Shown here one piece after another: positions 1-64,000 of a DNA stretch of 64,000 nt. The translations under genes and the position numbers were made by a program. This stretch comes from Jeotgalibacillus aurantiacus (lineage in GTDB: Bacteria; Bacillota; Bacilli; Bacillales; Jeotgalibacillaceae). Location: NCBI RefSeq assembly GCF_020595125.1, contig NZ_JACNMS010000003.1:62001-126000 (forward strand), written 5' to 3'. The notes below the pieces were generated by a model. It saw nothing but the letters and a program-made list of their open reading frames with translations. It was not told the origin of the DNA and ran no database searches. Numbering within the stretch: position 1 is the stretch's first letter; the number at the start of each line of letters is the position of its first letter.

Positions 1-433
1 GGTTGGTGGGTTCATCGAGCAGAGCGAACCGGTCATTGTCACAGAAAAGAGCGGCCAGCATAACGCGTGTCTGCTCACCACCTGAAAGCTTAGAAAACGG
101 CTCCCAGATAATCGCCTTATTCATCCCGAGCAGCTGACACTCCCGTTCGAGCTTCCACAGTTCAAGAGGCATCACCTCATCAATCGCTGTATACACTGGA
201 AGCTCTGGACTCATGATCGGTAGCGGGAAGTATACAAAGTCAAGATTCGTTACAATTTCCCCTTCATAGTCCAGCTGACCCATCAAAAGCTTAAGCAGCG
301 TCGTCTTTCCGCGTCCATTCCGTCCAATCAGACCAAGCCTCCACGACTCATCCAATGTGAGCGAAACATCATCAAATAGTGGCTGATCAAGTAAATCATA
401 GTTAAATCGTACATTTTTTAATTCAATCGGCAT
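1..433 (-). CDS. ABC-F ATPase, antibiotic-resistance (ARE) type, 5' part only
   Basis: This is the N-terminal ~144 residues of an ABC-F protein; the rest lies beyond the window edge. ABC-F proteins are soluble twin-ATPase proteins that act on the ribosome and often displace drugs from the peptidyl-transferase centre. Visible are Walker A (GRNGRGKTT), the signature LSGGEQTR and Walker B/D-loop LLDEPTN, all in the first ATPase domain. The short distance between Walker A and the signature resembles Lsa/Vga/Msr-like members more than housekeeping ones. The ATG is preceded by GGAGG with 8 nt spacing. The 5' leader holds a short ORF and a terminator, an arrangement known for drug-inducible ABC-F genes. 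Without the inter-domain linker the drug class cannot be inferred. Confidence 0.85.
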   Translation of the reverse strand, partial: MPIELKNVRFNYDLLDQPLFDDVSLTLDESWRLGLIGRNGRGKTTLLKLLMGQLDYEGEIVTNLDFVYFPLPIMSPELPVYTAIDEVMPLELWKLERECQLLGMNKAIIWEPFSKLSGGEQTRVMLAALFCDNDRFALLDEPTN

Positions 434-477
434 ACATAAAACCTCCAGTTAAAGTGAATGGGAGGTACACGCATTTT

Positions 478-510
478 CAAAAAAATCCTCCCGCGCGAAA
501 GCGGAAGGAT
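478..510 (-). terminator. Attenuator terminator in the ABC-F leader
   Basis: Read on the minus strand, a 10-bp GC-rich stem (arms 501-510 and 485-494, one G-U pair) with a six-base loop is followed directly by a run of T. It lies between the promoter/leader peptide and the ABC-F start, so it would abort transcription unless overridden. A further 13-bp pairing is possible between 586-598 and 465-477, flanking the terminator, and could be part of an alternative fold. Confidence 0.8.
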
Positions 511-608
511 AAGTGTATACATAAATAAGCCTTTATCGTTCGTAAAGGAATACATATGGACAGACTGATCCTATTTTTTCTCGTAAAAATGCGTATACAT
601 TTTGACGT

Positions 609-638
609 TTAAAATAGAATTAGTTGCTCATCTGCCAT
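609..638 (-). CDS. Leader peptide MADEQLILF of the ABC-F attenuator
   Basis: A nine-codon ORF (ATG at 638, TAA at 609-611) with a good ribosome binding site (AAGAAGGG, 7 nt spacing) lies between a promoter-like sequence and the attenuator. It is too short to be a functional protein. The position fits a regulatory leader peptide whose translation senses ribosome-targeting drugs, as known for other ABC-F, erm and cat genes. The regulatory role is inferred. Confidence 0.6.
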   Translation of the reverse strand: MADEQLILF

Positions 639-666
639 CCATCATCCCTTCTTGTGAGTTAGGTTT

Positions 667-696
667 AGTATAAGGGAATCGGGTGGTGGAAGGCAA
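667..696 (-). promoter_or_regulatory. Sigma-A-like promoter of the ABC-F leader
   Basis: On the minus strand TTGCCT (696-691) and TATACT (672-667) are separated by 18 nt. Transcription would start about 20 nt before the leader-peptide ribosome binding site. Confidence 0.5.
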
Positions 697-807
697 CGGA
701 TTTATAGTCCCAGCTTGACTACGCGCTCTGCATAAATTTTAATGTGAATGTAAGGCTTTCTTTTTGTGAAATGGTTCATTTACATAGAGCAGGGAGCTGA
801 ATGTTGA

Positions 808-1464
808 GTGGGTAAAGATGTGAGGGAGCAGATTAGAAATAGCAAAACGCTTTTGGGGCCGTTTCCTGAATTTAAAGTGGAGCAAAGTCCGGCGTCACCA
901 ATGGATCTGTTTTTGGAATGGTTTCAGGTAGCGCTTGATTATCATGTTCATGAGCCTCATGCGATGACGCTTTCCACTGTGGATGCGGATGGAAGGCCGG
1001 ATGCGAGAGTACTGAGCCTGAAGGACACGGATGAAGAAAGCTGGTATTTTGCCACCGGTACCGGAAGTGAAAAAGGGAGGCAGCTGGACGGGAATCCGGC
1101 AGTCTGCTTAAGTTTTTACTGGTCGGAGGTTGGCCGGCAAATCAGAATCCGCGGACAGGCCGTAAAGATGAATGAAGAATTCAATGCGCGGGACTTTTTA
1201 AAAAGAGGAAAAATGGCGCGTGCCATTGCTCTGACGGGGAATCAAAGTAAGTTGATTGATAGTCAAAGTGCCTTTGAGGGAGAATTGAATCGTCAATTAT
1301 TAAACCTTGAAAAAGATCCTGCTATTATCGCTAAGGATTGGACCGTCTACCGGGTGCAAGTCAGTGAAGTGGAATTCTGGCAGGCAGACGAAGAAAGGCT
1401 GCACATCAGATTGAAATATTTTTTACAGAATGGCCAGTGGGTGAAGAAGCGGCTGGCACCTTGA
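808..1464 (+). CDS. pdxH: Pyridoxamine 5'-phosphate oxidase family protein (PdxH-like)
   Basis: At 218 residues this is the usual length of PdxH, the FMN enzyme that oxidises PNP/PMP to PLP. The N-terminal split-barrel flavin domain includes the stretch around RVLSLK and SEKGRQL. The C-terminal region has the family dimerisation features EFWQ, RLH and the terminal RLAP. The start is GTG, the first codon after an in-frame stop, with AGGGAG about 11 nt upstream. Many Bacillales make PLP only by PdxST, so this may be a salvage enzyme or a related oxidase. It stands alone, facing away from the ABC-F gene and followed by a long perfect hairpin. Confidence 0.8.
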   Translation: MGKDVREQIRNSKTLLGPFPEFKVEQSPASPMDLFLEWFQVALDYHVHEPHAMTLSTVDADGRPDARVLSLKDTDEESWYFATGTGSEKGRQLDGNPAVCLSFYWSEVGRQIRIRGQAVKMNEEFNARDFLKRGKMARAIALTGNQSKLIDSQSAFEGELNRQLLNLEKDPAIIAKDWTVYRVQVSEVEFWQADEERLHIRLKYFLQNGQWVKKRLAP

Positions 1465-1475
1465 CTGAATCATGG

Positions 1476-1526
1476 GGACGTATATCCTGAATCATTTGAT
1501 TAACGAATGATTCAGGATATACGTCC
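1476..1526. repeat. 21-bp perfect inverted repeat (GGACGTATAT hairpin family)
   Basis: Arms 1476-1496 and 1506-1526 are perfectly complementary with a 9-nt loop, between two convergent genes. Related hairpins beginning with the same word occur at 23566-23618, 23875-23925 and 44060-44106. On the plus strand it is followed by a T-rich stretch, so it may terminate both genes. The recurrence suggests a REP-like repeat rather than a private terminator. Confidence 0.8.
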
Positions 1527-1531
1527 TTCTT

Positions 1532-1759
1532 TTACCTTCCAAAAAAATGCGCCAGCACTGGCAATACGAGTAAAACAATCAGACTTTGAAAAAAGGTCAC
1601 AATGATATCCTTTTTCCAGCTGTTTTTACCCGGGTACCAATAAACAATTCGCTGAAATGCAAAAAATACTCCCCACCAAATAACCAATGTTAAAAGTGCT
1701 GAACCAATGCTTCCGTACATTTCGCTATACAATAAAAACCCTCCTGATCTACTGAACAT
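1532..1759 (-). CDS. Small two-TM membrane protein, unknown
   Basis: A 75-residue protein with two hydrophobic segments (about residues 18-36 and 51-71) separated by a short basic loop. I do not recognise a family. It lies between two inverted repeats and ends a few bases from the 1476-1526 hairpin. The ATG choice is uncertain; a later in-frame ATG at residue 14 would remove only the N-terminal tail. Confidence 0.45.
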   Translation of the reverse strand: MFSRSGGFLLYSEMYGSIGSALLTLVIWWGVFFAFQRIVYWYPGKNSWKKDIIVTFFQSLIVLLVLPVLAHFFGR

Positions 1760-1782
1760 ACTTGTTAAAATATATTAAAAGA

Positions 1783-1813
1783 GGGGACACAGCATTACTG
1801 ATCCAGTGTCCCC
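1783..1813. terminator. Inverted repeat GGGGACAC/GTGTCCCC
   Basis: Arms 1783-1790 and 1806-1813 form an 8-bp stem just past the stop of the Ltp-repeat gene on the minus strand. It may act as its terminator, although no long T run follows. Confidence 0.5.
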
Positions 1814-1819
1814 AGGTTG

Positions 1820-2764
1820 TTAAAACAACCCTACCGTATCCACAGCGTATGTGGCATCTTTCAGACTGAATCCTTCAAAGACCAGTTGATCAATTAATCC
1901 GGCTCTTGAGAAAGCGGTGTAGTCCAGATAGTTTTGCGCCATGGCGACTGCCTGTTCTCTCCAATCCACGCTAATGCTTTCTACACCATATGTGGCGTCA
2001 GCCTGATCGAATCCTTCAAAAATGAGCTGGTCAATTAGCCCGATTTTAGAGAAAGCAGTGTAATCGAGGTAACTTTGTGCCATTAAAATTGCCTGTCCAG
2101 GCCAGTCGACACTGATGTTTTCTACAGCGTATGTAGCATCAGCGTTATCTAAGCCTTCAAATTCCAACTGTTCAATTAATCCGGTTTTTGAAAAAGCGGT
2201 GTAAGCGAGATAGCTTTCCGCCATGCTTACAGCCTGTTGCTGAGAAGCTGTTGCAGCATTTTCAGCTGCCAGTTTTTCAGCTTCTTCAGCTGCCAGGCGT
2301 TCGGCTTCCTCAGCAGCTAGTCTCTCGGCTTCCTCTTCCGCCTCACGTTCCGCTTCTTCGGCGGCTAATCTCTCTGCTTCTTCCTGAGCCAGACGTTCAG
2401 CCTCTTCTTCAGCTAACCTCTCAGCCTCTTCCATTGATGCTTTTTCAGCTTCCTCTTCTGCTATACGTTCGGCTTCTTCAGCCTCAGCCTGTTTTTCCGC
2501 TTCCTGATCTTCTTCATCAGCTAATCGTTGTGCTTCTTCTTCAGCGGCAGCTTCTTCAATTCCAGCAACATCTTCTTCAGCAGGTTCAACGGTTACTCCA
2601 AACAAAACAAAAAATATGAGCATAGAAGATCCAAAATAAAAAAGGACTTTTTTTCTGCTCCTCTCACCACTTGGCACCCATTTCAAAACAAGTCCAGGCT
2701 TCACCAGACCAACTATTAACGCCAGCATAGACACAAGCAGCAACAATGCAAATAAATCATCCAT
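1820..2764 (-). CDS. Membrane-anchored protein with Glu/Ala coiled coil and three Ltp repeats
   Basis: A 314-residue protein. Two hydrophobic segments occupy residues ~4-24 and ~40-58. They are followed by a highly repetitive Glu/Ala/Arg/Leu segment (~62-172, recurring EEAERLA) that should be a long coiled coil or single alpha helix. Three repeats of ~47 residues then end the protein, each with a (M)AxxYLxYTAFSxxGLIxQL core followed by the word DATYAV or DATYGV. These match the Ltp (host cell surface-exposed lipoprotein) family, named after a phage TP-J34 lipoprotein that blocks phage DNA injection. In chromosomal proteins the repeats are usually of unknown function. The ATG has GGAGGA nearby. 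A phage-exclusion or envelope role is only a possibility. Confidence 0.8.
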   Translation of the reverse strand: MDDLFALLLLVSMLALIVGLVKPGLVLKWVPSGERSRKKVLFYFGSSMLIFFVLFGVTVEPAEEDVAGIEEAAAEEEAQRLADEEDQEAEKQAEAEEAERIAEEEAEKASMEEAERLAEEEAERLAQEEAERLAAEEAEREAEEEAERLAAEEAERLAAEEAEKLAAENAATASQQQAVSMAESYLAYTAFSKTGLIEQLEFEGLDNADATYAVENISVDWPGQAILMAQSYLDYTAFSKIGLIDQLIFEGFDQADATYGVESISVDWREQAVAMAQNYLDYTAFSRAGLIDQLVFEGFSLKDATYAVDTVGLF

Positions 2765-3123
2765 GTCAGTTCCTCCTTTTGATGTATTTCATAGAAACCA
2801 GGAAAGGTTTCTATTATTCCTAACATCAAAAACTGAACGGTCGCAACGCTTCTATGTTTATTAATCATTCTCTGCAAGGTGTCTATTGGCTATTATGTAA
2901 AATTAAATACTGAATATTTTGACTTATTTATATTGTAAAGGTTACCTATTTTAAACACAAATGGTTTTAGGAATATTTTCAAAAAAATAAAGAGGTGCTA
3001 CAGTAGATCAGTGTAGACTTGAGGTCTGTACCTGAGATCTTAAAATATTTCCAATAATTAAAGCTAAAATAAAGATTAAATTGTCTAATAAGCGTAAGGC
3101 AAATTAAAAAGGGGTGATTTCAG
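2765..3123. other. Intergenic region upstream of two divergent genes
   Basis: About 360 AT-rich bases hold the upstream regions of the Ltp-repeat gene (minus) and the first ECF sigma gene (plus). Apart from one degenerate GTAGACTTGAGGTCTG repeat copy at 3009-3040, no clear promoter or RNA gene was found. Confidence 0.5.
3009..3040. repeat. REP-like GTAGAC/GGTCTG element (degenerate)
   Basis: Begins GTGTAGACTTGAGGTCTG and ends in GAGATCT instead of the usual GTCTAC arm. A nearly identical half-copy lies at 4407-4440, so these two share a common variant. Confidence 0.6.
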
Positions 3124-3645
3124 ATTATAAAGCTGGTTATAAAGGCTAAAAAGGGTGACGATAAAGCCTTCTTAAAGTTATTTCAGGAATATGAGAAAGA
3201 GATTTACCGGATCGCTTATATTTATGTGAAAAATGAAAATGATGCGTTGGATGTTGTTCAGGAAGTAGCTTATCGTTCTTTTAAAAAGATTGATACTTTG
3301 AAGAATCCGGAGTTTTTTAAGACCTGGTTATTAAAGATTGCGATTACCTGTTCAATTGATCTCGTTAGAAAAAATAAAAGGGTAGTTCAACTTAATCCAC
3401 AGTATGAAGAGACGTTACAAGATACTGGTGTAAACGACATTAGTCTTTCCATTACATTGCAGTACATGATTGATCAATTAAATGAAGATGAAAAAAGCAT
3501 GGTGATTTTAAGATATTACGAAGGTTATTCGTTTAAAGAAATAGCTGACTTGCTGGATATACCCTTAGGAACGGCAAAAACGATCTTTTATCGTGCGATC
3601 AGAAAACTTCGACATGATTTCAAAGAGGGGGATTTGTGTGAATAA
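3124..3645 (+). CDS. ECF sigma factor (copy 1), apparent AUU start
   Basis: A 173-residue ECF sigma factor: region 2 carries NENDALDVVQEVAYRSFKKI and the C-terminal region 4 helix-turn-helix is ...SFKEIADLLDIPLGTAKTIFYRAIRKLR. Homology to typical SigV-like proteins continues upstream of the first GTG (3226). The frame is open back to a TGA at 3115-3117. The only well-placed start after the strong ribosome binding site (AAAGGGG, 3108-3114) is ATT at 3124, or possibly ATA at 3127. Starting at 3226 would remove about 34 residues, including the start of region 2. It overlaps its anti-sigma gene by 8 nt. Confidence 0.85.
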   Translation: MIKLVIKAKKGDDKAFLKLFQEYEKEIYRIAYIYVKNENDALDVVQEVAYRSFKKIDTLKNPEFFKTWLLKIAITCSIDLVRKNKRVVQLNPQYEETLQDTGVNDISLSITLQYMIDQLNEDEKSMVILRYYEGYSFKEIADLLDIPLGTAKTIFYRAIRKLRHDFKEGDLCE

Positions 3646-4375
3646 CATAAAAGAAGAAATAGAAAAAATTAAGATTCCTGATCATCTGCATGAAAGATCA
3701 AAAATGGGTGTGAGAAAGGCCAGATCAGAGAAGCGGAAATTAAAATTTAGAAATCCATGGGTTGCCGCTATGACCCTATCTATATTGGGATTGGGGTTCA
3801 TTTTCTCTCCTTCTGGGCAGGCAACGTTTCAAGGGTTATTTCAAGTTTCAACTTTTGAAGAGCGGGCGAATGTAAAGGAAATGTCATTCGGATACGAAGT
3901 TAGTAATGTTTCAATCTATGATGAAGCTGTGTTTACCTCGTTATCTGAAGTAGAAAAGGCATTCGATGTTTCAGTGCCATTTCCAGAAAAATTTATAGAA
4001 GTTGAAGCAATAAGCAATACTGAACTTTTTAAATATAATGCTTTTGTAGACCAAGCTAATCATTTTTCCGGGCTTTCATACAACCTGTCTACTCAAGATA
4101 GAAATTATGATTTGTTTGTTACTAATAACCCTGAATCACAGGTAAACTTCTCCGCAGAAACAGCTGATGGGACAGCAATTGATAGAGATGTTGATATCAA
4201 TGGTATAAAAGGTAAAATCTTAGGTACTAGTGAACCAGATAGCTTTGCGTTATATATTGAAAAAGACAGCTGGACATTAGTCGTAATGAGTACAGGTCGA
4301 GGAGAAAGTGCAGAGAATGAACCTGATATAATTGAAGCCGAGATGATTCAAATAGCTGAGAGTATCAAATGGTAA
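3638..4375 (+). CDS. Anti-sigma factor-like one-TM protein, partner of sigma copy 1
   Basis: A 245-residue protein starting at GTG 3638, preceded by AGAGGGGG with ~7 nt spacing and overlapping the sigma stop. It has a cytoplasmic N-terminus of ~38 residues, one TM segment (~40-60), and an extracellular domain resembling the DUF4367-type domains found on anti-sigma proteins. The tight overlap with an ECF sigma gene is the main evidence that it holds that sigma at the membrane. The inducing signal cannot be read. Confidence 0.75.
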   Translation: MNNIKEEIEKIKIPDHLHERSKMGVRKARSEKRKLKFRNPWVAAMTLSILGLGFIFSPSGQATFQGLFQVSTFEERANVKEMSFGYEVSNVSIYDEAVFTSLSEVEKAFDVSVPFPEKFIEVEAISNTELFKYNAFVDQANHFSGLSYNLSTQDRNYDLFVTNNPESQVNFSAETADGTAIDRDVDINGIKGKILGTSEPDSFALYIEKDSWTLVVMSTGRGESAENEPDIIEAEMIQIAESIKW

Positions 4376-4406
4376 CTGACATAGAAAAATACGAATTATT
4401 TAAAAG

Positions 4407-4440
4407 GTAGAGTTTTGGGGTCTGTTCCTGAGATCTAACG
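4407..4440. repeat. REP-like half element
   Basis: Contains GTAGAG, GGGGTCTG and GAGATCT. It matches the variant at 3009-3040 and directly precedes the full copy at 4445-4484. Confidence 0.55.
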
Positions 4441-4444
4441 TGGG

Positions 4445-4491
4445 CCAGTGTAGACTTGAGGTCTGTTCCTAAAGTCTACACTGGTCTACTT
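4445..4491 (+). terminator. REP-like element forming a 13-bp hairpin plus T run
   Basis: Arms 4445-4457 (CCAGTGTAGACTT) and 4472-4484 are perfectly complementary around a GAGGTCTG core. A run of T follows at 4490, so this copy can act as the terminator of the sigma/anti-sigma operon. Confidence 0.75.
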
Positions 4492-4503
4492 TTTTATAAT
4501 CAC

Positions 4504-4530
4504 AAAAACTTTCCAGCCCCTGGCGTCGTC
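4504..4530 (+). promoter_or_regulatory. Candidate ECF-type promoter
   Basis: AAAAAC (4504-4509), 17 nt, then CGTC (4527-4530) resembles the ECF pattern TGAAAC-N16/17-CGTC. It lies just upstream of the sigma gene at 4556, consistent with autoregulation. The -35 lacks the usual G, so this is weaker than the one at 14639. Confidence 0.4.
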
Positions 4531-4555
4531 TATTATGTGGAAGGGGGGTTCTGAG

Positions 4556-5089
4556 GTGGATGAGTTGATGGTTGAGGTGTTTGAGATAGAGGATAAGGAA
4601 ATTTTGATGGATGAGCTGATGCAGCGGTATGGGCAGGATATTTTGCAGCTTGTGTATTCGTACGTTGGTAACACAGAGCTTGCGGAGGATTTAACTCAGG
4701 ATATTTTTGTGAAATGCTATCAGTCACTTCATACATATAAAGGGAAAGCGCAGCTGAGAACGTGGCTGTGGCGCATTGCGATTAATCATTGTAAGGATTA
4801 TCTAAAAAGCTGGTACAACAATAAGGTGATTGTATCAGAGAGCGAACCTGCATTTACGGGTGAGCGGCAAGAAGGTATCGAACAGGCTGTGATTCAACAT
4901 GAAGAGGATCAACGGCTGGCATCCGCTGTCATGGAGCTGCCGGTTAAATATCGGGAAGTGATTTATCTCTTTTATTTTGAAGAGCGGCCCATAAAGGAGA
5001 TCGCGACCGTCATTGATGTAAAGGAAAACACGGTTAAAACAAGACTCAGAAGAGCCAAGGAACTTCTGAAGGAAGAATTGGAGGAATGA
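4556..5089 (+). CDS. ECF sigma factor (copy 2), head of a sigma-PadR-FtsW operon
   Basis: A 177-residue ECF sigma factor from GTG 4556, which follows AAGGGGGG with ~7 nt spacing; an in-frame ATG at 4535 has no ribosome binding site. Region 2 shows AEDLTQDIFVKCYQSLHTYKGKAQLRTWLWRIAIN and region 4 shows VKYREVIYLFYFEERPIKEIATVI...NTVKTRLRRAKELLKEEL. The stop is 4 nt before the PadR-like gene. No classical anti-sigma gene follows, so control may run through the next two proteins. Confidence 0.9.
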   Translation: MDELMVEVFEIEDKEILMDELMQRYGQDILQLVYSYVGNTELAEDLTQDIFVKCYQSLHTYKGKAQLRTWLWRIAINHCKDYLKSWYNNKVIVSESEPAFTGERQEGIEQAVIQHEEDQRLASAVMELPVKYREVIYLFYFEERPIKEIATVIDVKENTVKTRLRRAKELLKEELEE

Positions 5090-5093
5090 TCAA

Positions 5094-5501
5094 ATGGAGG
5101 ATCGGTTAAAAAAACTGCGCCACTCAATGAACCAAACGACCTTTAAGCATTTGAATTTTTCTGACCAGCACCGAAAACAGGTTCATCAAAAAATCAGTCA
5201 GTCCAGTGAAAGGGAGGAGGATCTTCTGCTGGCCGTCCTTCAGCTGCTCAGCTCAGAGAAAACAGGCTTTGAACTGTCACAGCTCCTGCGTGGAAGAGGG
5301 GTCCAGCGTTTTGATGGAAATGAAGGCTCGTTATACACGATGCTTCATCGTCTCGAACAAAAGCAGCTGATTCAATCAGGCTGGGATCAAGAAGGCGCGA
5401 AATATTATCAGCTAAATGATAGAGGAAGAAAAATCTTACGTAAGGCTGAAAAACCTTCTGCGAAGACATCTTTCGATTTAAAAGAACTCATACAGGAGTG
5501 A
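5094..5501 (+). CDS. PadR-like winged-helix regulator
   Basis: A 135-residue protein. Residues ~40-120 look like a PadR winged helix (GFELSQLL, SLYTMLHRLEQKQLI, YYQLNDRGRKIL). The N-terminal ~35 residues are extra. PadR-like genes next to genes for HAAS-domain membrane proteins are common in Bacillales; the HAAS-like prefix of the next gene fits that. It sits between a sigma factor gene and that membrane gene with only a few bases between, so the three are one operon. Confidence 0.75.
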   Translation: MEDRLKKLRHSMNQTTFKHLNFSDQHRKQVHQKISQSSEREEDLLLAVLQLLSSEKTGFELSQLLRGRGVQRFDGNEGSLYTMLHRLEQKQLIQSGWDQEGAKYYQLNDRGRKILRKAEKPSAKTSFDLKELIQE

Positions 5502-5508
5502 GACGAAT

Positions 5509-6837
5509 TTGAAAAACAAAGGGGATCATTTTTTAAAAGAAGTGACGCATCATATAAAATCCAGGGAAGCCAGAGAATTCGTCACAGCGGAACTGACCTA
5601 CCATTTAAAAAATGCAAAAAGCATGTGGGTGCAAAAGGGAATGAGTGAGGAAGCGGCAGAAGGTAAGGCGGTTGACGAAATGGGTAGTCCGGTCAAACTG
5701 GGACAGGAGCTGAACAGGCTGCATAAGCCGAAGGTGGATTGGGTTCTGATTGGTTTGTTGGTGGTTGCGATGGGAATTGGTTTTGTGCCGGTCGTTTCTT
5801 TAGGGTATACAGAAGCATTTTTGGTTGATAAGTTCATTATTGTTATGCTTGGGATTGCAGCAGCGGTTGGCATGATGCTGTTTGATTACCGGAAACTTGA
5901 GAAGTTTGGCTGGGTGTTTTATTTTTTTGGGATAGGGCTTTTGTTGATATTTCTGCTGCTGAGTTACATTCCAATGGAAGCGATCAATGGACAGGCGACT
6001 GTATTTTTGGGTGAGATGACAATTGAAGGTGCGATGGCTGTCCCGTTCTTTTATCTCAGCTGGGTCTTTTTTGAAGGTTTGCTGGCTCTGCCATTTTTCT
6101 TTATTGCATGGGCATCATTCCTGAATAACAAAAGAATGAAGGTTTGGCAAATCTGCGTATTATTTTTATTCTCATCGTGCTTGTTTTTTTTCATTTCCAG
6201 CCTATCAGTGTCATTTATTTATACCGCAATGGTGTTTGTCATGCTCTGGTGGAGTCAGTTTAGAAAGAAGACAGTGTTGGCAATGACTGTTGTACCTTTA
6301 GGTTTATTGTTTATTGGAGGAGTATTCTTCTGGTTTTCAGCTGAAGAATACCAGCGGACCAGACTCTCGGGCTTTCTGAACCCGGAGGCAAATGCAGAAG
6401 GATCGGGTTATTTATATTTGAAATTAGAAGAGTTATTGTTGTCAGCTAAATGGTTTGGCGGCGTGGAGAATTATCAATTTATCCCCGCAGCACATACAGA
6501 TTATGTGTTTGTGAGCATGACGTATCATTTCGGCTATGTGTTTGCGTTCTTCATCGTACTCGTGCTGGCACTTTTTGCAGCTAGAATACTGATGGTTTCG
6601 CGCGGCATTAAACAATCATTCGGCACCCTGCTTCTCGCAGGCGGACTGGCGCTTTTTATCGTACCGTTCATCTATAACATCGCCATGATCCTGGGGCTGT
6701 TGCCGCTCACATCCATCTCCCTTCCATTCATTAGTTATGGTGTAATGCCAACCGTTCTAAATGCTTTTGTAATGGGGGTTGTGTTGAGTGTGTATCGGAG
6801 GAAGAGTTTGGTTGGAGCAGGGCTGAGAGCAACGTAG
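5509..6837 (+). CDS. HAAS-like prefix fused to an FtsW/RodA/SpoVE-like membrane protein
   Basis: A 442-residue protein. Residues 1-75 are soluble and end in a HAAS-like helix set (AVDEMGSPVKLGQELNRLHKPK). About ten TM segments follow. The last third has the SEDS (shape, elongation, division, sporulation) signature region LLPLTSISLPFISYG. SEDS proteins are peptidoglycan glycosyltransferases, so an envelope-related role under the upstream sigma factor is plausible. The start is TTG 5509 behind CAGGAG with ~8 nt spacing. I could not confirm the catalytic aspartate of RodA by eye, so enzymatic activity is not assured. Confidence 0.75.
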   Translation: MKNKGDHFLKEVTHHIKSREAREFVTAELTYHLKNAKSMWVQKGMSEEAAEGKAVDEMGSPVKLGQELNRLHKPKVDWVLIGLLVVAMGIGFVPVVSLGYTEAFLVDKFIIVMLGIAAAVGMMLFDYRKLEKFGWVFYFFGIGLLLIFLLLSYIPMEAINGQATVFLGEMTIEGAMAVPFFYLSWVFFEGLLALPFFFIAWASFLNNKRMKVWQICVLFLFSSCLFFFISSLSVSFIYTAMVFVMLWWSQFRKKTVLAMTVVPLGLLFIGGVFFWFSAEEYQRTRLSGFLNPEANAEGSGYLYLKLEELLLSAKWFGGVENYQFIPAAHTDYVFVSMTYHFGYVFAFFIVLVLALFAARILMVSRGIKQSFGTLLLAGGLALFIVPFIYNIAMILGLLPLTSISLPFISYGVMPTVLNAFVMGVVLSVYRRKSLVGAGLRAT

Positions 6838-6869
6838 AGTTGATGTCTGTCCATGAAGTCTGCATTGAG
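6834..6869. repeat. REP-like element (degenerate)
   Basis: GTAGAG...GTCTG...GTCTGC arrangement overlapping the stop of the FtsW/RodA-like gene. Confidence 0.5.
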
Positions 6870-6880
6870 TTTACAATCCA

Positions 6881-6917
6881 AAGATCCCGATGAGTAATTG
6901 CTACTCATCGGGATCTT
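6881..6917 (+). terminator. 16-bp hairpin terminator
   Basis: Perfect arms 6881-6896 and 6902-6917 with a 5-nt loop, followed by T-rich sequence, downstream of the sigma-PadR-FtsW operon. Confidence 0.75.
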
Positions 6918-6925
6918 ATTCGTTT

Positions 6926-6959
6926 GTAGTGTCGGGGTCTGTTCTTAAAGTCTACGCTT
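6926..6959. repeat. REP-like element
   Basis: GTAGTG...GGGGTCTG...AAAGTCTACGCTT. The rest of 6960-7265 is AT-rich and shows no gene. A TGAAAC at 7214 with CGTT 13 nt later is ECF-promoter-like but too closely spaced to call. Confidence 0.55.
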
Positions 6960-7265
6960 CATTTTGTATTCACGTTTAATTGATTCGGTGCCATCACAGA
7001 TATATAGTTGATAAATAGTTTGACTGTTTTTCTTCATTTACTAAAGCCTGCACAGGTCATTTCCTCTACAAATATATCTCCATATATATTGTAATTTTTG
7101 ATATATAATTATTTTTATATCTGCATTTTACTATTTTTTGAAAATAATGACACGCAGAGTAGTAGACTTATTTTCAATGAGAAAACGAATAGATTTGTCC
7201 ATATTTTAATTTTATGAAACGTTTTCCTGCTGACGTTACTCTAATAGTCAAAGGAGTTGAGCCTA

Positions 7266-7814
7266 TTGGAGCATGATCTTGATAGAGTGAAACGCGCGAT
7301 CGGTGGTGACCGGTATGCGCTGCAGGAGTTGTTGCATGCTGAGAAATCAAAGCTTTACCGGATGGCTTTTGCTTATGTGAGAAATGAAGATGAAGCGGTG
7401 GAGATTTTTCAGCAGACGGTTCTGAAATGCATTGAATCGATCCATCAGTTAAAGAAACCTGAATACTTTTCAACCTGGCTTACGAGGATTTGTATTAATG
7501 AATCCTTGTCGGTAAAAAGAAAGGGTAAGCGGTTGAATTTGATGATTGAACTTTTAAAGCAACCTGGACATCAGGACTTTTCAGGTACGCTTGCGCATGG
7601 AATGGACGTAAAGGGTGCGCTTGAAGCACTTCCTGATAAATATAAGACGGCACTAATGCTTCGTTTTTATCAGGATTTGTCGATCCAGGATATCGCAAAT
7701 GTATTAGATTGCCCCATTGGAACGGTTAAAACCAATATTCACAGAGGGTTGTCGAGTTTGAAAAGTAAATTGAAGGGAGTGTATGAGGATGAATCTGGAA
7801 AGAGATTCAATTAA
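7266..7814 (+). CDS. ECF sigma factor (copy 3)
   Basis: A 182-residue ECF sigma factor of the SigV/SigX-like type. Region 2 shows DEAVEIFQQTVLKCIESIHQL and region 4 shows DLSIQDIANVLDCPIGTVKTNIHRGLSSLKSKL. TTG 7266 is chosen because AAAGGAG (7250-7256) sits 9 nt upstream; the alternative TTG at 7257 abuts the ribosome binding site. Its 3' end overlaps the next gene, as expected for a sigma/anti-sigma pair. Confidence 0.9.
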   Translation: MEHDLDRVKRAIGGDRYALQELLHAEKSKLYRMAFAYVRNEDEAVEIFQQTVLKCIESIHQLKKPEYFSTWLTRICINESLSVKRKGKRLNLMIELLKQPGHQDFSGTLAHGMDVKGALEALPDKYKTALMLRFYQDLSIQDIANVLDCPIGTVKTNIHRGLSSLKSKLKGVYEDESGKRFN

Positions 7815-8508
7815 ATGTGCCATTAATTCTACTCCATTGCCGGAGGATCGGCTAAATCAGATCATTAATCATTCTGTATTTAATCATAATGTAAGAAAAA
7901 CGAAGAGAACAAGGTATGGAAAACATACATCAGCAGCGCTGCTATTTATTGGACTAAGCGGAACATTAATATATACGACACCAACAGGTCAGCAGATATT
8001 GTCTTACTTGCCATTTGTAAATGTGGAATATTTGAATGGTGCTGGATCAGGAGTCACTGAAGTACCTGAAGAAGCCGTTTATCCATTAGATGAAACGCTG
8101 ACTGAACAATATGTTGATATTCATTTTACAGAAGTTTCGTTGTCGGGTGATCAGGTTGATATTGCCTATCAGCAGCTGGTGGATCCTGATGTTTATTCAG
8201 AGACCTTTTCTGTAGAAGCAGAATTATTTGCGATAGACGATAGAGGGAACCGATACGACGTTCCTTATAATGGAGGAAATTCTTACTATTATGATATAAC
8301 AAGGGAAGATCTCAGGTGGACCGCAACTCTGAGTGATTTGAATCCTTTAGCTGAAAAAATAACCTTTATCCCTATGGCTACCATCAGCTACATCACAGAT
8401 AAGCCTTTTGAAATATTCGAGTATGAAGGCCTTGAAGTGGATCTGAGGGATGGAAGTGTCAAAATCGTAAAAAGTCCGGGATTGCCTGGTAAGGTTTATG
8501 AGAGGTAG
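7789..8508 (+). CDS. Anti-sigma factor-like one-TM protein, partner of sigma copy 3
   Basis: A 239-residue protein with a short cytoplasmic N-terminus, one TM segment (~40-58) and an extracellular domain resembling DUF4179-type anti-sigma proteins. ATG 7789 has AAGGGAG about 8 nt upstream; ATG 7783 is too close to it. It overlaps the sigma gene by 26 nt. No SxxxS-like sensor motif or lysozyme-inhibitor-like domain could be recognised, so the signal is unknown. Confidence 0.7.
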   Translation: MNLERDSIKCAINSTPLPEDRLNQIINHSVFNHNVRKTKRTRYGKHTSAALLFIGLSGTLIYTTPTGQQILSYLPFVNVEYLNGAGSGVTEVPEEAVYPLDETLTEQYVDIHFTEVSLSGDQVDIAYQQLVDPDVYSETFSVEAELFAIDDRGNRYDVPYNGGNSYYYDITREDLRWTATLSDLNPLAEKITFIPMATISYITDKPFEIFEYEGLEVDLRDGSVKIVKSPGLPGKVYER

Positions 8509-8548
8509 GTATAGTCAGACAAGGAAAGGATCTGTCTATGATTCTACA

Positions 8549-8770
8549 CTCTGGCTGAAAATGGTCCGAAAAGAAATTGTCATGTTTGCCCGAGTTTTTG
8601 CATCGATTCAGCTTTTTATTGTACTGTTTGAAAAAATATATGTACTGATTCAACTTTTTATTGTATTGTTGCACCTTCAAAGCCGTTTTTTTGTTATGTT
8701 CCATCCCGGGAATGTACTGTTTCAACAAATAATTGTCCTGTTTGAAAACAGAATTGTAACGATATCCCGC
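8549..8770 (+). repeat. 21-bp-period array, family A, copy 1
   Basis: A run of units of 20-22 bp, each beginning with a TTGTA(C/T)(T/C)G(A/T)TT-like word followed by ~8-10 variable bases. Similar full-length copies (~200 bp) are at 10890, 14337 (same orientation) and 32697, 32950, 37776, 57648 (opposite). Both strands stay open in one frame because 21 bp is seven codons. This explains the apparent ORFs here, which I do not count as genes. Confidence 0.8.
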
Positions 8771-8840
8771 ATCTCTCTTAGAACTCAGGGAGACATAAAA
8801 TCTACATTTTGAATCTTAAAATTGTTCCTGGAGGATCAAC

Positions 8841-9296
8841 ATGGCAACAGAGAAAGTACTGAGTTATATCTTGAGAAATAAAAACAACGACTGGCAATTA
8901 CTCGTTTTTAGTCAGACGGGTGCTCCGGAAGCGGGTATACAAATCCCCGGCGGAACGGTTGAGTCTTCTGATGAAAACTTAACGTCTACCATGATGAGAG
9001 AAATTGAAGAAGAAACTGGTTTAAATCAAAACCTTCATCTTCTCGAAAAAATATTATTTGAATATTATGATCATCCGATCAAACATGAGTTTCAAAAGAG
9101 GCATTTCTTTTTAGTCCTTCTTGAAGATGAAGGACTGGATCGCTGGCGACATATCGTGAAATCAACCGGTCAGGATCAAGGGATGGAATTCAACTATTTT
9201 TGGCTGGACCTTGAAAGTGACATTGTGTTAGCTGGAGATCAGCACGTTGGTGTTGGACATGTGAGGGATTACGTGAAGTACCAGTTAAAGAAATGA
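8841..9296 (+). CDS. NUDIX hydrolase
   Basis: A 151-residue protein with an intact Nudix box (GGTVESS...MMREIEEETGL, residues ~33-57), the Mg-binding motif for cleaving nucleoside diphosphates linked to a moiety X. The substrate is unknown. ATG 8841 follows GGAGG. It is monocistronic between an array and a REP-like terminator. The proteins DUF-like tail (residues 100-151) is ordinary for small NUDIX enzymes. Confidence 0.85.
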   Translation: MATEKVLSYILRNKNNDWQLLVFSQTGAPEAGIQIPGGTVESSDENLTSTMMREIEEETGLNQNLHLLEKILFEYYDHPIKHEFQKRHFFLVLLEDEGLDRWRHIVKSTGQDQGMEFNYFWLDLESDIVLAGDQHVGVGHVRDYVKYQLKK

Positions 9297-9300
9297 GAAG

Positions 9301-9357
9301 AGTGTAGAGTCTGAGGTCTGTCTCCAAACTCTTTAGGGACAGACCTTTTTTCTACTC
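9301..9357 (+). terminator. REP-like element acting as terminator between convergent genes
   Basis: GTAGAGTCTGAGGTCTG...AGGGACAGACC followed by a T run. The AGGTCTGTC and GGGACAGACC halves pair. Confidence 0.65.
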
Positions 9358-10146
9358 TCACATGGCTTTCTTCTGCATCCATTTCATCAGGTTGCTGGTG
9401 ACGTTTCGTGGGAGAAATCTTTCACCGAATACGAGTGATTTGTTGGGTAGGCCGTAGATGGCGACGATTTTGCCTTTTTTCCATGCCTGATAACCGAATT
9501 CGGCAACTTTTGATGCAGGGACTGGTTGAAAGCGTTGGAACAGGACGGATTTTTCAAGTCCCGTTACCTCTGAAAAACCGGTTTCGGTCGGGCCGGGGCA
9601 TAGGGCGGTTACTTTGACGCCGCTGTTCTTCAGTTCGGTTGCGAGCGCTTCTGTAAATGAAAGAACATATGCTTTTGAAGCGTAATAGACGGCCATTAAT
9701 GGTCCAGGCTGAAATGAAACGATCGAGGCGAGGTTGATAATGCCGCCTTGTTTTCTCGCGACCATAGCCGGGCTGAAAAGGCGAGTTAAAGCAGTTAACG
9801 CCATAATGTTGACCTGAATCATATCGTGATTTTTTTGCGGGTCCGTTTCGATAAAATCCCCGTAATCTCCAAAGCCGGCGTTATTAACGAGAACATCAAT
9901 ATGTGTACCGCTTGAAGCAACCGTATCATAAAGCTTTTCAGCATTTTTGTGCACCGATAAATCCATCACAATAACTGTCGCTTTAATCGGGTGGGCTGCC
10001 TCGAGTTCACGCTTAAGGTTTTCCAGTAAATCCTGCCGTCTGGCTACCAGTACAAGATCGAATCCTTCTCTCGCCATGATCTTTGAAAATTCAAGTCCAA
10101 TTCCGCTTGATGCGCCTGTAATAAGTGCCGTCCTGTTCATATTCAA
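9358..10146 (-). CDS. Short-chain dehydrogenase/reductase
   Basis: A 262-residue classical SDR: N-terminal nucleotide motif TGASSGIG (residues ~8-15), LVNNAGFG, active-site Ser in the IVSF region, and YYASK with the catalytic Tyr/Lys. The C-terminus resembles the SDR/YqjQ-DltE-like cytoplasmic oxidoreductases. It is divergent from a TetR gene across a palindromic operator, so repression by that protein is likely. The substrate is unknown. Confidence 0.9.
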   Translation of the reverse strand: MNMNRTALITGASSGIGLEFSKIMAREGFDLVLVARRQDLLENLKRELEAAHPIKATVIVMDLSVHKNAEKLYDTVASSGTHIDVLVNNAGFGDYGDFIETDPQKNHDMIQVNIMALTALTRLFSPAMVARKQGGIINLASIVSFQPGPLMAVYYASKAYVLSFTEALATELKNSGVKVTALCPGPTETGFSEVTGLEKSVLFQRFQPVPASKVAEFGYQAWKKGKIVAIYGLPNKSLVFGERFLPRNVTSNLMKWMQKKAM

Positions 10147-10163
10147 TCACTCCTTTTTAAAAT

Positions 10164-10222
10164 GTTGACAGTGTAAACTTTTCTGTAAATTCAGTATACT
10201 GCCGAATGTTTACATCGTCAAC
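10164..10222. promoter_or_regulatory. Imperfect palindromic operator between SDR and TetR genes
   Basis: GTTGACAGTGTAAAC (10164-10178) and GTTTACATCGTCAAC (10208-10222) are inverted copies (13 of 15 matches) flanking the shared promoter region. They probably bind the adjacent TetR protein. The long spacing suggests two half-operators rather than one site. Confidence 0.55.
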
Positions 10223-10270
10223 ATTTAACTTTATAATGAGTGAGAGATTCAGGGGAAAGAGGGATCCAAT

Positions 10271-10858
10271 ATGACGAGCAACACGTATCATCATGGAGAT
10301 TTAAGAAAAGATCTTATTGAAAATGGACTGGTCCTGCTGAATAAAGAGGGAATTGACGGTTTTTCTCTCCGAAAAGTAGCCGCCTTGTGCGGGGTCAGTC
10401 ATACTGCACCGTATCGACATTTTAAAAATAAGGAAGAACTGATACATGAAATTGCACAAGAGGTATGGAGGTCATTTTCTTCAGCGCTTGCTGACGCCGT
10501 AAATGCCTATCCGGAGAACCCGAAGCTTCAAATCATTGAAATGGGTAAGAGATACGTGCAATTTTTAGTGGAGAAGCCTGAATACCTTTCGTTTATCTTT
10601 ATGTCTGACAGTGCCATCCCGATACAGGTGAGTAAAACAGGAATCCATAGCCAGGTCGATGCCTTTAACGTTTTTAGCGAAAGTGCCAAAAACTACTTCG
10701 ATGAAGCTTCCATTGATCCTGCCGCTCATAAAGAAAAAACACTCCTCATGTGGAGCATGGTCCACGGCATGGCCCTGCTCGTTGCTAAGAAAAACCTCAT
10801 CTATCAAGGGGACTATATGGAGCTCGTTGAAAATATGCTTGTGCAGTATCTTGACTGA
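10271..10858 (+). CDS. TetR/AcrR family regulator
   Basis: A 195-residue protein. The N-terminal TetR helix-turn-helix (residues ~10-60; GFSLRKVAALCGVSHTAPYRHFKNKEELI) is followed by a C-terminal ligand domain like that of the TetR_C_33/WHG group. It is divergent from the SDR gene and likely controls it and itself. Confidence 0.9.
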   Translation: MTSNTYHHGDLRKDLIENGLVLLNKEGIDGFSLRKVAALCGVSHTAPYRHFKNKEELIHEIAQEVWRSFSSALADAVNAYPENPKLQIIEMGKRYVQFLVEKPEYLSFIFMSDSAIPIQVSKTGIHSQVDAFNVFSESAKNYFDEASIDPAAHKEKTLLMWSMVHGMALLVAKKNLIYQGDYMELVENMLVQYLD

Positions 10859-10889
10859 AATAGAGCGTGGATTTGTCATAGAAGTTTGT

Positions 10890-11112
10890 GCTCTGGCTGA
10901 AAATGGCGTGGAAAGGAATTGTACGGTTTGCCCGAGTTATTGTATCGTTTCAGCTTTTTATTGTACTGTTTGAAAAAATATATGTATTGATTCAACTTAT
11001 TATTGTATTGTTGCACCCGCGAAGGTGATTTTTTGTAATGTTCCATCTCGGAAATGTATCGTTTCAACAAATAATTGTCCTGTTCCAAAACAGAATTGTA
11101 TCGATCACACCT
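10890..11112 (+). repeat. 21-bp-period array, family A, copy 2
   Basis: Closest to copy 1, sharing even the leading CTCTGGCTGAAAATGG flank. Unit boundaries are at roughly 21, 22, 20, 31, 21, 20 and 21 bp; the single 31-bp interval is also present in the other copies. It is followed at once by a REP-like element. Confidence 0.8.
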
Positions 11113-11120
11113 CTCATCGA

Positions 11121-11154
11121 CCGTAGACCTAAGGGACAGACCCAAAGTCTACGG
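11121..11154. terminator. REP-like element with CCGTAGAC/GTCTACGG arms
   Basis: An 8-bp outer stem plus an inner GGG/CCC pairing around ACAGA. It overlaps the 3' end of the GntR gene (minus strand) and can terminate both directions. Confidence 0.65.
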
Positions 11155-11838
11155 TTCTTGAATTTCCTCATAAGCCCGGTTCAAATGCTCAAGCATCAGC
11201 TGTTTGGCATCATCTGCGCGTTTTTCCCGGATGGCTTTGAAGATGTCTTCGTGTTCTGCGTGGGTGGTTTGATAGCGGGAGGCGTCTGAGCTGAAGCGTT
11301 GGCGGCGTGTGTTTTCAATGTTGTTTTCCATCTGGGACACGATTTCATCTGCAGCCTTAAGCAATAAACGATTTTTTGCGCTGCGCAGGACGGTCAGGTG
11401 AAAGCCTGTGTCTGCTTTGGCTCCTTGTTCTTCTGTTTTTGCGTGCTTCATCTGCTCCAAGTATTCGTTAAGTTCTTCAAGGTCCTCGGGTGTGGCGCGC
11501 AGCGAAGCAAGGTATGCCGCTTCGCATTCAAGTGCTCTTCGAACCTCAAGCATTTCTGCTGTTAGAGTCGGATCTGCTTTCGCATTCAGCATCGCCTGAT
11601 TCCCTGCAGCATCCTCAAGTCGTGCCACTCGCAAATAATGGCCTCCGCCCTGCCTCGAATGAATAACACCAATTTCCCTCAAATAATGCAAAGCTTCCCG
11701 GACACCTGTGCGGCTGACCCTAAGATGCCTGGCAAGCTCACGTTCCGGTGGCAGCTTATATCCGATGGCTTTTTCCCCGTTTAGATATTCATGTGACAGG
11801 CGTTCAACGACTTGTTTATATTTTGGTGTAGTTTCCAT
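11149..11838 (-). CDS. FadR-subfamily GntR regulator (LldR/LutR-like)
   Basis: A 229-residue protein: N-terminal GntR winged helix (residues ~8-75; ELARHLRVSRTGVREALHYLREIGVI) and a C-terminal all-helical FCD domain (~90-220) with metal-binding-type His residues (GFHLTVL, HEDIFKAI). It is divergent from the GlcD-type oxidase gene with an ATTGGT-N3-ACCAAT operator between them. It probably represses that operon until a 2-hydroxyacid is present, as FadR-type regulators of lactate and glycolate genes do. Confidence 0.88.
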   Translation of the reverse strand: METTPKYKQVVERLSHEYLNGEKAIGYKLPPERELARHLRVSRTGVREALHYLREIGVIHSRQGGGHYLRVARLEDAAGNQAMLNAKADPTLTAEMLEVRRALECEAAYLASLRATPEDLEELNEYLEQMKHAKTEEQGAKADTGFHLTVLRSAKNRLLLKAADEIVSQMENNIENTRRQRFSSDASRYQTTHAEHEDIFKAIREKRADDAKQLMLEHLNRAYEEIQEP

Positions 11839-11870
11839 GGCGATGTCATAAGCTCCCTCTAAAAATGTTC

Positions 11871-11921
11871 TTGAAAAATTCAGATAATTACGTATAATGG
11901 GACTAAATTGGTTGGACCAAT
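11871..11921 (+). promoter_or_regulatory. Promoter and FadR-type operator of the GlcD-BASS operon
   Basis: TTGAAA (11871-11876), 16 nt, TATAAT (11893-11898). The palindrome ATTGGT-TGG-ACCAAT occupies 11907-11921, at the expected transcription start. It fits the FadR-family TNGT-N3-ACNA consensus, so bound regulator would block initiation. Confidence 0.75.
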
Positions 11922-11944
11922 TCGAGTGAGGAGGTACTCATTGT

Positions 11945-13357
11945 ATGTCAGTTTCGGCATTTGTAGAGAGTTTACATCAGTTTTTAGAAAAAGACCAGAT
12001 CTCTGAAAATGAGACTGTGCGCGAGCAGCATTCTACCGGTGAGTCCTATCATAAAGGTCAGCTCACTCAGGTGGTCGTTTTTCCACGTTCGACGGATGAC
12101 ACATCACGCATTTTAGCATCGGCGTCCAAATATGACATTCCGGTTGTACCGTTTGGTCTCGGAACAAGCCTTGAAGGTCATGTGGTGCCGGTCCGGGAGT
12201 GTGTCACGATTGATTTTAGCGAAATGAATGCTGTGCTCGACGTGTCACCGGACGATCTTTTAGTGACAGTCCAGCCTGGAGTGACGCGCAGTCAGCTGAA
12301 CCGGGAGCTGAAGAAGCACGGATTATTCTTCTCCGTAGATCCGGGAGCGGACGCCACGCTTGGCGGCATGGCTGCCACAAACGCCAGTGGAACGACTTCT
12401 GTGCGTTACGGCATTATGCGGGATCAGGTTCGCGACCTTGAAGTCGTACTGGCGAGTGGTGAGGTCATTCACACTGGTTCGAAGGCAGCTAAATCCTCAG
12501 CCGGTCTTCATTTAAACGGACTTTTTGTTGGATCAGAAGGGATACTTGGATGTATCACGGAGCTTACGCTAAAGGTGTACGGCATTCCTGAGTATGAAAT
12601 GGCTGGACGGGCGACCTTCCCGTCCGTTGAAAATGCAGTACAGGCAGTGGTCAGCTTACTTCAGTCGGGTATTCCGATTGCCAGAGTGGAGCTGCTGGAT
12701 GAAATCTCGCTCAAGCAGCTCAATCATCATCAGAAAACGAGCTATCCTGAGATCCCTATATTGTTTATGGAGTTTCACGGCAATGAAGCGGGACTTGCTC
12801 AGGATGTTGAGTTTATGAAGGAAATCGTTGATATGTACAACTGCGATGCCATTGAATTCGTATCAAGTCAGGCTGAGCGCAACCGTTTATGGGAAGAGCG
12901 TCATAACCTTGCGTACTCTTTTATCCACGGCTTTCCTGGCCGCAAAATGATGGTCACAGACGTATGCGTGCCGATTTCTGCACTCGCAGGAGCCGTGCGT
13001 TATGCGCAGGAAAAGCTTCAGGAATTTGACCTGATCGGGGGCGTCACGGGTCACGTGGGAGACGGGAACTTTCACGTTATCCTGATGATTGATATGGAAG
13101 ATCAGGACGAAGTGTCACGCGCTAATACATTCAATGAAAGTCTTGTTACATATGGCCTTGCGCGAAATGGGACCTCAACTGGGGAGCATGGCGTCGGTTA
13201 CGGCAAGCAAAAATATATGGAGCAGGAGTTCGGTGCAGCGCTTGGTGTGATGCAGCAAATCAAATCGGCGCTTGATCCGAAAGGCATTTTAAATCCGGGT
13301 AAGCTGTTGCCGTCAAAAGGAGAGGTTGTTCATGAATCTATTATCAAAAGTAAGTGA
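11945..13357 (+). CDS. FAD-linked 2-hydroxyacid dehydrogenase (GlcD / D-lactate dehydrogenase type)
   Basis: A 470-residue flavoprotein. The N-terminal FAD_binding_4 (PCMH) domain (residues ~35-215) shows VVFPRSTDDTSRIL, PVVPFGLGTSLEGH and DPGADATLGGMAATNASGT. The C-terminal FAD-oxidase domain has VTGHVGDGNFH and ends with DPKGILNPGK. It oxidises D-lactate, glycolate or a similar 2-hydroxyacid and passes electrons on. No GlcE/GlcF subunits are adjacent, so it resembles stand-alone D-lactate dehydrogenases. It is the first gene of an operon with a BASS transporter. Confidence 0.9.
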   Translation: MSVSAFVESLHQFLEKDQISENETVREQHSTGESYHKGQLTQVVVFPRSTDDTSRILASASKYDIPVVPFGLGTSLEGHVVPVRECVTIDFSEMNAVLDVSPDDLLVTVQPGVTRSQLNRELKKHGLFFSVDPGADATLGGMAATNASGTTSVRYGIMRDQVRDLEVVLASGEVIHTGSKAAKSSAGLHLNGLFVGSEGILGCITELTLKVYGIPEYEMAGRATFPSVENAVQAVVSLLQSGIPIARVELLDEISLKQLNHHQKTSYPEIPILFMEFHGNEAGLAQDVEFMKEIVDMYNCDAIEFVSSQAERNRLWEERHNLAYSFIHGFPGRKMMVTDVCVPISALAGAVRYAQEKLQEFDLIGGVTGHVGDGNFHVILMIDMEDQDEVSRANTFNESLVTYGLARNGTSTGEHGVGYGKQKYMEQEFGAALGVMQQIKSALDPKGILNPGKLLPSKGEVVHESIIKSK

Positions 13358-14312
13358 ATTCGCAGCTAAGTACTTTGCTGTGCTGGTCGTATCCGTTGCG
13401 CTCATCGCCTTTTTTGTACCGGAGCTTTTCACTGGATTTGGCGGTTACATCACGATTCTTCTCGGGATCGTCATGTTTGGGATGGGGCTCACGTTAAAGC
13501 CGGTCGATTTTAAAATTGTGGCAAAGCGTCCGATTCCAGTTGTCATAGGCGTGCTGGCGCAGTTTGTTGTTATGCCACTTGTTGCCTTTGCGATTGCATT
13601 TGCGCTGAATTTGCCTCCTGAACTGGCAGCCGGACTCGTTCTTTTAGGATCCGTGCCAGGCGGAACAGCTTCCAATGTTATGGTGTATCTCGCGAAAGGA
13701 AACCTGGCACTATCCGTTGCGATGACGAGTTTATCAACACTGCTTGCACCTATCGCGACACCGCTACTGCTGCTTCTGCTAGTCGGACAGTGGATGCCGG
13801 TTGATGCAGCTGCAATGTTTATGTCCATTTTCCAAGTGATCATTATCCCAATTGTGCTCGGCTTCATCATCCAGCGGGTCGCGCCAAAAGCAGTGGATGC
13901 CAGTCTTTCTGTCATTCCGCTGATCTCTGTGGCGGCCATCCTGATCATCGTTGGTGCCGTGACAGGCGCTAACGGAGCAAATGTAGTGACAGCCGGCTGG
14001 ATCGTCTTTGTCGCAGTCCTTCTCCATAACGGCTTTGGCCTGCTGCTCGGCTACCTCGTTGCACTGGGCCTTGGTCTAAAAGAGGACGACCGACGCGCCA
14101 TCTCACTTGAAGTCGGCATGCAAAACTCCGGCCTCGGCGTCGCACTCGCCGCAGCCCACTTCAGCCCGCTAGCCGCACTTCCAAGCGCCTGGGCCGCCAT
14201 CTGGCACAACATCACAGGCCCACTCCTTGCCAGCATCTGGTCTAAAAAGCCGGTGGTGGAAAAGGAAGAGGAGAAGGGGAAGGGAATGGAGAGCGCTGTT
14301 GTGAATCGGTAG
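13332..14312 (+). CDS. BASS-family (bile acid:sodium symporter-like) transporter
   Basis: A 326-residue membrane protein with about ten TM segments and BASS-family features: MFGMGLTLKPVDF near TM2, LGSVPGGTASNVMVYLAKGN, and EVGMQNSGLGVALAAAHF in the C-terminal half. Family members move pyruvate, pantoate, bile acids or 2-keto acids with Na+. ATG 13332 has AAAGGAGAGG just upstream and lies 26 nt inside the oxidase gene. Translational coupling with a 2-hydroxyacid dehydrogenase suggests the substrate is that hydroxyacid or the derived keto acid. Confidence 0.88.
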   Translation: MNLLSKVSEFAAKYFAVLVVSVALIAFFVPELFTGFGGYITILLGIVMFGMGLTLKPVDFKIVAKRPIPVVIGVLAQFVVMPLVAFAIAFALNLPPELAAGLVLLGSVPGGTASNVMVYLAKGNLALSVAMTSLSTLLAPIATPLLLLLLVGQWMPVDAAAMFMSIFQVIIIPIVLGFIIQRVAPKAVDASLSVIPLISVAAILIIVGAVTGANGANVVTAGWIVFVAVLLHNGFGLLLGYLVALGLGLKEDDRRAISLEVGMQNSGLGVALAAAHFSPLAALPSAWAAIWHNITGPLLASIWSKKPVVEKEEEKGKGMESAVVNR

Positions 14313-14336
14313 TTGTTGAGTTGGTGGACGTGCGTA

Positions 14337-14541
14337 TGTGCGAAAAGAAATTGTACTGATCGCCTGAGTTTTTGCATCGATTCAGTTTTTTATTGTACTG
14401 TTTGAAAAAATATATGTATTGATTCAACTTATAATTGTATCGTTGTACCTTCAAAGCCGTTTTTTTGTAATGTTCCATCCCGGAAATGTATCGTTTCAAC
14501 AAATAATTGTCCTGTTCCAGAGGAGAATTGTATTGGTTCCG
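14337..14541 (+). repeat. 21-bp-period array, family A, copy 3
   Basis: Same order of words as copies 1 and 2. It starts immediately after the BASS gene and ends before the 14573 terminator, so it would be transcribed in the 3' untranslated region of that operon. Confidence 0.8.
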
Positions 14542-14572
14542 AAACCCGAATAAGGACTGGCCCCATCTCTAC

Positions 14573-14611
14573 AAAAAAGACGATCGCTTCTCTCAAGCGA
14601 TCGTCTTTTTT
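14573..14611 (+). terminator. Strong hairpin terminator of the GlcD-BASS operon
   Basis: 17-bp stem with arms 14573-14589 and 14595-14611, loop CTCTC, A-run before and T-run after, so it is bidirectional. Confidence 0.9.
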
Positions 14612-14638
14612 CGTGTATTGTAAAATATAGAAATAAGT

Positions 14639-14665
14639 TGAAACTATTTTACGAAAACTTGCGTC
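14639..14665 (+). promoter_or_regulatory. ECF-type autoregulatory promoter
   Basis: TGAAAC (14639-14644), 17 nt, CGTC (14662-14665) matches the known ECF consensus of Bacillus sigma factors. It is 20 nt ahead of the sigma gene, implying positive autoregulation. Confidence 0.7.
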
Positions 14666-14685
14666 TGTAGGGTACGAAGGTTGGG

Positions 14686-15246
14686 ATGGGGGTTGTGTTT
14701 ATGAATTTGGCCGAAAAAGGGTGCGTGAGTGATTCGCATATGGAAGAGGTGATGGATGGCTACGGCGAGTATTTGATCCGCTTGGCTTTTCTGTATGTGA
14801 AGGATTGGTCTGCAGCTGAGGATATGGTGCAGGAAGTGTTTATTACTTATTATCAAAAATCCAGTCAGTTTGAAAACCGTTCTTCTCTGAAAACGTATCT
14901 GGCCAAAATCACCGTCAATAAATGTCACGACCATTTACGTAGCTGGAAAAATAAGCGCTCGATGCTGTCTGTTTCGATGAAGCATCTCTTGTCTGCTGAA
15001 AAGTCTCCGGAGAAATCATTTGAACATCGTGAGAAGGAAAATGAACTCGCGCTAAGTGTGCTGGCGCTTCCGGTTAAATACAGAGAAGTCATCATTCTTT
15101 ATTATTATCAGGAGTTATCCGTTACCGAAATGAGTGGTGTGCTGAGTTGTTCTGACAATACGATTAAAACCAGGCTGAGGCGAGCGAAAAAGATCCTTAG
15201 AACGAAATTAGATGTGGAGACATGGGAGGGACTGCTGGATGAATAG
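14686..15246 (+). CDS. ECF sigma factor (copy 4)
   Basis: A 186-residue ECF sigma factor (181 if the ATG at 14701 is used, which has GGGGG 8 nt upstream). Region 2 shows WSAAEDMVQEVFITYYQKSSQFENRSSLKTYLAKI; region 4 shows VKYREVIILYYYQELSVTEMSGVL and NTIKTRLRRAKKILRTKL. It is closer to copy 2 than to copies 1 and 3. It overlaps the next gene by 8 nt and is preceded by a well-formed ECF promoter. Confidence 0.9.
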   Translation: MGVVFMNLAEKGCVSDSHMEEVMDGYGEYLIRLAFLYVKDWSAAEDMVQEVFITYYQKSSQFENRSSLKTYLAKITVNKCHDHLRSWKNKRSMLSVSMKHLLSAEKSPEKSFEHREKENELALSVLALPVKYREVIILYYYQELSVTEMSGVLSCSDNTIKTRLRRAKKILRTKLDVETWEGLLDE

Positions 15247-16033
15247 ACTGAAGCGCGAGATCGACCACCATATTGGCAAGCGTCCCCGGTTTACAAATGA
15301 ATTGAAGCAACAGATCCTGATTGACATGAAGAAGTCTGATCCATCGCCTGCTTTCTTTAAAAGAAACCTTGCGACTTTTAAATATGCGGCTATTTTATCG
15401 ATACTTTTAGTGTTCACCGCCACTTTCCTGTACACGGTTGTAACGGAAAATCATCAGGAGCTAACCTCTTCATCTGAGGAAGCTTCGGTCATAAAGGATG
15501 AGGACACTTCACCTGAAATTGAAACGTATTCAACGTACGAAGAGCCCCTGGAGTTACTGGATTATGGGAGTGATTCCATGGATAGAGGGAACCATGATTA
15601 TACAGTCTATCCGCTCGTTATTGACCCTTCGGCTATTGAAGCAGGAGATATTTCAAGAGGTGACGTTGTGGCTTATGAATATGACTTTTTTGACGGCAAG
15701 CAGATAACCGTTTCAAGAGTGATCGGTCTACCAGGCGAAACAGTAGAAATAAAAGAAGGCCAAATCTACATCAATGACCAAAAACTCGACACCTTCTACG
15801 GGAAAGTTCATAGATTGGGATTCGGTTCGATTGAGGAATACAACGAGGCTTTAAAAGAAAGTGGAGCCGTTGTAAACCTGGACGCAATGAAGGATATCTA
15901 TACTCAATCAATCGATAAAATCCAGCTCGGAGAAAACGAATTATTCCTCGCAGGAGACGACTGGTTCAGAGGCGTGCAGCACACGCAAGAAGTTTCTGAG
16001 CTGTATGGGAAAGTGTTGGGGTATTACAAATAG
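15239..16033 (+). CDS. Anti-sigma-like protein fused to a catalytically dead signal peptidase I-like domain
   Basis: A 264-residue protein starting at ATG 15239 (GGGAGGG, 8 nt spacing). The cytoplasmic N-terminus (~1-48) and one TM segment (~50-68) are as in anti-sigma factors. The outer part (~110-264) follows signal peptidase I (S26) block by block: AGDISRGDVV, then SRVIGLPGETVEIKEGQIYIN, then ENELFLAGDD and YGKVLGYY. Where S26 enzymes have catalytic Ser (SMxPT) this protein has VIDPS, and where they have the catalytic Lys (KRVIGLPG) it has SRVIGLPG. It is therefore expected to be inactive as a protease and could act as a peptide-binding sensor. Sigma-gene overlap supports a regulatory partner role. 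Confidence 0.75.
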   Translation: MNRLKREIDHHIGKRPRFTNELKQQILIDMKKSDPSPAFFKRNLATFKYAAILSILLVFTATFLYTVVTENHQELTSSSEEASVIKDEDTSPEIETYSTYEEPLELLDYGSDSMDRGNHDYTVYPLVIDPSAIEAGDISRGDVVAYEYDFFDGKQITVSRVIGLPGETVEIKEGQIYINDQKLDTFYGKVHRLGFGSIEEYNEALKESGAVVNLDAMKDIYTQSIDKIQLGENELFLAGDDWFRGVQHTQEVSELYGKVLGYYK

Positions 16034-16174
16034 AAAAAAGCGTAGAGTAAGAGTCTGTGATCACTAAAGGAAATTTAATTCCATTTGTCGAAACATATGA
16101 TAAGTTTAGGTTGTCCAAGTTCAAGAAATCATCGAATTTTCATTTCTAGCATAGACATTTGGAGGTGTTTTATA

Positions 16175-16306
16175 TTGGATTGGCTATGGGCGTGGCTTGC
16201 ATTTTCTCTTGCTGCCGGGGCTTTCTATGAAGCTCATCAGGTTAAAAAAGAAAATAAAATACTAAAAGACAGAATTGAGAATTTAGAGAACAAGGTATTT
16301 GAGTAG
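16175..16306 (+). CDS. Small one-TM coiled-coil protein
   Basis: A 43-residue protein from TTG 16175, preceded by GGAGGTG with ~7 nt spacing. One TM helix (~4-18) is followed by a charged heptad-like helix (KKENKILKDRIENLENKV). No family is recognised. Longer readings further upstream lack a ribosome binding site. It is probably a separate transcription unit after the sigma operon. Confidence 0.55.
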   Translation: MDWLWAWLAFSLAAGAFYEAHQVKKENKILKDRIENLENKVFE

Positions 16307-16467
16307 TTCTATTTCAAAATACTTTAATAAAATTATGATGAATGAGATTTTCATATTATTTGAATTCTTATTTATCAATACATCGACATTAAACCTTAAC
16401 ATAGCCCTGAAGTTCATAATCAAATATGAAAGGAACGTGTGAGGTCATGGGAGGGTGAGGGTTACGA

Positions 16468-17352
16468 TTGATAAAAGTGAAAGTGGAACACATTGAGGCC
16501 TTCAGTTCGATTCCGGAAAAAGGGAATCCAGCGGGTGTTGTGCTGAATGGGGAGGATTATACATCAGAACAGATGCTTGAAATCGCGAAAAAAGCAGGGT
16601 TTAATGAAACTGCGTTTATACTTCCGTCACAAAGAGCTGATATCAGACTTCGTTATTTTACGCCTGGGGTTGAGATGAATTTATGCGGACATGCGACACT
16701 TGGTGCTGTTTACTGCTTACATATGAAGGGGCTGCTAGAGCAACCGACGATAACAATAGAAACCAATGCAGGGATTTTGCCCATAAGCCTTCGTGAAGAA
16801 AACGGTCAGATATTCATCACAATGCAACAGGCACAGTCGAAATTTCATCCCTTTGGTGGATCAAAAGCTGACGTAGCAAAGGCAATCGGCCTGAAGGAAG
16901 AAGAACTGGACGATGATCTGCCGATTATATACGGAAATACAGGAAACTGGACATTAATCGTTCCGATCAAAAGATTAGAAAGCTTTAAGCGAATGGAGCC
17001 CGATACAGAGCGCTTTCCGGATGTGTTGAATGAAATACCAAGTGCTTCAGTGCATCCCATTTGTCTTGAGGTGAGAGATGCTGACAATCACATGCACGCA
17101 CGCCACTTTTCTGCACCGGCTTCAGGAACCATTGAAGACGCCGTAACAGGGACTGCATCTGCAGTCATGGGCGCATACTATCACCAATTTATTCATCCAT
17201 CGTTACCTTTGCCGGCTACATTAAAAGTGGAACAAGGGCATGAAATCAACAAAGACGGACAAGTTTTTGTGCATTTGAAACAATTTAATGATGGTATTGA
17301 AGTATCAATATCCGGAACAGCTGTTTATGTTAAGACGATTGAAATAGCGTAG
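16468..17352 (+). CDS. PhzF-family isomerase-like protein
   Basis: A 294-residue protein matching the PhzF family (phenazine biosynthesis isomerase / diaminopimelate epimerase fold). Seen are the N-terminal region with FSSIPEKGNPAGVVL and the catalytic-Glu segment FNETAF, then RYFTPGVEMNLCGHATLGA, and the C-terminal half with TGTASAVMGAYY. Most bacterial members are of unknown substrate and unrelated to phenazines. The start is TTG behind GAGGGTGAGGG. The stop codon lies inside a perfect REP-like palindrome. Confidence 0.88.
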   Translation: MIKVKVEHIEAFSSIPEKGNPAGVVLNGEDYTSEQMLEIAKKAGFNETAFILPSQRADIRLRYFTPGVEMNLCGHATLGAVYCLHMKGLLEQPTITIETNAGILPISLREENGQIFITMQQAQSKFHPFGGSKADVAKAIGLKEEELDDDLPIIYGNTGNWTLIVPIKRLESFKRMEPDTERFPDVLNEIPSASVHPICLEVRDADNHMHARHFSAPASGTIEDAVTGTASAVMGAYYHQFIHPSLPLPATLKVEQGHEINKDGQVFVHLKQFNDGIEVSISGTAVYVKTIEIA

Positions 17353-17380
17353 ACTTGGGGTCTGACCCCAAGTCTACGCT
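17346..17380. terminator. Best-preserved REP-like palindrome, 16-bp arms
   Basis: Perfect arms 17346-17361 and 17365-17380 around CTG; core GGGGTCTGACCCC. It overlaps the phzF-like stop and ends 5 nt before the stop of lysE, followed by T residues. It serves both convergent genes. Confidence 0.85.
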
Positions 17381-17384
17381 TTTC

Positions 17385-18005
17385 TCATAGCATTCGAAAA
17401 ACCTCAATCAATATAAACCCGGCAATGCCCCACATAGAGACAGCTGAAATTTTGTTGATGATTTTCAGCCCTTTTCCTTCTTTATCAATCGTTTTGACGA
17501 TTCGGCCTATAATGGCGAGTAGTGTGAAGGCGATCCACGAAACGAGAATGCATGCGAGAGCGAATGCAATGAGTTCTGTTCGTTCTGTGTATTGAACGGC
17601 GTTAATGCCGATTACCCCGACCGTGTCTAAAATGGCGTGTGGATTGAGCAGGGAAATGGATAAAGCAAACAGGATTTGCTTTTGTACCGGAACGGCTTGT
17701 TTCTGATCGGAATCCCCTGCATCTGAATGCCAGATCGTCCATCCTATATACATAAGAAAAATGAAGCCAAGACTATACAAAATGATTTGAAGCTGGGGGA
17801 TAGCGATTACAACGAGTGAAACCCCTGACACGGAAATAAGAATCAGCAACGTGTCACACAGTGCGGCCGTCACGACAACAGGAAGTGCCATCACAAATTT
17901 CCTGTGGGCTGCACCCTGATTGAAAATAAAAATGTTCTGTGGACCGAGCGGCAAAATCAAAGCCGCTGATAAAATAAACCCGTGAATAAATGCACTTAAA
18001 ATGAT
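17385..18005 (-). CDS. LysE/ArgO-family exporter, apparent AUC/AUU start
   Basis: A ~206-residue membrane protein with six hydrophobic segments and the LysE signature LILPLGPQNIFIFNQGA. The first TTG (17960) would cut off the first helix. The reading continues upstream through a normal LysE N-terminus (about ILSAFIHGFILSAALILPLG) back to a TGA. The ribosome binding site AAGGAG (18013-18018) is correctly placed only for ATC 18005 or ATT 18002. The family exports basic or other amino acids. It is divergent from a MocR regulator. Confidence 0.82.
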   Translation of the reverse strand: MILSAFIHGFILSAALILPLGPQNIFIFNQGAAHRKFVMALPVVVTAALCDTLLILISVSGVSLVVIAIPQLQIILYSLGFIFLMYIGWTIWHSDAGDSDQKQAVPVQKQILFALSISLLNPHAILDTVGVIGINAVQYTERTELIAFALACILVSWIAFTLLAIIGRIVKTIDKEGKGLKIINKISAVSMWGIAGFILIEVFRML

Positions 18006-18056
18006 TGATCACTCCTTACTTGTTTCATCTTAAACGGTCATGTAAAGTAAATGAAC

Positions 18057-18088
18057 AACCAATTGGTTGATTTTAGAACCAACCAATT
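18057..18088. promoter_or_regulatory. Candidate MocR operator: AACCAATTGGTT and AACCAACCAATT
   Basis: Two related words, a palindrome at 18057-18068 and a direct repeat at 18077-18088, lie between lysE and the MocR gene. MocR proteins usually bind directly repeated sites in such divergent promoters. Confidence 0.5.
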
Positions 18089-18103
18089 TAAAGGAGTATA
18101 GGT

Positions 18104-19504
18104 ATGGGATGGACACCGGATCGTGCATCAGGCACACCGCTATTTAAGCAAATACAAGACTGGATCATAGGCCAGATCAGGCAGGGTGTTTGGCCTTCGG
18201 GAACCAGACTACCCACTCAGAGAAAGTTAGCTGAACAATTAAGGGTGAATAGGAGCACAATTGTACAGGTGCTGGATGAGCTGAAAGCAGAAGGGTTATT
18301 AACTTCAAAAGCTGGAAGTGGGGTGTATGTAAGTTCAACCGGGTGGGAGGATTTTTTGCAAAATACGTCACCAGACTGGCGTTCCCGAATCAGTCAAAGT
18401 GATTATCAATCGAACATTCAAACGATCCAGTTGATCAATGAACATGAAAAAAATCCTGACCTTATTCGGTTAGGAACAGGGGAGTTGTCTCCGGAACTTA
18501 TACCGTCTGATCAAATACAGCATTTGATGAGTGAAATCAAACTCGTAAGCAGGGACCTTGGTTATTCCGAACCTAAGGGATCTTTAAAGTTGAGGCATGT
18601 TTTAGTAAAGCATTTGAAGAAGCTTGGCATTGTGTCCTCGGAGGAAAACATTCTCATCGTATCAGGTGGCTTGCAGGCTTTACAACTCGTTTCGATTGGT
18701 TTGATTGGTGCGCAGGCTAATATCTATGTTGGTGGTTCATCGTACTTACATTCACTGCCTTCGATCCCGACTGAGAATATCCATTGGCAATCAGAAAATA
18801 GTGCTCCGGATGCGAAAAACCATTCGTTTTTTTACACAATTCCAACGTTAAATAATCCAACTGGGACGATTTTGTCCGTTGAGGAACGACAGCGTATTTT
18901 AGATCAGTGTAAATCACTTCGACTTCCGATTATTGAAGATGGCGTCTATCAGGAACTGACCTTTGAAGAAGCGCCACAATCTCTGAAGTCGCTGGATCCC
19001 GACGGACAAGTGCTGCATATTGGCAGCCTATCTAAAATGTTAAGCCCTGGGCTGCGTGTTGGTTGGATCACGGGTCCTCAAGTTGTCATTGATCATTTAG
19101 CGGATCTGAAAATGCAGCTTGATTACGGTAGTAGTGCGATCTCTCAGGAAATCGCTGCTCAGTGGCTGGAATCTAATCAATATCATCAGCATCTCGTTCA
19201 GCTTCGCCGGTCTTTGAAAGAAAGAGCAGCATATGCAGAGGAAATTCTGACTCAGCACTTCATGGACATCGCTGAGTGGAACTCACCAAAGGGTGGATTC
19301 TACATCTGGTTGAAATTGAACAAACCTGTCGTCACAAAAACGCTCTTTCAAAGAATGATCAAACGCAACGTCCTGATCAATCCAGGGTATATTTACGATC
19401 CGGGCAATTACTACCACCTGAGAATTTCATATGCGTATAGTGGTTACGAACAAATTGAAAAGGGGCTGCTAGTGTTGGAGGAGGAGATTAGAAAATTAAT
19501 GTAG
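18104..19504 (+). CDS. MocR/PdxR-family regulator (GntR HTH + aminotransferase-like domain)
   Basis: A 466-residue protein. The N-terminal GntR winged helix (residues ~8-78; TRLPTQRKLAEQLRVNRSTIVQVLDEL) is followed by a fold-type I aminotransferase-like domain (~120-460) with IPTLNNPTG and the PLP-lysine segment HIGSLSKMLSPGLRVGW. It should bind PLP or an external aldimine with an amino acid. Divergence from lysE suggests that it controls export of that amino acid. Confidence 0.9.
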   Translation: MGWTPDRASGTPLFKQIQDWIIGQIRQGVWPSGTRLPTQRKLAEQLRVNRSTIVQVLDELKAEGLLTSKAGSGVYVSSTGWEDFLQNTSPDWRSRISQSDYQSNIQTIQLINEHEKNPDLIRLGTGELSPELIPSDQIQHLMSEIKLVSRDLGYSEPKGSLKLRHVLVKHLKKLGIVSSEENILIVSGGLQALQLVSIGLIGAQANIYVGGSSYLHSLPSIPTENIHWQSENSAPDAKNHSFFYTIPTLNNPTGTILSVEERQRILDQCKSLRLPIIEDGVYQELTFEEAPQSLKSLDPDGQVLHIGSLSKMLSPGLRVGWITGPQVVIDHLADLKMQLDYGSSAISQEIAAQWLESNQYHQHLVQLRRSLKERAAYAEEILTQHFMDIAEWNSPKGGFYIWLKLNKPVVTKTLFQRMIKRNVLINPGYIYDPGNYYHLRISYAYSGYEQIEKGLLVLEEEIRKLM

Positions 19505-19521
19505 AGTAGAGTCTACGCTAC
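19499..19521. repeat. Shortened REP-like element
   Basis: TGTAGAGTAGAGTCTACGCT: the outer arms remain but the GGGGTCTG core is missing, so it looks like an internal deletion derivative. Confidence 0.5.
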
Positions 19522-19659
19522 TTCCTATACAAGCCCTTCGTATAAGCCAGCTGCATAACCATGTTTGTTTGCTCCATGATACTCCCGCTTTCCTTATTGA
19601 TTTCCTAAAATACCTTTATAAAACAAATTATACCACTTTCAATCCTTATATTGTAAAAT

Positions 19660-19695
19660 TGTAGAGGTGGGATCTGTTCCTGCAGTCTACAGTGG
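19660..19695. repeat. REP-like element
   Basis: GTAGAGGTGGGATCTG...CAGTCTACAGTG, about 25 nt upstream of the DUF1430 gene start. Confidence 0.55.
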
Positions 19696-19719
19696 CTAGC
19701 TTTGAAATAAGGAGGAATC

Positions 19720-21753
19720 ATGAAAAAGTTATTGTTTTTGTTTTTAATAGGGCAATTGTTTTTGCTGTCATATATTTTTAACAAATCTGTTTATGACATA
19801 TATGAGTTAAATAATCTGGGGGATCAGTCTCTTGATGCATATATCATTGAGGGGTTTTCTGGCAACGAGTTGAATGCTCTTTATAGTGATTTTGAAAGTC
19901 AGTGTCTGGCAGAGGATGGCTGTGCATTGCAGTTGATTAAAACGCCTGTGTCTTCAAATCAGACGTTTATTTATGAGGTGTATCACAGTCAGGTTCAAGA
20001 TATACATAAACCTAAATCGATTTCAGCCGATACGACATTTACTTATCATCCATTAGAAAAAGAGGATTTTATTGATAGTAATGGCGTATTTTATACGGAT
20101 CTTTCTTTTCAGGATGTGACTCGTTCTGCAGAAGCCGTTGGCGTGACAATCGAACCTTATGAAAATAATATTGCCTACAATCAGATCGTGAAGAACAATG
20201 CGCTAAACTTCGCTATTTTACTGATTCTGACTCAGTTGGTTCTATTTATTTATACATTTACACGGATCAAGATCAATGCGATCAAAAAGATGCTGGGTTT
20301 TTCAAAAAGCAGGATGGTCGCTGCCTCACTGACTGAGTTTATCAAAATGGAAATCATTATTTTCTTCGTTATTGTAACGCTTCACGCCATTTTTTATCTG
20401 GTCAGCTCTACTTTTGTTCTTAGATATTTTATCTTACTGAGCCTGTTTCTCCTTTTCATTATTTTTATCAATATCATTCTTTTGCTCATCACTCAAATAA
20501 GCCTGAGATATATAGATATACACTTAATGGTGAAAAATAAGGTGTATTCAAACAGATCAAATATCGCTTTATATACAACTAAAATTGTATTGATGATCTC
20601 GATTACATTATCTGTATCCGCTTTTATTGAGACCTATCAGGATTATCAACAGAAGTCCCAAGATCTTGAGCAATATAGACAATTGGAAGGTTTCTTTACT
20701 TCAAATGGATACAATTACGCTGAAGATACGAAGGCCCGGATGGATCTTCAGTTGATAGAGGAATATGGAGCGTCCATTAAAAACATGTATGATCAGTTTG
20801 ATCAACAGGAAGAGCTTTATGTCAATGATGCTTATGTTTTAGAGTTATTATCACCAGGTTATTTAGAGATGCAGGGACTGAGAAAAGAAGATATCTTAGG
20901 GTCCATCACTGAAAATTTTATTGTGGCTAATGAGCGGTACGTTAACCGCTTTATGTCTCTCAAAGATGCGGACGGCAATCAAATAGAAAACCTTCAGTCA
21001 GAGAACCCAACAATTCTTGTTCCGGAAAAATATCAACCCCAGGAGTCCGAGGTGAAGGAATTTTACATAGAGCACTACAATCTTCTCCTGAACTATAATG
21101 AATTTTTCGGACTTGATCAAAATGAGCAACAGACGATTACAAATCTGGATATCATCTATCTGGCGAATGATCAAGAATATGAATTGTTAGGTCAGACGGT
21201 GCCGGGAAGCGAAGAGAGTCAAAGTATGTTAAAGGATACCATTATCCTGATTGATCATGGAAACTTTGACAGCCTTTATTATTATGATTTATTAAACCGG
21301 GGAGATCTTTATTTCCAGCTCGACAGCAGGGAAGTGTTCAATCAGTCTCTGGCTCAAAATGGTCTAAGCAGCCTTGTTAACGCTGGAACGTTACTGACAC
21401 CTTATATGGATAGATTACACTTCACTGAATTCATTATGGATCACCTGCTCGTTTTTTCTGTCCTGTTTTTACTCACTTTATTATTCATTATTTATATTTC
21501 AAACTACGTGGATATTGTTTCAAACAGCAGAAAGTATGCAATGCAATACATTCATGGCTTCAGCTTTATTAAAATATTCAAGTCGCATTTTACGATTTGG
21601 ATTATCTTAACACTTGCGGTCATGTTGAAGCTTTTTGTGGCGTTCAATGTCCTGTTTTATGTTGGTGTATTATTCCTCGATTTTGTCGTGTTACTTTATC
21701 TGTATAGAAAAATCATCAGCAAAAATGTTGATCAGGTGATTAAAGGAGGTTAA
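19720..21753 (+). CDS. DUF1430-type (bacteriocin-associated) ABC permease
   Basis: A 677-residue protein with an N-terminal TM, a large outer loop (~30-160), three TMs (~165-265), a second TM/large outer loop (~290-560) and three C-terminal TMs. This layout and the N-terminus resemble the DUF1430 'bacteriocin-associated integral membrane' family. Its genes pair with ATPases of the lactococcin 972 export group. It is followed after 2 nt by such an ATPase gene. No lactococcin-like precursor is seen nearby, so the pair may act in immunity or envelope stress instead. Confidence 0.7.
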   Translation: MKKLLFLFLIGQLFLLSYIFNKSVYDIYELNNLGDQSLDAYIIEGFSGNELNALYSDFESQCLAEDGCALQLIKTPVSSNQTFIYEVYHSQVQDIHKPKSISADTTFTYHPLEKEDFIDSNGVFYTDLSFQDVTRSAEAVGVTIEPYENNIAYNQIVKNNALNFAILLILTQLVLFIYTFTRIKINAIKKMLGFSKSRMVAASLTEFIKMEIIIFFVIVTLHAIFYLVSSTFVLRYFILLSLFLLFIIFINIILLLITQISLRYIDIHLMVKNKVYSNRSNIALYTTKIVLMISITLSVSAFIETYQDYQQKSQDLEQYRQLEGFFTSNGYNYAEDTKARMDLQLIEEYGASIKNMYDQFDQQEELYVNDAYVLELLSPGYLEMQGLRKEDILGSITENFIVANERYVNRFMSLKDADGNQIENLQSENPTILVPEKYQPQESEVKEFYIEHYNLLLNYNEFFGLDQNEQQTITNLDIIYLANDQEYELLGQTVPGSEESQSMLKDTIILIDHGNFDSLYYYDLLNRGDLYFQLDSREVFNQSLAQNGLSSLVNAGTLLTPYMDRLHFTEFIMDHLLVFSVLFLLTLLFIIYISNYVDIVSNSRKYAMQYIHGFSFIKIFKSHFTIWIILTLAVMLKLFVAFNVLFYVGVLFLDFVVLLYLYRKIISKNVDQVIKGG

Positions 21754-21755
21754 CC

Positions 21756-22403
21756 ATGTCAGCTGTAATAGAATTAAGTGGTGTCACGAAACGCTATGGT
21801 AAAGAAGAGGCTCTTTCGAATATCAGTCTTTCGATCAATCAGGGAGAAATGGTTGCCATTGTCGGAAAAAGCGGAAGGGGAAAGACCACTTTACTGAATA
21901 TCATGGGTTTGATTACAAAACATTCAGCAGGTGATATTTTATTATGGAGCCAGAAGAATCCTTCTCTGCATTCTAAAACAACCATGCTGCTGAGAAGAGA
22001 AAAGATTGGTTATTTGTTTCAAAACTACGGGCTCGTTGAAGAGGAAAGTGTGCAATGGAACCTGAACCTGGCTTTGGAATATAAAAAACTTAATAAAAAG
22101 CAGCGCGGGGAAAAAATCAGTGCACTTTTGGAGGAGTTTAATCTTTCACATTTAAAAGATAAAAAAGTTTATCAGCTGAGTGGAGGAGAACAACAGCGTA
22201 TCGCAATCATCCGCCTGATCTTACAGGAAAGCGACCTTATTTTGGCAGATGAACCGACGGCCAGTCTAGATGTTGAAAATGAAAAAGTCATTATGGACTA
22301 CTTAAAACGCCTGAACGATCAGGGGAAAACCATTGTTGTCGTCACGCATAATCAGGATATTCTATCCTATTTTACGCGTGTTATTGATTTGAGTAAGACA
22401 TAG
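21756..22403 (+). CDS. ABC transporter ATPase (lactococcin 972-type exporter)
   Basis: A 215-residue MacB-like ATPase: Walker [10 protein letters not shown] (~38-46), Q-loop [17 protein letters not shown], signature LSGGEQQR, Walker [14 protein letters not shown]-loop VVVTHNQ. The partner permease is directly upstream. Start ATG is preceded by AAAGGAGGT. Confidence 0.88.
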
Positions 22404-22407
22404 AAAT

Positions 22408-22489
22408 AAGGGACACATTTCTTGACTCGTTTAAGGAATGCGTCTCTTTTTGGTAGGTAGACTTTAGTGACACAGACCCAAGTTTACGA
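22408..22489 (+). terminator. Imperfect hairpin terminator, then a REP-like element
   Basis: GGGACACATT...AATGCGTCTC with a T run (22408-22452), then GGTAGACTTTAGTGACACAGACCCAAGTTTACG-like degenerate element at 22452-22489. Confidence 0.5.
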
Positions 22490-22536
22490 AACTAGCGTAA
22501 AATAGAACTAATCATATAGATGAAGGGGATATTAAG

Positions 22537-23004
22537 TTGATCGATTTGTTTTTGTACAATTGGCAGGTGCGTGAGGATTGGTTTGTGTGGTGTGAGTCTT
22601 TGGCGGAGGAAGAGTTGTTTGTGAAACGAACGGGTGGAATGGAAAGTTTGTTTCAGAATCTGGTGCATGTCGTGGATTGTGAGTTGCTCTGGATCAATCA
22701 TTTGATTCAGGAGCCTGTGGTTTATGCAGGGCGCGAGGAGATTCGCACGCTGGAGGATATAAGGGCTTATTCAGAATTCACGAAGACGGTGACAAAGCCG
22801 GTGATTGATGGCTGGAACGGCGAGCTTGAAGATCAGATTGTTCACATCACGGGCAGAAATGGATATGTGCGTTCCTTTACATATGGAAAAATCATCAGAC
22901 ACCTGATTTCACATGAAATTCATCATATTGGACAGCTATCGATTTGGGCGCGGGAGATTGGCAGGAAGCCGGTTTCGTCGGATTTGATTATCAGAGACTA
23001 CTAA
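22537..23004 (+). CDS. DinB-like metal-binding four-helix protein
   Basis: A 155-residue protein with the DinB-superfamily His triad in usual places (NLVHVVDCE and HEIHHIGQL). These proteins bind a divalent metal; related ones are thiol transferases, but most DinB members are of unknown function. The start is TTG 22537 behind GAAGGGG. The next gene is also DinB-like and may be co-transcribed. Confidence 0.82.
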   Translation: MIDLFLYNWQVREDWFVWCESLAEEELFVKRTGGMESLFQNLVHVVDCELLWINHLIQEPVVYAGREEIRTLEDIRAYSEFTKTVTKPVIDGWNGELEDQIVHITGRNGYVRSFTYGKIIRHLISHEIHHIGQLSIWAREIGRKPVSSDLIIRDY

Positions 23005-23038
23005 AGTGAAAAAAATCTTTTCAAAGGGAGCGGTTGTT

Positions 23039-23551
23039 TTGAACAGACAACACGTAATTGAAAGATACAAGAGCGCTTTGGAAACATACTCAATGCTTCA
23101 GCTGCGATATCAACCAGCTGAGGATGTGTGGTCGATCAGCCAGGTGTATGATCATGTCATTGTTGTGGCGCATGAATATCTAGATGAAGTGGAAGCTTGT
23201 GCAACGTTAAAACAGGAGCAACAACAGGGGAAAACAGCTTTTGGCGCCCAGTTGTTTGAGGTAGGTGGTTTTCCTCCCATCAAGATCAAATTACCAAAAG
23301 AGTTGAATGCACCACCTAAAAATGACGAGAGTAAAGACTCGCTTATGAGAAGGTTAAATGAGGTTTTGATCAGGGTGAATCAGTTGGAAAACGAAGTAGA
23401 TGAAATGAATCCTAAATTTAAAATTGAACATGGAGGCTTCGGTTGGCTCAATGCAAGAGAGTGGTTAGATCTGGTTGACATGCATTTCAGGCACCATGTT
23501 CGTCAAATTGATGAGATGGAGCAGGAAATGGGTAGAAGAAATCTTTTGTGA
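23039..23551 (+). CDS. DinB superfamily protein
   Basis: A 170-residue protein from TTG 23039, selected because AAAGGGAG lies ~10 nt upstream; the GTG at 23006 has no site. It has a DinB-like helix layout with His in VYDHVIV and HFRHHVRQIDEM. The substrate is unknown. Confidence 0.7.
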   Translation: MNRQHVIERYKSALETYSMLQLRYQPAEDVWSISQVYDHVIVVAHEYLDEVEACATLKQEQQQGKTAFGAQLFEVGGFPPIKIKLPKELNAPPKNDESKDSLMRRLNEVLIRVNQLENEVDEMNPKFKIEHGGFGWLNAREWLDLVDMHFRHHVRQIDEMEQEMGRRNLL

Positions 23552-23565
23552 AATGTGAGTAACGC

Positions 23566-23618
23566 GGGATGTATATGTTGAATCTTTCTTAATCTGAAAT
23601 ATTCAACATGTACGTCCC
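23566..23618. repeat. GGACGTATAT-type hairpin
   Basis: 18-bp imperfect inverted repeat (23566-23583 with 23601-23618), related to the one at 1476-1526, between convergent genes. Confidence 0.65.
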
Positions 23619-23624
23619 CGTGCA

Positions 23625-23840
23625 TCACACAAACTTATTGCACTTCGTACAATAAGGAGTTGTACTACCTCTTCTGATCACACTGCTGCAATGAGAACAG
23701 CGGATGTGAATAGACTCTTCCTGATTAACACCTTTCCATCCTTTTGCCATCAGATTGCTGAATAGGGACATTGTCTGAACTTGATACTTCATATACAGCC
23801 AAATGAAAATGCCGCAGATGATGAGTACGAGATAGATCAT
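23625..23840 (-). CDS. Small membrane protein with C-terminal zinc ribbon
   Basis: A 71-residue protein: one TM helix (~2-20) and a CSHC...CTKC four-cysteine zinc ribbon near the C-terminus. The family is not recognised. Confidence 0.55.
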   Translation of the reverse strand: MIYLVLIICGIFIWLYMKYQVQTMSLFSNLMAKGWKGVNQEESIHIRCSHCSSVIRRGSTTPYCTKCNKFV

Positions 23841-23874
23841 GTTTATGCCTCCTTATTGTCATGAGAGAAAAAGG

Positions 23875-23929
23875 ACGCAATCCCAAATCCTTCATAAACC
23901 GAATGATTCAGAATATACGTCCCCACGCT
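23875..23929. repeat. Half copy of GGACGTATAT-type hairpin
   Basis: Contains GAATGATTCAGAATATACGTCC, whose CGAATGATTCAG core also occurs in the 1476-1526 element. Only one arm is obvious. Confidence 0.5.
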
Positions 23930-25972
23930 TCACTCCACGCCTAATTTATCGAACACAAATGCGTAGTATTCGGCCAGTTCTTTGAGTTGGTCGAAGCGGC
24001 CGGATGCGCCGAAGTGGCCGGCGCCCATGTTGGTTTTCAGGACGAGGGTGTTGTTGTCTGTTTTCATGGTGCGCAGTCTGGCGACCCATTTGGCGGGTTC
24101 CCAGTAGGCGACGCGCGGGTCGTTCAGGCCTGTTGTGATGTACAGGTGTGGATAGTCTTTTTCTTCAACATTGTCGTATGGGCTGTAGGATTTCATATAG
24201 TTGTAATCCTCTTCATTTTTCGGATTGCCCCACTCATCCCACTCCAGCGTGGTTAATGGAATCGTTTCATCAAGCATCGTTGTTAGAACGTCAACGAAAG
24301 GCACTTCCGGCACGATTACTTTGAAAAGTGAGCCTTCCATATTCGACACGGCTCCAACAAGCAAGCCGCCTGCACTGCCACCGCGTGCAGCGATTTGATT
24401 AGTTGTGGTGTAGCCTTCTTCGATTAAAAAGCGCGCTACATCGATAAAGTCGTAGAACGAATTGAGTTTTTGATGTGTTTTTCCGTCTTCGTACCAGTGG
24501 CGGCCCATTTCACTTCCGCCGCGCACCTGTGCCGTAACGAAGATCACGCCTTTATCTAAAATCGGCAGACGGTAGGCGTTGAAGTAAGGGTTACTGCTGG
24601 CACCGTACGATCCGTAGCCTGTCAGAATCAGAGGAGCAGGTCCGTTATCAAGTGCAGCTTTTTTATAAACAGCCATCAATGGCACCTTCACGCCGTCACG
24701 TGCAGTAGCCCACAGCTGCTCCTGATGATAATCTTCAGGATGATACGCTCCATTTACCGTTGCGGTGTGAATCGTCTCTTTTTCACCTGTAGCGATCTGT
24801 AAACTGTAAATCGTATCCGGTGTCAGCAGGGATTCGTATTCGACTAAAAGCTCAGGCGAATCATAGCTTTGCCCGCCGGTAATTGAAAGGGTGTACAGTG
24901 ATTCATCCCAGATAAGCTGCTGGAGACTGTTGTCCTCAATTGTCCAGATCTGTGTCAGCCCATTTGCCCGCCCGTAAATGAAGAGCTTACTTAGCGTTGG
25001 ATACACAAACTGAAGGTAGCGGTTTTCATCGTATGGGATTACTTCCTCACGCTTTGAAAAATCCTTTACAGAACAGCGGACAAGCTTGAAATTAAGCGCG
25101 TCTTCATTTGTCAGAATGAGCAGATCCTCACCCCAATGCTCCACATCATACTTGATCCCTCTGCGTCGCTCATCGACAAGCTGAACTGGTGCCAGCGGAT
25201 TTTCAGCATCAACCAGGCGCACCTCATCTGTCATCGTTGACCCTGAATTCACCGTGATATACTTGCCGTTTTGCGTTTTTGAAATGATTAATGCAAACGT
25301 TGAATCCTTTTCTTCATATAAAAGCGTATCAGGTTCCGTGCTGCCAACCTCGTGGCGCCACAAATAGCAAGGGCGCTGCACCTCATCAACCGTTACATAA
25401 AAAAGGTATGTACCGCACTGACTCCACTCCACACTGCTGTAAATATAAACGTCACTGATTTTATCAGACAGCAGCTTACCTGTTTGAAGATCTTTCACGT
25501 AAATCGTATAACGGTCTGAGCCGTCGCGGTTCTCGAGGTAAGCAAGCTTCGTCTGCTCCTCATTCAACCGCTGCAAAGATACGCTCAAATAATCGTCCTC
25601 TCCGGCAAGCTCATTTAAATCAAGAATGATCTCTTCAGACGCTTCAGCTAAAAGTGATCGGTTCGCCGCCTTTTTACGCGCATAAACCGGATACTGCTGC
25701 TCTTTATCATAACGGGAATAATAAAAATACGCCCCGTTTTGAACCGGCACCTTCACCTCAGCCTCAGGCACACGGGCCACCATACCCTCATAAATCTCAT
25801 TCGTCTGCTTTTCAAGAGGCGTCATCACCTCACGATAATACGCATTCTCCTCCTCCAAATACTCAACCACATCCGGATTCGAACGATCCCTCATCCAATA
25901 ATAATCATCCTCCCGCACATCACCATGAATCTCGTGCACAAAAGGCTCGCGTTTTGCTATAGGTACCTTCAT
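23930..25972 (-). CDS. S9A-family oligopeptidase B (prolyl oligopeptidase family)
   Basis: A 680-residue serine peptidase. The N-terminal seven-bladed propeller (~1-400) begins VPIAKREPFVHEIHGD...DDYYWMRDR. The C-terminal alpha/beta hydrolase has the nucleophile in ARGGSAGGLL, Asp in LNDPRVAYWEP and His in GAGHFGASGR. Typical cleavage is after basic residues in short peptides. ATG 25972 has AAGGGAG at 7 nt; the longer frame to 26047 lacks one. Confidence 0.9.
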   Translation of the reverse strand: MKVPIAKREPFVHEIHGDVREDDYYWMRDRSNPDVVEYLEEENAYYREVMTPLEKQTNEIYEGMVARVPEAEVKVPVQNGAYFYYSRYDKEQQYPVYARKKAANRSLLAEASEEIILDLNELAGEDDYLSVSLQRLNEEQTKLAYLENRDGSDRYTIYVKDLQTGKLLSDKISDVYIYSSVEWSQCGTYLFYVTVDEVQRPCYLWRHEVGSTEPDTLLYEEKDSTFALIISKTQNGKYITVNSGSTMTDEVRLVDAENPLAPVQLVDERRRGIKYDVEHWGEDLLILTNEDALNFKLVRCSVKDFSKREEVIPYDENRYLQFVYPTLSKLFIYGRANGLTQIWTIEDNSLQQLIWDESLYTLSITGGQSYDSPELLVEYESLLTPDTIYSLQIATGEKETIHTATVNGAYHPEDYHQEQLWATARDGVKVPLMAVYKKAALDNGPAPLILTGYGSYGASSNPYFNAYRLPILDKGVIFVTAQVRGGSEMGRHWYEDGKTHQKLNSFYDFIDVARFLIEEGYTTTNQIAARGGSAGGLLVGAVSNMEGSLFKVIVPEVPFVDVLTTMLDETIPLTTLEWDEWGNPKNEEDYNYMKSYSPYDNVEEKDYPHLYITTGLNDPRVAYWEPAKWVARLRTMKTDNNTLVLKTNMGAGHFGASGRFDQLKELAEYYAFVFDKLGVE

Positions 25973-26121
25973 CAAAAAACTCCCTTCTATATCTCTGTAT
26001 AAATTCGGAATACATTGGGTGAAATCCTGCCTTACTCTACCAATCACCCATTTTTCTCCTGCTGTATGAATGTTAAGATTGATATAGATGATTGAAATAC
26101 ATAATAAGTGATGTGAGTTTG

Positions 26122-27036
26122 ATGAAGAGTAGGCCGATTTATGTGGAGATTGAGATTGAGGATGAGGTTGAGAAGGTGTGGACGTATAGCCAGGATCCCG
26201 GGCTGCATGAGCAGTGGGATATGCGTTTTTCTTCCATTACGTATAATGAAAAGCCGCCTGGTGATGAGGTTCAGACATTTACTTATTCGACGAAGGTAAT
26301 GCCGGGGCTTGAGGTTTCAGGCTGGGGTGAGAGTAAGGGGACGCATGAGAAGGAGAGTGGTGAAAAGACGTCTGCGCTGCATTTTGGGACGGAGCAGGTG
26401 ATCTCACCGATTGCGGAAGGAAAGGGATATTGGAAGTACATTCCTCACGAAAAGGGAACGACTTTTCTGACGCAGTATGATTATGACGTCCGGTTTGGTT
26501 CGGCGGGAAGGCTGTTCGACCGACTATTTCGTCCCCTGATGGGATGGGGAACGGCGTTGAGTTTTGATGTGCTTAAAAGATGGATTGAGACAGGCGAACG
26601 TCCTGGCACGCAATATCGCCGTTTCTTTTCGTTTTATGCGATCTGCCTGCTGTTTTCATTTGTGTGGGTGTACCAGGGACTTGTGCCAAAGGTGCTCACG
26701 CAGCATCCATTAGAGGTGAGCATGCTGATGCAGCTTTCGCCATTTACACAAGCGCAGGCTGAGACTGCTGTGCTCTGGGTTGGCCTGGCGGAGATACTGT
26801 TTGCCTGCTTCTGGCTGGTGCCAGGTCTGCAGAAGTGGCTTTTGAGACTGCAGGTCGTCGTTTTTCCATTGTTGACGATAAGCGCCGTCTTATCAGCACC
26901 ATCCGTTGCAACAGCGCCATTCAATGTTATTACGCTCAATGTGACGCTGTGGGTGCTCTCAATCATAGGGCTCCTGCTCACTCAACAGCTGCCGACTGCG
27001 AAAAGCTGTAAAAGAAAGCGGGGGAAGAAGGCGTGA
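26122..27036 (+). CDS. SRPBCC domain + DoxX-like membrane protein (YndG-like)
   Basis: A 304-residue protein (314 from a TTG at 26092; neither start has a strong ribosome binding site). Residues ~1-155 look like a START/SRPBCC ligand-binding domain; residues ~160-290 hold four TM segments of a DoxX-like domain. Position and neighbours match the B. subtilis yndG-yndH-yndJ arrangement. Function is unknown. The stop overlaps the next GTG by 4 nt. Confidence 0.7.
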   Translation: MKSRPIYVEIEIEDEVEKVWTYSQDPGLHEQWDMRFSSITYNEKPPGDEVQTFTYSTKVMPGLEVSGWGESKGTHEKESGEKTSALHFGTEQVISPIAEGKGYWKYIPHEKGTTFLTQYDYDVRFGSAGRLFDRLFRPLMGWGTALSFDVLKRWIETGERPGTQYRRFFSFYAICLLFSFVWVYQGLVPKVLTQHPLEVSMLMQLSPFTQAQAETAVLWVGLAEILFACFWLVPGLQKWLLRLQVVVFPLLTISAVLSAPSVATAPFNVITLNVTLWVLSIIGLLLTQQLPTAKSCKRKRGKKA

Positions 27037-27644
27037 CCATTTATTCAACCTTGTTGGGCGATGATTTTCAAAAGCTGCACCCGAAGCTTCAGCATCGCTA
27101 CGCACTTCCTTTAGATGACATGTTTTTTGCGGAAGGCGTGATGAGCCGGATTCAAAATGGAGGCTGGCTGCTTTCTCCGTTTTTTCGCGTGGCATCCAGG
27201 ATCAATTTTTTATTTTCGGAAAGCGGAGAAAAGATCCCATTTTCAATCGCAAATTGCTGCACTATCAATCAAAACGGGGAAGCGGAGGTGGCATGGGAAA
27301 GAACCTTTCATTTTCCAAAAGCGGTCCGCAAATTTAACGCGAAAATGACGGTGGATTTAGAAAGAAAGCTCGTGAAGGATTATCTTGGTGACGTGCCGTT
27401 TTTCTATTCAGACCTGAACTTTAACGTGACAAAGGACGGCTTCTTACTGATCACATCAGGGGTGCAAAAAATTGTGCTTGGCAGGAAAGAGCTCATACTT
27501 CCTGGTCCGCTAAATGGTCGTGTGACGGTGCTTGAAGGTTACGATGATGAGAAAGACGTGTACACCATTCACGTATCTATTTACAACGATTTGCTGGGGA
27601 GGGTGATGATGTATGCCGGGAAATTTAAAGAAAGCACTTATTAA
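27033..27644 (+). CDS. DUF4166 protein (YndH-like)
   Basis: A 203-residue protein with features of the DUF4166 family (FSIANCCTINQNGEAEVAWERTF...). No TM segment and no catalytic motif is visible. It is translationally coupled to the genes on both sides (4-nt and 32-nt overlaps). Confidence 0.7.
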   Translation: MTIYSTLLGDDFQKLHPKLQHRYALPLDDMFFAEGVMSRIQNGGWLLSPFFRVASRINFLFSESGEKIPFSIANCCTINQNGEAEVAWERTFHFPKAVRKFNAKMTVDLERKLVKDYLGDVPFFYSDLNFNVTKDGFLLITSGVQKIVLGRKELILPGPLNGRVTVLEGYDDEKDVYTIHVSIYNDLLGRVMMYAGKFKESTY

Positions 27645-29175
27645 TCCCCTGATTTTATGTGGGATTTTCTTACTGGGTATCAGTGTGCTCGTTCAAAATC
27701 ATGAAGGCCATAGCTATTATCTCACGGCTGCTCAGCTGGTTTTTGTGCCGGCGCTGATTCATTTGATCGTGCCGTTACGTTCATTTGAAAAAGTGATCAT
27801 CGCAATCGGCATGGTGAGTGTGACGCTCATCAGTCTTGGCATGCCTTTTAGTGTGGCAGTCGCATGTTCCGCGGTCTATCTTTTTTATACTTTTTGGGTA
27901 GCCTGGAAGGGACTCGAGCGGTTTTTAAAACGTGGTTTTACGAATGTGCCTGAAATCCTGATTGACCTTGGTTTTATGTATCTGGCCATCGGGGGAATGT
28001 GGTTTTTCGCCCATGTGAGCGGAATCGATACCGGATTTAGCGAAATGCTGACCTGGCTGACAGGCATTCACTTTCATTATTCTGCGTTTATGCTTTGTGT
28101 GTCTGTTGGTCTGCTTGGCCGTTTGAACATGAAGAGGGTGTACAAGATATGTGCACTGATTATCGGGACCGGGCCGATTACGGTGGCGCTTGGGATTACG
28201 TTTTCAACCACAATAGAAATTATTTCAGTATCACTTTATGTGCTTGCGATTTATATCCTGACATTTTACAGCTTCCGGATCACCTTTCCGCGTGGTCAGG
28301 CTTTACTCGTCCGGATTCCTTACGTGACGCTGTGTTTCACGATTGCCTGGTCCTTTTTGTATGCCTATGGAAATTTCGCCGGTCAGGCTGTGGTGACGAT
28401 TCCAACGATGCTTGTCGTACACGGGCTTCTGAATTGCGTGCTGTTTGGCTCGTTTACTGTGATTGGCTGGGCGCTAAATGTGCCTGACTCAACACACCAA
28501 TCACCTCATTTTCCGGTGAGCCGGATTCGCGGGAAGCTAAAAGAGACCGGTGATCCGCATCGCGGGCTTGTGGATGAGATGGGAAACTATGTTGATAAAG
28601 AGAAACTGCCTGCTGAAGTTGTTCGGTTTTATGAACAGACAGAGCAGTTCAAGCTCTCCGCCTCTGTGAAATGGGCACCGTGGTTTAAGCCGTTTGCGTT
28701 TATTTATAAAGGGATCAGCGGGAAAATCGGACAGATCAATCTGCCTTATTCATCTCAAAAAGTGGAGATGACTGGGGATATTTTGCTGGTTGATGAACAG
28801 CTTGATAGCAGAAGCAGACCACGCGTCTGGCATAGAAGGATTGGTGAAGAGACGGTATTTACCGCGATTTACTCAAGCCACCAAACTGCTGGACAAACCT
28901 ACATGAACATCGCGCTGCCACTGCCGTTCTCAACCATGCACGGAATCCTGAAGCTAACGGCAAAAAACGGGAAACTCCATCTCACAAGCGCTGCAGAAGG
29001 CGACGCAGGCACCTACCTCGCCATCGGCCCATACCTGCCAAAGCTGCCCCTGCACGAACGCTTCGTCCTGCAAGAAACCTGCGGAAAACTCACCGCCACA
29101 CACGACATGACCATCTTCGGCCTGCATTTTTTGCATATCGATTATGAGATTGAGCGCAGGGAAGAAGCAGTGTAG
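27613..29175 (+). CDS. yndJ: YndJ-like membrane protein
   Basis: A 520-residue protein. The first ~290 residues contain about eight TM segments, and the C-terminal ~230 are soluble with a beta-rich look (KWAPWFKPFAFIYK..., HRRIGEETVF). This fits YndJ. With the two preceding genes it makes a three-gene operon whose products share the theme of membrane plus lipid-binding-like domains. A role in lipid handling is my inference. Confidence 0.72.
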   Translation: MPGNLKKALINPLILCGIFLLGISVLVQNHEGHSYYLTAAQLVFVPALIHLIVPLRSFEKVIIAIGMVSVTLISLGMPFSVAVACSAVYLFYTFWVAWKGLERFLKRGFTNVPEILIDLGFMYLAIGGMWFFAHVSGIDTGFSEMLTWLTGIHFHYSAFMLCVSVGLLGRLNMKRVYKICALIIGTGPITVALGITFSTTIEIISVSLYVLAIYILTFYSFRITFPRGQALLVRIPYVTLCFTIAWSFLYAYGNFAGQAVVTIPTMLVVHGLLNCVLFGSFTVIGWALNVPDSTHQSPHFPVSRIRGKLKETGDPHRGLVDEMGNYVDKEKLPAEVVRFYEQTEQFKLSASVKWAPWFKPFAFIYKGISGKIGQINLPYSSQKVEMTGDILLVDEQLDSRSRPRVWHRRIGEETVFTAIYSSHQTAGQTYMNIALPLPFSTMHGILKLTAKNGKLHLTSAAEGDAGTYLAIGPYLPKLPLHERFVLQETCGKLTATHDMTIFGLHFLHIDYEIERREEAV

Positions 29176-29204
29176 AGGAAGGGTCTGACCCCTGAACTCT
29201 ATCC
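29171..29204. repeat. REP-like element
   Basis: GTAGAGGAAGGGTCTGACCCCTGAACTCTA, overlapping the yndJ-like stop. It flanks array family B on the left. Confidence 0.65.
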
Positions 29205-29214
29205 AGATCTAAAC

Positions 29215-29345
29215 ATATGGAGGTTCGCAGGATTTTGATCGTTGTTCGTAAAAAACCGGCGATGATTCGTAGAATGCTGGGGATGGTTCACAAAATAAGA
29301 GGATCGGTTCGCAAAATTTCAGGTTACGTTCCAAGAATTGTGTCA
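29215..29345 (+). repeat. 21-bp-period array, family B
   Basis: Six units of 20-23 bp built on the word GGTTCGCAAAAT (variants GTTCGTAAAA, ATTCGTAGAAT, GGTTCACAAAAT) followed by ~10 variable bases. There is no sequence identity with family A, but the architecture is the same. REP-like elements flank it on both sides. Confidence 0.75.
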
Positions 29346-29359
29346 TTTGACCTATGAGT

Positions 29360-29393
29360 TTAGAGGTGGGGTCTGTCCCAAAGTCTGCGCTCG
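29360..29393. repeat. REP-like element
   Basis: TTAGAGGTGGGGTCTGTCCC...AAAGTCTGCGCT, just upstream of the GNAT ribosome binding site. Confidence 0.6.
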
Positions 29394-29411
29394 ACGAAAG
29401 GAGATATCTGA

Positions 29412-29816
29412 ATGGAATGGTCAAAAAGCATGTACAGAGTTAGTGATGACGTAGCACTCTTGGATATTCATAGAGTCCATGAGCTTCTTTCAAGTACTTA
29501 TTGGGCTAAAGACAGGTCATTAGAAATGATTGAAAAAACCGTTGCGCATTCTATGGCTTTTGGTGTCTATAAAAATGAGAAACTGATCGGTTTCGCAAGG
29601 GTGATTACAGATCAAGCCGTTTTCTCCTGGGTGATGGATGTAGTCATAGATGCCGACTACAGAGGTGATGGGCTCGGACAATGGTTAATGGAATGCATAC
29701 TCGCCCACCCGTCCATCAAGCACACCGCCTTTGCCCTGGCCACTTCTGATGCACAAGGGTTTTACAATAAATTCAATTTCAAAAATAATGAATGTATGAC
29801 GAGACCATTAGGGTAG
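29412..29816 (+). CDS. GNAT acetyltransferase
   Basis: A 134-residue GNAT protein. The acetyl-CoA binding segment is VVIDADYRGDGLGQWLMECIL (R-x-x-G-x-G/A type, residues ~76-96), with LATSDAQGFYNKFNF as the C-terminal core motif. AAAGGAG precedes the ATG. The substrate is unknown. Confidence 0.88.
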   Translation: MEWSKSMYRVSDDVALLDIHRVHELLSSTYWAKDRSLEMIEKTVAHSMAFGVYKNEKLIGFARVITDQAVFSWVMDVVIDADYRGDGLGQWLMECILAHPSIKHTAFALATSDAQGFYNKFNFKNNECMTRPLG

Positions 29817-29873
29817 AGAAAGAGTCTGACCCCAAGTCTACGGTAGATTTGGGGACAGACTCTGATACTACAG
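29812..29873. repeat. Two adjacent REP-like elements
   Basis: GTAGAGAAAGAGTCTGACCCCAAGTCTACG followed at once by GTAGATTTGGGGACAGACTC. The two are inverted relative to each other and overlap the GNAT stop. Confidence 0.65.
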
Positions 29874-29908
29874 ACATTTACACCAATCATTCATAGATCA
29901 TTCGTGCA

Positions 29909-30790
29909 TCAAGATTCTTCAAAAGCCAGATTCACCGGTTCATCAAGTATCACAATCTCAGTCTGCAAATTAGTAGTCGGGGTTTTTTCGTCCACTTCTT
30001 CAAATGTCACGCTGTCAGCCCAGATGCAGCCGGGCCCGGAGAGGATCATGCCAAAAGAGATAACCGCGCTGTTTTCCGGGATGTCCAGCACGATGGTGTA
30101 ATGGTTCCAGTTTGAAGTGCTCTGGATCGGACGATCACTCATATTATCAAACTGCAGCACTTCCTCAGAGGCACTATCCACCCGCATCCACAATGAAGCC
30201 ATATGCTTCACGTCTTCTGTCTTCAAGAAAGCAGACAGCTTCATTCTTTTCCCGCGGTAGCGATCAGCCTTGAATTGTTGCATCATCGTGGCGAATTCAC
30301 CCTCTGCAGGCGTAACGGTCTTCGACTTCAGATATCCGGATTGCTTCCCCTGGTGAACCGTCTCTACATCAGCACCCATTTCATAATTAAATGGATGACT
30401 GCCACTCAAAAACCAGCCTTTTAACGTTTCTTCCATTTGCTCTTCCTCCTTCATCTTCATTAAACTCATCATTTGCCTGCGATATTGCCCGGGCGGAAAC
30501 CCGTACACCTTCTTAAAAGCCCGCGTAAATACTTCCTGAGAATCAAAACAGAAGTGCATGGCGATATCAATGATCCGCTCATCCGTATGTATCAGCGCCA
30601 TAGCAGCATTCGTCAGCCGCCTCAGTCGCAAATACTCCGTAAAAGACATCCCCACCGCACCCTGAAATAGTCGATGAAAATGAAACTTCGAAAATCCTGA
30701 CTGTGCAGCAATATCCTCAGCCGTCACCTCCTCATGCAAATGTCCCTCAATCCACTCAATCGTCCTTCGAATCATCACATCATTCGTCAT
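29909..30790 (-). CDS. AraC-family regulator with C-terminal carbohydrate-binding-like domain
   Basis: A 293-residue protein. The N-terminal double helix-turn-helix (~5-105) shows AAQSGFSKFHFHRLFQGAVGMSF and FDSQEVFTRAFKKVYGFPPGQYR. The C-terminal part (~135-290) looks like a jelly-roll, similar to those placed after AraC domains in some Bacillales proteins. ATG 30790 has AGGTGA at ~5 nt; the frame extends to 30901 without a better site. Confidence 0.82.
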   Translation of the reverse strand: MTNDVMIRRTIEWIEGHLHEEVTAEDIAAQSGFSKFHFHRLFQGAVGMSFTEYLRLRRLTNAAMALIHTDERIIDIAMHFCFDSQEVFTRAFKKVYGFPPGQYRRQMMSLMKMKEEEQMEETLKGWFLSGSHPFNYEMGADVETVHQGKQSGYLKSKTVTPAEGEFATMMQQFKADRYRGKRMKLSAFLKTEDVKHMASLWMRVDSASEEVLQFDNMSDRPIQSTSNWNHYTIVLDIPENSAVISFGMILSGPGCIWADSVTFEEVDEKTPTTNLQTEIVILDEPVNLAFEES

Positions 30791-31080
30791 CTTGTCACCT
30801 GCCTTAATCAAATCATAGCAAAACGAATCCAAGGGTTTTTGACTTTTTTTGCTAAAGACGTTATTCCGATGAAAAAGAGAATTTAGGCGTTGTTTACACA
30901 AATGGTTTTAAATAGAAAATAAAAGGGTAAGTGTTTTAAATGTTAGCGGAATAGATAACATTTTTTCACAATAAAATTTTTCCGAGATAATATAAATGAT
31001 GTCGAATATGTGCTAAACTAAGTCGACATTATTTTATTTATCTAATTATGTCTAAAAATTCAAAAGAGAGGAGTGTTTTT

Positions 31081-31446
31081 ATGCAGTGGTATTTAAAAGT
31101 ATTAAAAAACTATGTAACTTTTAGCGGGAGAGCGAGAAGAAAAGAGTTTTGGATGTTTAATTTAATTAATTTTCTTATTGTGTTAGCTCTTTCAGTTGTT
31201 GAACTAGTTCTGGAAATTCCGGCTTTCTTATCTGGTATCTACTCGTTGGCCATTATTTTACCATCTTTGGCTGTAACGGTTCGTCGTTTGCATGATATCG
31301 GAAAAAGCGGATGGTGGATTTTGATTTCTCTGGTACCTCTTGTAGGTGCAATTATTCTATTAGTTTTCGAATGTTTAGATAGTGTACCAGACAATCAATA
31401 CGGACCAAATCCAAAATCCGGTGCTGCAAGTGATATCGCAATATAA
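31081..31446 (+). CDS. DUF805 membrane protein
   Basis: A 121-residue DUF805 protein: the family opening QWYLKVLKNYVTFSGRARRKEFW, three to four TM segments, and the C-terminal VRRLHDIGKSGWW and DNQYGPNP motifs. ATG 31081 follows GAGAGGAG. Function is unknown in general. Confidence 0.88.
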   Translation: MQWYLKVLKNYVTFSGRARRKEFWMFNLINFLIVLALSVVELVLEIPAFLSGIYSLAIILPSLAVTVRRLHDIGKSGWWILISLVPLVGAIILLVFECLDSVPDNQYGPNPKSGAASDIAI

Positions 31447-31455
31447 TAAAAGAGT

Positions 31456-31490
31456 GGTTGTTCCTGATTGCGGGAGCAGCCGTTTTTTTA
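31456..31490 (+). terminator. Hairpin terminator after DUF805
   Basis: 9-bp stem including two G-U pairs (31456-31464 with 31473-31481), then seven T. Confidence 0.75.
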
Positions 31491-31525
31491 ATTTGGTAGA
31501 ATTCCCAATGCGCTCTCTCATGATT

Positions 31526-31595
31526 AACCTCCTGCACAAAGGGAAAACACTTTTCGACGTGTTTTTTCACGTTACATAAAAGTGAGCAGGAGGTT
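31526..31595 (+). promoter_or_regulatory. Nested leader hairpin masking the adh ribosome binding site
   Basis: AACCTCCTGC (31526-31535) is an exact complement of GCAGGAGGTT (31586-31595), which contains the Shine-Dalgarno sequence. Inside, CACTTTT (31548-31554) pairs with AAAAGTG (31578-31584), and ACGTG (31557-31561) with CACGT (31568-31572) around six T. The RNA could block translation until something opens it. The DNA could also be an operator. Confidence 0.6.
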
Positions 31596-31600
31596 TTATG

Positions 31601-32641
31601 ATGGTAACAGCGAAAGCGAGAGCGGTGGATGGTCCGAAGGATTCTTTTCGTGCTGCTGAGATTGAACGCCGGGCGTTAGATGCAACGGATGTATTGATTG
31701 AGATTAAGTTTGCGGGCATTTGCCACTCGGACATTCATACAGCGCATGGTGAATGGGGCGAGGTTCAGTATCCGCTCGTTCCCGGACATGAAATCGCCGG
31801 GATTGTCACTGAGGTAGGTAAAGATGTGAAGAAGTACAAGGTTGGCGATCGTGTAGGGGTCGGCTGTATGGTCGATTCGTGCGGTAAATGTAAGAACTGC
31901 CAGGAAGGTGAGGAGCAGTATTGCTTAGAGGGCAATATCCCAACCTACGCCGGCGTTGATAAATACGGTGATTATACCCAGGGCGGTTACTCTACGCACA
32001 TCGTTGTCACAGAGGATTTTGTTCTGAAGATTCCGGATAATATTCCGCTTGATAAAGCTGCGCCACTGCTATGCGCAGGTATTACAACGTACTCACCTTT
32101 AAACCACTGGAACGCCGGTCCTGATAAAAAAGTGGCTGTCATCGGAATGGGCGGACTTGGCCATATGGCGGTTAAAATTGCACACGCCATGGGATCTGAA
32201 GTGACCGTTCTGTCTCAGACGCTCAATAAACAGGAAGACGGCATGAAATTCGGTGCAAGTGAGTACTATGCAACGAGTGAAAAAGAAACATTCGAAAAGC
32301 TTGCCGGTAAATTTGATCTGATCATCAATACGGTCAGCGCAAAGATTGATATGAATCAGTATTTGTCACTGCTTGACCTGAACGGTACACTTGTAAACGT
32401 AGGTGCACCGGCAGAACCGCTTGATATCAACGTGTTCTCACTTATTCCGCACCGACGCTCATTCGCAGGCTCACTAATCGGAGGTATTCGTGAAACACAG
32501 GAAATGCTCGACTTCTGTGCCGAACACGACATCGCTCCGCAAATCGAAGTCATCTCAGCAGACGACATCGATAAAGCCTACGACCGCGTACTCAAATCAG
32601 ACGTCAAATACCGTTTTGTGATTGATACAAGCACGATCTAA
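31601..32641 (+). CDS. Zinc-dependent alcohol dehydrogenase (cinnamyl-alcohol-dehydrogenase-like / AdhA)
   Basis: A 346-residue MDR enzyme. Catalytic zinc ligands: Cys in [15 protein letters not shown] and GHE in PGHEIAG. Structural zinc: four cysteines in [20 protein letters not shown]. The Rossmann motif is [17 protein letters not shown]. Relatives reduce aldehydes with NADPH and, in B. subtilis, are induced by aldehydes via a MerR-type regulator; none is adjacent here. Tandem ATG codons occur at 31598 and 31601, and the second has better spacing to GGAGG. Confidence 0.9.
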
Positions 32642-32655
32642 TAAACACTGTCAGG

Positions 32656-32686
32656 GATGAAGCGCCATGGGTGCTTCATCTTTTTT
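32656..32686 (+). terminator. Hairpin terminator after adh
   Basis: 8-bp stem GATGAAGC/GCTTCATC (32656-32663, 32673-32680) then six T. Confidence 0.85.
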
Positions 32687-32696
32687 AGTGTGGGGC

Positions 32697-32915
32697 AGGC
32701 GATTTTGGAACAATACAATTAAATGTTGAAATAGTACAATTCTATTTTGAAACATAACAATTCCGGGGTGAAGCGATACAAAAACGTTGGTTTGAAAGGC
32801 TAACGATACAATAAAAATCTGAAACGATACATATATTTTCCGGAACGCGATAAATAAAAATCGAAACGATTGAATAACCCGAGCGAACGTTACAATTCCA
32901 CTCAGCACGCCCACA
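32697..32915 (-). repeat. 21-bp-period array, family A, copy 4
   Basis: Opposite orientation to copies 1-3. It is near-identical over its whole length, including the flanking CACTCAGCACGCCCACACGG, to copy 5, which starts about 250 bp downstream. Confidence 0.85.
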
Positions 32916-32949
32916 CGGAAAGGCCTCTTGCTCTTCTGTGGTGGTAGGC

Positions 32950-33170
32950 TTTAGAACAATACAATTAAATGTTGAAACAGTACAATTCTATTTTGAAACA
33001 TAACAATTCCACGGTGAATCAATACAAAAACGTTGGCCCAAAAGGCTAACGATACAATAAAAATCTGAAACGATACATATATTTCCTGGAACGCGACAAA
33101 TAAAAATTGAAACGATTGAATAACCCGAGCGAACGTTACAATTCCACTCAGCACGCCCACACGGAACCGA
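32950..33170 (-). repeat. 21-bp-period array, family A, copy 5 (tandem with copy 4)
   Basis: Differs from copy 4 at scattered single positions, about 90 percent or more identical by eye. The two form a direct tandem duplication before the two-component operon. Confidence 0.85.
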
Positions 33171-33248
33171 CCCCAACTCGCCGGACCCCACCCCTCAAAA
33201 TATGGTATTCTATCCCTATAACATAACAAAATCAGGTGGTTTTAGAAG

Positions 33249-33932
33249 ATGAATATTTTTCTGGTGGAGGATGACAGACAGATTGTAGAACAGATGGAGC
33301 GGCACCTTGCGCAGTGGGGATTCGAGGTGTCGGTGCCAACAGATTTTCAGAATGTGATGAGCACCTTTCGGGAAGAGGAACCTCATCTTGTGCTAATGGA
33401 TATCCAGCTGCCGGCGTTTGACGGGTTTTACTGGTGCCGTGAGATCCGGAGTGAATCGAGGGTGCCGATTATTTTCCTCTCATCGCGTGATCACCCGATG
33501 GATCAGGTGATGGCGATGCAGCTTGGCGCAGATGATTACGTGCAGAAGCCTTACAACATGGAGGTGCTTGTCGCTAAAATTCAGGCGATTGCCCGTCGCA
33601 CCTATGAGTATCAGGATGCTCAAGCTGAAAGTCCAGTCCAGACCTGGAACGGAGCCGAGCTCGATCTGAAAAAAGGCACGCTCTCGTTACATAACCAGAC
33701 CATGGATTTAACAAAAAATGAGCTTTATATTTTGTCGATTTTACTTGAGCATCCGAATGAAATTGTGCCGCGTGACACGCTGATCAGGAAGCTTTGGGAT
33801 GACGAGCGTTTTGTCAATGACAACACGCTGACGGTCAACATTGGCCGGCTGCGTCAGAAGGTGGCTGACCTTGGGATGGAGGATGTCATCATCACGAAAA
33901 AAGGGATTGGTTATATGGCGGTGAGCCGATGA
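33249..33932 (+). CDS. OmpR-family response regulator (Bce-like module)
   Basis: A 227-residue protein: receiver domain (~1-115) with phospho-acceptor Asp in LVLMDIQLP and Lys in VQKPYNM, and a C-terminal OmpR winged helix (~130-225; RLRQKVADLGMEDVIITKKGIGY). The stop overlaps the kinase ATG by 4 nt. Together with the kinase and ABC genes it forms a BceRSAB-like peptide-antibiotic sensing and detoxification module. Confidence 0.92.
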   Translation: MNIFLVEDDRQIVEQMERHLAQWGFEVSVPTDFQNVMSTFREEEPHLVLMDIQLPAFDGFYWCREIRSESRVPIIFLSSRDHPMDQVMAMQLGADDYVQKPYNMEVLVAKIQAIARRTYEYQDAQAESPVQTWNGAELDLKKGTLSLHNQTMDLTKNELYILSILLEHPNEIVPRDTLIRKLWDDERFVNDNTLTVNIGRLRQKVADLGMEDVIITKKGIGYMAVSR

Positions 33933-34951
33933 TCCATTATCTTGCTGATAAGAAAAGCTGGATCGCGGGCTTTGTATTGATACTCGTTTTCGCTAATATC
34001 CTTTTTTGGCTGGATCCGGGTCTCGCGCTCAGTGACACCAGCGTCCTTTACTTTAATGGCGTGTTGATCATCTGCTTTATTCCGTTTCTCGTTTGGAGGG
34101 CTAAACGGGAAACGAGATATTTAAAAGAAGTGGAAGACATGACATTAGACAATGACCTCAAAGATTGGGAAACGCTCCTGCCGGAAGCGGGCAATCACGA
34201 AGAGCAACGTTTGCAAACCGTGATTTCAGAAGCATCGCGTCTTGCGCGAAGTCAGGCGGAGGGAAGTGAGGAAACGCAATCGCTGAAAGCTGCTGATATT
34301 GAAGCGTGGGTGCATGAAATGAAAGCGCCACTTACTTCGTTAAAGCTGCAGATTGATGCTGAGAAGGATCATCCTGCGATACAAAAGGTGGAGCTTGAAT
34401 GGAGCCGCCTGCACTTTCTTTTAGAGCAGCAGCTTTATCAGGCAAGGCTTTCGTCAATCGAGCATGACACGGTGATGGAGCATGCGGAAGCCGGACACAT
34501 CATCTTTCCTGAAATTAAGGCACTTTCTGCGATCTGCCGGGCGAGAGGAATCGGATTTGATATTGAGGGAGAAGATTTCACGGTCCTGACTGATTTAAAA
34601 TGGAGCCGGTTTGTCTTTCGACAGGTGCTCTCCAATGCAGTGAAATACAGTCCGGATCAGAGTGAAATCACCATTTTAGCTGAAAAAAATGACCGCTTCA
34701 CGGAAATTGTGATTCAGGATCAGGGACCTGGCATTAAACCTGAGCATCTGCCCCGTATTTTCGAAAAAGGATTTACAGGGGAAGCGGGCAGACGACAGAG
34801 CAATGCAACGGGTCTCGGCCTGTATTTAGCGAAGCGGGCTGCAGATTCGTTTGGCATCAAAATAGATATACGATCAGATCAAACGGGAACATGCGCACGG
34901 CTGATTTTCCCGTCACCTGATACGTTTCAAAAACCCTATCACGCAACGTGA
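33929..34951 (+). CDS. Intramembrane-sensing histidine kinase (Bce-like)
   Basis: A 340-residue kinase with two TM segments (~12-30 and ~38-56) and almost no outer loop, typical of BceS-like kinases that sense through their ABC transporter. The phospho-acceptor is in WVHEMKAPLTSLKL. ATPase boxes are NAVKYSP, DQGPGIK and GLGLYLAK. Confidence 0.92.
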   Translation: MIHYLADKKSWIAGFVLILVFANILFWLDPGLALSDTSVLYFNGVLIICFIPFLVWRAKRETRYLKEVEDMTLDNDLKDWETLLPEAGNHEEQRLQTVISEASRLARSQAEGSEETQSLKAADIEAWVHEMKAPLTSLKLQIDAEKDHPAIQKVELEWSRLHFLLEQQLYQARLSSIEHDTVMEHAEAGHIIFPEIKALSAICRARGIGFDIEGEDFTVLTDLKWSRFVFRQVLSNAVKYSPDQSEITILAEKNDRFTEIVIQDQGPGIKPEHLPRIFEKGFTGEAGRRQSNATGLGLYLAKRAADSFGIKIDIRSDQTGTCARLIFPSPDTFQKPYHAT

Positions 34952-34975
34952 CAAAAATGTCACCTGCATTGTCAT
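34948..34975 (+). promoter_or_regulatory. Response-regulator binding site upstream of the ABC genes
   Basis: Perfect palindrome GTGACA-AAAA-TGTCAC (34948-34963), followed by TTGTCA at 34970, and a TATGAT -10-like hexamer at 35008. It is in the usual place for a BceR-type activator ahead of the transporter genes. The -35 is poor, as expected for an activated promoter. Confidence 0.65.
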
Positions 34976-35039
34976 GTAAATCGAACGATTGTCAGCTGCG
35001 GTTTGCTTATGATGGAGACAGAACAGGGAAGGAGTATGA

Positions 35040-35819
35040 ATGATGTCTCAATCAAAACCACTTTTAACGGCACGAAATATACGAAAAACCTTTGGAACGA
35101 AAAAACAGCCCATTGAAGTATTAAAAGGGCTTGATCTAAATGTAGAAGCGGGAGAATTCGTCGGGATTATGGGTCCATCCGGAGCGGGGAAAACGACTTT
35201 TATGAATGTCCTTGCCAGCATTGATACGGCGACATCCGGAAGTATCGTCATTGATGGGTCGGATGTGACAGCAATGCGTGATAAACGTTTGTCTGAATTC
35301 CGGCGAAAAGAGCTCGGCTTTATTTTTCAGGACTACAATCTACTTGAAACGCTGACGGCTAAAGAAAACATTCTGCTGCCGATGTCATTGGGCGGTCATG
35401 CGAAAAAAGATGTGGAAGCCACTTATGCACGTCTGGCCAATACTTTTGACATTGCCCATGTCGCGAATCAGTATCCACACGAGCTGTCGGGTGGTCAGAA
35501 ACAGCGGACGTCTGCAGCACGTGCGTTAATTCATGAGCCGAAAATTCTGTTTGCAGACGAGCCGACCGGGGCACTCGATTCCAAATCAGCAGCTGTCCTG
35601 CTCGGTAAAATGGAAGAGCTGAATCGTCAAAATGGCGTAACAATCATGATGGTGTCGCACGATCCGCTGGCATCAAGCTACTGCAGCCGCGTCCTGTTTT
35701 TGCAGGATGGCCGGCTTTATACGGAACTTCATCGCGGCGGTCGCAGCCGTCAGGCCTTTTTTAACGATATTTTAAATGTTCAGGGTGTGCTTGGAGGGAC
35801 GATTCATGAAGTTAAGTGA
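35040..35819 (+). CDS. BceA-like ABC transporter ATPase
   Basis: A 259-residue ATPase of the MacB/BceA type: Walker A GPSGAGKTT, Q-loop FIFQDYNLLETLTAKENI, signature LSGGQKQR, Walker B ILFADEPTGALD and H-loop MVSHD. It has its own regulated promoter and overlaps the permease start by 14 nt. Tandem ATGs at 35040 and 35043 follow GGAAGGAG. Confidence 0.92.
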   Translation: MMSQSKPLLTARNIRKTFGTKKQPIEVLKGLDLNVEAGEFVGIMGPSGAGKTTFMNVLASIDTATSGSIVIDGSDVTAMRDKRLSEFRRKELGFIFQDYNLLETLTAKENILLPMSLGGHAKKDVEATYARLANTFDIAHVANQYPHELSGGQKQRTSAARALIHEPKILFADEPTGALDSKSAAVLLGKMEELNRQNGVTIMMVSHDPLASSYCSRVLFLQDGRLYTELHRGGRSRQAFFNDILNVQGVLGGTIHEVK

Positions 35820-37704
35820 GCTCGTCCGGCGCAATATGCTGGCTAACATCCGCCAATACTATTTGTATTTTTTCTCACTGATTTTCAGTGTAATGCTTTA
35901 TTTTATTTTCAGCACAATGCAATATAGTGAGCTGATCACGCAGGCGGTTTCATTCTCGCAAGGCATTGGTGCGTCGTTCCGGTCTGGTGTCTTTTTCCTG
36001 GCAGCGATCATGCTTGTCTTCGTCACCTATGCGAAAAATCTGTTCTTTAAAAGGCGGGGCAGAGAGATCGGACTGTATCAGCTGATTGGTCTTTCGCGGG
36101 GAGCGGTTATCCGGATGCTGCTGATCGAAAATCTCATTATGATGACATTAGCAGCACTTGTGGGTACGCTATTAGGGCTTCTTTTCTCAAGGCTGTTCCT
36201 GCTATTATTTTTCGAAATCATGCGTTTTGATATGAACGTCGGCTTTCAAATTTCTACTGCAGCACTATTGCAAACGGGTGCACTGCTCATATTGTTGCTT
36301 GTGGTGACCTCCTGGCAGACGATCAGATTTGTGCGGAAGCACACGCTGGTCCAGCTGTTTCAGTCTAAAGCTGAAACGGAACAGATTCGTGAAATCAAAC
36401 CGGTCCGTCAGCTGCTGATGGGGCTTGCCGGAATTTTGCTTGTTGGATTCGGTTACTGGCTATCGGGGAGAATGCTGAATGCTTTTCTGTTAGTGAATAT
36501 GCTCCTCGTGTTGTTCTCCACGGTCTTCGGGACCTATCTTGTGTTCCGTGTATCGATCGGCTGGCTGCTGACCCTTTACCGTAAACAGATGAACGGACAT
36601 TTACAGTTCAAGCATGCACTGTCGCTGGCACCATTGATTCACCGCCTGAAGAGCAACGCGAGAATGCTGACCTTAATCGCTACGCTTTCTGCGATTACAC
36701 TTACGCTGGTAACGGGCGCGTATTCTCTCTATTACTCTGCTGAAGAAGAAGCCGATATTTTATATCCGCATGATTTTATTTTTCTTGAAGCTGATGATGC
36801 TGAATACGCTACGGAATTTGAGGGCCGTATGCAAGAGGCGGATCTTTCATATAAAGCTCATGAGATTGAAACGTTCTCTCATGATGTAACCTATGAGAAC
36901 TTTGATCAGGGGTTAGGTATCCCTATTGACTCCAATCATCCGACTTTTGTTTCGGCGAGCGATTTGAGTGAAGCCGGGGTTGAGGTATCAGTCAAACCGG
37001 GAGAAGCCGTATATTTTGGCGGCATGGTCGTACCATCAATGCCTGAGGACACCACTGTAAATTTAGCAGGAAAATCATTAGAACTAGTGGAAATTAAAAA
37101 TAAAGCAGCGCTGAATTATGGCGTCCAGTTCAATGTATTTGCGTTAAATGAAGAGGATTACCGTGCAGTAAAACCTGATTACGAATCTAACTATCTTACG
37201 TTTAATTTGGAGAATCAGGCTGAACGGGAACAAGCCAATGAAATGTATCATGCCATCTCACCTGATCCTGAAGAAGGCATGCTGTATAGCACCAATGTTG
37301 ATGAAACGCTGATACGCATGGAGATGTCAGGCGTACTTATTTTCATCGCAGGATTTTTAGGCATTGTATTCTTAAGTGCAACGGGCAGCATTCTATACTT
37401 TAAGCAGATGACAGAGGTCGAGGAAGAGAAAGGAAGCTACCGCACACTTCGTCAGCTCGGCTTTACCGTTGGCAACATGATGAGCGGCGTCGGACGAAAG
37501 CAGCTTCTGTTCTTCGCGATTCCGCTCGTCATCGGACTTGGCCACACCTACTTTGCCCTGAAATCCGTCGCCTTTCTATTCAGGACAAACATCACAGTTC
37601 CCGTCATTATCTCAATCAGCATCTTTACTCTGATCTATCTGGCATTTTATCTCCTAAGCATCACCAACTCCCGCAGCGAAATCACACGCGCGATCAGAGG
37701 GTAG
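35806..37704 (+). CDS. BceB-like FtsX-family permease
   Basis: A 632-residue permease with ten TM segments and the large outer domain (~315-505) between TM7 and TM8 that marks BceB-like transporters. ATG 35806 lies behind GGAGGG. These transporters both confer resistance to cell-wall-active peptides, by freeing their lipid targets, and signal drug flux to the kinase. The specific peptide cannot be read from sequence. Confidence 0.9.
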   Translation: MKLSELVRRNMLANIRQYYLYFFSLIFSVMLYFIFSTMQYSELITQAVSFSQGIGASFRSGVFFLAAIMLVFVTYAKNLFFKRRGREIGLYQLIGLSRGAVIRMLLIENLIMMTLAALVGTLLGLLFSRLFLLLFFEIMRFDMNVGFQISTAALLQTGALLILLLVVTSWQTIRFVRKHTLVQLFQSKAETEQIREIKPVRQLLMGLAGILLVGFGYWLSGRMLNAFLLVNMLLVLFSTVFGTYLVFRVSIGWLLTLYRKQMNGHLQFKHALSLAPLIHRLKSNARMLTLIATLSAITLTLVTGAYSLYYSAEEEADILYPHDFIFLEADDAEYATEFEGRMQEADLSYKAHEIETFSHDVTYENFDQGLGIPIDSNHPTFVSASDLSEAGVEVSVKPGEAVYFGGMVVPSMPEDTTVNLAGKSLELVEIKNKAALNYGVQFNVFALNEEDYRAVKPDYESNYLTFNLENQAEREQANEMYHAISPDPEEGMLYSTNVDETLIRMEMSGVLIFIAGFLGIVFLSATGSILYFKQMTEVEEEKGSYRTLRQLGFTVGNMMSGVGRKQLLFFAIPLVIGLGHTYFALKSVAFLFRTNITVPVIISISIFTLIYLAFYLLSITNSRSEITRAIRG

Positions 37705-37762
37705 TATTGGGGTCTGTCCCTTGGTCTACGGTAGACCTGAGGGACAGACCTTTTTTCTACCT
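37700..37762 (+). terminator. Double REP-like element with T run
   Basis: GTAGTATTGGGGTCTGTCCC...GTCTACG then GTAGACCTGAGGGACAGACC and TTTTTT. GGTCTGTCCC and GGGACAGACC are exact inverses, giving a strong terminator for the Bce-like operon. Confidence 0.75.
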
Positions 37763-37775
37763 TTGGTGTGTGGCT

Positions 37776-37968
37776 CTGGAACGATACAATTAAAAGTTGG
37801 AACAGTACATTTCTATTTTGAAACATAACAATTCCGTGGTGAATCGATACAAAAACGTTAGTTTCAAAGGGTAACGATACGATAAAAATCTGAAACGATA
37901 CATATATTTTCCGGAACGCGACAAATAATATTTGAATCGATTTAAAAACTACCATAAATGATACAATT
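37776..37968 (-). repeat. 21-bp-period array, family A, copy 6
   Basis: Same orientation as copies 4 and 5 and close to them until about 37925, where the last units diverge. It directly follows a REP-like element. Confidence 0.8.
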
Positions 37969-38032
37969 CCATTTACTTCTATAAATGGGTCATTTACGAT
38001 AGTAGTATCGTTATCTATTAGGAGGAACGAAT

Positions 38033-38320
38033 TTGTCTAAAAGGTATTCCTGGAGAAGTTACACTTACCTGATTTTTGCGTTGCTCGCATCTTTGTCTAT
38101 GGTTCTTCTGGATCCGATCGCTATTGCAACAAACGAGCAAGTTGGTTTTTTAGTGATTATTGTAGTCATTGTGTCAGCCTTAGCTTCTATCCTACTTACC
38201 TTTATCACCTTCTCCACTAAAAATGAAAAGAAATGGATCGCTGTGATCGCTTTGGTGTTAACGATTATAAACACTGGGATTCTTGCTTTTTTCATCTGGT
38301 TTGGAGCGAATCTTTCCTGA
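38033..38320 (+). CDS. Small three-TM membrane protein
   Basis: A 95-residue protein, three hydrophobic segments (~10-27, ~36-60, ~68-90). TTG start after AGGAGGAACGAA. The family is not recognised. Confidence 0.6.
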   Translation: MSKRYSWRSYTYLIFALLASLSMVLLDPIAIATNEQVGFLVIIVVIVSALASILLTFITFSTKNEKKWIAVIALVLTIINTGILAFFIWFGANLS

Positions 38321-38521
38321 TCAGGCAGATGTAGGGGGACAGATTTCTCTTTATATAATGGGATTTTATGTTAAAGTAAACGTGAACATATTGTTTGCAG
38401 TTTTCACCTCAAATGAAGTCCTCAATCGTCCATCAGCGTAAATCCATCTATTTAGTATCGTGTGCCTCTCAGTGATTATCAGGCAAAAACTGAAAGCCCG
38501 CCTGACTTATAAAGAAACGGA

Positions 38522-38752
38522 GTGATGAAAGTGAATGCACTAATCTTGTTAAACATCACGATTATTTCAGCCGGTTTTGTTTTTCTGTTTTCGATGAAAA
38601 GAAAGATGGAATGGAAGGTTGCATTTATTAAGCAAAATGAAGATCATCCTGAGGCCAAAATGCATGCACGATACGTCATTCAGTGGATCGCTGCAGCTGC
38701 ATTGTGGGGGATGATCAGCATGGGACTGGTTGTGTGGAGTTTTTCATTGTAG
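38522..38752 (+). CDS. Small two-TM membrane protein
   Basis: A 76-residue protein with TM segments at ~5-23 and ~52-74 separated by a charged loop. Possible starts are GTG 38522, ATG 38525 and GTG 38531; CGGAG at ~38517 best suits 38531. The family is not recognised. Confidence 0.55.
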   Translation: MMKVNALILLNITIISAGFVFLFSMKRKMEWKVAFIKQNEDHPEAKMHARYVIQWIAAAALWGMISMGLVVWSFSL

Positions 38753-38783
38753 ACCCCAGAGGCAGACCCCACCTCTACGCTGA
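38748..38783. repeat. REP-like element
   Basis: GTAGACCCCAGAGGCAGACCCCACCTCTACGCT, overlapping the preceding stop codon. Confidence 0.6.
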
Positions 38784-38813
38784 TCCTTGTCTACATAAAA
38801 GGAGGCCAACATT

Positions 38814-39563
38814 TTGAGTTATTACGGCAAATTATCTTCAGCGTTTTATGATCTTGATAAATACATTGGGAAGTCGTTTGGGGATGTGGAGTATTATGAG
38901 AACAGGCTGAAGGATGTTAGAGGAAAAGTGCTGGAGCCTGCGGTTGGGAATGGGCGTGTGCTGATTCCTTTGCTTGAGAAAGGAATCAATATCAGTGGAT
39001 TTGATCTGTCTGATGACATGCTTGCATTTTGTAAGGCGCATTTAGAAGACAGGAAATTGAAGGCAGACGTGTATAAGCTGGATATGTCTTCATTTGACCT
39101 GAATGACAAGTATGAGGCAATCATCCTCCCGGCAGGCTCGTTCCTGCTTTTGCATGACCGGGAACAATCCATCTCTGCCTTGAAATGCTTCTATCATCAT
39201 TTGGAGGCTGGGGGCAGATTGATTCTAGATATGGATCTGCCTGGCGATTTTAATACTGGCAGCATTTCCAAAAGACTTATTAAAAGTGAGGAAAATGAAT
39301 CCATCACCATAGAAGGGACATTGGTGGATGTGGATTTTGTGAATCAGGTAAAATACATCCATCATAAATATGAAAAATGGAAAAATGACAAATTAGTTGA
39401 TACTGAACTCGAAGTTTTTCCTTTGAGATGGTACGGAGTAGAGGAAATGGTGCTGATTCTGAAGCAGATTGGATTTAAAGAGGTGGTCATTTCAGCTGAT
39501 TATGAATATGGCAGCTATCCGGTCAGTGCGAATCAGGTGATCACCTATGAGGCTACCAAATAA
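38814..39563 (+). CDS. Class I SAM-dependent methyltransferase
   Basis: A 249-residue protein; motif I VLEPAVGNGRVLIPLL (~35-50), acidic motif FDLSDDML, and motif IV region AIILPAGSF. TTG start 38814 behind AAAGGAGG. The substrate is unknown. Monocistronic, ending at a bidirectional terminator. Confidence 0.88.
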   Translation: MSYYGKLSSAFYDLDKYIGKSFGDVEYYENRLKDVRGKVLEPAVGNGRVLIPLLEKGINISGFDLSDDMLAFCKAHLEDRKLKADVYKLDMSSFDLNDKYEAIILPAGSFLLLHDREQSISALKCFYHHLEAGGRLILDMDLPGDFNTGSISKRLIKSEENESITIEGTLVDVDFVNQVKYIHHKYEKWKNDKLVDTELEVFPLRWYGVEEMVLILKQIGFKEVVISADYEYGSYPVSANQVITYEATK

Positions 39564-39574
39564 TCGAACGAAAA

Positions 39575-39613
39575 ACGCAGCGGAGACGGCATGCCATCTT
39601 CACTGCGTTTTTT
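39575..39613. terminator. Bidirectional terminator
   Basis: AAAACGCAG...CTGCGTTTTTTC, with A-run and T-run on the two sides, between convergent methyltransferase and ASCH genes. Confidence 0.75.
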
Positions 39614-40065
39614 CACCGTATCACATCCACGACTTCAAATCTCTCACACACTACCATCATGTCCTCTGACCAGGAAAGTCCGACTTTGTCCAAATCTTCT
39701 TTAAAGAACCTGACGTGCGTGTCCCACCAGTATTGATAGGTCCGATCGCCTTCACCTTCAGCTACCGCAAATGCCTCCGGAACCTCGTTCATTGGCATTA
39801 CTTGAACCTCAACCGTTCTGGTCATCACAACCGGTTCGTCTGCTCCATTTAGGATAATGTTGTAATCATTTACGGCAGGGAGTGGCTCATTCTCGAGTTC
39901 ATAAAAGACGTGGCCTGAACATGTGGCCGTCTTGATCCCATCAATCACCAGCTGAGCCAAATAATCCGGCGTTTCACCAAATTGCCATGCGCTTACTTTT
40001 TGCGGCTTCTCAGTCGTGCGGAACGCCCAATACTTATTCCAATATAATTGCGCTGCTTTGTTCAT
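39613..40065 (-). CDS. ASCH domain protein
   Basis: A 150-residue protein matching ASCH proteins of the YqfB/PUA-like fold: AWQFGETPDYLAQLVIDGIKTATCS and EGEGDRTYQYWWDTH. The fold binds RNA or nucleosides; some members are amidohydrolases on modified cytidines. No more specific call is possible. Confidence 0.82.
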   Translation of the reverse strand: MNKAAQLYWNKYWAFRTTEKPQKVSAWQFGETPDYLAQLVIDGIKTATCSGHVFYELENEPLPAVNDYNIILNGADEPVVMTRTVEVQVMPMNEVPEAFAVAEGEGDRTYQYWWDTHVRFFKEDLDKVGLSWSEDMMVVCERFEVVDVIR

Positions 40066-40173
40066 GTTGACCTCCTGAAGAACTACCTCTGTTTCCGGGT
40101 ATAAATTTTAAGTCCCATTTATTCTGACATAGCGAATAATTCTGGTTAGTATGATCATAGACCAATGTTTTCC

Positions 40174-40671
40174 TTAAGTTAATATCTTGTAGTAAAAAAC
40201 CGTCGCGTGCAGGTCTCCATTAGCCGATTTTGCATAGGCAGGGATTTTACCTGCCGGCTGGTAGTTCATTGAATGATAGAGCAGGTTTGAGGGATCTCCT
40301 TCACGTGTATCAAGGACAATCAGTGATTTGTTTAAAGCTTTAGCGTGCTCCTCTGCTTTTTCCATTAAGCGCCTTGCAATTCCCCGGCGACGGAAGTCCG
40401 GATGTGTCATGAGCTTTGCGATTTCAACACGATGTAAACCGTTGGGCTTTGAACAAGCGTGGAGTTGAATGCTTCCGGCTAACTGATGATCGACCTTTGC
40501 TATAAAAAGATAAATGTCAGGGTTCAACACACTCTTCCAATAATCGTCGGCCTCATTCAACGATATTCCAGGCAAAAAACCAATAGAAGCCCCATCCTCT
40601 ACAACTTTTATTAAAAGGCTGGAGAGTGGTTGTAACTCTTTTTCAATTGCATGACATTGTTCAATGATCAT
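40174..40671 (-). CDS. GNAT acetyltransferase
   Basis: A 165-residue protein from ATG 40671 (AGGTGA 5-6 nt upstream). The acetyl-CoA motif is KLMTHPDFRRRGIARRLMEKAEEHA, with LVLDTREGDPSNLLYHSMNYQPAG as the C-terminal core. The substrate is unknown. Confidence 0.88.
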   Translation of the reverse strand: MIIEQCHAIEKELQPLSSLLIKVVEDGASIGFLPGISLNEADDYWKSVLNPDIYLFIAKVDHQLAGSIQLHACSKPNGLHRVEIAKLMTHPDFRRRGIARRLMEKAEEHAKALNKSLIVLDTREGDPSNLLYHSMNYQPAGKIPAYAKSANGDLHATVFYYKILT

Positions 40672-40809
40672 GCTTATCACCTCGACTATATTTTTCAGAT
40701 TGAATAAATGATAACATTATTTAGAAATAAAAAGGATTATCCGATTAAAATGATGTATATGAAAGATATAAGTATAAGGATGTTATTTTTAATGAAAGGA
40801 GCGATACTC

Positions 40810-41163
40810 ATGACTAAACACAAAATCTACACGATGAGCTTTTCCAGTGTCTACCCTCACTACGTTGCGAAGGCCGAAAGAAAAGGGCGGACGAAAGCAG
40901 AGGTTGATGAAATCATCCGTTGGCAGACAGGGTACAGCCAGGCACAGCTGGATGAGCAGCTTGAAGCAAAAACCGATTTTGAAACCTTTTTAGCAGAAGC
41001 ACCTGAGCTGAATCCTGCGCGAAAGCTGATCAAGGGCGTCGTCTGTGGAGTAAGGGTTGAACATATCGAAGAGCCCGTCATGCAGGAAATCAGGTACATG
41101 GATAAAATGATTGATGAACTCGCCAAAGGAAAGGCGATGGAGAAGATATTGAGGAAGCCTTAA
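40810..41163 (+). CDS. DUF2200 protein
   Basis: A 117-residue DUF2200 protein ([19 protein letters not shown]..., [11 protein letters not shown]). ATG 40810 follows AAAGGAGCG; the reading that begins at 40708 is longer than the family and lacks a site. Function is unknown. Confidence 0.85.
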
Positions 41164-41253
41164 ATAATAAAGTTTCAATGATAAAAGTTGAAATGAGAAC
41201 CATGCCAAAGTATATACACGTGTAGATAAAAGAGATATTTTAGGGGGAGTAGT

Positions 41254-41973
41254 ATGAATAAAACGAAATGGCTTGCTTCCGGTGCTTTGCTCATGTTGAT
41301 TGCTGTGGGATGGTTTGTCTATCAACAATTAAAGGAAGACCCTTATCAGGGGATGTCTATTATTCCAGAGGAGCACGACGACATCCCATTGTTTAATGGA
41401 TTAGAACTGGATGACCATCAATACGTTTTAGAAGGTGATCGCTGGATAGATATCCATCAGTTCTATTTGAATAAATTACCTGAACTTGGATGGGATATAC
41501 AGTATCAAGAATCAGCACTTGATGATCATGAGGCAGAAAATGATTGGGGCGGCTTCTATTCCCGATGGAGGAAAGAAGGGTTTGATGGGGAGTTAACGAT
41601 TTCGGCTAATTTTAATTCTTTTGAGGAACAAACTGAAGTGATTTATGATAAAAATCCTATTCATTACTCAACGACCTGGGTTAGCAAAATGCCGGAGAAC
41701 ATATGTATTTATAAACGTTTACATGATAATTATTGTTCGGAGATAAAAGATAAAGCTACGATCAGGCACATTATTGGATTTGTAAATGAAGCGATCGATT
41801 GGGAAGAAGAGGAGATGCTTCAAAGGAAAAAAACAAGTAGGCTCAGTTTTGGAGATACCAATATAACAGTACTTTATGGGGACGAAGAAGAGATTTATTT
41901 TCAGTCGGATAAAGGCACTAAAGTAATGAAACCAGAACCGGATTTCTTTGAATATACAGACCTTTCTCAATAG
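41254..41973 (+). CDS. Membrane-anchored hypothetical protein
   Basis: A 239-residue protein with one N-terminal TM/signal anchor (~5-24) and an acidic, extracytoplasmic domain. No lipobox. The family is not recognised. AGGGGGAG precedes the ATG. Confidence 0.65.
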   Translation: MNKTKWLASGALLMLIAVGWFVYQQLKEDPYQGMSIIPEEHDDIPLFNGLELDDHQYVLEGDRWIDIHQFYLNKLPELGWDIQYQESALDDHEAENDWGGFYSRWRKEGFDGELTISANFNSFEEQTEVIYDKNPIHYSTTWVSKMPENICIYKRLHDNYCSEIKDKATIRHIIGFVNEAIDWEEEEMLQRKKTSRLSFGDTNITVLYGDEEEIYFQSDKGTKVMKPEPDFFEYTDLSQ

Positions 41974-42000
41974 CAGTATTCAAAGTGAAATGAGATTAAA

Positions 42001-42027
42001 ATCAGAGACAGATCCAAACTCTACATT
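42001..42027. repeat. Truncated REP-like element
   Basis: CAGAGACAGATCCAAACTCTAC: right half of the palindrome only. Confidence 0.4.
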
Positions 42028-42093
42028 AACGGGCACAGATTGTCGGACCCGTTCAGTTTCTCCCTGTTATGCTGTTTGCAAGGAGGTTATGAG

Positions 42094-42966
42094 ATGGAGA
42101 TGCTGAGACGTTTTAATGAGGCTGTAAGCTATATTGAGGATCATTTAACAGACGAGATTGAGATGGTTGAGGTGGCGAGGCGTGCGTGCTGTTCGGAATA
42201 TCATTTCAGGCGGATGTTTGCTTTCCTGGCGGGTATCCCGCTGTCAGAGTACATCCGGCTCAGAAGGCTGACGCTGGCTGCGTTTGATCTGAAGGATCAG
42301 CGTATTATTGATGTTGCGGTCAAGTACGGTTATCAGTCTGCAGATTCATTCACTCGGGCCTTTCAGAGCTTTCATGGCATGTCGCCTGCAGAAGCGAGAG
42401 ATACAGGCAAAACGTTAAAGGCATTTCCTCCGATGACCTTTCAGTTAACAGTTAAAGGAGGAACAGAAATGAACTATCGTATTGTGGAAAAAGATGCTTT
42501 TCGTGTGATCGGGTTTAAAAAGAGGGTGCCCATCGTGTTTGAAGGGGTAAATCCTGAGATTGAAAAGATGTGGAAGGGATTAACGGAGGATCATATCGGA
42601 CGGCTGAAGGCGCAGTCGAATACAGAGCCTGCCGGAATGATCAGTGCTTCTGTCAACTTTTCAGAAGGACGCATGGAGGAAAAGGGAGAGCTTGATCATG
42701 TGATCGGCGTTGCGACTACGAATGAATGTCCAGAGGGCTTTGATGAACTTGAGGTAGCCCCTTCCATCTGGGCAGTGTTCGAAGCAGTCGGTCCATTTCC
42801 TCAAACGCTGCAAAATATCTGGGGCAGAATATACGCTGAATGGTTCCCAACCAGCCAGTACGAACAAACAGAAGGACCTGAAATCCTCTGGAACGAACAC
42901 AACGATACAACCTCACCCTCATTTAAAAGTGAAATCTGGATTCCCGTCAAACGGATGAACGCATAA
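42094..42966 (+). CDS. AraC-family regulator with GyrI-like effector domain
   Basis: A 290-residue protein. AraC double helix-turn-helix (~1-105; [28 protein letters not shown] and [20 protein letters not shown]). The C-terminal GyrI/BmrR-like ligand domain (~130-290) has the usual [17 protein letters not shown] and the closing [12 protein letters not shown] 42094 has AAGGAGGT ~7 nt upstream. Such proteins sense small hydrophobic molecules; no neighbouring target is obvious. Confidence 0.88.
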
Positions 42967-42998
42967 AAAACAGGCCTGCTACCGGGCCTGTTTTTTTG
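42967..42998 (+). terminator. Hairpin terminator (ACAGGCC/GGCCTGT + T run)
   Basis: Arms around CTGCTACCG, followed by seven T, right after the AraC-GyrI stop. Confidence 0.88.
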
Positions 42999-43142
42999 CG
43001 TTTTGTAGTGTCCGGTTCAGCCCACAAACTCTACACAAAACATTCTCATCAAATTCTAATCTTCCTCATCTTTTCTTCTCATCTTGGCTGGGTAAGATGT
43101 AATCAGAACAACAAACAAAACAAATTTCAGGAGGCGTTAAAT

Positions 43143-43793
43143 ATGAATAAGAAAGTGATTATTGGAACAGTGGCGAGTACAGTGATTTTAGGTGGAGCGT
43201 TAGGTGCAGGTGCGATGACGGATCAGTTCAGAACTGTGGGGATTGTGAATCCGGAGCCGGCTAATGAGTCTGATTTGATCAGTGTGGATGAGGCGAAGGA
43301 AAAAGCGCTGGCAGAGTATGAGGGTGTCGTGGAAAGTGTGGAGCTTGAGAAGCAGTTCAGAGGGTATCTTTACGAAATTGATATTGATAATGGAGAAATC
43401 GACTATGATCTGGATATGGATGCGTCAACAGGAGAAATTCTAAAGGCGAAGGAAGAGCGTGACGATGACGACGATGATCGCGATGACGACAATAGTCAGA
43501 ACACCGATCAGGCTGACGACAATTCTTCAGACGATGACAATAGAACAGCTTCAGCAACTGCTTCAAATGGAACATCTGCCAATACAAATGAAGAATATAT
43601 CACTCAGGAAGAAGCAGTCAGCATCGCAATGGCAGAAGTATCAGGCACACTTGAAAGCGTTGAATTCGATGACGATGACGGCCGCATGATCTACGAAATT
43701 GAAATCAACACAGGTAACGGCGATGACGACGATGCAGACTTTGAAATTGATGCAGTAACAGGTGAAATCCTTGAAATGAATCTGGAAGACTAA
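43143..43793 (+). CDS. Exported protein with two PepSY domains
   Basis: A 216-residue protein. N-terminal signal peptide or anchor (~4-24), then two PepSY domains (~45-100 and ~150-215; VDEAKEKALAEYEGVVESVELEKQF, YEIEINTGN) joined by a highly acidic Asp-rich linker with Ser/Thr/Asn. PepSY domains often inhibit peptidases or bind in the envelope. The Asp-rich stretches may bind Ca2+. ATG 43143 follows CAGGAGG. A C-terminal EILEMN repeat closes each domain. Confidence 0.85.
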   Translation: MNKKVIIGTVASTVILGGALGAGAMTDQFRTVGIVNPEPANESDLISVDEAKEKALAEYEGVVESVELEKQFRGYLYEIDIDNGEIDYDLDMDASTGEILKAKEERDDDDDDRDDDNSQNTDQADDNSSDDDNRTASATASNGTSANTNEEYITQEEAVSIAMAEVSGTLESVEFDDDDGRMIYEIEINTGNGDDDDADFEIDAVTGEILEMNLED

Positions 43794-43806
43794 TCATAGA
43801 ATAAAA

Positions 43807-43838
43807 TCCGGTCAGCAAGCGCTGGCCGGATTTTTTGC
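43807..43838 (+). terminator. Hairpin terminator after PepSY gene
   Basis: TCCGGTCAGC/GCTGGCCGGA-type stem then six T. Confidence 0.85.
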
Positions 43839-43928
43839 GTAGGCTTTGGAGAGTGTCCCTAAACGCTACACAATGATACAATTAATGGTAAAATAAAAGC
43901 AGAACTGATCATGAAAAGGAGTGTTTTC

Positions 43929-44054
43929 ATGAATGAGGAGAAGAAGAGTAAGATTGAGACAGACGATGGCTGGAACCGGGCGTTGTATGGGACACCTACG
44001 ATTGGCGGATTTGTTGTCATTGCGGTAATGATTGCTTATTTGATCTTTAAATAA
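43929..44054 (+). CDS. Small one-TM protein (41 aa)
   Basis: ATG 43929 lies behind AAAAGGAG. The 41-residue product has a charged N-terminal half and one TM helix at the C-terminus (~22-40). Family not recognised. Confidence 0.55.
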   Translation: MNEEKKSKIETDDGWNRALYGTPTIGGFVVIAVMIAYLIFK

Positions 44055-44059
44055 AATGA

Positions 44060-44106
44060 GACGTATATCTGCGCTATTCCTGGTTTGAATAACGCTGGAT
44101 GTACGT
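44060..44106. repeat. GGACGTATAT-type hairpin, degenerate
   Basis: GACGTATATCTGCG...CGCTGGATGTACG arms related to the element at 1476-1526. Confidence 0.5.
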
Positions 44107-44157
44107 TTTCATTGTGTGACGACTGAAAGACGATACATAATGAAAGCAGGTAAAGGC

Positions 44158-44769
44158 ATGGGATCACGGATTATGCACGCCATTATTGCGGGCAGAGTTG
44201 CAGATGAAATGAACATTGATGATCGTTCTTCATTTATCGCAGGAGGGATTGCAGCGGATGCAGTCTCACCAAAAGACTCGTCGCACTTTTATCGGGGGGA
44301 TGAACAGGATGGGTCGAGGCGGATTGCTCACGACGAGTTTTTTGAAAAGTACATGTCTCATCAGGCGTCCCCTTTTATCCAGGGGTACTTCACACATTTA
44401 ATCGCTGATGACCTTTGGTTAAAAGGTTTTTATTTACCATGGTTAAGAAACCGGATGGAGGCTGACAGCGAAGTCTTTGTGCGATATCACAGGGATTTTC
44501 AATTGCTGAACGGTAAACTGCTGCATCACTATAAGGTGACGGACCATTTGAAAGATGCACTTAAACAGAACGCTGACATCGTCGAAATAGATGAAGTGAA
44601 AAGAACAGATATAGAAAACTTTTTGCCAAGCATTTTAGACGACATGAATTTTGATCAAAAAGATCTTGAACAGCCTTTGTCCGTATTTACACTCGAGCAA
44701 ATCATTGGATACGTGGAAACGTCTGTGGAGAGAGGGATCGCATTGATGAAGGACATGAAAAAAGCGTAG
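44158..44769 (+). CDS. Zinc-dependent phospholipase C-like hydrolase
   Basis: A 203-residue protein with the His-rich layout of the zinc-dependent phospholipase C/S1-P1 fold: MHAIIAGRVAD, DSSHFYRG, FIQGYFTHLIADDLW and several conserved His/Asp. ATG 44158 is used because the family normally begins MGSRIMH. Earlier GTG/ATG starts at 44116 and 44140 exist. The true substrate is unknown. Confidence 0.72.
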   Translation: MGSRIMHAIIAGRVADEMNIDDRSSFIAGGIAADAVSPKDSSHFYRGDEQDGSRRIAHDEFFEKYMSHQASPFIQGYFTHLIADDLWLKGFYLPWLRNRMEADSEVFVRYHRDFQLLNGKLLHHYKVTDHLKDALKQNADIVEIDEVKRTDIENFLPSILDDMNFDQKDLEQPLSVFTLEQIIGYVETSVERGIALMKDMKKA

Positions 44770-44798
44770 ACTTCAGGGACAGACCCTTAGTCTACGCT
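44763..44798. terminator. REP-like palindrome between convergent genes
   Basis: AGCGTAGAC and GTCTACGCT arms (44763-44771, 44790-44798) with a GGGACAGACCC core. Confidence 0.75.
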
Positions 44799-45229
44799 TA
44801 CTTTTTTGATAAAACAGTCACGAACACCATCAGCACCGTAATCAACACAAAGGCCGTTAAAGCCAGAAACGGAATGGTGATGAATCCAAGCCAGTTGATG
44901 TATTCAGCGTTACACGGAACTCCGCTCACGCATGGTTTAATGCCGCCAAAGCCGGGGATTTTCTGCTCCATGTAATGCATGGCAGAGATGGATCCACCAA
45001 TTATGGAAAGAGGAAACACAAACCGATTTACCCTGAAGTCCGACTGGAAAACGCCAATGCCTAAAATAATCGTTAACGGGTACATGAAAATGCGTTGAAA
45101 CCAGCATAAGTCACACGGAATAAATCCCGCTATTTCACTGAAATACAGGCTGCCAAAAGTGGCAATCATCGAGACCAGCCAGGCTGCAAATAAAAACAGG
45201 CCGGCCTTTTGATTAGATGCTGCCATCAC
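44798..45229 (-). CDS. bdbC: BdbC-like (DsbB family) thiol oxidoreductase
   Basis: A 143-residue protein with four TM segments and the two DsbB cysteine pairs (CDLC in IPCDLCWFQR and CVSGVPC). It re-oxidises its thioredoxin-like partner with quinone. The ATG overlaps the bdbD stop by 4 nt, so the pair is translationally coupled. Confidence 0.92.
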   Translation of the reverse strand: MMAASNQKAGLFLFAAWLVSMIATFGSLYFSEIAGFIPCDLCWFQRIFMYPLTIILGIGVFQSDFRVNRFVFPLSIIGGSISAMHYMEQKIPGFGGIKPCVSGVPCNAEYINWLGFITIPFLALTAFVLITVLMVFVTVLSKK

Positions 45230-45894
45230 TCATTTTCCTCTAATCCTTCATCAATCAGCGCTTTAATCGCCTCATAATCAAAAGGATCCTCAAGCATGGT
45301 GCCATTCACTATAATACTCGGCGTAAAAGCCACATCGAATTGTTCAACCAATTCAGTATCAATCGCCACTTCATCTGCCATCGTCGCGTTATTCAGCTCT
45401 TCTTCCAGCTGCGCTAAATCCACATCTGTGGTCTCAGCTGCAACCTCCAGCAGTTTTTCATTTGTCACCCATACTGCATCATGATTTTGAGCAGGCTGTT
45501 CCTCGTAAAGCTTTTTTTGAAAATCCCAGTAGGAATCAGGATCCATTTTGTAAATAGACTCAGCGGCAAGAGAAGCAAGCTCAGATTCCTGACCGTGAAA
45601 AAGTACATTCACATACGAAAATGAGATTTTATCTGTATCCACATAATCGCTCACGAGCTGTGGATAGATCATTTCTCCCCAGGCCTTACACGAAGGACAC
45701 TTAAAATCGCCAAACTCGACTACCTGAACAGGAGAATCCGTATTCCCCATCGTCGGCTGTCCTTCAATCGAAGGCTGATCACTGCTCTGCGATCCAGCCG
45801 TCTGGCTGCCGCTATTCATATAAACAAAAGCGCCAACAACCGCAAAAACCAGCAGCGTCACCACAACCGCAATCTTATAGGCATTATTCTTCAT
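45226..45894 (-). CDS. bdbD: BdbD-like (DsbA family) thiol-disulfide oxidoreductase
   Basis: A 222-residue exported thioredoxin-fold protein: N-terminal TM anchor (~6-26), active site FKCPSCKAW, helical insertion, and cis-Pro loop FTPSIIVNG. It introduces disulfides in secreted proteins. ATG 45894 is preceded by GAGGGG with better spacing than ATG 45900. Confidence 0.92.
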   Translation of the reverse strand: MKNNAYKIAVVVTLLVFAVVGAFVYMNSGSQTAGSQSSDQPSIEGQPTMGNTDSPVQVVEFGDFKCPSCKAWGEMIYPQLVSDYVDTDKISFSYVNVLFHGQESELASLAAESIYKMDPDSYWDFQKKLYEEQPAQNHDAVWVTNEKLLEVAAETTDVDLAQLEEELNNATMADEVAIDTELVEQFDVAFTPSIIVNGTMLEDPFDYEAIKALIDEGLEENE

Positions 45895-45900
45895 GACCAT

Positions 45901-46327
45901 AACCCCTCACCTAAAATTAAAAGCACTCAAACTTCCATTTGATCACCATTCTATTACTAAATCACCACCAATACAAACGTTCTTTTGGATATTTCAGAGA
46001 ATGTTCATGAATGGAGAGTATGGGTCTGTCTCTCATTTAAACTATTGTTCTATATGGATGTAAATGGTAAAGTTGATGTAGAGATGTAGTGGAAGGAGAA
46101 TTTGTGCCCATGTGGATTTCTGTGAATTGATGTAATTGGATAAAGACAGTAAAGGCCATCAAGAAAGATGACCTTTTATTTGTCGTTCTTAAATCATTCA
46201 AGGGATCCGTCGTGTGGATAAATTAACTTCCATTTCTGAGCAGATGCTTTTGTCATCTGTTTTTATTTTTGGGAAAAATACATCTCATTTTGTTCACTAA
46301 GGAAATCCCTAACCAGGGGGAATTTAC
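45901..46327. other. Intergenic region without recognised gene
   Basis: About 430 bp. A weak REP-like half copy (GTATGGGTCTGTC) is at 46015-46040. An AAAGGCCATC/GATGACCTTT hairpin with T run (about 46149-46178) may be a terminator for an unseen transcript. No ORF worth reporting. Confidence 0.5.
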
Positions 46328-47110
46328 ATGAATCATGAAGAAAAATTATCAGGCGGCAATGTTTCAAGCGTATACCGTGCTGGCAATACGGTCAGACGTA
46401 CGTTGAAGCCGGAGAGTTCAAAGGTCCATCAATTATTAAGGCATCTTGAGAAAAAGGGATTTACGCAGGCTCCGCGGTTTCTTGGTATGGATGAAAAAGG
46501 AAGAGAAATATTGACTTTTATAGAGGGTGAGGCGGGAAATTACCCTTTGAAATCGTATATGTGGTCAGACGAGACACTTGCTGGGATTGCACGAATGCTC
46601 CGGGGATATCATGATGCGGTCAGTGATTTTCCAATTGATGATTCCTGGCAGCCGATTGATTGTACGCCGGAGCCTCACGAAATCATCTGTCATAACGATT
46701 TTGCGATCTATAATCTGATTTTTGATCAGGAAAAACCGGTTGGGGTGATCGATTTTGACAATGCTGGACCGGGTCCGCGGCAATGGGATGTGGCCTATGC
46801 ACTTTACACATGTGTACCATTGAGCCGCCTTTATCACACAGAAGCAGGAGAGGCCATTCACTACTCGCCAGAAGACGCAGATGGGATCAAAAAACGAGTC
46901 AAATTGTTTTATGAGGCATACGGCAATGACAAACCTGAGCAGGACATCATCAACATGGTCATTCTCAGACTCGAAGGCTTATGCAGGACCATGCATCGAA
47001 AAGCAGCAGAAGGTAATCCGGCTTTTCAAAAAATGATCGACGAAGGCCATGACAAACACTATCAGGCAGACATCCAGTTCCTTCGCGAGCATGGAGTGGA
47101 GTGGGTGTAA
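46328..47110 (+). CDS. Aminoglycoside phosphotransferase (APH)-family kinase
   Basis: A 260-residue APH-fold protein with Brenner motif IICHNDFAIYNLIF, metal-binding GVIDFDNAGPGPRQWDVAY, and N-terminal GGNVSSVYRAGNTVRR in place of a canonical P-loop. Such chromosomal proteins are usually small-molecule kinases of unknown substrate rather than drug-resistance enzymes. Start: CAGGGGG upstream of ATG. Confidence 0.85.
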   Translation: MNHEEKLSGGNVSSVYRAGNTVRRTLKPESSKVHQLLRHLEKKGFTQAPRFLGMDEKGREILTFIEGEAGNYPLKSYMWSDETLAGIARMLRGYHDAVSDFPIDDSWQPIDCTPEPHEIICHNDFAIYNLIFDQEKPVGVIDFDNAGPGPRQWDVAYALYTCVPLSRLYHTEAGEAIHYSPEDADGIKKRVKLFYEAYGNDKPEQDIINMVILRLEGLCRTMHRKAAEGNPAFQKMIDEGHDKHYQADIQFLREHGVEWV

Positions 47111-47179
47111 AGTTTGGAGACAGATACCAAGTCTGCAAAAAAATGATTGCCTATATTTATCCAAAGTGGTAAACTCCTT

Positions 47180-47455
47180 CTAACCAGATAACAGCGTTGA
47201 TAAGGAAAGTAGACAAGAGGTAGTTTGATAGAGAGCTTCTGATGGTGGAAATGAAGCAGATGATCCTTGTTGAAAATGGCCTTTGAGCTTCGTACCGAAC
47301 ATTTAAAGTAGGCTACGACGAGATGAGCACTCGTTACAACGGCGGCAGTATGAATACGTACTGACAGAGGCACATGGTGTGAGCTGTGTGTAAATTTAGG
47401 TGGTAACACGAGCATACTCGTCCTAATCGATACTTCGATTAGGACGTTTTTTTTA
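47180..47455 (+). promoter_or_regulatory. T-box riboswitch (methionine-type) upstream of metG
   Basis: Typical elements in order: AGTAG..AGAGGTAG of Stem I, GAGAGC followed by GATGGTGGAAAT (distal loop), candidate specifier AUG at 47276-47278, T-box word TTAGGTGGTAACACG (47396-47410), and terminator with perfect 12-bp arms (47419-47430, 47435-47446) plus T run. Uncharged tRNA-Met binding should disrupt the terminator and switch on the downstream MetRS. Confidence 0.88.
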
Positions 47456-47473
47456 TTTTAAGGAGGAGATGGG

Positions 47474-49096
47474 ATGAGTATTTTTATTGGGGGAGCCTGG
47501 CCTTATGCAAATGGTTCTTTACATGTCGGGCACATAGCAGCTTTACTTCCGGGGGATATTTTAGCGAGATATTACAGACAGAAGGGCAAGCCTGTGCTAT
47601 ATGTTTCAGGAAGCGATTGTAACGGTACGCCGATTTCTATACGTGCGAGCAATGAAGGAACGACGGTTGAGGCGATTGCAGATCAGTTTCATAAAGAGTT
47701 TGAGGAAACGTTCCGGCAGCTGGGCTTTACATACGATCTTTATACGCGAACGGATGGTGAACATCATCATGAGGTTGTGCAACACATTTTTCTGAAGTTG
47801 CTGGAGCAGGGACATTTGTACAAAAAGAAGGTTGAGCAGGCTTATTGTGCACATGATGCACGCTTTTTGCCGGATCGTTTTGTTGAAGGGACGTGTCCGA
47901 ACTGTGGAGCGAAAGCGCGCGGGGACCAATGTGATCACTGCTCACAAATTCTTGACCCGCTTGACTTAAATGAAAAGCGCTGTAAGCTTTGCGGAAAGGA
48001 GCCTGAGATCAGGGAAACGGTGCACTTTTATTTTTCCTTCAATTCATTTCAGCAGAAGCTTGAGCAGTACGCAGCTAAATCTGGCGTTGAGAGCAGTTGG
48101 CGTGACAATGCGATTCAGCTGACCAAACGGTATTTAGCGGAGGGGGTCCCGGACAGAGCTGTGACACGTGATTTGCCAAATGGAATTGATGTGCCGATTC
48201 CGGGATTTGAGGGCAAAAAGATCTATGTCTGGATTGAAGCGGTAGCCGGTTACTATACGGCGAGTCTTGAGTGGGCAAAGATCAACAAAGAGGATGCCTC
48301 AAAATTTTGGTCTGAGCAGACGACGTCGTATTATGTTCATGGAAAAGATAACATTCCATTTCACTCGATCATCTGGCCTGCGATTTTGATGGGGATTAAC
48401 CTTCCTGCATTACCGACGCACATCATCTCCAATGAATACATGACACTTGAAAAAAGGAAGATTTCCACGAGTGGGAACTGGGCTGTCTGGCTGCCGGATC
48501 TGTTGAAATCCTATGATCCGGATTCTATTCGCTACTTTATAACAATCAATGCCCCTGAACAGCGTGATACCGATTTTTCATGGCGTGAATTTATTTACAG
48601 CCATAACAGCGAGCTGCTCGGAGCCTTTGCCAATTTCGTCAACAGAACGTTAAAGTTCATTGATCAATCCTTTGATGGAAAAGTGGAACGGCATCCGATC
48701 GATTCAGCACTACATCACCAGATAAAAGCTCTTTATGATCAAGCCGGTGTCCTGATTGAGAGAGGTGAGATCAAACAGGCGTTGGAGACGATCTTTGCCT
48801 TCATTCGGGAAGCAAACCGCTACTTTGATCAACAGCAGCCCTGGATACATGTGAAAGAAGATCAAAGCCGCGCGAAATCGACTTTGACAAACTGTGTCTT
48901 CATCATTCAAAACCTGGCGCAGCTGTTACGCCCATTTCTGCCATTCGCATCAGAAAAAATTGAAAAAATGCTGCAGCAACCTTTAAAAGGCTGGTCTGTT
49001 GTAGAATCGCTGCCTGATTATGTTCACGATGTTCAACCTATTTATAAGCGAATTGATACGAAACAAATTGAAGAGGAGAGTGCGAAGCTGGGGTAG
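47474..49096 (+). CDS. metG: Methionyl-tRNA synthetase, zinc-knuckle short form
   Basis: A 540-residue class Ia synthetase: HIGH-like HVGH in [23 protein letters not shown] zinc knuckles (CP domain), and KMSKS-like KISTS. The usual C-terminal tRNA-binding (EMAP-like) domain is absent. This differs from the long MetRS that is the main enzyme in most Bacillus. It resembles the second MetRS (type 1/archaeal-like) known from B. cereus-group genomes, which resists inhibitors of the main enzyme. T-box control supports a conditional role. Confidence 0.92.
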
Positions 49097-49211
49097 AGGT
49101 GTGTTCTGTTTTTGTGGAAAGGGAATGTACTATTTGAAAAAATGAATCGGACATTGAATGTAACATTTTCTGGATGATACAATGATGTAAAAGAATAGGA
49201 AAAGTTGCAGC

Positions 49212-49587
49212 ATGACATTTATTAAAAAACACCCCTACATAACCGGTTCATTAGTTGCTTTTATGACACTGCTGATTTTAATCGCATACTTCATTTACTG
49301 GGCTTTTTTCAGTATTGCACGGTTAGAGCCGGGTGAGCTGATTGCTGAAGAAACGTCACCAAACGGCGAATATACTGTAAAAAACCTATCTGAATAACGG
49401 CGGAGCAATCGTTGACTTCGCAGTGCTTGGCATTCTTGAATTTGAGAATTCGTCTAAAGGGTCTAAAAACATTTACTGGCAGTATGAAACAACCGAGGGA
49501 AATATCGAATGGCAGGATGAAGATACAGTAAAGATCAACAACATTGAGCTTGATGTGCCGGATGAGAAGTATGATTACCGTAGATGA
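49212..49587 (+). pseudogene. DUF5412-like protein, frameshifted in an A6 run
   Basis: The 61-residue open frame (49212-49397) ends early, but the sequence continues to encode YLNNGGAIVDFAVLG...SKNIYWQYETTEGNIEWQDEDTV and ...IELDVPDEKYDYRR in the +1/-1 shifted frame up to TGA 49585-49587. Removing one A from the AAAAAA at 49379-49384 restores a ~124-residue DUF5412-like protein with one TM (~13-35). It may be a true mutation, a sequencing error or transcriptional slippage on the A run. Confidence 0.8.
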
Positions 49588-49614
49588 GGGGTCTGACCCC
49601 GATTCTACGCTCAG
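49580..49614. repeat. REP-like palindrome
   Basis: CGTAGATGAGGGGTCTGACCCC...TCTACGC, overlapping the DUF5412 stop. Confidence 0.7.
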
Positions 49615-49633
49615 GGTAATGAAAGGAGTAAAA

Positions 49634-50329
49634 ATGAGAAAAGGAATTCATTTGTGTTTTGTGGTGATGATTTGTTTTATCGCTTTACCAACTGCATCAT
49701 CTGCAAATGATGTGCCGGGTAATGATGAGATAAACGAAAGGTTAATAGAGCTTGGTTTTAAAGAAGAGTATATCAGTGTGTTAAACGAAGAAACGAAATT
49801 ATCTATTGCGAATGAGGATGCAGCTGAAAAATTGTTGTTTTTTAAACGGAACGGACAGGTCATTTATGATGAAGGAAACCTGGATGATCCTATGCCTGAT
49901 CGTGAGCCGGGAGATATAGCCATTAATGTCGTAGCGATTGACCTTGGCATGGAGGGTGGGAGCCGGCATATTAAGCTGCTGGGCGATTATCAGTGGTCAG
50001 ACATGCCATTTTTCAGATTTGAGGATCGGTTTTCGTTATCCTGGGACAGCAGATGGTACGGTCAATCATGGGGCATGACTGATATACAGGATTTCAGCGG
50101 GTACTTCAGCAAAGAAAATGATCTGACCAACCCTGCCCATGAAAATAGAGGCTCCGGAGTTAAATTTGCTTACGATCTGAAAGCAGGTGCCTCAGCTGCT
50201 TCCGGCACAGCCATTGCCTATCTGATCGATAACCAGCCGGGCTTGGATGAGCCGGTTTCCTTTGCAACGTTTGATGCGTCTTATGAGCATTTTTTACCGT
50301 TTAATTCAGAGGAATTGGGTCGTTATTAA
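49634..50329 (+). CDS. Secreted hypothetical protein
   Basis: A 231-residue protein with a clear signal peptide (residues 1-~24, ending ASSAND). The mature part contains aromatic motifs (FSLSWDSRWYGQSWG) but no recognised domain. AAAGGAG precedes ATG 49634. It is followed after 15 nt by the DUF4256 gene and may be co-transcribed. Confidence 0.7.
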   Translation: MRKGIHLCFVVMICFIALPTASSANDVPGNDEINERLIELGFKEEYISVLNEETKLSIANEDAAEKLLFFKRNGQVIYDEGNLDDPMPDREPGDIAINVVAIDLGMEGGSRHIKLLGDYQWSDMPFFRFEDRFSLSWDSRWYGQSWGMTDIQDFSGYFSKENDLTNPAHENRGSGVKFAYDLKAGASAASGTAIAYLIDNQPGLDEPVSFATFDASYEHFLPFNSEELGRY

Positions 50330-50344
50330 AAGGGGGAAACCAAC

Positions 50345-50911
50345 ATGAGCGGAATTCGAAAACGACTTTCCACAGAACAGCGTCAGGAATTACTGAATAC
50401 GCTGAAAAACCGTTTTGATGAAAATATGAATCGTCACCCTGATCTGAATTGGGCAGATGTTCAGGAAAGAATTGAAGCTGATGAAGGCAAGCTCTGGTCG
50501 CTGAGTGAGATGGAACAGACGGGAGGGGAGCCTGATGTAGTTGGGATGGACGAATCGACTGGTGAGTTCATCTTTTTTGATTGCTCTTCTGAAAGTCCGG
50601 CTGGCCGCAGAAGCGTATGTTTTGATCGAAAAGCGCTGGACGCGCGCAAGAAAAATAAGCCGGAGACGAGTGCGATGGATCTTGCGGCTGAAATCGGGAT
50701 TGAGATGCTGACGGAGGGACAATACCATCATTTGCAGGAGCTGGGAAGCTTTGATCTGAAAACATCAAGCTGGGTTCAGACACCTGAGTCGATTCGTAAG
50801 CTTGGCGGAGCACTCTTTTGCGATCGCCGCTACGATACGGTATTCGTTTATCATAATGGTGCGGATTCTTATTATGCCGCGAGAGGATTTCGTGGTGTGT
50901 TGAAGGTTTGA
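50345..50911 (+). CDS. DUF4256 protein
   Basis: A 188-residue protein matching DUF4256 (GGEPDVVGMDESTGEFIFFDCS, SSWVQTPESIRKLGGALFCDRRY). The fold and function are unknown to me. AAAAGGGGG is upstream of the ATG. Confidence 0.8.
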   Translation: MSGIRKRLSTEQRQELLNTLKNRFDENMNRHPDLNWADVQERIEADEGKLWSLSEMEQTGGEPDVVGMDESTGEFIFFDCSSESPAGRRSVCFDRKALDARKKNKPETSAMDLAAEIGIEMLTEGQYHHLQELGSFDLKTSSWVQTPESIRKLGGALFCDRRYDTVFVYHNGADSYYAARGFRGVLKV

Positions 50912-50947
50912 TGAAAGCACGGGAACTTCTTGTTCTCGTGCTTTTTT
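50912..50947 (+). terminator. Hairpin terminator after DUF4256
   Basis: AAAGCACGGGAAC/GTTCTCGTGCTTT stem followed by T run. Confidence 0.85.
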
Positions 50948-50952
50948 AGGTA

Positions 50953-51150
50953 GGTGTTGAAGTGATGGAATCATGTTTTGAAATGAAGGAATCACGCAGC
51001 TGGAAAGATGGAATCCGTTCGTGGAATGAAGGGAAAAAAGGGCAGCGTAGCCCTTGTGATTGAATTAATTTCCAGAAAGAAGGAATAAAATTTTCAAACG
51101 AAGGAAATAAAATCTAAAAAGATGGAATGACTTTCGAAAGTGAAGGAATC
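50953..51150 (+). repeat. 21-bp-period array, family C, copy 1
   Basis: About nine units, most exactly 21 bp, starting GATGGAATC or GAAGGAATC/AAA followed by ~12 variable bases. A homologous array in the opposite orientation is at 63055-63262. One unit has an in-frame stop, so it is not simply coding. Confidence 0.8.
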
Positions 51151-51194
51151 CCGTCTTACGGCCTCCGCCACGCAAACTATCTCAAGCCAGCACC

Positions 51195-51689
51195 TCACTG
51201 CAAATTCAACCTGTACTCAATCATCCCCCCACGTTTACCAGCCCATTCCTCAGCGCCTAGCCGGCTAACTTCTTCAAAGCCCAGCCGCTCAAGCATCCCT
51301 CTCGAACGAACATTATGCTCATGCGTTTCAGCACTTAACTGCTCTATCCCAAGCACTTCAAAGGCATGGTCCATCAATCGCTTAGCAGCGCGAAATCCGA
51401 TTCCCTGACCCCAAAGCGTGCTGTCCCCAATCGCAATCCCAAATTCCGCGGAGCGCTCTGTGATACAGGCCAGATCAGCATAACCAATCAGCCTGTCATC
51501 AAGGGTGATACCTATCCGCATAAAATCCTCGGACTTATTATTTACACAGGTTTCCCACCACTTCAACAACTCATCCCGGTCACGGTAAGCCGGCCATTCA
51601 TTTGCTGAGCAAAACGCCTCATCCCTGCTCCAGAGCAGGACTTCGTTGAAATCTGTAAGTTTAAGAGGACGTAATTCGATTGTCTGCAT
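51195..51689 (-). CDS. GNAT acetyltransferase (RimJ/RimL-like)
   Basis: A 164-residue GNAT_3-type protein: AEFGIAIGDSTLWGQGIGFRAAKRLMDHAF (acetyl-CoA site) and SAETHEHNVRSRGMLERLGFEEVSRL. These often acetylate protein N-termini or antibiotics; here the substrate is unknown. The C-terminal five residues border the array. Confidence 0.88.
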   Translation of the reverse strand: MQTIELRPLKLTDFNEVLLWSRDEAFCSANEWPAYRDRDELLKWWETCVNNKSEDFMRIGITLDDRLIGYADLACITERSAEFGIAIGDSTLWGQGIGFRAAKRLMDHAFEVLGIEQLSAETHEHNVRSRGMLERLGFEEVSRLGAEEWAGKRGGMIEYRLNLQ

Positions 51690-51695
51690 TGATAT

Positions 51696-52013
51696 TCACC
51701 TCGCTTTTAGAAGACGTTTTAAAACAACGATCAGTACGATTAATACAATAAATGTAACTAAAATAGATCCAACAAAGTTTGACCAAGATGTGATAAAAAT
51801 GGAGCAACAATCTCCTCCATACCGATGAGGCAAAGGGAGATCAATCACCGGATTACGGAGCTCTCCAAAATGAAATGGAAGGCCTGTCTTCATTGGGAAT
51901 GCTGTCGCCAACTCTTCCTCAGTCTCAATCATTTGTCCAGTCATACCTGTCCATATCACAAAAAGAATAGAGAGGATCAGACTGCCGAAGCCTAATAAGA
52001 GTTTTGATTTCAT
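51696..52013 (-). CDS. Small two-TM membrane protein
   Basis: A 105-residue protein with TM segments near both ends (~5-24, ~78-100) and a short hydrophilic middle (~25-75). Family not recognised. Confidence 0.5.
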   Translation of the reverse strand: MKSKLLLGFGSLILSILFVIWTGMTGQMIETEEELATAFPMKTGLPFHFGELRNPVIDLPLPHRYGGDCCSIFITSWSNFVGSILVTFIVLIVLIVVLKRLLKAR

Positions 52014-52031
52014 GAGATGCCCCCTTTTCTT

Positions 52032-53210
52032 CTAATCATACCTCAATTCGCTCTCACTCAGATTCTCAGATTCATTCGTGCATTTAAAACTAAGAACAAA
52101 TCCGATCAATCCGACACTCATTAATAAAAGCCAGGGAATGATTGAACCCGGCAACTGCTGAAGTAACACTGTTCCTGCAAAGCTTCCGAGAGACGCACCG
52201 ATCGCAAAAGAAAAATCGCTGAATCCATAATAGGCTGCCTCATTTTCACCCTTTGAGAACAACGAAATCACGAAATCTGATGAAGGAAGTATCATCGTTT
52301 CACCGATTGTGAAAATGATTACGCAGAATAACAGCCAATAAGGGGTTCCGTTTGCCATAATCAGAAAAAAAGAGAGTGAGGTAAGAAGAAAACCAAACCT
52401 AATTAATATAAATGGAGACAAGTACTCGAACGCTTTCTTAGCGAAAAGCATTAGTGAAATACCTGTTATTGCATTCACTGTAATGACATAGCTGACCCAT
52501 TGCTCACTTTGCGTCATGTTGTACATATGCACAGGAAATACAACAGTCAGCTGGACAAATAAAAACCAGTAAAAGATCATCGTAAAACAAAAGAGGAGGT
52601 ATGGTTTGTTATGTAAGATCTTTTTAAAACTAATCGCTATTGAACCTGAATATAACGTTCGTTTTGACGGGGGTACTAATTTGACTTGAACAAAGGCAAG
52701 TAGTAAAAAAATGATACTGCTGATGACAAATGGGATTGTGGGGCTGATCGAAAACAACATTCCTCCTAACAATGGCCCAACCGCAGCGCCTGCATTCAAT
52801 CCCATATTTAGATAGAAAAAAGAACGTCTTTTATTTTCTGCATGCTGTTGAGCAGAAAAGAAAGCGAGAGCGGAGGGTTCGTAACACGCTGCACCAAAGC
52901 CAATGAGAAAAGAAGAAAGGGCAATGAATTCAAAATTTCCGGACAGAGCTAATCCTAAAAAACCTGCAGAGCGAAGAAGTAAGCCTGAGGTCATCATTGT
53001 TTTGTAGCCTATACGGTCTCCTAACAGTCCAGTGAAGAATGGGAAAGCACGTGATGATAAAGTCAAAATTGAGAGTATGATTCCAGTCTCGAAGCCGTTA
53101 ATTCCTATTTTAAAAGTCAAATAGACAGCTAGAAATGAGAAGACAGCAAAACCTGCCAGATTTAATAGGAAAGCTGAAAAGATCACGACCCTCTGTCCAG
53201 TTGCCCGCAT
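52032..53210 (-). CDS. MFS transporter (12-TM drug-efflux-like)
   Basis: A 392-residue major facilitator with 12 TM segments; motif A-like GLLGDRIGYKTMM between TM2 and TM3. It resembles the YwfO/multidrug MFS_1 group. It is divergent from a CGNR-type regulator with a palindrome between them, so it is probably that regulator's target. Confidence 0.85.
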   Translation of the reverse strand: MRATGQRVVIFSAFLLNLAGFAVFSFLAVYLTFKIGINGFETGIILSILTLSSRAFPFFTGLLGDRIGYKTMMTSGLLLRSAGFLGLALSGNFEFIALSSFLIGFGAACYEPSALAFFSAQQHAENKRRSFFYLNMGLNAGAAVGPLLGGMLFSISPTIPFVISSIIFLLLAFVQVKLVPPSKRTLYSGSIAISFKKILHNKPYLLFCFTMIFYWFLFVQLTVVFPVHMYNMTQSEQWVSYVITVNAITGISLMLFAKKAFEYLSPFILIRFGFLLTSLSFFLIMANGTPYWLLFCVIIFTIGETMILPSSDFVISLFSKGENEAAYYGFSDFSFAIGASLGSFAGTVLLQQLPGSIIPWLLLMSVGLIGFVLSFKCTNESENLSESELRYD

Positions 53211-53232
53211 GTTTTATACCTCCTGCACAAGT

Positions 53233-53262
53233 TGTAACCATCTATTATTTTAAATGGTTACA
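53233..53262. promoter_or_regulatory. Perfect 9-bp palindrome TGTAACCAT-N12-ATGGTTACA
   Basis: Arms 53233-53241 and 53254-53262 between the MFS gene and the CGNR gene. A third related half word, TGGTTACG, occurs at 53312. This is a likely operator of the CGNR protein or another regulator. Confidence 0.6.
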
Positions 53263-53319
53263 TTGATTGTATGGTATACTCTTCCATAAGGCAACCTCTA
53301 AAAGGAATAGGTGGTTACG

Positions 53320-53829
53320 ATGAATACAGAAACAGAGAATTTAGTATCTTTTTTGAATACCTGGTCTATATCAAATGCTACAAGGCAGGCAGAAGAAGCG
53401 CTTCATGATCAGTCAGCATTGGTCAATTTTGCAAAGAAGCATTTTCAATCTGACCCAGGGGAATCCTTGAATGATACCCTCTCTTTTAGGAATCTAGTAA
53501 GGGAAATGCTGAAAGAGCATGATTTCACTGTGTTAAATACTTTGATCGATGAGCAGATAAAGTTCGAGGTTCATGCCACAGAAAACAAGTATGTACTAAA
53601 ACCCGTTGCTCTTAAAAATAGCATGACTGCAAACCTGCTAATCATTATCGTTCAGCTTGCACAAGAACAGCAGTTCCACAGATTGAAAATGTGCCCTGAT
53701 TGTCAATATGTCTTTTTTGATGAGTCGAAAAGCGGGACGAAAAAGTGGTGCAGTATGACGAAGCGAAGTGAGAGTGGACGAGCTTGCGGGACGATTGCGA
53801 AGGTGCGGACTTTTAGAAATAAAGAATAG
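53320..53829 (+). CDS. CGNR zinc-finger (ABATE-like) regulator
   Basis: A 169-residue protein. C-terminal zinc finger CPDCQYVFFDES...KKWCSMTKR...ACGTIAKV fits the CGNR finger with the C-G-N-R word altered to CGTI. The N-terminal ~110 residues resemble the stress-induced ABATE domain. ATG 53320 has AGGTGG 6 nt upstream. Probably controls the divergent MFS gene. Confidence 0.8.
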   Translation: MNTETENLVSFLNTWSISNATRQAEEALHDQSALVNFAKKHFQSDPGESLNDTLSFRNLVREMLKEHDFTVLNTLIDEQIKFEVHATENKYVLKPVALKNSMTANLLIIIVQLAQEQQFHRLKMCPDCQYVFFDESKSGTKKWCSMTKRSESGRACGTIAKVRTFRNKE

Positions 53830-53873
53830 GCCTGATCAAGATAACCTTGAGCAATTTTTTATCCATTTATTAA

Positions 53874-53908
53874 AAAAAATACACAAGCTAGACTGCTTGT
53901 GTATTTTC
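53874..53908. terminator. Bidirectional terminator
   Basis: AAAATACACAAGC/GCTTGTGTATTTT around TAGACT, overlapping the C-terminal codons of the second MFS gene. Confidence 0.8.
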
Positions 53909-55120
53909 TTCTGAATTTATTGATTGAACGACATGGAGCCCTCTCCTCCAAGCAACCACAACCCCCAAAACACTCGTGATCATCACTAAACTCAGTATCA
54001 TAAAACACACCGCAATCAGCTCCGCAGACACAAGTCCTGTAAACAATCCGAGCAGAATCATTCGCAGCATGAGCCCGATCGTTCGAAAAAGGCCGTCGAT
54101 TCTCCCGATCAACTGGTTTGGAATCTGGTCCATCATAAAGGAATTTCGTGCGACACGGGTACCGCTGTTTCCGATGGCAATAAAAAACATGAGTGCGAGG
54201 AATGCTGGGATATTGGCCAATAAAACGAGTGAAATCGCTAAGGTGTAAATGATCATGCCGTAAACCATCGCCCGGCCCGGTCCCAACTTTACCATTACAA
54301 GAGGCACGATCAGCCCTGCTGTGACAGCACCTATCGCATACATCATTTCCTTAATACCATAAATGCTACCTGAGGCTTCCAGCACCTCAGCCAGATAGAC
54401 CGGGAACATGTAATTCGTGACCATAACGCCGATGAACGGCATGGTTGTCAGCAACAGAACGTAAAATAGCGCCGGCTGGTTTTTGATATACGTATAGGCA
54501 TTTTCAGTTGAACGATTCGCTTCGTTCGGATCCTTTTTCGAACGCTTTATGTAAGGAATTCTGATGAATAAAATGATGGCTGCCATATACGCTGCTACAT
54601 TTAGCAGTAGAATCTGGTGGATGCCCCAATTGACCAGCAACACACTGGCGACTCCACCAGCGATGACGCTCGACAGCTGACCCTGAACCTCCATGGTGCC
54701 ATTGAGTGACTTGTACTGACTGCTCGTAAACAGCTCCTGGTTCAGCGCAAACATCGTCGGATAGAAAATGGTGTAATACAGACTTCCGGTGAAATAAATA
54801 ATGATATAATGCCACGTTTCAAATGATAGTCCCAAAAAGCCGCTGAATGAAAAAGTGCCGATGACAATCAAACTCACAATCTTACTGATTAAAAGCAGAT
54901 TTTTACGTGACATCCGGTCAATAAGTTGCCCGATGAGTGGCGTAATAATGAAACTGATCGCCGTCATCGTGAGCGTAATATAACCAAAAACCTCACTGCC
55001 ATTTTCGCTCGTCACAAGCAGCCAGGGTATCGCGATCATAGTAATGCCAGAGCCGATTGATGAGGCGAGATTTGCCAGTAAAATCAGCCGAAATCTGCTA
55101 TCTCCAAATAAATTCTTCAT
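53888..55120 (-). CDS. MFS transporter (macrolide-efflux-like, MFS_3)
   Basis: A 410-residue major facilitator: 12 TM, motif PLIGQLIDRMSRKNLLL after TM2. MFS_3-type proteins include macrolide exporters such as MefA, but the substrate here is unknown. The gene is monocistronic. Confidence 0.85.
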   Translation of the reverse strand: MKNLFGDSRFRLILLANLASSIGSGITMIAIPWLLVTSENGSEVFGYITLTMTAISFIITPLIGQLIDRMSRKNLLLISKIVSLIVIGTFSFSGFLGLSFETWHYIIIYFTGSLYYTIFYPTMFALNQELFTSSQYKSLNGTMEVQGQLSSVIAGGVASVLLVNWGIHQILLLNVAAYMAAIILFIRIPYIKRSKKDPNEANRSTENAYTYIKNQPALFYVLLLTTMPFIGVMVTNYMFPVYLAEVLEASGSIYGIKEMMYAIGAVTAGLIVPLVMVKLGPGRAMVYGMIIYTLAISLVLLANIPAFLALMFFIAIGNSGTRVARNSFMMDQIPNQLIGRIDGLFRTIGLMLRMILLGLFTGLVSAELIAVCFMILSLVMITSVLGVVVAWRRGLHVVQSINSEENTQAV

Positions 55121-55297
55121 GTTAAAAACTTCCTCTCTTTATTATAAATTTAACTATATAGGAAGAGGTGGAGTGTGTATTCAGCCTGATTGATGAATGT
55201 GAACTCATCCAAAAGTCTTGGTATGATTTGTGTTGCAGAAATCCAATCGTTACTATGAGGGTATAACTATTTCTATTACATAGAGAGGGGTTAAAAG

Positions 55298-55501
55298 ATG
55301 TTCTATCGTGGCAACCATAACGAGGAGGAAAATCGTTTTATCGTGAAATCTTTTCAAAGAATACCTGATTACGGAAGAATCACCGTGTTTGTCGATACGG
55401 AGACAGGTGTGCATTACATGCATACGTGGATGGGGCAGAGCGGAGGCTTAACACCGCTGCTCGATGAAAACGGTGAAGTGGTTGTAGAGAAGCCGGAGTG
55501 A
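55298..55501 (+). CDS. DUF6440 protein
   Basis: A 67-residue protein with the family end GGLTPLLDENGEVV and ITVFVDTETGVHYMH. The function is unknown. AGAGGGG precedes the ATG. Confidence 0.8.
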   Translation: MFYRGNHNEEENRFIVKSFQRIPDYGRITVFVDTETGVHYMHTWMGQSGGLTPLLDENGEVVVEKPE

Positions 55502-55512
55502 TCCGGCTTTTC
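55489..55512 (+). terminator. Hairpin overlapping DUF6440 stop
   Basis: AGCCGGA-GTGA-TCCGGCT followed by TTTC, with the stop codon in the loop. Confidence 0.7.
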
Positions 55513-55522
55513 ATATTAAGTT

Positions 55523-55744
55523 TTATCTTTCCTGCTGTTTCTCCATTTCTTCCAACACTTCACTAATCACATACGTAAACAGTAAAATCAGTCCACCGGC
55601 TGTCATAAATGCGTATTTTCTTATTTCATAAGTGACGGGCTCGACATTTTCAGAATGCCACCAGCCCTGCATCCATCCGAAAATGATCATAAAAATTCCG
55701 AAAACAAACAAACCATTACAAAGCTTTTTTGACTTTCTAAACAT
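55523..55744 (-). CDS. Small two-TM membrane protein
   Basis: A 73-residue protein, TM segments ~8-25 and ~45-63. The family is not recognised. Confidence 0.5.
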   Translation of the reverse strand: MFRKSKKLCNGLFVFGIFMIIFGWMQGWWHSENVEPVTYEIRKYAFMTAGGLILLFTYVISEVLEEMEKQQER

Positions 55745-55852
55745 GCTGCCTCCTATAAATAAACAAATTCTTATTAAAGGGTAACATACTAATTATCATG
55801 GAGAAATGATTCTTTGAATGGTTAGAAGCTTGTTTGTATTCCTGTAAAAACC

Positions 55853-56044
55853 TCAATCATGATTTTTTTGGAAATCTTCTAATATTATATTGAGTTTTTT
55901 CAGATAGTCGCTCACATACGAGTCTTGATGGGCCAGTTGTTTATAGGTGGTGGAGATTACGGAGTAGGAATGAGATGAAAAGTACAGCATTATACGATGT
56001 TGTGGGTTCGCATAAGTATATTTCTTTCTGATTTTAAATGCTGT
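55853..56044 (-). pseudogene. Possible C-terminal gene remnant
   Basis: An open reading of 63 codons on the minus strand ends at TGA 55853-55855 and reads like a protein C-terminus (…IMLYFSSHSYSVISTTY…). It has no start codon before the Met at codon 19 and no ribosome binding site. Just upstream lie a stop codon and the terminator of the next gene. The parent family was not identified. Confidence 0.35.
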
Positions 56045-56066
56045 TTAACAAGAATAAAAAATAGGA

Positions 56067-56099
56067 AAGCCACTGAAAAAAGATGTCTGTTTCAGTGGC
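56067..56099 (-). terminator. Hairpin terminator of the small secreted protein gene
   Basis: GCCACTGAAA/TTTCAGTGGC arms (56068-56077, 56089-56098). Confidence 0.75.
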
Positions 56100-56107
56100 A
56101 ATAACAA

Positions 56108-56407
56108 TTAAAGTATTGGGTATGGAAGGTCTGATCTATATAGGGTACCGGAGTAAATATATCTACTTTGTGAATATCCCTGATATGTTAAGTATCCTCT
56201 GTAAAGAACTCCGTTTCTATTCAAAGTATAGAATTTTGTGGCACCCTGATATGAAGAAAAATAAGCGTTTGTTGTAATTGTAGCTGACGCGCTCTGAATT
56301 TCTACATTTTTTGTTTCTACTATGGGTGCTGCATTAGCCTGCGGAGTACCAAACACAAATCCAAGAGAGATAATTAGTGTAAAGACAGTTGCCAAATATT
56401 TTTTCAT
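56108..56407 (-). CDS. Small secreted protein
   Basis: A 99-residue protein with a textbook signal peptide (MKKYLATV...ANAAPI, cleavage near 26-28). The mature part is Tyr-rich (YRGYLTYQGYSQSRYIYSGTLYRS). No cysteine or bacteriocin-like leader. Its family is not recognised; resembles tandem Tyr-rich short secreted proteins in Bacillus. AGGAGGT precedes the ATG. Confidence 0.7.
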   Translation of the reverse strand: MKKYLATVFTLIISLGFVFGTPQANAAPIVETKNVEIQSASATITTNAYFSSYQGATKFYTLNRNGVLYRGYLTYQGYSQSRYIYSGTLYRSDLPYPIL

Positions 56408-56748
56408 TATAGAACCTCCTGATTTTAATAGTTTACGCTTATTTGAATCGTGTTCGTCTTTCAGTTTGTATGTACCAGCTTCAGGCTGAATTTAAAACGT
56501 AAATCTGGTATTAATGAAAAGTCCCGTTCTCTTTAGACCTCCTTTCAATTTGGATGAATAGAAAATAATTGTTTTTAATTATCTAACTATTCTAATTATT
56601 AATATAGAAATAAAAAACATAAATGTCAATAAATAAATTTAGCTTATAAAAATATTTGTTAACCTAAATAAAAACTCCATTTTTTTGATATGATAATTTT
56701 AATAAACCACTTATATTTGTTTAAAGAATTTCTTTGAGGAAGAAAAAC
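56408..56748. other. AT-rich intergenic region
   Basis: About 340 bp between divergent genes. Long A/T runs and no identifiable repeat or RNA. It probably holds promoters of both neighbours. Confidence 0.5.
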
Positions 56749-57633
56749 ATGAATATCACGATAGAAAAAATAAATCAAAGTCATATAGAAGATTGCAGCA
56801 AGAGTTTACATTTGAATTTGATTGAATTTGATTGGCTTTTAAAAAGGACATATCATCGGGTTTTTGGGGTGAAAAAAGGATCGGAATTTACAGCCATTGC
56901 CTTCACTTGGCGAAACGAATTCCATCCACACGCAGAGAAAATAAATATATTTGCAGATGAAACCATTGGATCGGAAACCATCAACGAATTGATTGGAAAG
57001 TTGATTCATTACACTCCGGACATAACAGCAGACCACTTCGTATGTTCTGTGATGAGTGATGAAACGATGATCATAGATACATTGAAGAAAAATCAATTCC
57101 AGCTGATGCGAAAAACATATATGCCTACTTGGAAAGTGAGCGTTCTTTTAGAGAAGCTCGAAGCACTAGACACGGTCACCCGTGGTCTGTATTCTCTTGA
57201 TGAAATTTTGCAGAACGATGATCGAAAACCGTCTTTTATTCAATTGCTTAAATCTGATTACACGCATAGTCATTTAGTTAGTCCTGTGGCGGAAAGATCG
57301 CTTATCGAGTGGGAAGAGCTATTGCTGGATGGGGAACCGGATTTACAGAACAGTCTGGTTTACATGGAGGACGATGTGATAAGAGGCTACATTTCGCTGT
57401 ATCCTGCAGGTAACAAACATTATGAATTTGGATGGATTGGATCGCTCCAAAAGGAAATACCTATTGAAGTACTCAGAGGTATTTTAAAGGAACAATTGAT
57501 CAGGCTGAAGAATAAGGGTGTTCAGACAGTAGAAGTAGAGGTTGATTCTACAGATTTGCTGGCTTTCAGTTTATTTAGCTTTGCTCATTTTGAAGGGGAG
57601 CATTCATGGGACAGTTATAAACTTGTCTTTTAA
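56749..57633 (+). CDS. Two-domain GNAT-like acetyltransferase
   Basis: A 294-residue protein starting at ATG 56749 (GAGGAAG 6-9 nt upstream). The C-terminal half has a degenerate GNAT pattern (VYMEDDVIRGYISLYPAG, EFGWIGSLQKE); the N-terminal half shows the same outline (GVKKGSEFTAIAFTWRNEF). No R/Q-x-x-G-x-G/A motif is obvious. The protein may bind acetyl-CoA poorly or have lost activity. Confidence 0.6.
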   Translation: MNITIEKINQSHIEDCSKSLHLNLIEFDWLLKRTYHRVFGVKKGSEFTAIAFTWRNEFHPHAEKINIFADETIGSETINELIGKLIHYTPDITADHFVCSVMSDETMIIDTLKKNQFQLMRKTYMPTWKVSVLLEKLEALDTVTRGLYSLDEILQNDDRKPSFIQLLKSDYTHSHLVSPVAERSLIEWEELLLDGEPDLQNSLVYMEDDVIRGYISLYPAGNKHYEFGWIGSLQKEIPIEVLRGILKEQLIRLKNKGVQTVEVEVDSTDLLAFSLFSFAHFEGEHSWDSYKLVF

Positions 57634-57647
57634 CTCGGGGATGGTGC

Positions 57648-57842
57648 AATCGTAGTGATACAATCCACTTCTGAATCAGTACATATCCATTTTGAAACGT
57701 TACAATTATTGATCGTAACAGTACAAAAAACCATGGCTGGAAGGCTAACGATACAATTAAATCCTGAAACGATGAAATAAAAAATTCATACAGTACAATA
57801 AAAATCCGGAACGATTGAATAACTCGAGATAACGATACAAAA
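57648..57842 (-). repeat. 21-bp-period array, family A, copy 7 (divergent)
   Basis: Same opposite orientation as copies 4-6 but the most divergent. Words GATACAAT, GTACAA, GTTACAAT and GAAACGAT are kept at ~21-bp steps. It is followed at 57860 by an unusual C-run. Confidence 0.7.
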
Positions 57843-57964
57843 GCACCGGACCCTTCGATCCCCCCCCGCCCCCCGATCACACCAATTTGACGCGGACAAA
57901 CCAACCTGAAACCAGCCATCCAGCTCCGCGTCACAAAATCATACTAAGAAAGGACTCACCAGAC

Positions 57965-58840
57965 ATGACACTAAACAAGATCATTAAACACTTCGGTCTC
58001 CAGACGCAATCAATCAGTGATGTGGCCGATTCGCATAGTTCAACTGTTTATAAAGTGCTCCTTACCAATGGAGAAACGGTATACATAAAGATTCCGTTCA
58101 ATATATTGAAGTTTCACCGGGAGATTAAGGCTTACAGCATTCTTGAAGGGCGGATTGCGGTTCCGCGTCTGCTTGATGTGTGGGAGGGGGACGATGAGAC
58201 AACCGGAGCGCTGCTGCTTTCGGAGCTTGAAGGACAGCCTCTCATGCCAACCATTTCTACATCCCTTGCCTATGAAACAGGTGTCTATCATGCTTCGATG
58301 CACGCGATTCAGCCGCCTGCCGGATTGGATTTGGCGAACATAGATAATGAGTTTCCGAACTGGTCAGCATTTTTGGATCGGATGTTTTACGGTTTTGCAG
58401 AGGATACAAAAAAGGTGATTGATCCGGCTTTATATGAAAAGTCGATCGACAAGTACGTTGAGATGAAACGTAACCTGCCTGCCCCGGATGGTCCGAGCTT
58501 TATTCATATGGATTTCCGGCCGGCAAACATATTAGTAAAGAACAATCAGATCACAGGAGTCATTGATTTTGAAAGTGTGCGCTTCGGTGCAACGGAAATG
58601 GACTTTTCGAAAATTCATCGCGATTTTTTAAGTTTGGATCCGTCTCTCTATCAGGCGTATCAGGATGGATACCGGAGTATCCGTCCATTAGTTGACCTGG
58701 ATCGTGTACTGATTTTCTACCGTTTTACAGACGCGTTTAACAGTATTGGCTGGTGTCAGAGACGCGGAATTGATCAGAATAGAGACTTTTATGAACGCAA
58801 CCTTGAGATATTAAAAGAAGAATTGAAGGTATACAAATAA
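57965..58840 (+). CDS. APH-family phosphotransferase
   Basis: A 291-residue kinase: SSTVYKVLLTNGETVYIKIPF (nucleotide loop and Lys), Brenner motif SFIHMDFRPANILV and metal motif VIDFESVRFGATEMD. The substrate is unknown. ATG 57965 with AAAGGACT upstream; the longer frame from 57887 reads through repeat-derived sequence. Confidence 0.82.
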   Translation: MTLNKIIKHFGLQTQSISDVADSHSSTVYKVLLTNGETVYIKIPFNILKFHREIKAYSILEGRIAVPRLLDVWEGDDETTGALLLSELEGQPLMPTISTSLAYETGVYHASMHAIQPPAGLDLANIDNEFPNWSAFLDRMFYGFAEDTKKVIDPALYEKSIDKYVEMKRNLPAPDGPSFIHMDFRPANILVKNNQITGVIDFESVRFGATEMDFSKIHRDFLSLDPSLYQAYQDGYRSIRPLVDLDRVLIFYRFTDAFNSIGWCQRRGIDQNRDFYERNLEILKEELKVYK

Positions 58841-58959
58841 GCCTCAATAGACATATTTTTCAGTTAAATCATAATTTTTAGCGAAAAAGAAGGATAAAAG
58901 TCCTTTTTTGTCTAATTAGTTTGTTGTAACTATCCAATTTATGCCTGGGAGGGTTAACC

Positions 58960-59865
58960 ATGGATGTGCAGCAGAAGGTAACAGACGATTTAGTTGTCAA
59001 TGCCATAGAGGATAATTTAGCGATTATCAGGTTTGATGAGGATCGCCGGGTAGCCTATGTGAATAAACTTTTTGCCAAAACGGTCGGCTATGAGGTCAGT
59101 CAGCTGGAAGGGATGTATCATCGGGATCTCTGTTTCAGTGAATTTGCAAATAGCCGGGAATATGAGCAGTTCTGGCGGGATTTGTTCAACGGGAAAACTT
59201 TTCAAGATAAAATCGAGCGGAAAAATGCTGCAGGAGAATCGATCTGGCTTGAGGCTACGTATATGCCTGTATTTGATGAGCATAAACGTAAAGTCGTTGG
59301 TGTGACGAAGATTGCATCAGATATTACTGCCAGATATCGTAATTCAAAAGAGCTGGCGGATGATCTCCGGGATATGTCTGATCAGTTGAATCAGCGATCT
59401 GCCCAGGGTGTTATCCGAAGTCGTGAGCTTCTGCAGAAAATTGATCATATCACGACGGTTTCATCAGACAATTCAACGACTCTCACATCGTTAAACGAAA
59501 AGACCGATGAGATTAGCGGAATTGTCAAAACGATCAGTGAGATTGCCAGTCAGACGAACCTGCTTGCTTTAAACGCTGCGATCGAAGCTGCACGCGCTGG
59601 TGAGCATGGCCGCGGTTTTGATATTGTGGCAAAAGAAGTCCGGAAGCTGTCAGCAAGAGTGGAGCAATCGATTGGTGAGGTTAGAGAAACGGTGAATGCC
59701 ATTACGAGTGAGGTTGAAAAGATCACAACAGGCACTCACACGGTCATGACAAGCGTGACAGAAAGCCAGGATCAGATTAAAACAACAGTGGAAGACTTTG
59801 AAATGATCGGATCATCAGCCAAACAGCTGGATGCAAAATCAAAGCAGTTTGTGCAATTGATCTAA
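58960..59865 (+). CDS. Soluble PAS-MCP chemoreceptor-like protein
   Basis: A 301-residue protein without TM segments. PAS domain (~15-125; [32 protein letters not shown]) joined to a short methyl-accepting signalling domain (~140-300). The hairpin tip is [38 protein letters not shown], matching the CheA/CheW-binding tip. Such small cytoplasmic receptors are frequent in Bacillales and probably sense internal redox or ligand state. GGAGGG precedes the ATG. Confidence 0.9.
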
Positions 59866-59982
59866 ATCGTCTTTCTGACAATGAATAAACAGGTCATTTT
59901 GCTAACGTCCGCTTTAAAAACGGTGGAGGGTGAAATGGTCTTTTTCGCGTGCAGTTAACTGCATCATCTTTTACATGAAAAT

Positions 59983-60006
59983 GCGCAGGGCGTTATCCCT
60001 GCGCTT
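59983..60006. terminator. Hairpin between convergent genes
   Basis: GCGCAGGG-CGTTAT-CCCTGCGC followed by TTTG. Confidence 0.65.
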
Positions 60007-60008
60007 TG

Positions 60009-62798
60009 TTAACTCAGCTCTTTTGCAAACATCTCCTGCATCTCACCGGCAGGCACAGGTCTACTGAAATAAAAGCCCTGCATGCAATGGCAGCCTTCCT
60101 GCATCAGGCGATCGATCTGCTCCTTCGTCTCAACACCCTCAGCAATGACCCTGTAATCAAGGCGTTTTGCCATATGGATAATCGTTGAGTTTAAAGCGGC
60201 AATGTGTGGAATCTGAATCATATTTTCAACAAACGAACGGTCAATTTTAATGCAGTCGATAGGGAAATCTTTAATATAGCGTAACGACGAGTAGCCGGTG
60301 CCAAAGTCATCAAGCGACAGGCTGATCCCTAGAGCTTTTAGTTCGTGCAGCTTCTCAATATCATGGGCCTGAATCAAAGTGTGCTCTGTGAGTTCGATCT
60401 CCAGATATTTGGGCTCCAGATGTTCCTCTTCCAACATGGATTTCACCATTTGAACCACGCGCGGGTGCTGAATCTGGCGGATAGAGAAATTCACTGCCAT
60501 GGTGATGTTGTGTCCCAGATCATGCCATTTCCTCAGCTGCCTCAGTGACTCGCGAAGTACCCATTCACCAATTTTTAATATCATGCCGGTTTCCTCAGCT
60601 AGTGGAATAAATTTATCAGGCGGGACTTTACCAAGCTCGGGATGGGTCCAGCGAAGAAGCGCTTCTACGCCGGTAATCTGCTTATTCTCATAGTCGACTT
60701 TCGGCTGATAATAAACCTTCATCTCATTTCGCTCAACAGCCTGATAAAGGGCATTCAGTAAATTAGACCGCTCGATATTTTTCTCCATGAGCATTCTGGT
60801 GAAGTAGTGATAGGTGCCACCTTGTTCTTTAGCCACATACATGGCGGTGTCTGCATTGCGGATCAGATCATCTTCATTTTGAGCATCATCCGGATACATA
60901 CTGATACCAAGGCTTGCGCCGGTAAATAACTCATGTTTACCAATGTGTATAGGGTCTTTCAGAACATGAAGAAACTGTGCCGCGATTTCATCCAGTTCTT
61001 CCGGACGTTCTACCTCCTCCACTAAAACAATAAATTCATCACCACCAAGTCTTCCGACCGTAATCCTGTCAGTGACAAGCGTTTGGAAACGCTCTGCCAC
61101 CTCGCAAAGAACCCGGTCTCCAATCGTATGACCATAGGAATCGTTGATCAGCTTGAATCGGTCAAGATCCAGAAACATCACGGCTAGTCGATGCTTCACA
61201 GGATCGATGTATTTTAATGCATTTTTGATTTTCTGAACAAGATAAGTCCGGTTTGGCAACCTTGTAATCAGGTCATAGTAGGCCTGATTATGAATGCGTT
61301 TTTCCATTTGTTTGCGTTCTGTCACATCACGAAAAGTGACGACAACACCATTATGATGATCCCCATTTTGAATCGGCGTAGAGACGTATTCAACATCAAA
61401 AACCGCGCCGTCTTTTTTAGCGAATTTTTCATTTACAGAGTACGCTTTTTGACCTGTTAATAAGGACTGGTGGATTGGAGAGCTCATCTTTTCGTAAAGT
61501 TCCTGCTCGTTTTTATAATGAGCGATCACGTCATCCTGTGTTTTGCCGACAAGCTCTTCAACATCATAGGCAAGCATGGAAGCAGCGGTCGGATTACAAA
61601 ATGTAATCACGCCATCTTTGTTCAGTCCGTAAATACCTTCCCCGGCAGAATTTAAAATGGATTCGTTCTTTTTGCTGAGCAATCTCAGATCGTTATTCAT
61701 AGTTTCCAGAATTTCATTTTTTTCCTGAAGCTCACGTGTTCGATGTCTGATAATCCGCTCCAGCTGCTCAAGATGAATCAGATTATCGAGTACCCCGGCT
61801 GTTGCCCCGGCAATCGAGATGGCGAGCTGCTGTTCGGCATCTGTATAATGGCGGGGCCCATCGAAGCTGACGACACCAAGTGTTCCGAGCACCTCTCCAC
61901 GTGAAATAAGTGGCAGTGTATACATGGACCTGATTCCAAAACGCTCAATGGCTGTTTTGTTGGGCCGTGGATCATTGATGGCATCTTCAATTAATAAGGG
62001 TCGTTTTGTTGCGACCACTTCTTTGAAAACAGGATCCTCCTGAAAATTCACTTTTACCTCGCGATGAACCTGAATCCAGTCTTCTTCCTTCCACTCGCTG
62101 TCAGCTGACAGTCGGTGAGGAGAGGGGGTCTGCGTCTCAATATCCTTCAGGTGCGCGCCGACGTTCGGATTGTTCAGCGCCTGTCCGACATATCGAAAGC
62201 TTGTTTCAAGTGCTTCCTGTAGGGTAAGACAGCGCGACAGGTCATTCGTTGCATCAAGCAGCAGCTGCTTATCTTTCAGCAGTTTTTTTGAGGCAGTAAA
62301 CAATTCAGTGTTACGAATCGCCACAGCTGCCATCATCACGTAGGATTCGATTGCCTCAAGTTCCTCTTTGTTTAAATGGAGCGGCGAGCTGTAGTCAAAC
62401 AGAAAAACAAGACCGTAAAATGAGTTCTCAAAATAAATAGGCATCCCAAAAACTGATTTGATTTTAAATAATTCAATTGGAATCGGGTCTGGACGGGAAT
62501 CTTTACTTGTATCCGGTATATAAATGCTCTTTTTCGTCTGAACAATCTCGGCTGCAAACCGGTCATTTTTCAAATCAATCACCATTTTATCGAGCGTGAT
62601 TCCATTAAAATTATCCGGTTTTCCGACAAAACCCTGAAACTGATCCTTTGCAATCGGCAAATAAATGCCCACTGCATCACACCTGACAATTTCTTCAGAA
62701 ATGGCCATGACAACCTGTTCAAGCACAGACTTCTTATCCAGCTTCAAATGAATCATCTTTGTAATTTCGGCTAACCTTGAGTAACGATCATGGTGCAT
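60009..62798 (-). CDS. GAF-GAF-PAS-GGDEF-EAL cyclic di-GMP enzyme
   Basis: A 929-residue cytoplasmic protein from ATG 62798 (AGAGAGGTGA upstream). Order: GAF (~20-165), GAF (~190-345), PAS (~375-490), GGDEF (~500-660; GRLGGDEFIVL, intact active site) and EAL (~670-925; GVEALLRWTHPE and later conserved ELTEHT, DDFGTGYSS). Both catalytic motifs look complete, so it could make and break c-di-GMP under control of the GAF/PAS sensors. Confidence 0.92.
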   Translation of the reverse strand: MHHDRYSRLAEITKMIHLKLDKKSVLEQVVMAISEEIVRCDAVGIYLPIAKDQFQGFVGKPDNFNGITLDKMVIDLKNDRFAAEIVQTKKSIYIPDTSKDSRPDPIPIELFKIKSVFGMPIYFENSFYGLVFLFDYSSPLHLNKEELEAIESYVMMAAVAIRNTELFTASKKLLKDKQLLLDATNDLSRCLTLQEALETSFRYVGQALNNPNVGAHLKDIETQTPSPHRLSADSEWKEEDWIQVHREVKVNFQEDPVFKEVVATKRPLLIEDAINDPRPNKTAIERFGIRSMYTLPLISRGEVLGTLGVVSFDGPRHYTDAEQQLAISIAGATAGVLDNLIHLEQLERIIRHRTRELQEKNEILETMNNDLRLLSKKNESILNSAGEGIYGLNKDGVITFCNPTAASMLAYDVEELVGKTQDDVIAHYKNEQELYEKMSSPIHQSLLTGQKAYSVNEKFAKKDGAVFDVEYVSTPIQNGDHHNGVVVTFRDVTERKQMEKRIHNQAYYDLITRLPNRTYLVQKIKNALKYIDPVKHRLAVMFLDLDRFKLINDSYGHTIGDRVLCEVAERFQTLVTDRITVGRLGGDEFIVLVEEVERPEELDEIAAQFLHVLKDPIHIGKHELFTGASLGISMYPDDAQNEDDLIRNADTAMYVAKEQGGTYHYFTRMLMEKNIERSNLLNALYQAVERNEMKVYYQPKVDYENKQITGVEALLRWTHPELGKVPPDKFIPLAEETGMILKIGEWVLRESLRQLRKWHDLGHNITMAVNFSIRQIQHPRVVQMVKSMLEEEHLEPKYLEIELTEHTLIQAHDIEKLHELKALGISLSLDDFGTGYSSLRYIKDFPIDCIKIDRSFVENMIQIPHIAALNSTIIHMAKRLDYRVIAEGVETKEQIDRLMQEGCHCMQGFYFSRPVPAGEMQEMFAKELS

Positions 62799-63054
62799 TT
62801 GTTTCACCTCTCTCAATCTTTATGTGTTGAGACATTACCGTTTCGCGTAGTTGACCGTAAACATTTCGACATGATATACAAATTTTTATTCATATTCGTC
62901 ATTCTTCAATATATACCCTTCTTTTTATAGTATAAAAGTATGTGTTTTAAAATTTTTCCTACTTATCAGGGGTGGTCCGACGTGTCAGTTATTTAAAGGG
63001 TGATTAAATGAAGAAGAGAGTTGGAGTGGGTGAAACTTTATCTGGAGATGTCTT

Positions 63055-63262
63055 TTGAAAGAATTCCTTCATTCGTTGAAGTTATTCAGTCTTTTTAAAA
63101 AATGTATTCGCTCGTTTGAGATTTTAATTCCTTCTTTCTGGGATTTAATTCATTCAGTAGCGCTGTGACCTGCCTTTATTCCTTCATTCAAATTCTGGAT
63201 TCTTTCATTACCCCGATCGGATTCCTTCACTCCAGATAACGATTCCTTCACTTCATCCGCAA
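63055..63262 (-). repeat. 21-bp-period array, family C, copy 2
   Basis: On the minus strand the units GAAGGAATC / GAAAGAATC / GAAGGAATT recur every 21-23 bp. A stretch around CCAGAAAGAAGGAATTAAAA aligns with 51074-51095 in copy 1, showing common ancestry. Confidence 0.75.
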
Positions 63263-63346
63263 CCACTGTTTGACGCGATACAGGACTGTGAATGTTCATT
63301 TTGTCACTTTCCGCGACAAACCAGATCCACACTAACTCCATACAAA

Positions 63347-63372
63347 AACCCCTTCCACAAAGGGAAGGGGTT
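63347..63372 (-). terminator. katG terminator
   Basis: AACCCCTTCC/GGAAGGGGTT stem; on the minus strand followed by TTTTTG. Confidence 0.85.
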
Positions 63373-63386
63373 CGAAGTCATCGATA

Positions 63387-64000
<614 letters not shown>

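Follow-up and report, generated by a model that had tools for sequence, protein, structure and literature searches.

The non-coding DNA of Jeotgalibacillus aurantiacus carries arrays of short constant words, repeated directly at 21-bp steps, which point to an element of a hitherto undescribed kind, made of protein-binding DNA. We put at roughly 0.5 the probability that these arrays are phased, iteron-like putative protein-binding sites carried as exchangeable cassettes. The window analysed, a 64-kb stretch (GCF_020595125.1, contig NZ_JACNMS010000003.1, positions 62,001–126,000, forward strand), holds seven arrays of family A, one of family B and two of family C. The coordinates and words originally given for them were correct, and the set proved larger than noted: the 764 kb of genome analysed contain 70 array entries.

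The family A arrays all have the layout that we call type I. Three lie on the reverse strand, at 8578..8775 (nine words with a 30-bp step; homologous copy 8549–8763), 10920..11117 (homologous copy 10891–11105) and 14352..14549 (homologous copy 14323–14537). On the forward strand are a tandem pair at 32706..32903 and 32952..33149 (homologous copies 32704–32920 and 32950–33166), of which the sister species has a single copy, an array at 37777..37974 (homologous copy 37775–37991) and a diverged copy at 57649..57865 with 62% identity to the reference A copy. The family B array (29222..29347, forward strand) is of type II, with six words like GGTTCGCAAGATTTTG and every step 21 bp, and has a type II tail (29340..29356, forward strand), here GTGTCATTTGACCTATG. 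Of the two type I arrays of family C, the one at 50960..51158 (forward strand) repeats the word TGAAGGAAT at steps of 21, 22, 21, 30, 21, 21, 21 and 21 bp. The other (63055..63262, reverse strand) falls below the autocorrelation threshold, and its assignment rests on its match to other C copies, including 72% identity over 193 bases to the copy at 50960..51158. It adjoins a 54-bp inverted repeat, GTTTGACGCG...CGCGACAAAC (63268..63321, strand not assigned).

Across the arrays we found at least six word sets on two layouts, each constant word taking up about 9–16 bp of the 21-bp unit. Type I (families A, C and G) has nine words at steps of 21, 21, 21, 30, 21, 21, 21 and 21 bp, with one 22-bp step in C. 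Type II (families B and F) combines six words with a tail close to GACCTAT; the best match to this motif near the end of 16 type II arrays was exact in 7 and had one to three changes in 9. Among classified arrays with at least two word matches, 7–9 steps and exactly one step of 28–32 bp, the long step lay between words four and five in 22 of 33 (C 11, A 7, G 4). In arrays that had two or more word matches but lacked a long step, six words were present in 8 of 11 B and 5 of 8 F arrays; both family H arrays of this group read as nine words and do not fit the six-word layout, which counts against our reading. The original prediction of one design with different words was supported, and the words switch as a set while the layout stays constant. 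The independent emergence that it had also entertained was not supported: one irregular nine-word frame is common to A, C and G, so that A and C are not independent inventions, and B and F have a six-word frame and a tail in common.

The 21-bp period stands out from all other spacings. In the window (150-base windows, z > 4.5), lag 21 was called at 715 window positions and lags 19, 20, 22 and 23 at none, while lags 18 (74 positions) and 24 (322) were confined to 2.1–2.7 kb and 43.4–43.6 kb. Coding repeats in these two intervals add some lag-21 positions too. Autocorrelation at lag 21 detected 9 of the 10 window arrays, the tandem pair counting as one stretch. Over the 764 kb, non-coding stretches above z 5 numbered 58 at lag 21 and 26 at its harmonic, lag 42, against at most one at every other lag from 10 to 45, which bears out the autocorrelation check originally proposed; coding stretches showed many lags, chiefly multiples of three, with nine at lag 21. 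Steps of 21 bp made up 415 of the 544 in the 70 entries, a figure biased towards 21 because the phaser, which allows only steps of 19–23, 28–34 and 40–44 bp, penalizes the others; the autocorrelation is free of that bias. The earlier statement that most steps are 21 bp stands, with the addition that A and C have a constant 30-bp fourth step. Free drift of unit length, named beforehand as an outcome that would speak against a shared design, was not seen. At about 126–200 bp each, the 70 entries make up about 1.5% of the analysed DNA, a share that may be high, as some stretches were chosen for holding matches. Genome-wide, we counted at least 25 matches for A and at least 38 for C (40 candidates scored for each), and 9 for B; two further searches scored at most 12–13 candidates per genome.

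Compared with a sister species, the words have changed little at their sites, whereas the intervening bases have drifted. In 27 of 29 arrays, hand-listed from a scan and BLAST matches (the other 2 were omitted from the final divergence test), word columns, assigned in each case from the array's remaining units, diverged by 0.057 and variable columns by 0.165; fourfold sites between the same two species diverged by 0.194 (3475/17881) and second codon positions by 0.024. Scan hits on C3 that were weak or coding (1169, 64424, 87799 and 196153) are not in the list of 29, and neither are the further tandem copies at 94950, 139349 and 139587. The observed difference between variable and word columns, 0.109, compares with a maximum of 0.042 in 200 rotations. 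Word columns diverged less for each base, with the smallest drop, from 0.163 to 0.118, for the base C. At one B locus, 31% of bases had changed without a gap, and all six units still had a recognizable B word. This constraint on words in place, which supports the original interpretation, is read from one species pair, which provides all the evidence of selection.

Gap rates were lower in arrays at matched divergence. At 0.80–0.92 identity, we counted 7.6 gaps per kb in 18 arrays versus 15.0 in 67 control segments, with 9 of 41 arrays omitted as below 0.8 identity. Before divergence matching, one count, with swapped and part-deleted arrays included, was not lower in arrays (11.2 versus 10.1 per kb), and a second was slightly lower (6.1 versus 8.4 per kb). 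Arrays are present in one species and absent from the other at orthologous sites, leaving small remainders (248 versus 2 bp and 271 versus 21 bp); no clear target-site duplication was seen at these two near-empty sites, though their gap boundaries are inexact. Since several arrays lack whole units or are missing altogether in the sister species, it is unlikely that any one array is essential. Two orthologous sites have one family in one species and another family in the sister, although such a swap could also be differential loss from a former two-array locus.

The arrays lie at gene ends, without strand preference. Both neighbouring genes were called for 43 array entries, a list that includes a few doubtful irregular-step entries (for example, L051 1296). 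Of these, 40 were behind at least one gene end (19 in convergent and 21 in co-directional settings), and 3 were in divergent settings; for comparison, 138 intergenic gaps longer than 150 bp, those bearing arrays included, were convergent in 30, co-directional in 79 and divergent in 29 cases. In 27 of 54 pairs, a terminator-like hairpin stood between the array and the end of the gene, versus 25 of 320 shuffles (left-hand genes only). In the window, the hairpin of the gene at 31598–32641 precedes the tandem family A pair, and another stands before the C array at 50960..51158. Orientation relative to the upstream gene was the same in 24 of the 54 pairs, opposite in 25 and unclear in 5.

Among the closest known systems are the iterons of plasmids and partition sites. 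These are direct, non-palindromic repeats of about 20–22 bp that lie two helical turns apart, are few and constant in number, and consist of a conserved core and a less strict remainder. The arrays are alike in all of these respects (58 non-coding lag-21 stretches for the spacing), but differ in being dispersed on the chromosome (70 entries in 764 kb), behind genes, and in having several words per genome. The 20 annotated open reading frames of the window belong to ordinary chromosomal families, apart from 2 without a Pfam match, and include no replication-initiator or partition family. CRISPR repeats are near-identical and 23 bp or more, with unique spacers, whereas the words here occupy about 9–16 bp of a 21-bp unit. 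As to the other outcome named beforehand, that the arrays are decaying copies of a known IS or MITE, our comparison covered Rfam and Pfam, a search for Y1 transposases, and collections of plasmids and phages. The arrays resemble REP/BIME elements and RAYT-associated repeats (PMC3733652; see also PMC2817692) in their many dispersed intergenic copies and their mosaic and tandem arrangements, but have direct words without excess folding (28 C copies) where REPs are short palindromes. RAYT/REP mobilization was rejected, as the presence of a Y1 transposase does not follow the arrays. The bcr1 repeat of Bacillus cereus is described as MITE-like, small, non-coding and dispersed (PMC3733652). The arrays are likewise small, non-coding and dispersed in Bacillales, but differ from MITE-like repeats by their internal word periodicity and by a layout retained across word change. 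A survey of clustered close direct repeats (PMC4060949) has a pattern class, 8n4g24, defined by one octamer in four or more copies with gaps of at most 24 bp, which would take in some arrays; it treats generic patterns, and the sections consulted mention neither a 21-bp phase nor word families or a constant number of units. We found no description of such arrays in the open-licence papers searched, a restriction that makes this weak evidence of absence.

As phased binding sites, the arrays would each offer six (type II) or nine (type I) putative sites to a sequence-specific DNA-binding protein, with the word as the contacted site and the intervening bases free. The spacing of two helical turns would align the proteins for joint binding, as on plasmid iterons, and the resulting complex behind genes could serve as a boundary or anchor. 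The 30-bp step counts against phased binding, being 2.86 turns at 10.5 bp and no whole number. On this reading, arrays are copied and tandemly duplicated, lose whole units and give way to other arrays at fixed sites; a new family might begin with the spread of a copy whose word set is new and matches a protein of altered specificity. The binding protein, its cooperative binding and its cellular role are all inferred here. More tentatively, the arrays might be the chromosomal iterons of Bacillales, with hundreds of six- and nine-site arrays per Jeotgalibacillus genome by extrapolation, each read by one of several related putative proteins, words forming a fast-changing recognition code on two scaffolds, and cassettes swapped behind genes that organize or insulate the chromosome.

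A serious though unlikely alternative is that the arrays are selfish non-autonomous mobile elements without host use, the words binding a transposase or recombinase encoded elsewhere and the families representing successive bursts, each with its own enzyme. The many dispersed copies, the tandem copies, the small remainders at orthologous sites and the family replacement at two of them speak for this, as does the clustering of the 54-bp inverted-repeat motif: it occurs 10 times in 240 kb, each time no more than 150 bp from an array. Once inserted, however, their words should decay neutrally, yet the divergence of word columns is about 0.3 of that at fourfold sites; and 38 of 58 scanned G000 positions, a set unfiltered for coding repeats and containing a few of them, have a match of at least 0.80 identity in the sister species. 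Aligned C copies have direct rather than inverted ends, both being the same word, and no terminal inverted repeats were seen in this alignment by eye. The one transposase family searched, Y1, was found in 9 of 12 Jeotgalibacillus genomes and was absent (E ≤ 0.001) from the array-bearing G007. Even if the arrays are selfish, word constraint in place and fixed-site replacement would be unusual for small bacterial repeats. We regard as improbable that they are neutral or weakly selected repeats homogenized by very short gene conversion between units or copies. Unit duplications, element duplications and unit deletions are all seen among the arrays, some F units have their variable part in common, and conversion between units with tracts below about 10 bp could mimic word constraint. 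But homogenization should extend to the intervening bases, which diverge nearly at the fourfold rate, and common unit numbers with a 30-bp step across different words are unexpected for freely expanding repeats.

Transcription into a non-coding RNA, such as a multi-site sponge for a protein, is less probable still. The arrays adjoin genes, and direct repeats can bind proteins as RNA too, but orientation to the upstream gene is balanced, terminator-like hairpins stand in between in half of the pairs, and the 28 C copies folded no better than dinucleotide shuffles (40 each; mean z 0.10 on the forward and −0.32 on the reverse strand). The window has two Rfam matches at gathering level, both outside the arrays. 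An alignment-based fold of the C copies (3 of 28 omitted) found no consensus pairing, a result without weight because the shuffled control gave 0 too. With neither Rfam nor folding in support, an RNA function was rejected, although these results would be compatible with binding to an unstructured RNA. We give very little credence to coding heptad peptides (7 codons in 21 bp). Many reverse-strand C units can be read by eye as I-P-S-F-x-x-x, and open reading frames of 87–104 amino acids overlap A arrays; however, the best frame was free of stops in only 7 of 28 C copies, 20- and 22-bp steps recur at fixed places and so break the frame, and the one array-spanning open reading frame tested had no Pfam match. 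Coding was rejected on the stops and steps. Of the three functions originally offered for the spacing, RNA structure and heptad peptides are not supported, and phased protein binding alone survives.

If the arrays are protein-bound, they would form an unrecognized layer of chromosome organization. They would also be a natural record of change in DNA recognition, in which protein–site co-evolution might be read directly because the scaffold stays constant while all six or nine sites change together.

Arrays with further words occur in some, though not all, sampled Jeotgalibacillus genomes and in a few other Bacillales, a result in favour of the original interpretation. No non-coding lag-21 array was found in six stretches of G003 and four of G010, both of the same genus, and arrays are therefore not required throughout it. 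A reversed-pattern control matched four genomes once each; the one or two matches in G006, G008 and G009 therefore carry weight only through the arrays demonstrated there separately. A phage or plasmid origin was rejected, as BLAST gave no match for A and B in plasmids or for C in phages. Exact word pairs in viral contigs occurred in no stretch for A, 19 for C and 2 for B-like words; by eye, these 21 stretches (20 phased, L293 not) held no element of the array kind. The stretch in L295 is an exact tandem repeat, short and of a different type, and L297 is coding. The complete 54-bp inverted repeat was present in G000 and G004 only, of 12 genomes, and is thus no explanation for arrays elsewhere; it may be an anchor or exchange site. 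Different arrays can also adjoin, as do a fragment of A and a C array near C3:207.9–208.2 kb.

All ten arrays named in the original prediction, each a constant word plus variable bases repeated about every 21 bp, are real. Autocorrelation, the check proposed for them, made lag 21 prominent in the window and gave nothing at lags 19, 20, 22 and 23. Across 20 further stretches, lag 21 had 32 matches, a few of them coding, and the other lags from 15 to 30 had at most three each. Of the 3.5-Mb J. aurantiacus genome (G000; the window is 62001–126000 of its contig C3), 764 kb were read; lag 21 accounts for 58 non-coding stretches there and lag 42 for 26, and no remaining lag between 10 and 45 for more than one. 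Step lists came from a dynamic-programming phaser that is blind to words but favours steps near 21, 28–34 or 40–44.

The arrays follow two layouts. A type I array comprises nine words, the step from the fourth to the fifth being 30 bp, in an orientation fixed per family; this is the layout of family A (word AAACGATACAAT), family C (GTGAAGGAAT; a single step of 22 bp) and family G (TTCTGTCGATAG, whose opposite-strand reading includes the word of family D). Of the classified arrays, 33 contain a single long step: in 22 of these (type I families A, C and G) four words precede it and five follow, nine are off this pattern by one or two words (five of them without one left word), and two B entries fall outside it. 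Type II, found in family B (GGTTCGCAAGATTTTG) and family F (AGTTCGTGAGGTTA, with a last step of 20), consists of six words spaced by 21 bp and followed by a tail; of 16 arrays, seven have the tail core GACCTAT without a change and nine have it with 1–3 changes. This layout also occurs in arrays of two other genomes of the genus (G006 and G007) and less clearly in G008. Because words of these tailed arrays mostly start with GTTC or TTTC and have A and T bases at constant distances, they resemble variants of a single site. Within C arrays, intermediates such as AAACGATTGAAT link A words to C words. Families A, B and C had been described as unrelated, with repeated independent emergence or divergent evolution as the source of the design; the type I frame common to A, C and G, the type II frame and tail common to B and F, the similar words and the A–C intermediates contradict both unrelated families and a threefold origin.

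To compare words with the bases between them, we used the alignment of G000 with the genome of its sister species (G004), which differ at 7.8% of aligned bases. Word columns of each unit were defined from the remaining units of its own array, so a unit's own change cannot affect its class. Over 29 arrays, the least conserved columns diverged by 0.186 and the most conserved ones by 0.073. Without two misaligned arrays, divergence was 0.165 in variable columns versus 0.057 in word columns; when the substitutions inside every array were rotated 200 times, the difference reached at most 0.042, compared with the 0.109 observed. Divergence was 0.194 at fourfold-degenerate sites (3475/17881) and 0.089 in other intergenic DNA. 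Judged against the fourfold sites, the sequence between words thus evolves close to neutrally, unlike the words themselves. At C1:615815 (C1 and C3 are G000 contigs), six B-like words are in register in both species, with different variable halves. Arrays had 7.6 gaps per kb versus 15.0 in intergenic DNA of equal divergence, a lower rate that was not clear before matching for divergence.

Both neighbouring genes were called for 43 of 46 array entries, giving 19 convergent, 21 co-directional and 3 divergent pairs, against a background of 30, 79 and 29 for all 138 intergenic gaps >150 bp (genes taken as simple ORFs of ≥80 aa beside arrays and ≥100 aa in the background). In 27 of 54 pairs, a terminator-like hairpin separated the stop codon from the array; array orientation relative to the adjoining gene was even (24 versus 25, 5 unclear). 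The 20 annotated ORFs of the window are ordinary (NUDIX, TetR, GntR/FCD, ECF sigma factor, YndJ, DUF4256, response regulator and others), two having no family match. The window also holds a T-box leader (47188–47428, +), a stretch matching Bacillus sRNA ncr1575 (479–663, −) and, at 1868–2432, 141-, 48- and 24-bp repeats within an ORF (1820–2764, −) that possibly encodes a repeat protein.

Arrays are exchanged, lost and duplicated between the two species. At C3:215.9–216.3 kb, an A array in G000 is replaced by a C array in G004 between near-identical flanks, with a GTTTGCCGCG...CGCGTCAAAC inverted repeat on either side. At C1:789.8–790.2 kb, a family H array (ACTTGGTCACTTT, six units) in G000 corresponds to a C array in G004; the flanks are homologous (left 79% over 1628 bases, right 86% over 2808), and an inverted repeat of the same kind lies on the right. 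All ten occurrences of GTTTGNCGCG or its complement fell within 150 bp of an array, versus 7% of random positions (240 kb examined); of 12 genomes, G000 and G004 alone showed the inverted repeat in full. Arrays at C1:763.7 kb and C1:620.9 kb are absent from G004, with little in their place, and elsewhere whole units have been lost. Overall, 38 of 58 G000 array positions, a few of which are coding repeats, match G004 at ≥0.80 identity; the remaining 20 comprise diverged, absent, swapped and unmapped ones. Tandem duplication of entire arrays is recurrent, and the pair at window 32.7–33.2 kb is single in G004. At C1:746.4–747.1 kb (stretches L203 and L263), about four type II F arrays stand in tandem, roughly 194–215 bp apart, their units nearly identical, a sign of recent expansion.

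From these sequence patterns, we propose that the arrays are putative protein-binding arrays on DNA (probability about 0.5). A constant layout with set-wise word change and in-place word constraint is what cooperative double-stranded-DNA sites should show, and two-turn spacing, strand indifference and a place behind genes are likewise expected of a cooperative binding-site array. A purely selfish nature is judged less probable; the two readings overlap, because a mobile array can be a bound array too. As a working model, plasmid iterons come closest. We do not claim membership in that family, since the arrays are scattered over the chromosome with no initiator observed close by. BLAST searches of plasmids with A and B and of phages with C, and word-pair searches of viral contigs, returned no matching array. 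None of the families compared fits the arrays, and a literature search of open-licence papers found no description of them.

Two functions offered in the original prediction, RNA structure and heptad peptides, are not supported. Folding of the 28 C copies was not stronger than that of their dinucleotide shuffles (mean z 0.10 and −0.32), Rfam matched no array in the window, and a frame test on C copies spoke against a gene for heptad peptides. Nor are the arrays tied to Y1 transposases. G000 has two Y1 (RAYT-type) transposase matches, so the REP-like palindromes dispersed in the window, such as GTAGACTTGGGGTCTGACCCCAAGTCTACG (2998–3040, 4394–4477, 6819–6861, 17331–17390, 19646–19688, 29357–29401, 29795–29854, 37698–37742 and 49562–49621), are probably ordinary REPs. 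Another small palindromic repeat with inverted copies, one being GGGACGTATATCCTGAATCATTTGATTAACGAATGATTCAGGAT, lies at 1463–1526, 23575–23617 and 23880–23935.

In 61 genomes, with up to 12–13 candidates scored in each, A and C queries matched only G000 and G004, except that C had three isolated short hits (E near 1e-4) in genomes of other families. The B/F word pair (21-bp spacing, one mismatch) occurred 36 times in G000, 31 times in G004 and once or twice each in G006, G008 and G009, where arrays are present at the matches; the control, a reversed pattern, gave one match apiece in four genomes. A word-blind scan of 20 stretches of the genus found 11 non-coding lag-21 arrays and none in the stretches of G003 and G010; eight of the 11 were in G007, and the other three, in G006 and G009, were at places that the word pair had already marked. 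In 19 stretches of seven other-family genomes, it found three arrays, all in one G015 stretch. Another scan yielded three G007 arrays, which were then phased, and none in nine stretches of G017, G020 and G056. Of 80 loci around DUF4256 genes, a non-random sample, three had non-coding lag-21 arrays (Bacillus sp. ISL-37, Neobacillus sp. SuZ13 and Sporosarcina luteola), and four further lag-21 matches were coding by appearance. Lag-21 arrays are present in several genomes of the genus and in a few other Bacillales, but not in every genome of the genus that was sampled. In the S. luteola stretch (L174, 19859–20546), five words with steps of 21, 21, 21, 21 and 19 form a 103-bp block that itself recurs about six times, a repeat of higher order. 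Virgibacillus halodenitrificans, another of the DUF4256 loci (L175, 10632–10926), has a strict array of nine steps of 20, a sister design with another period, and in G029 (L222, 12675–12929) steps of 30 and 23 bp alternate in a 53-bp unit with GTATACCGCAGGAG/GTATAGCAGAAGAG.
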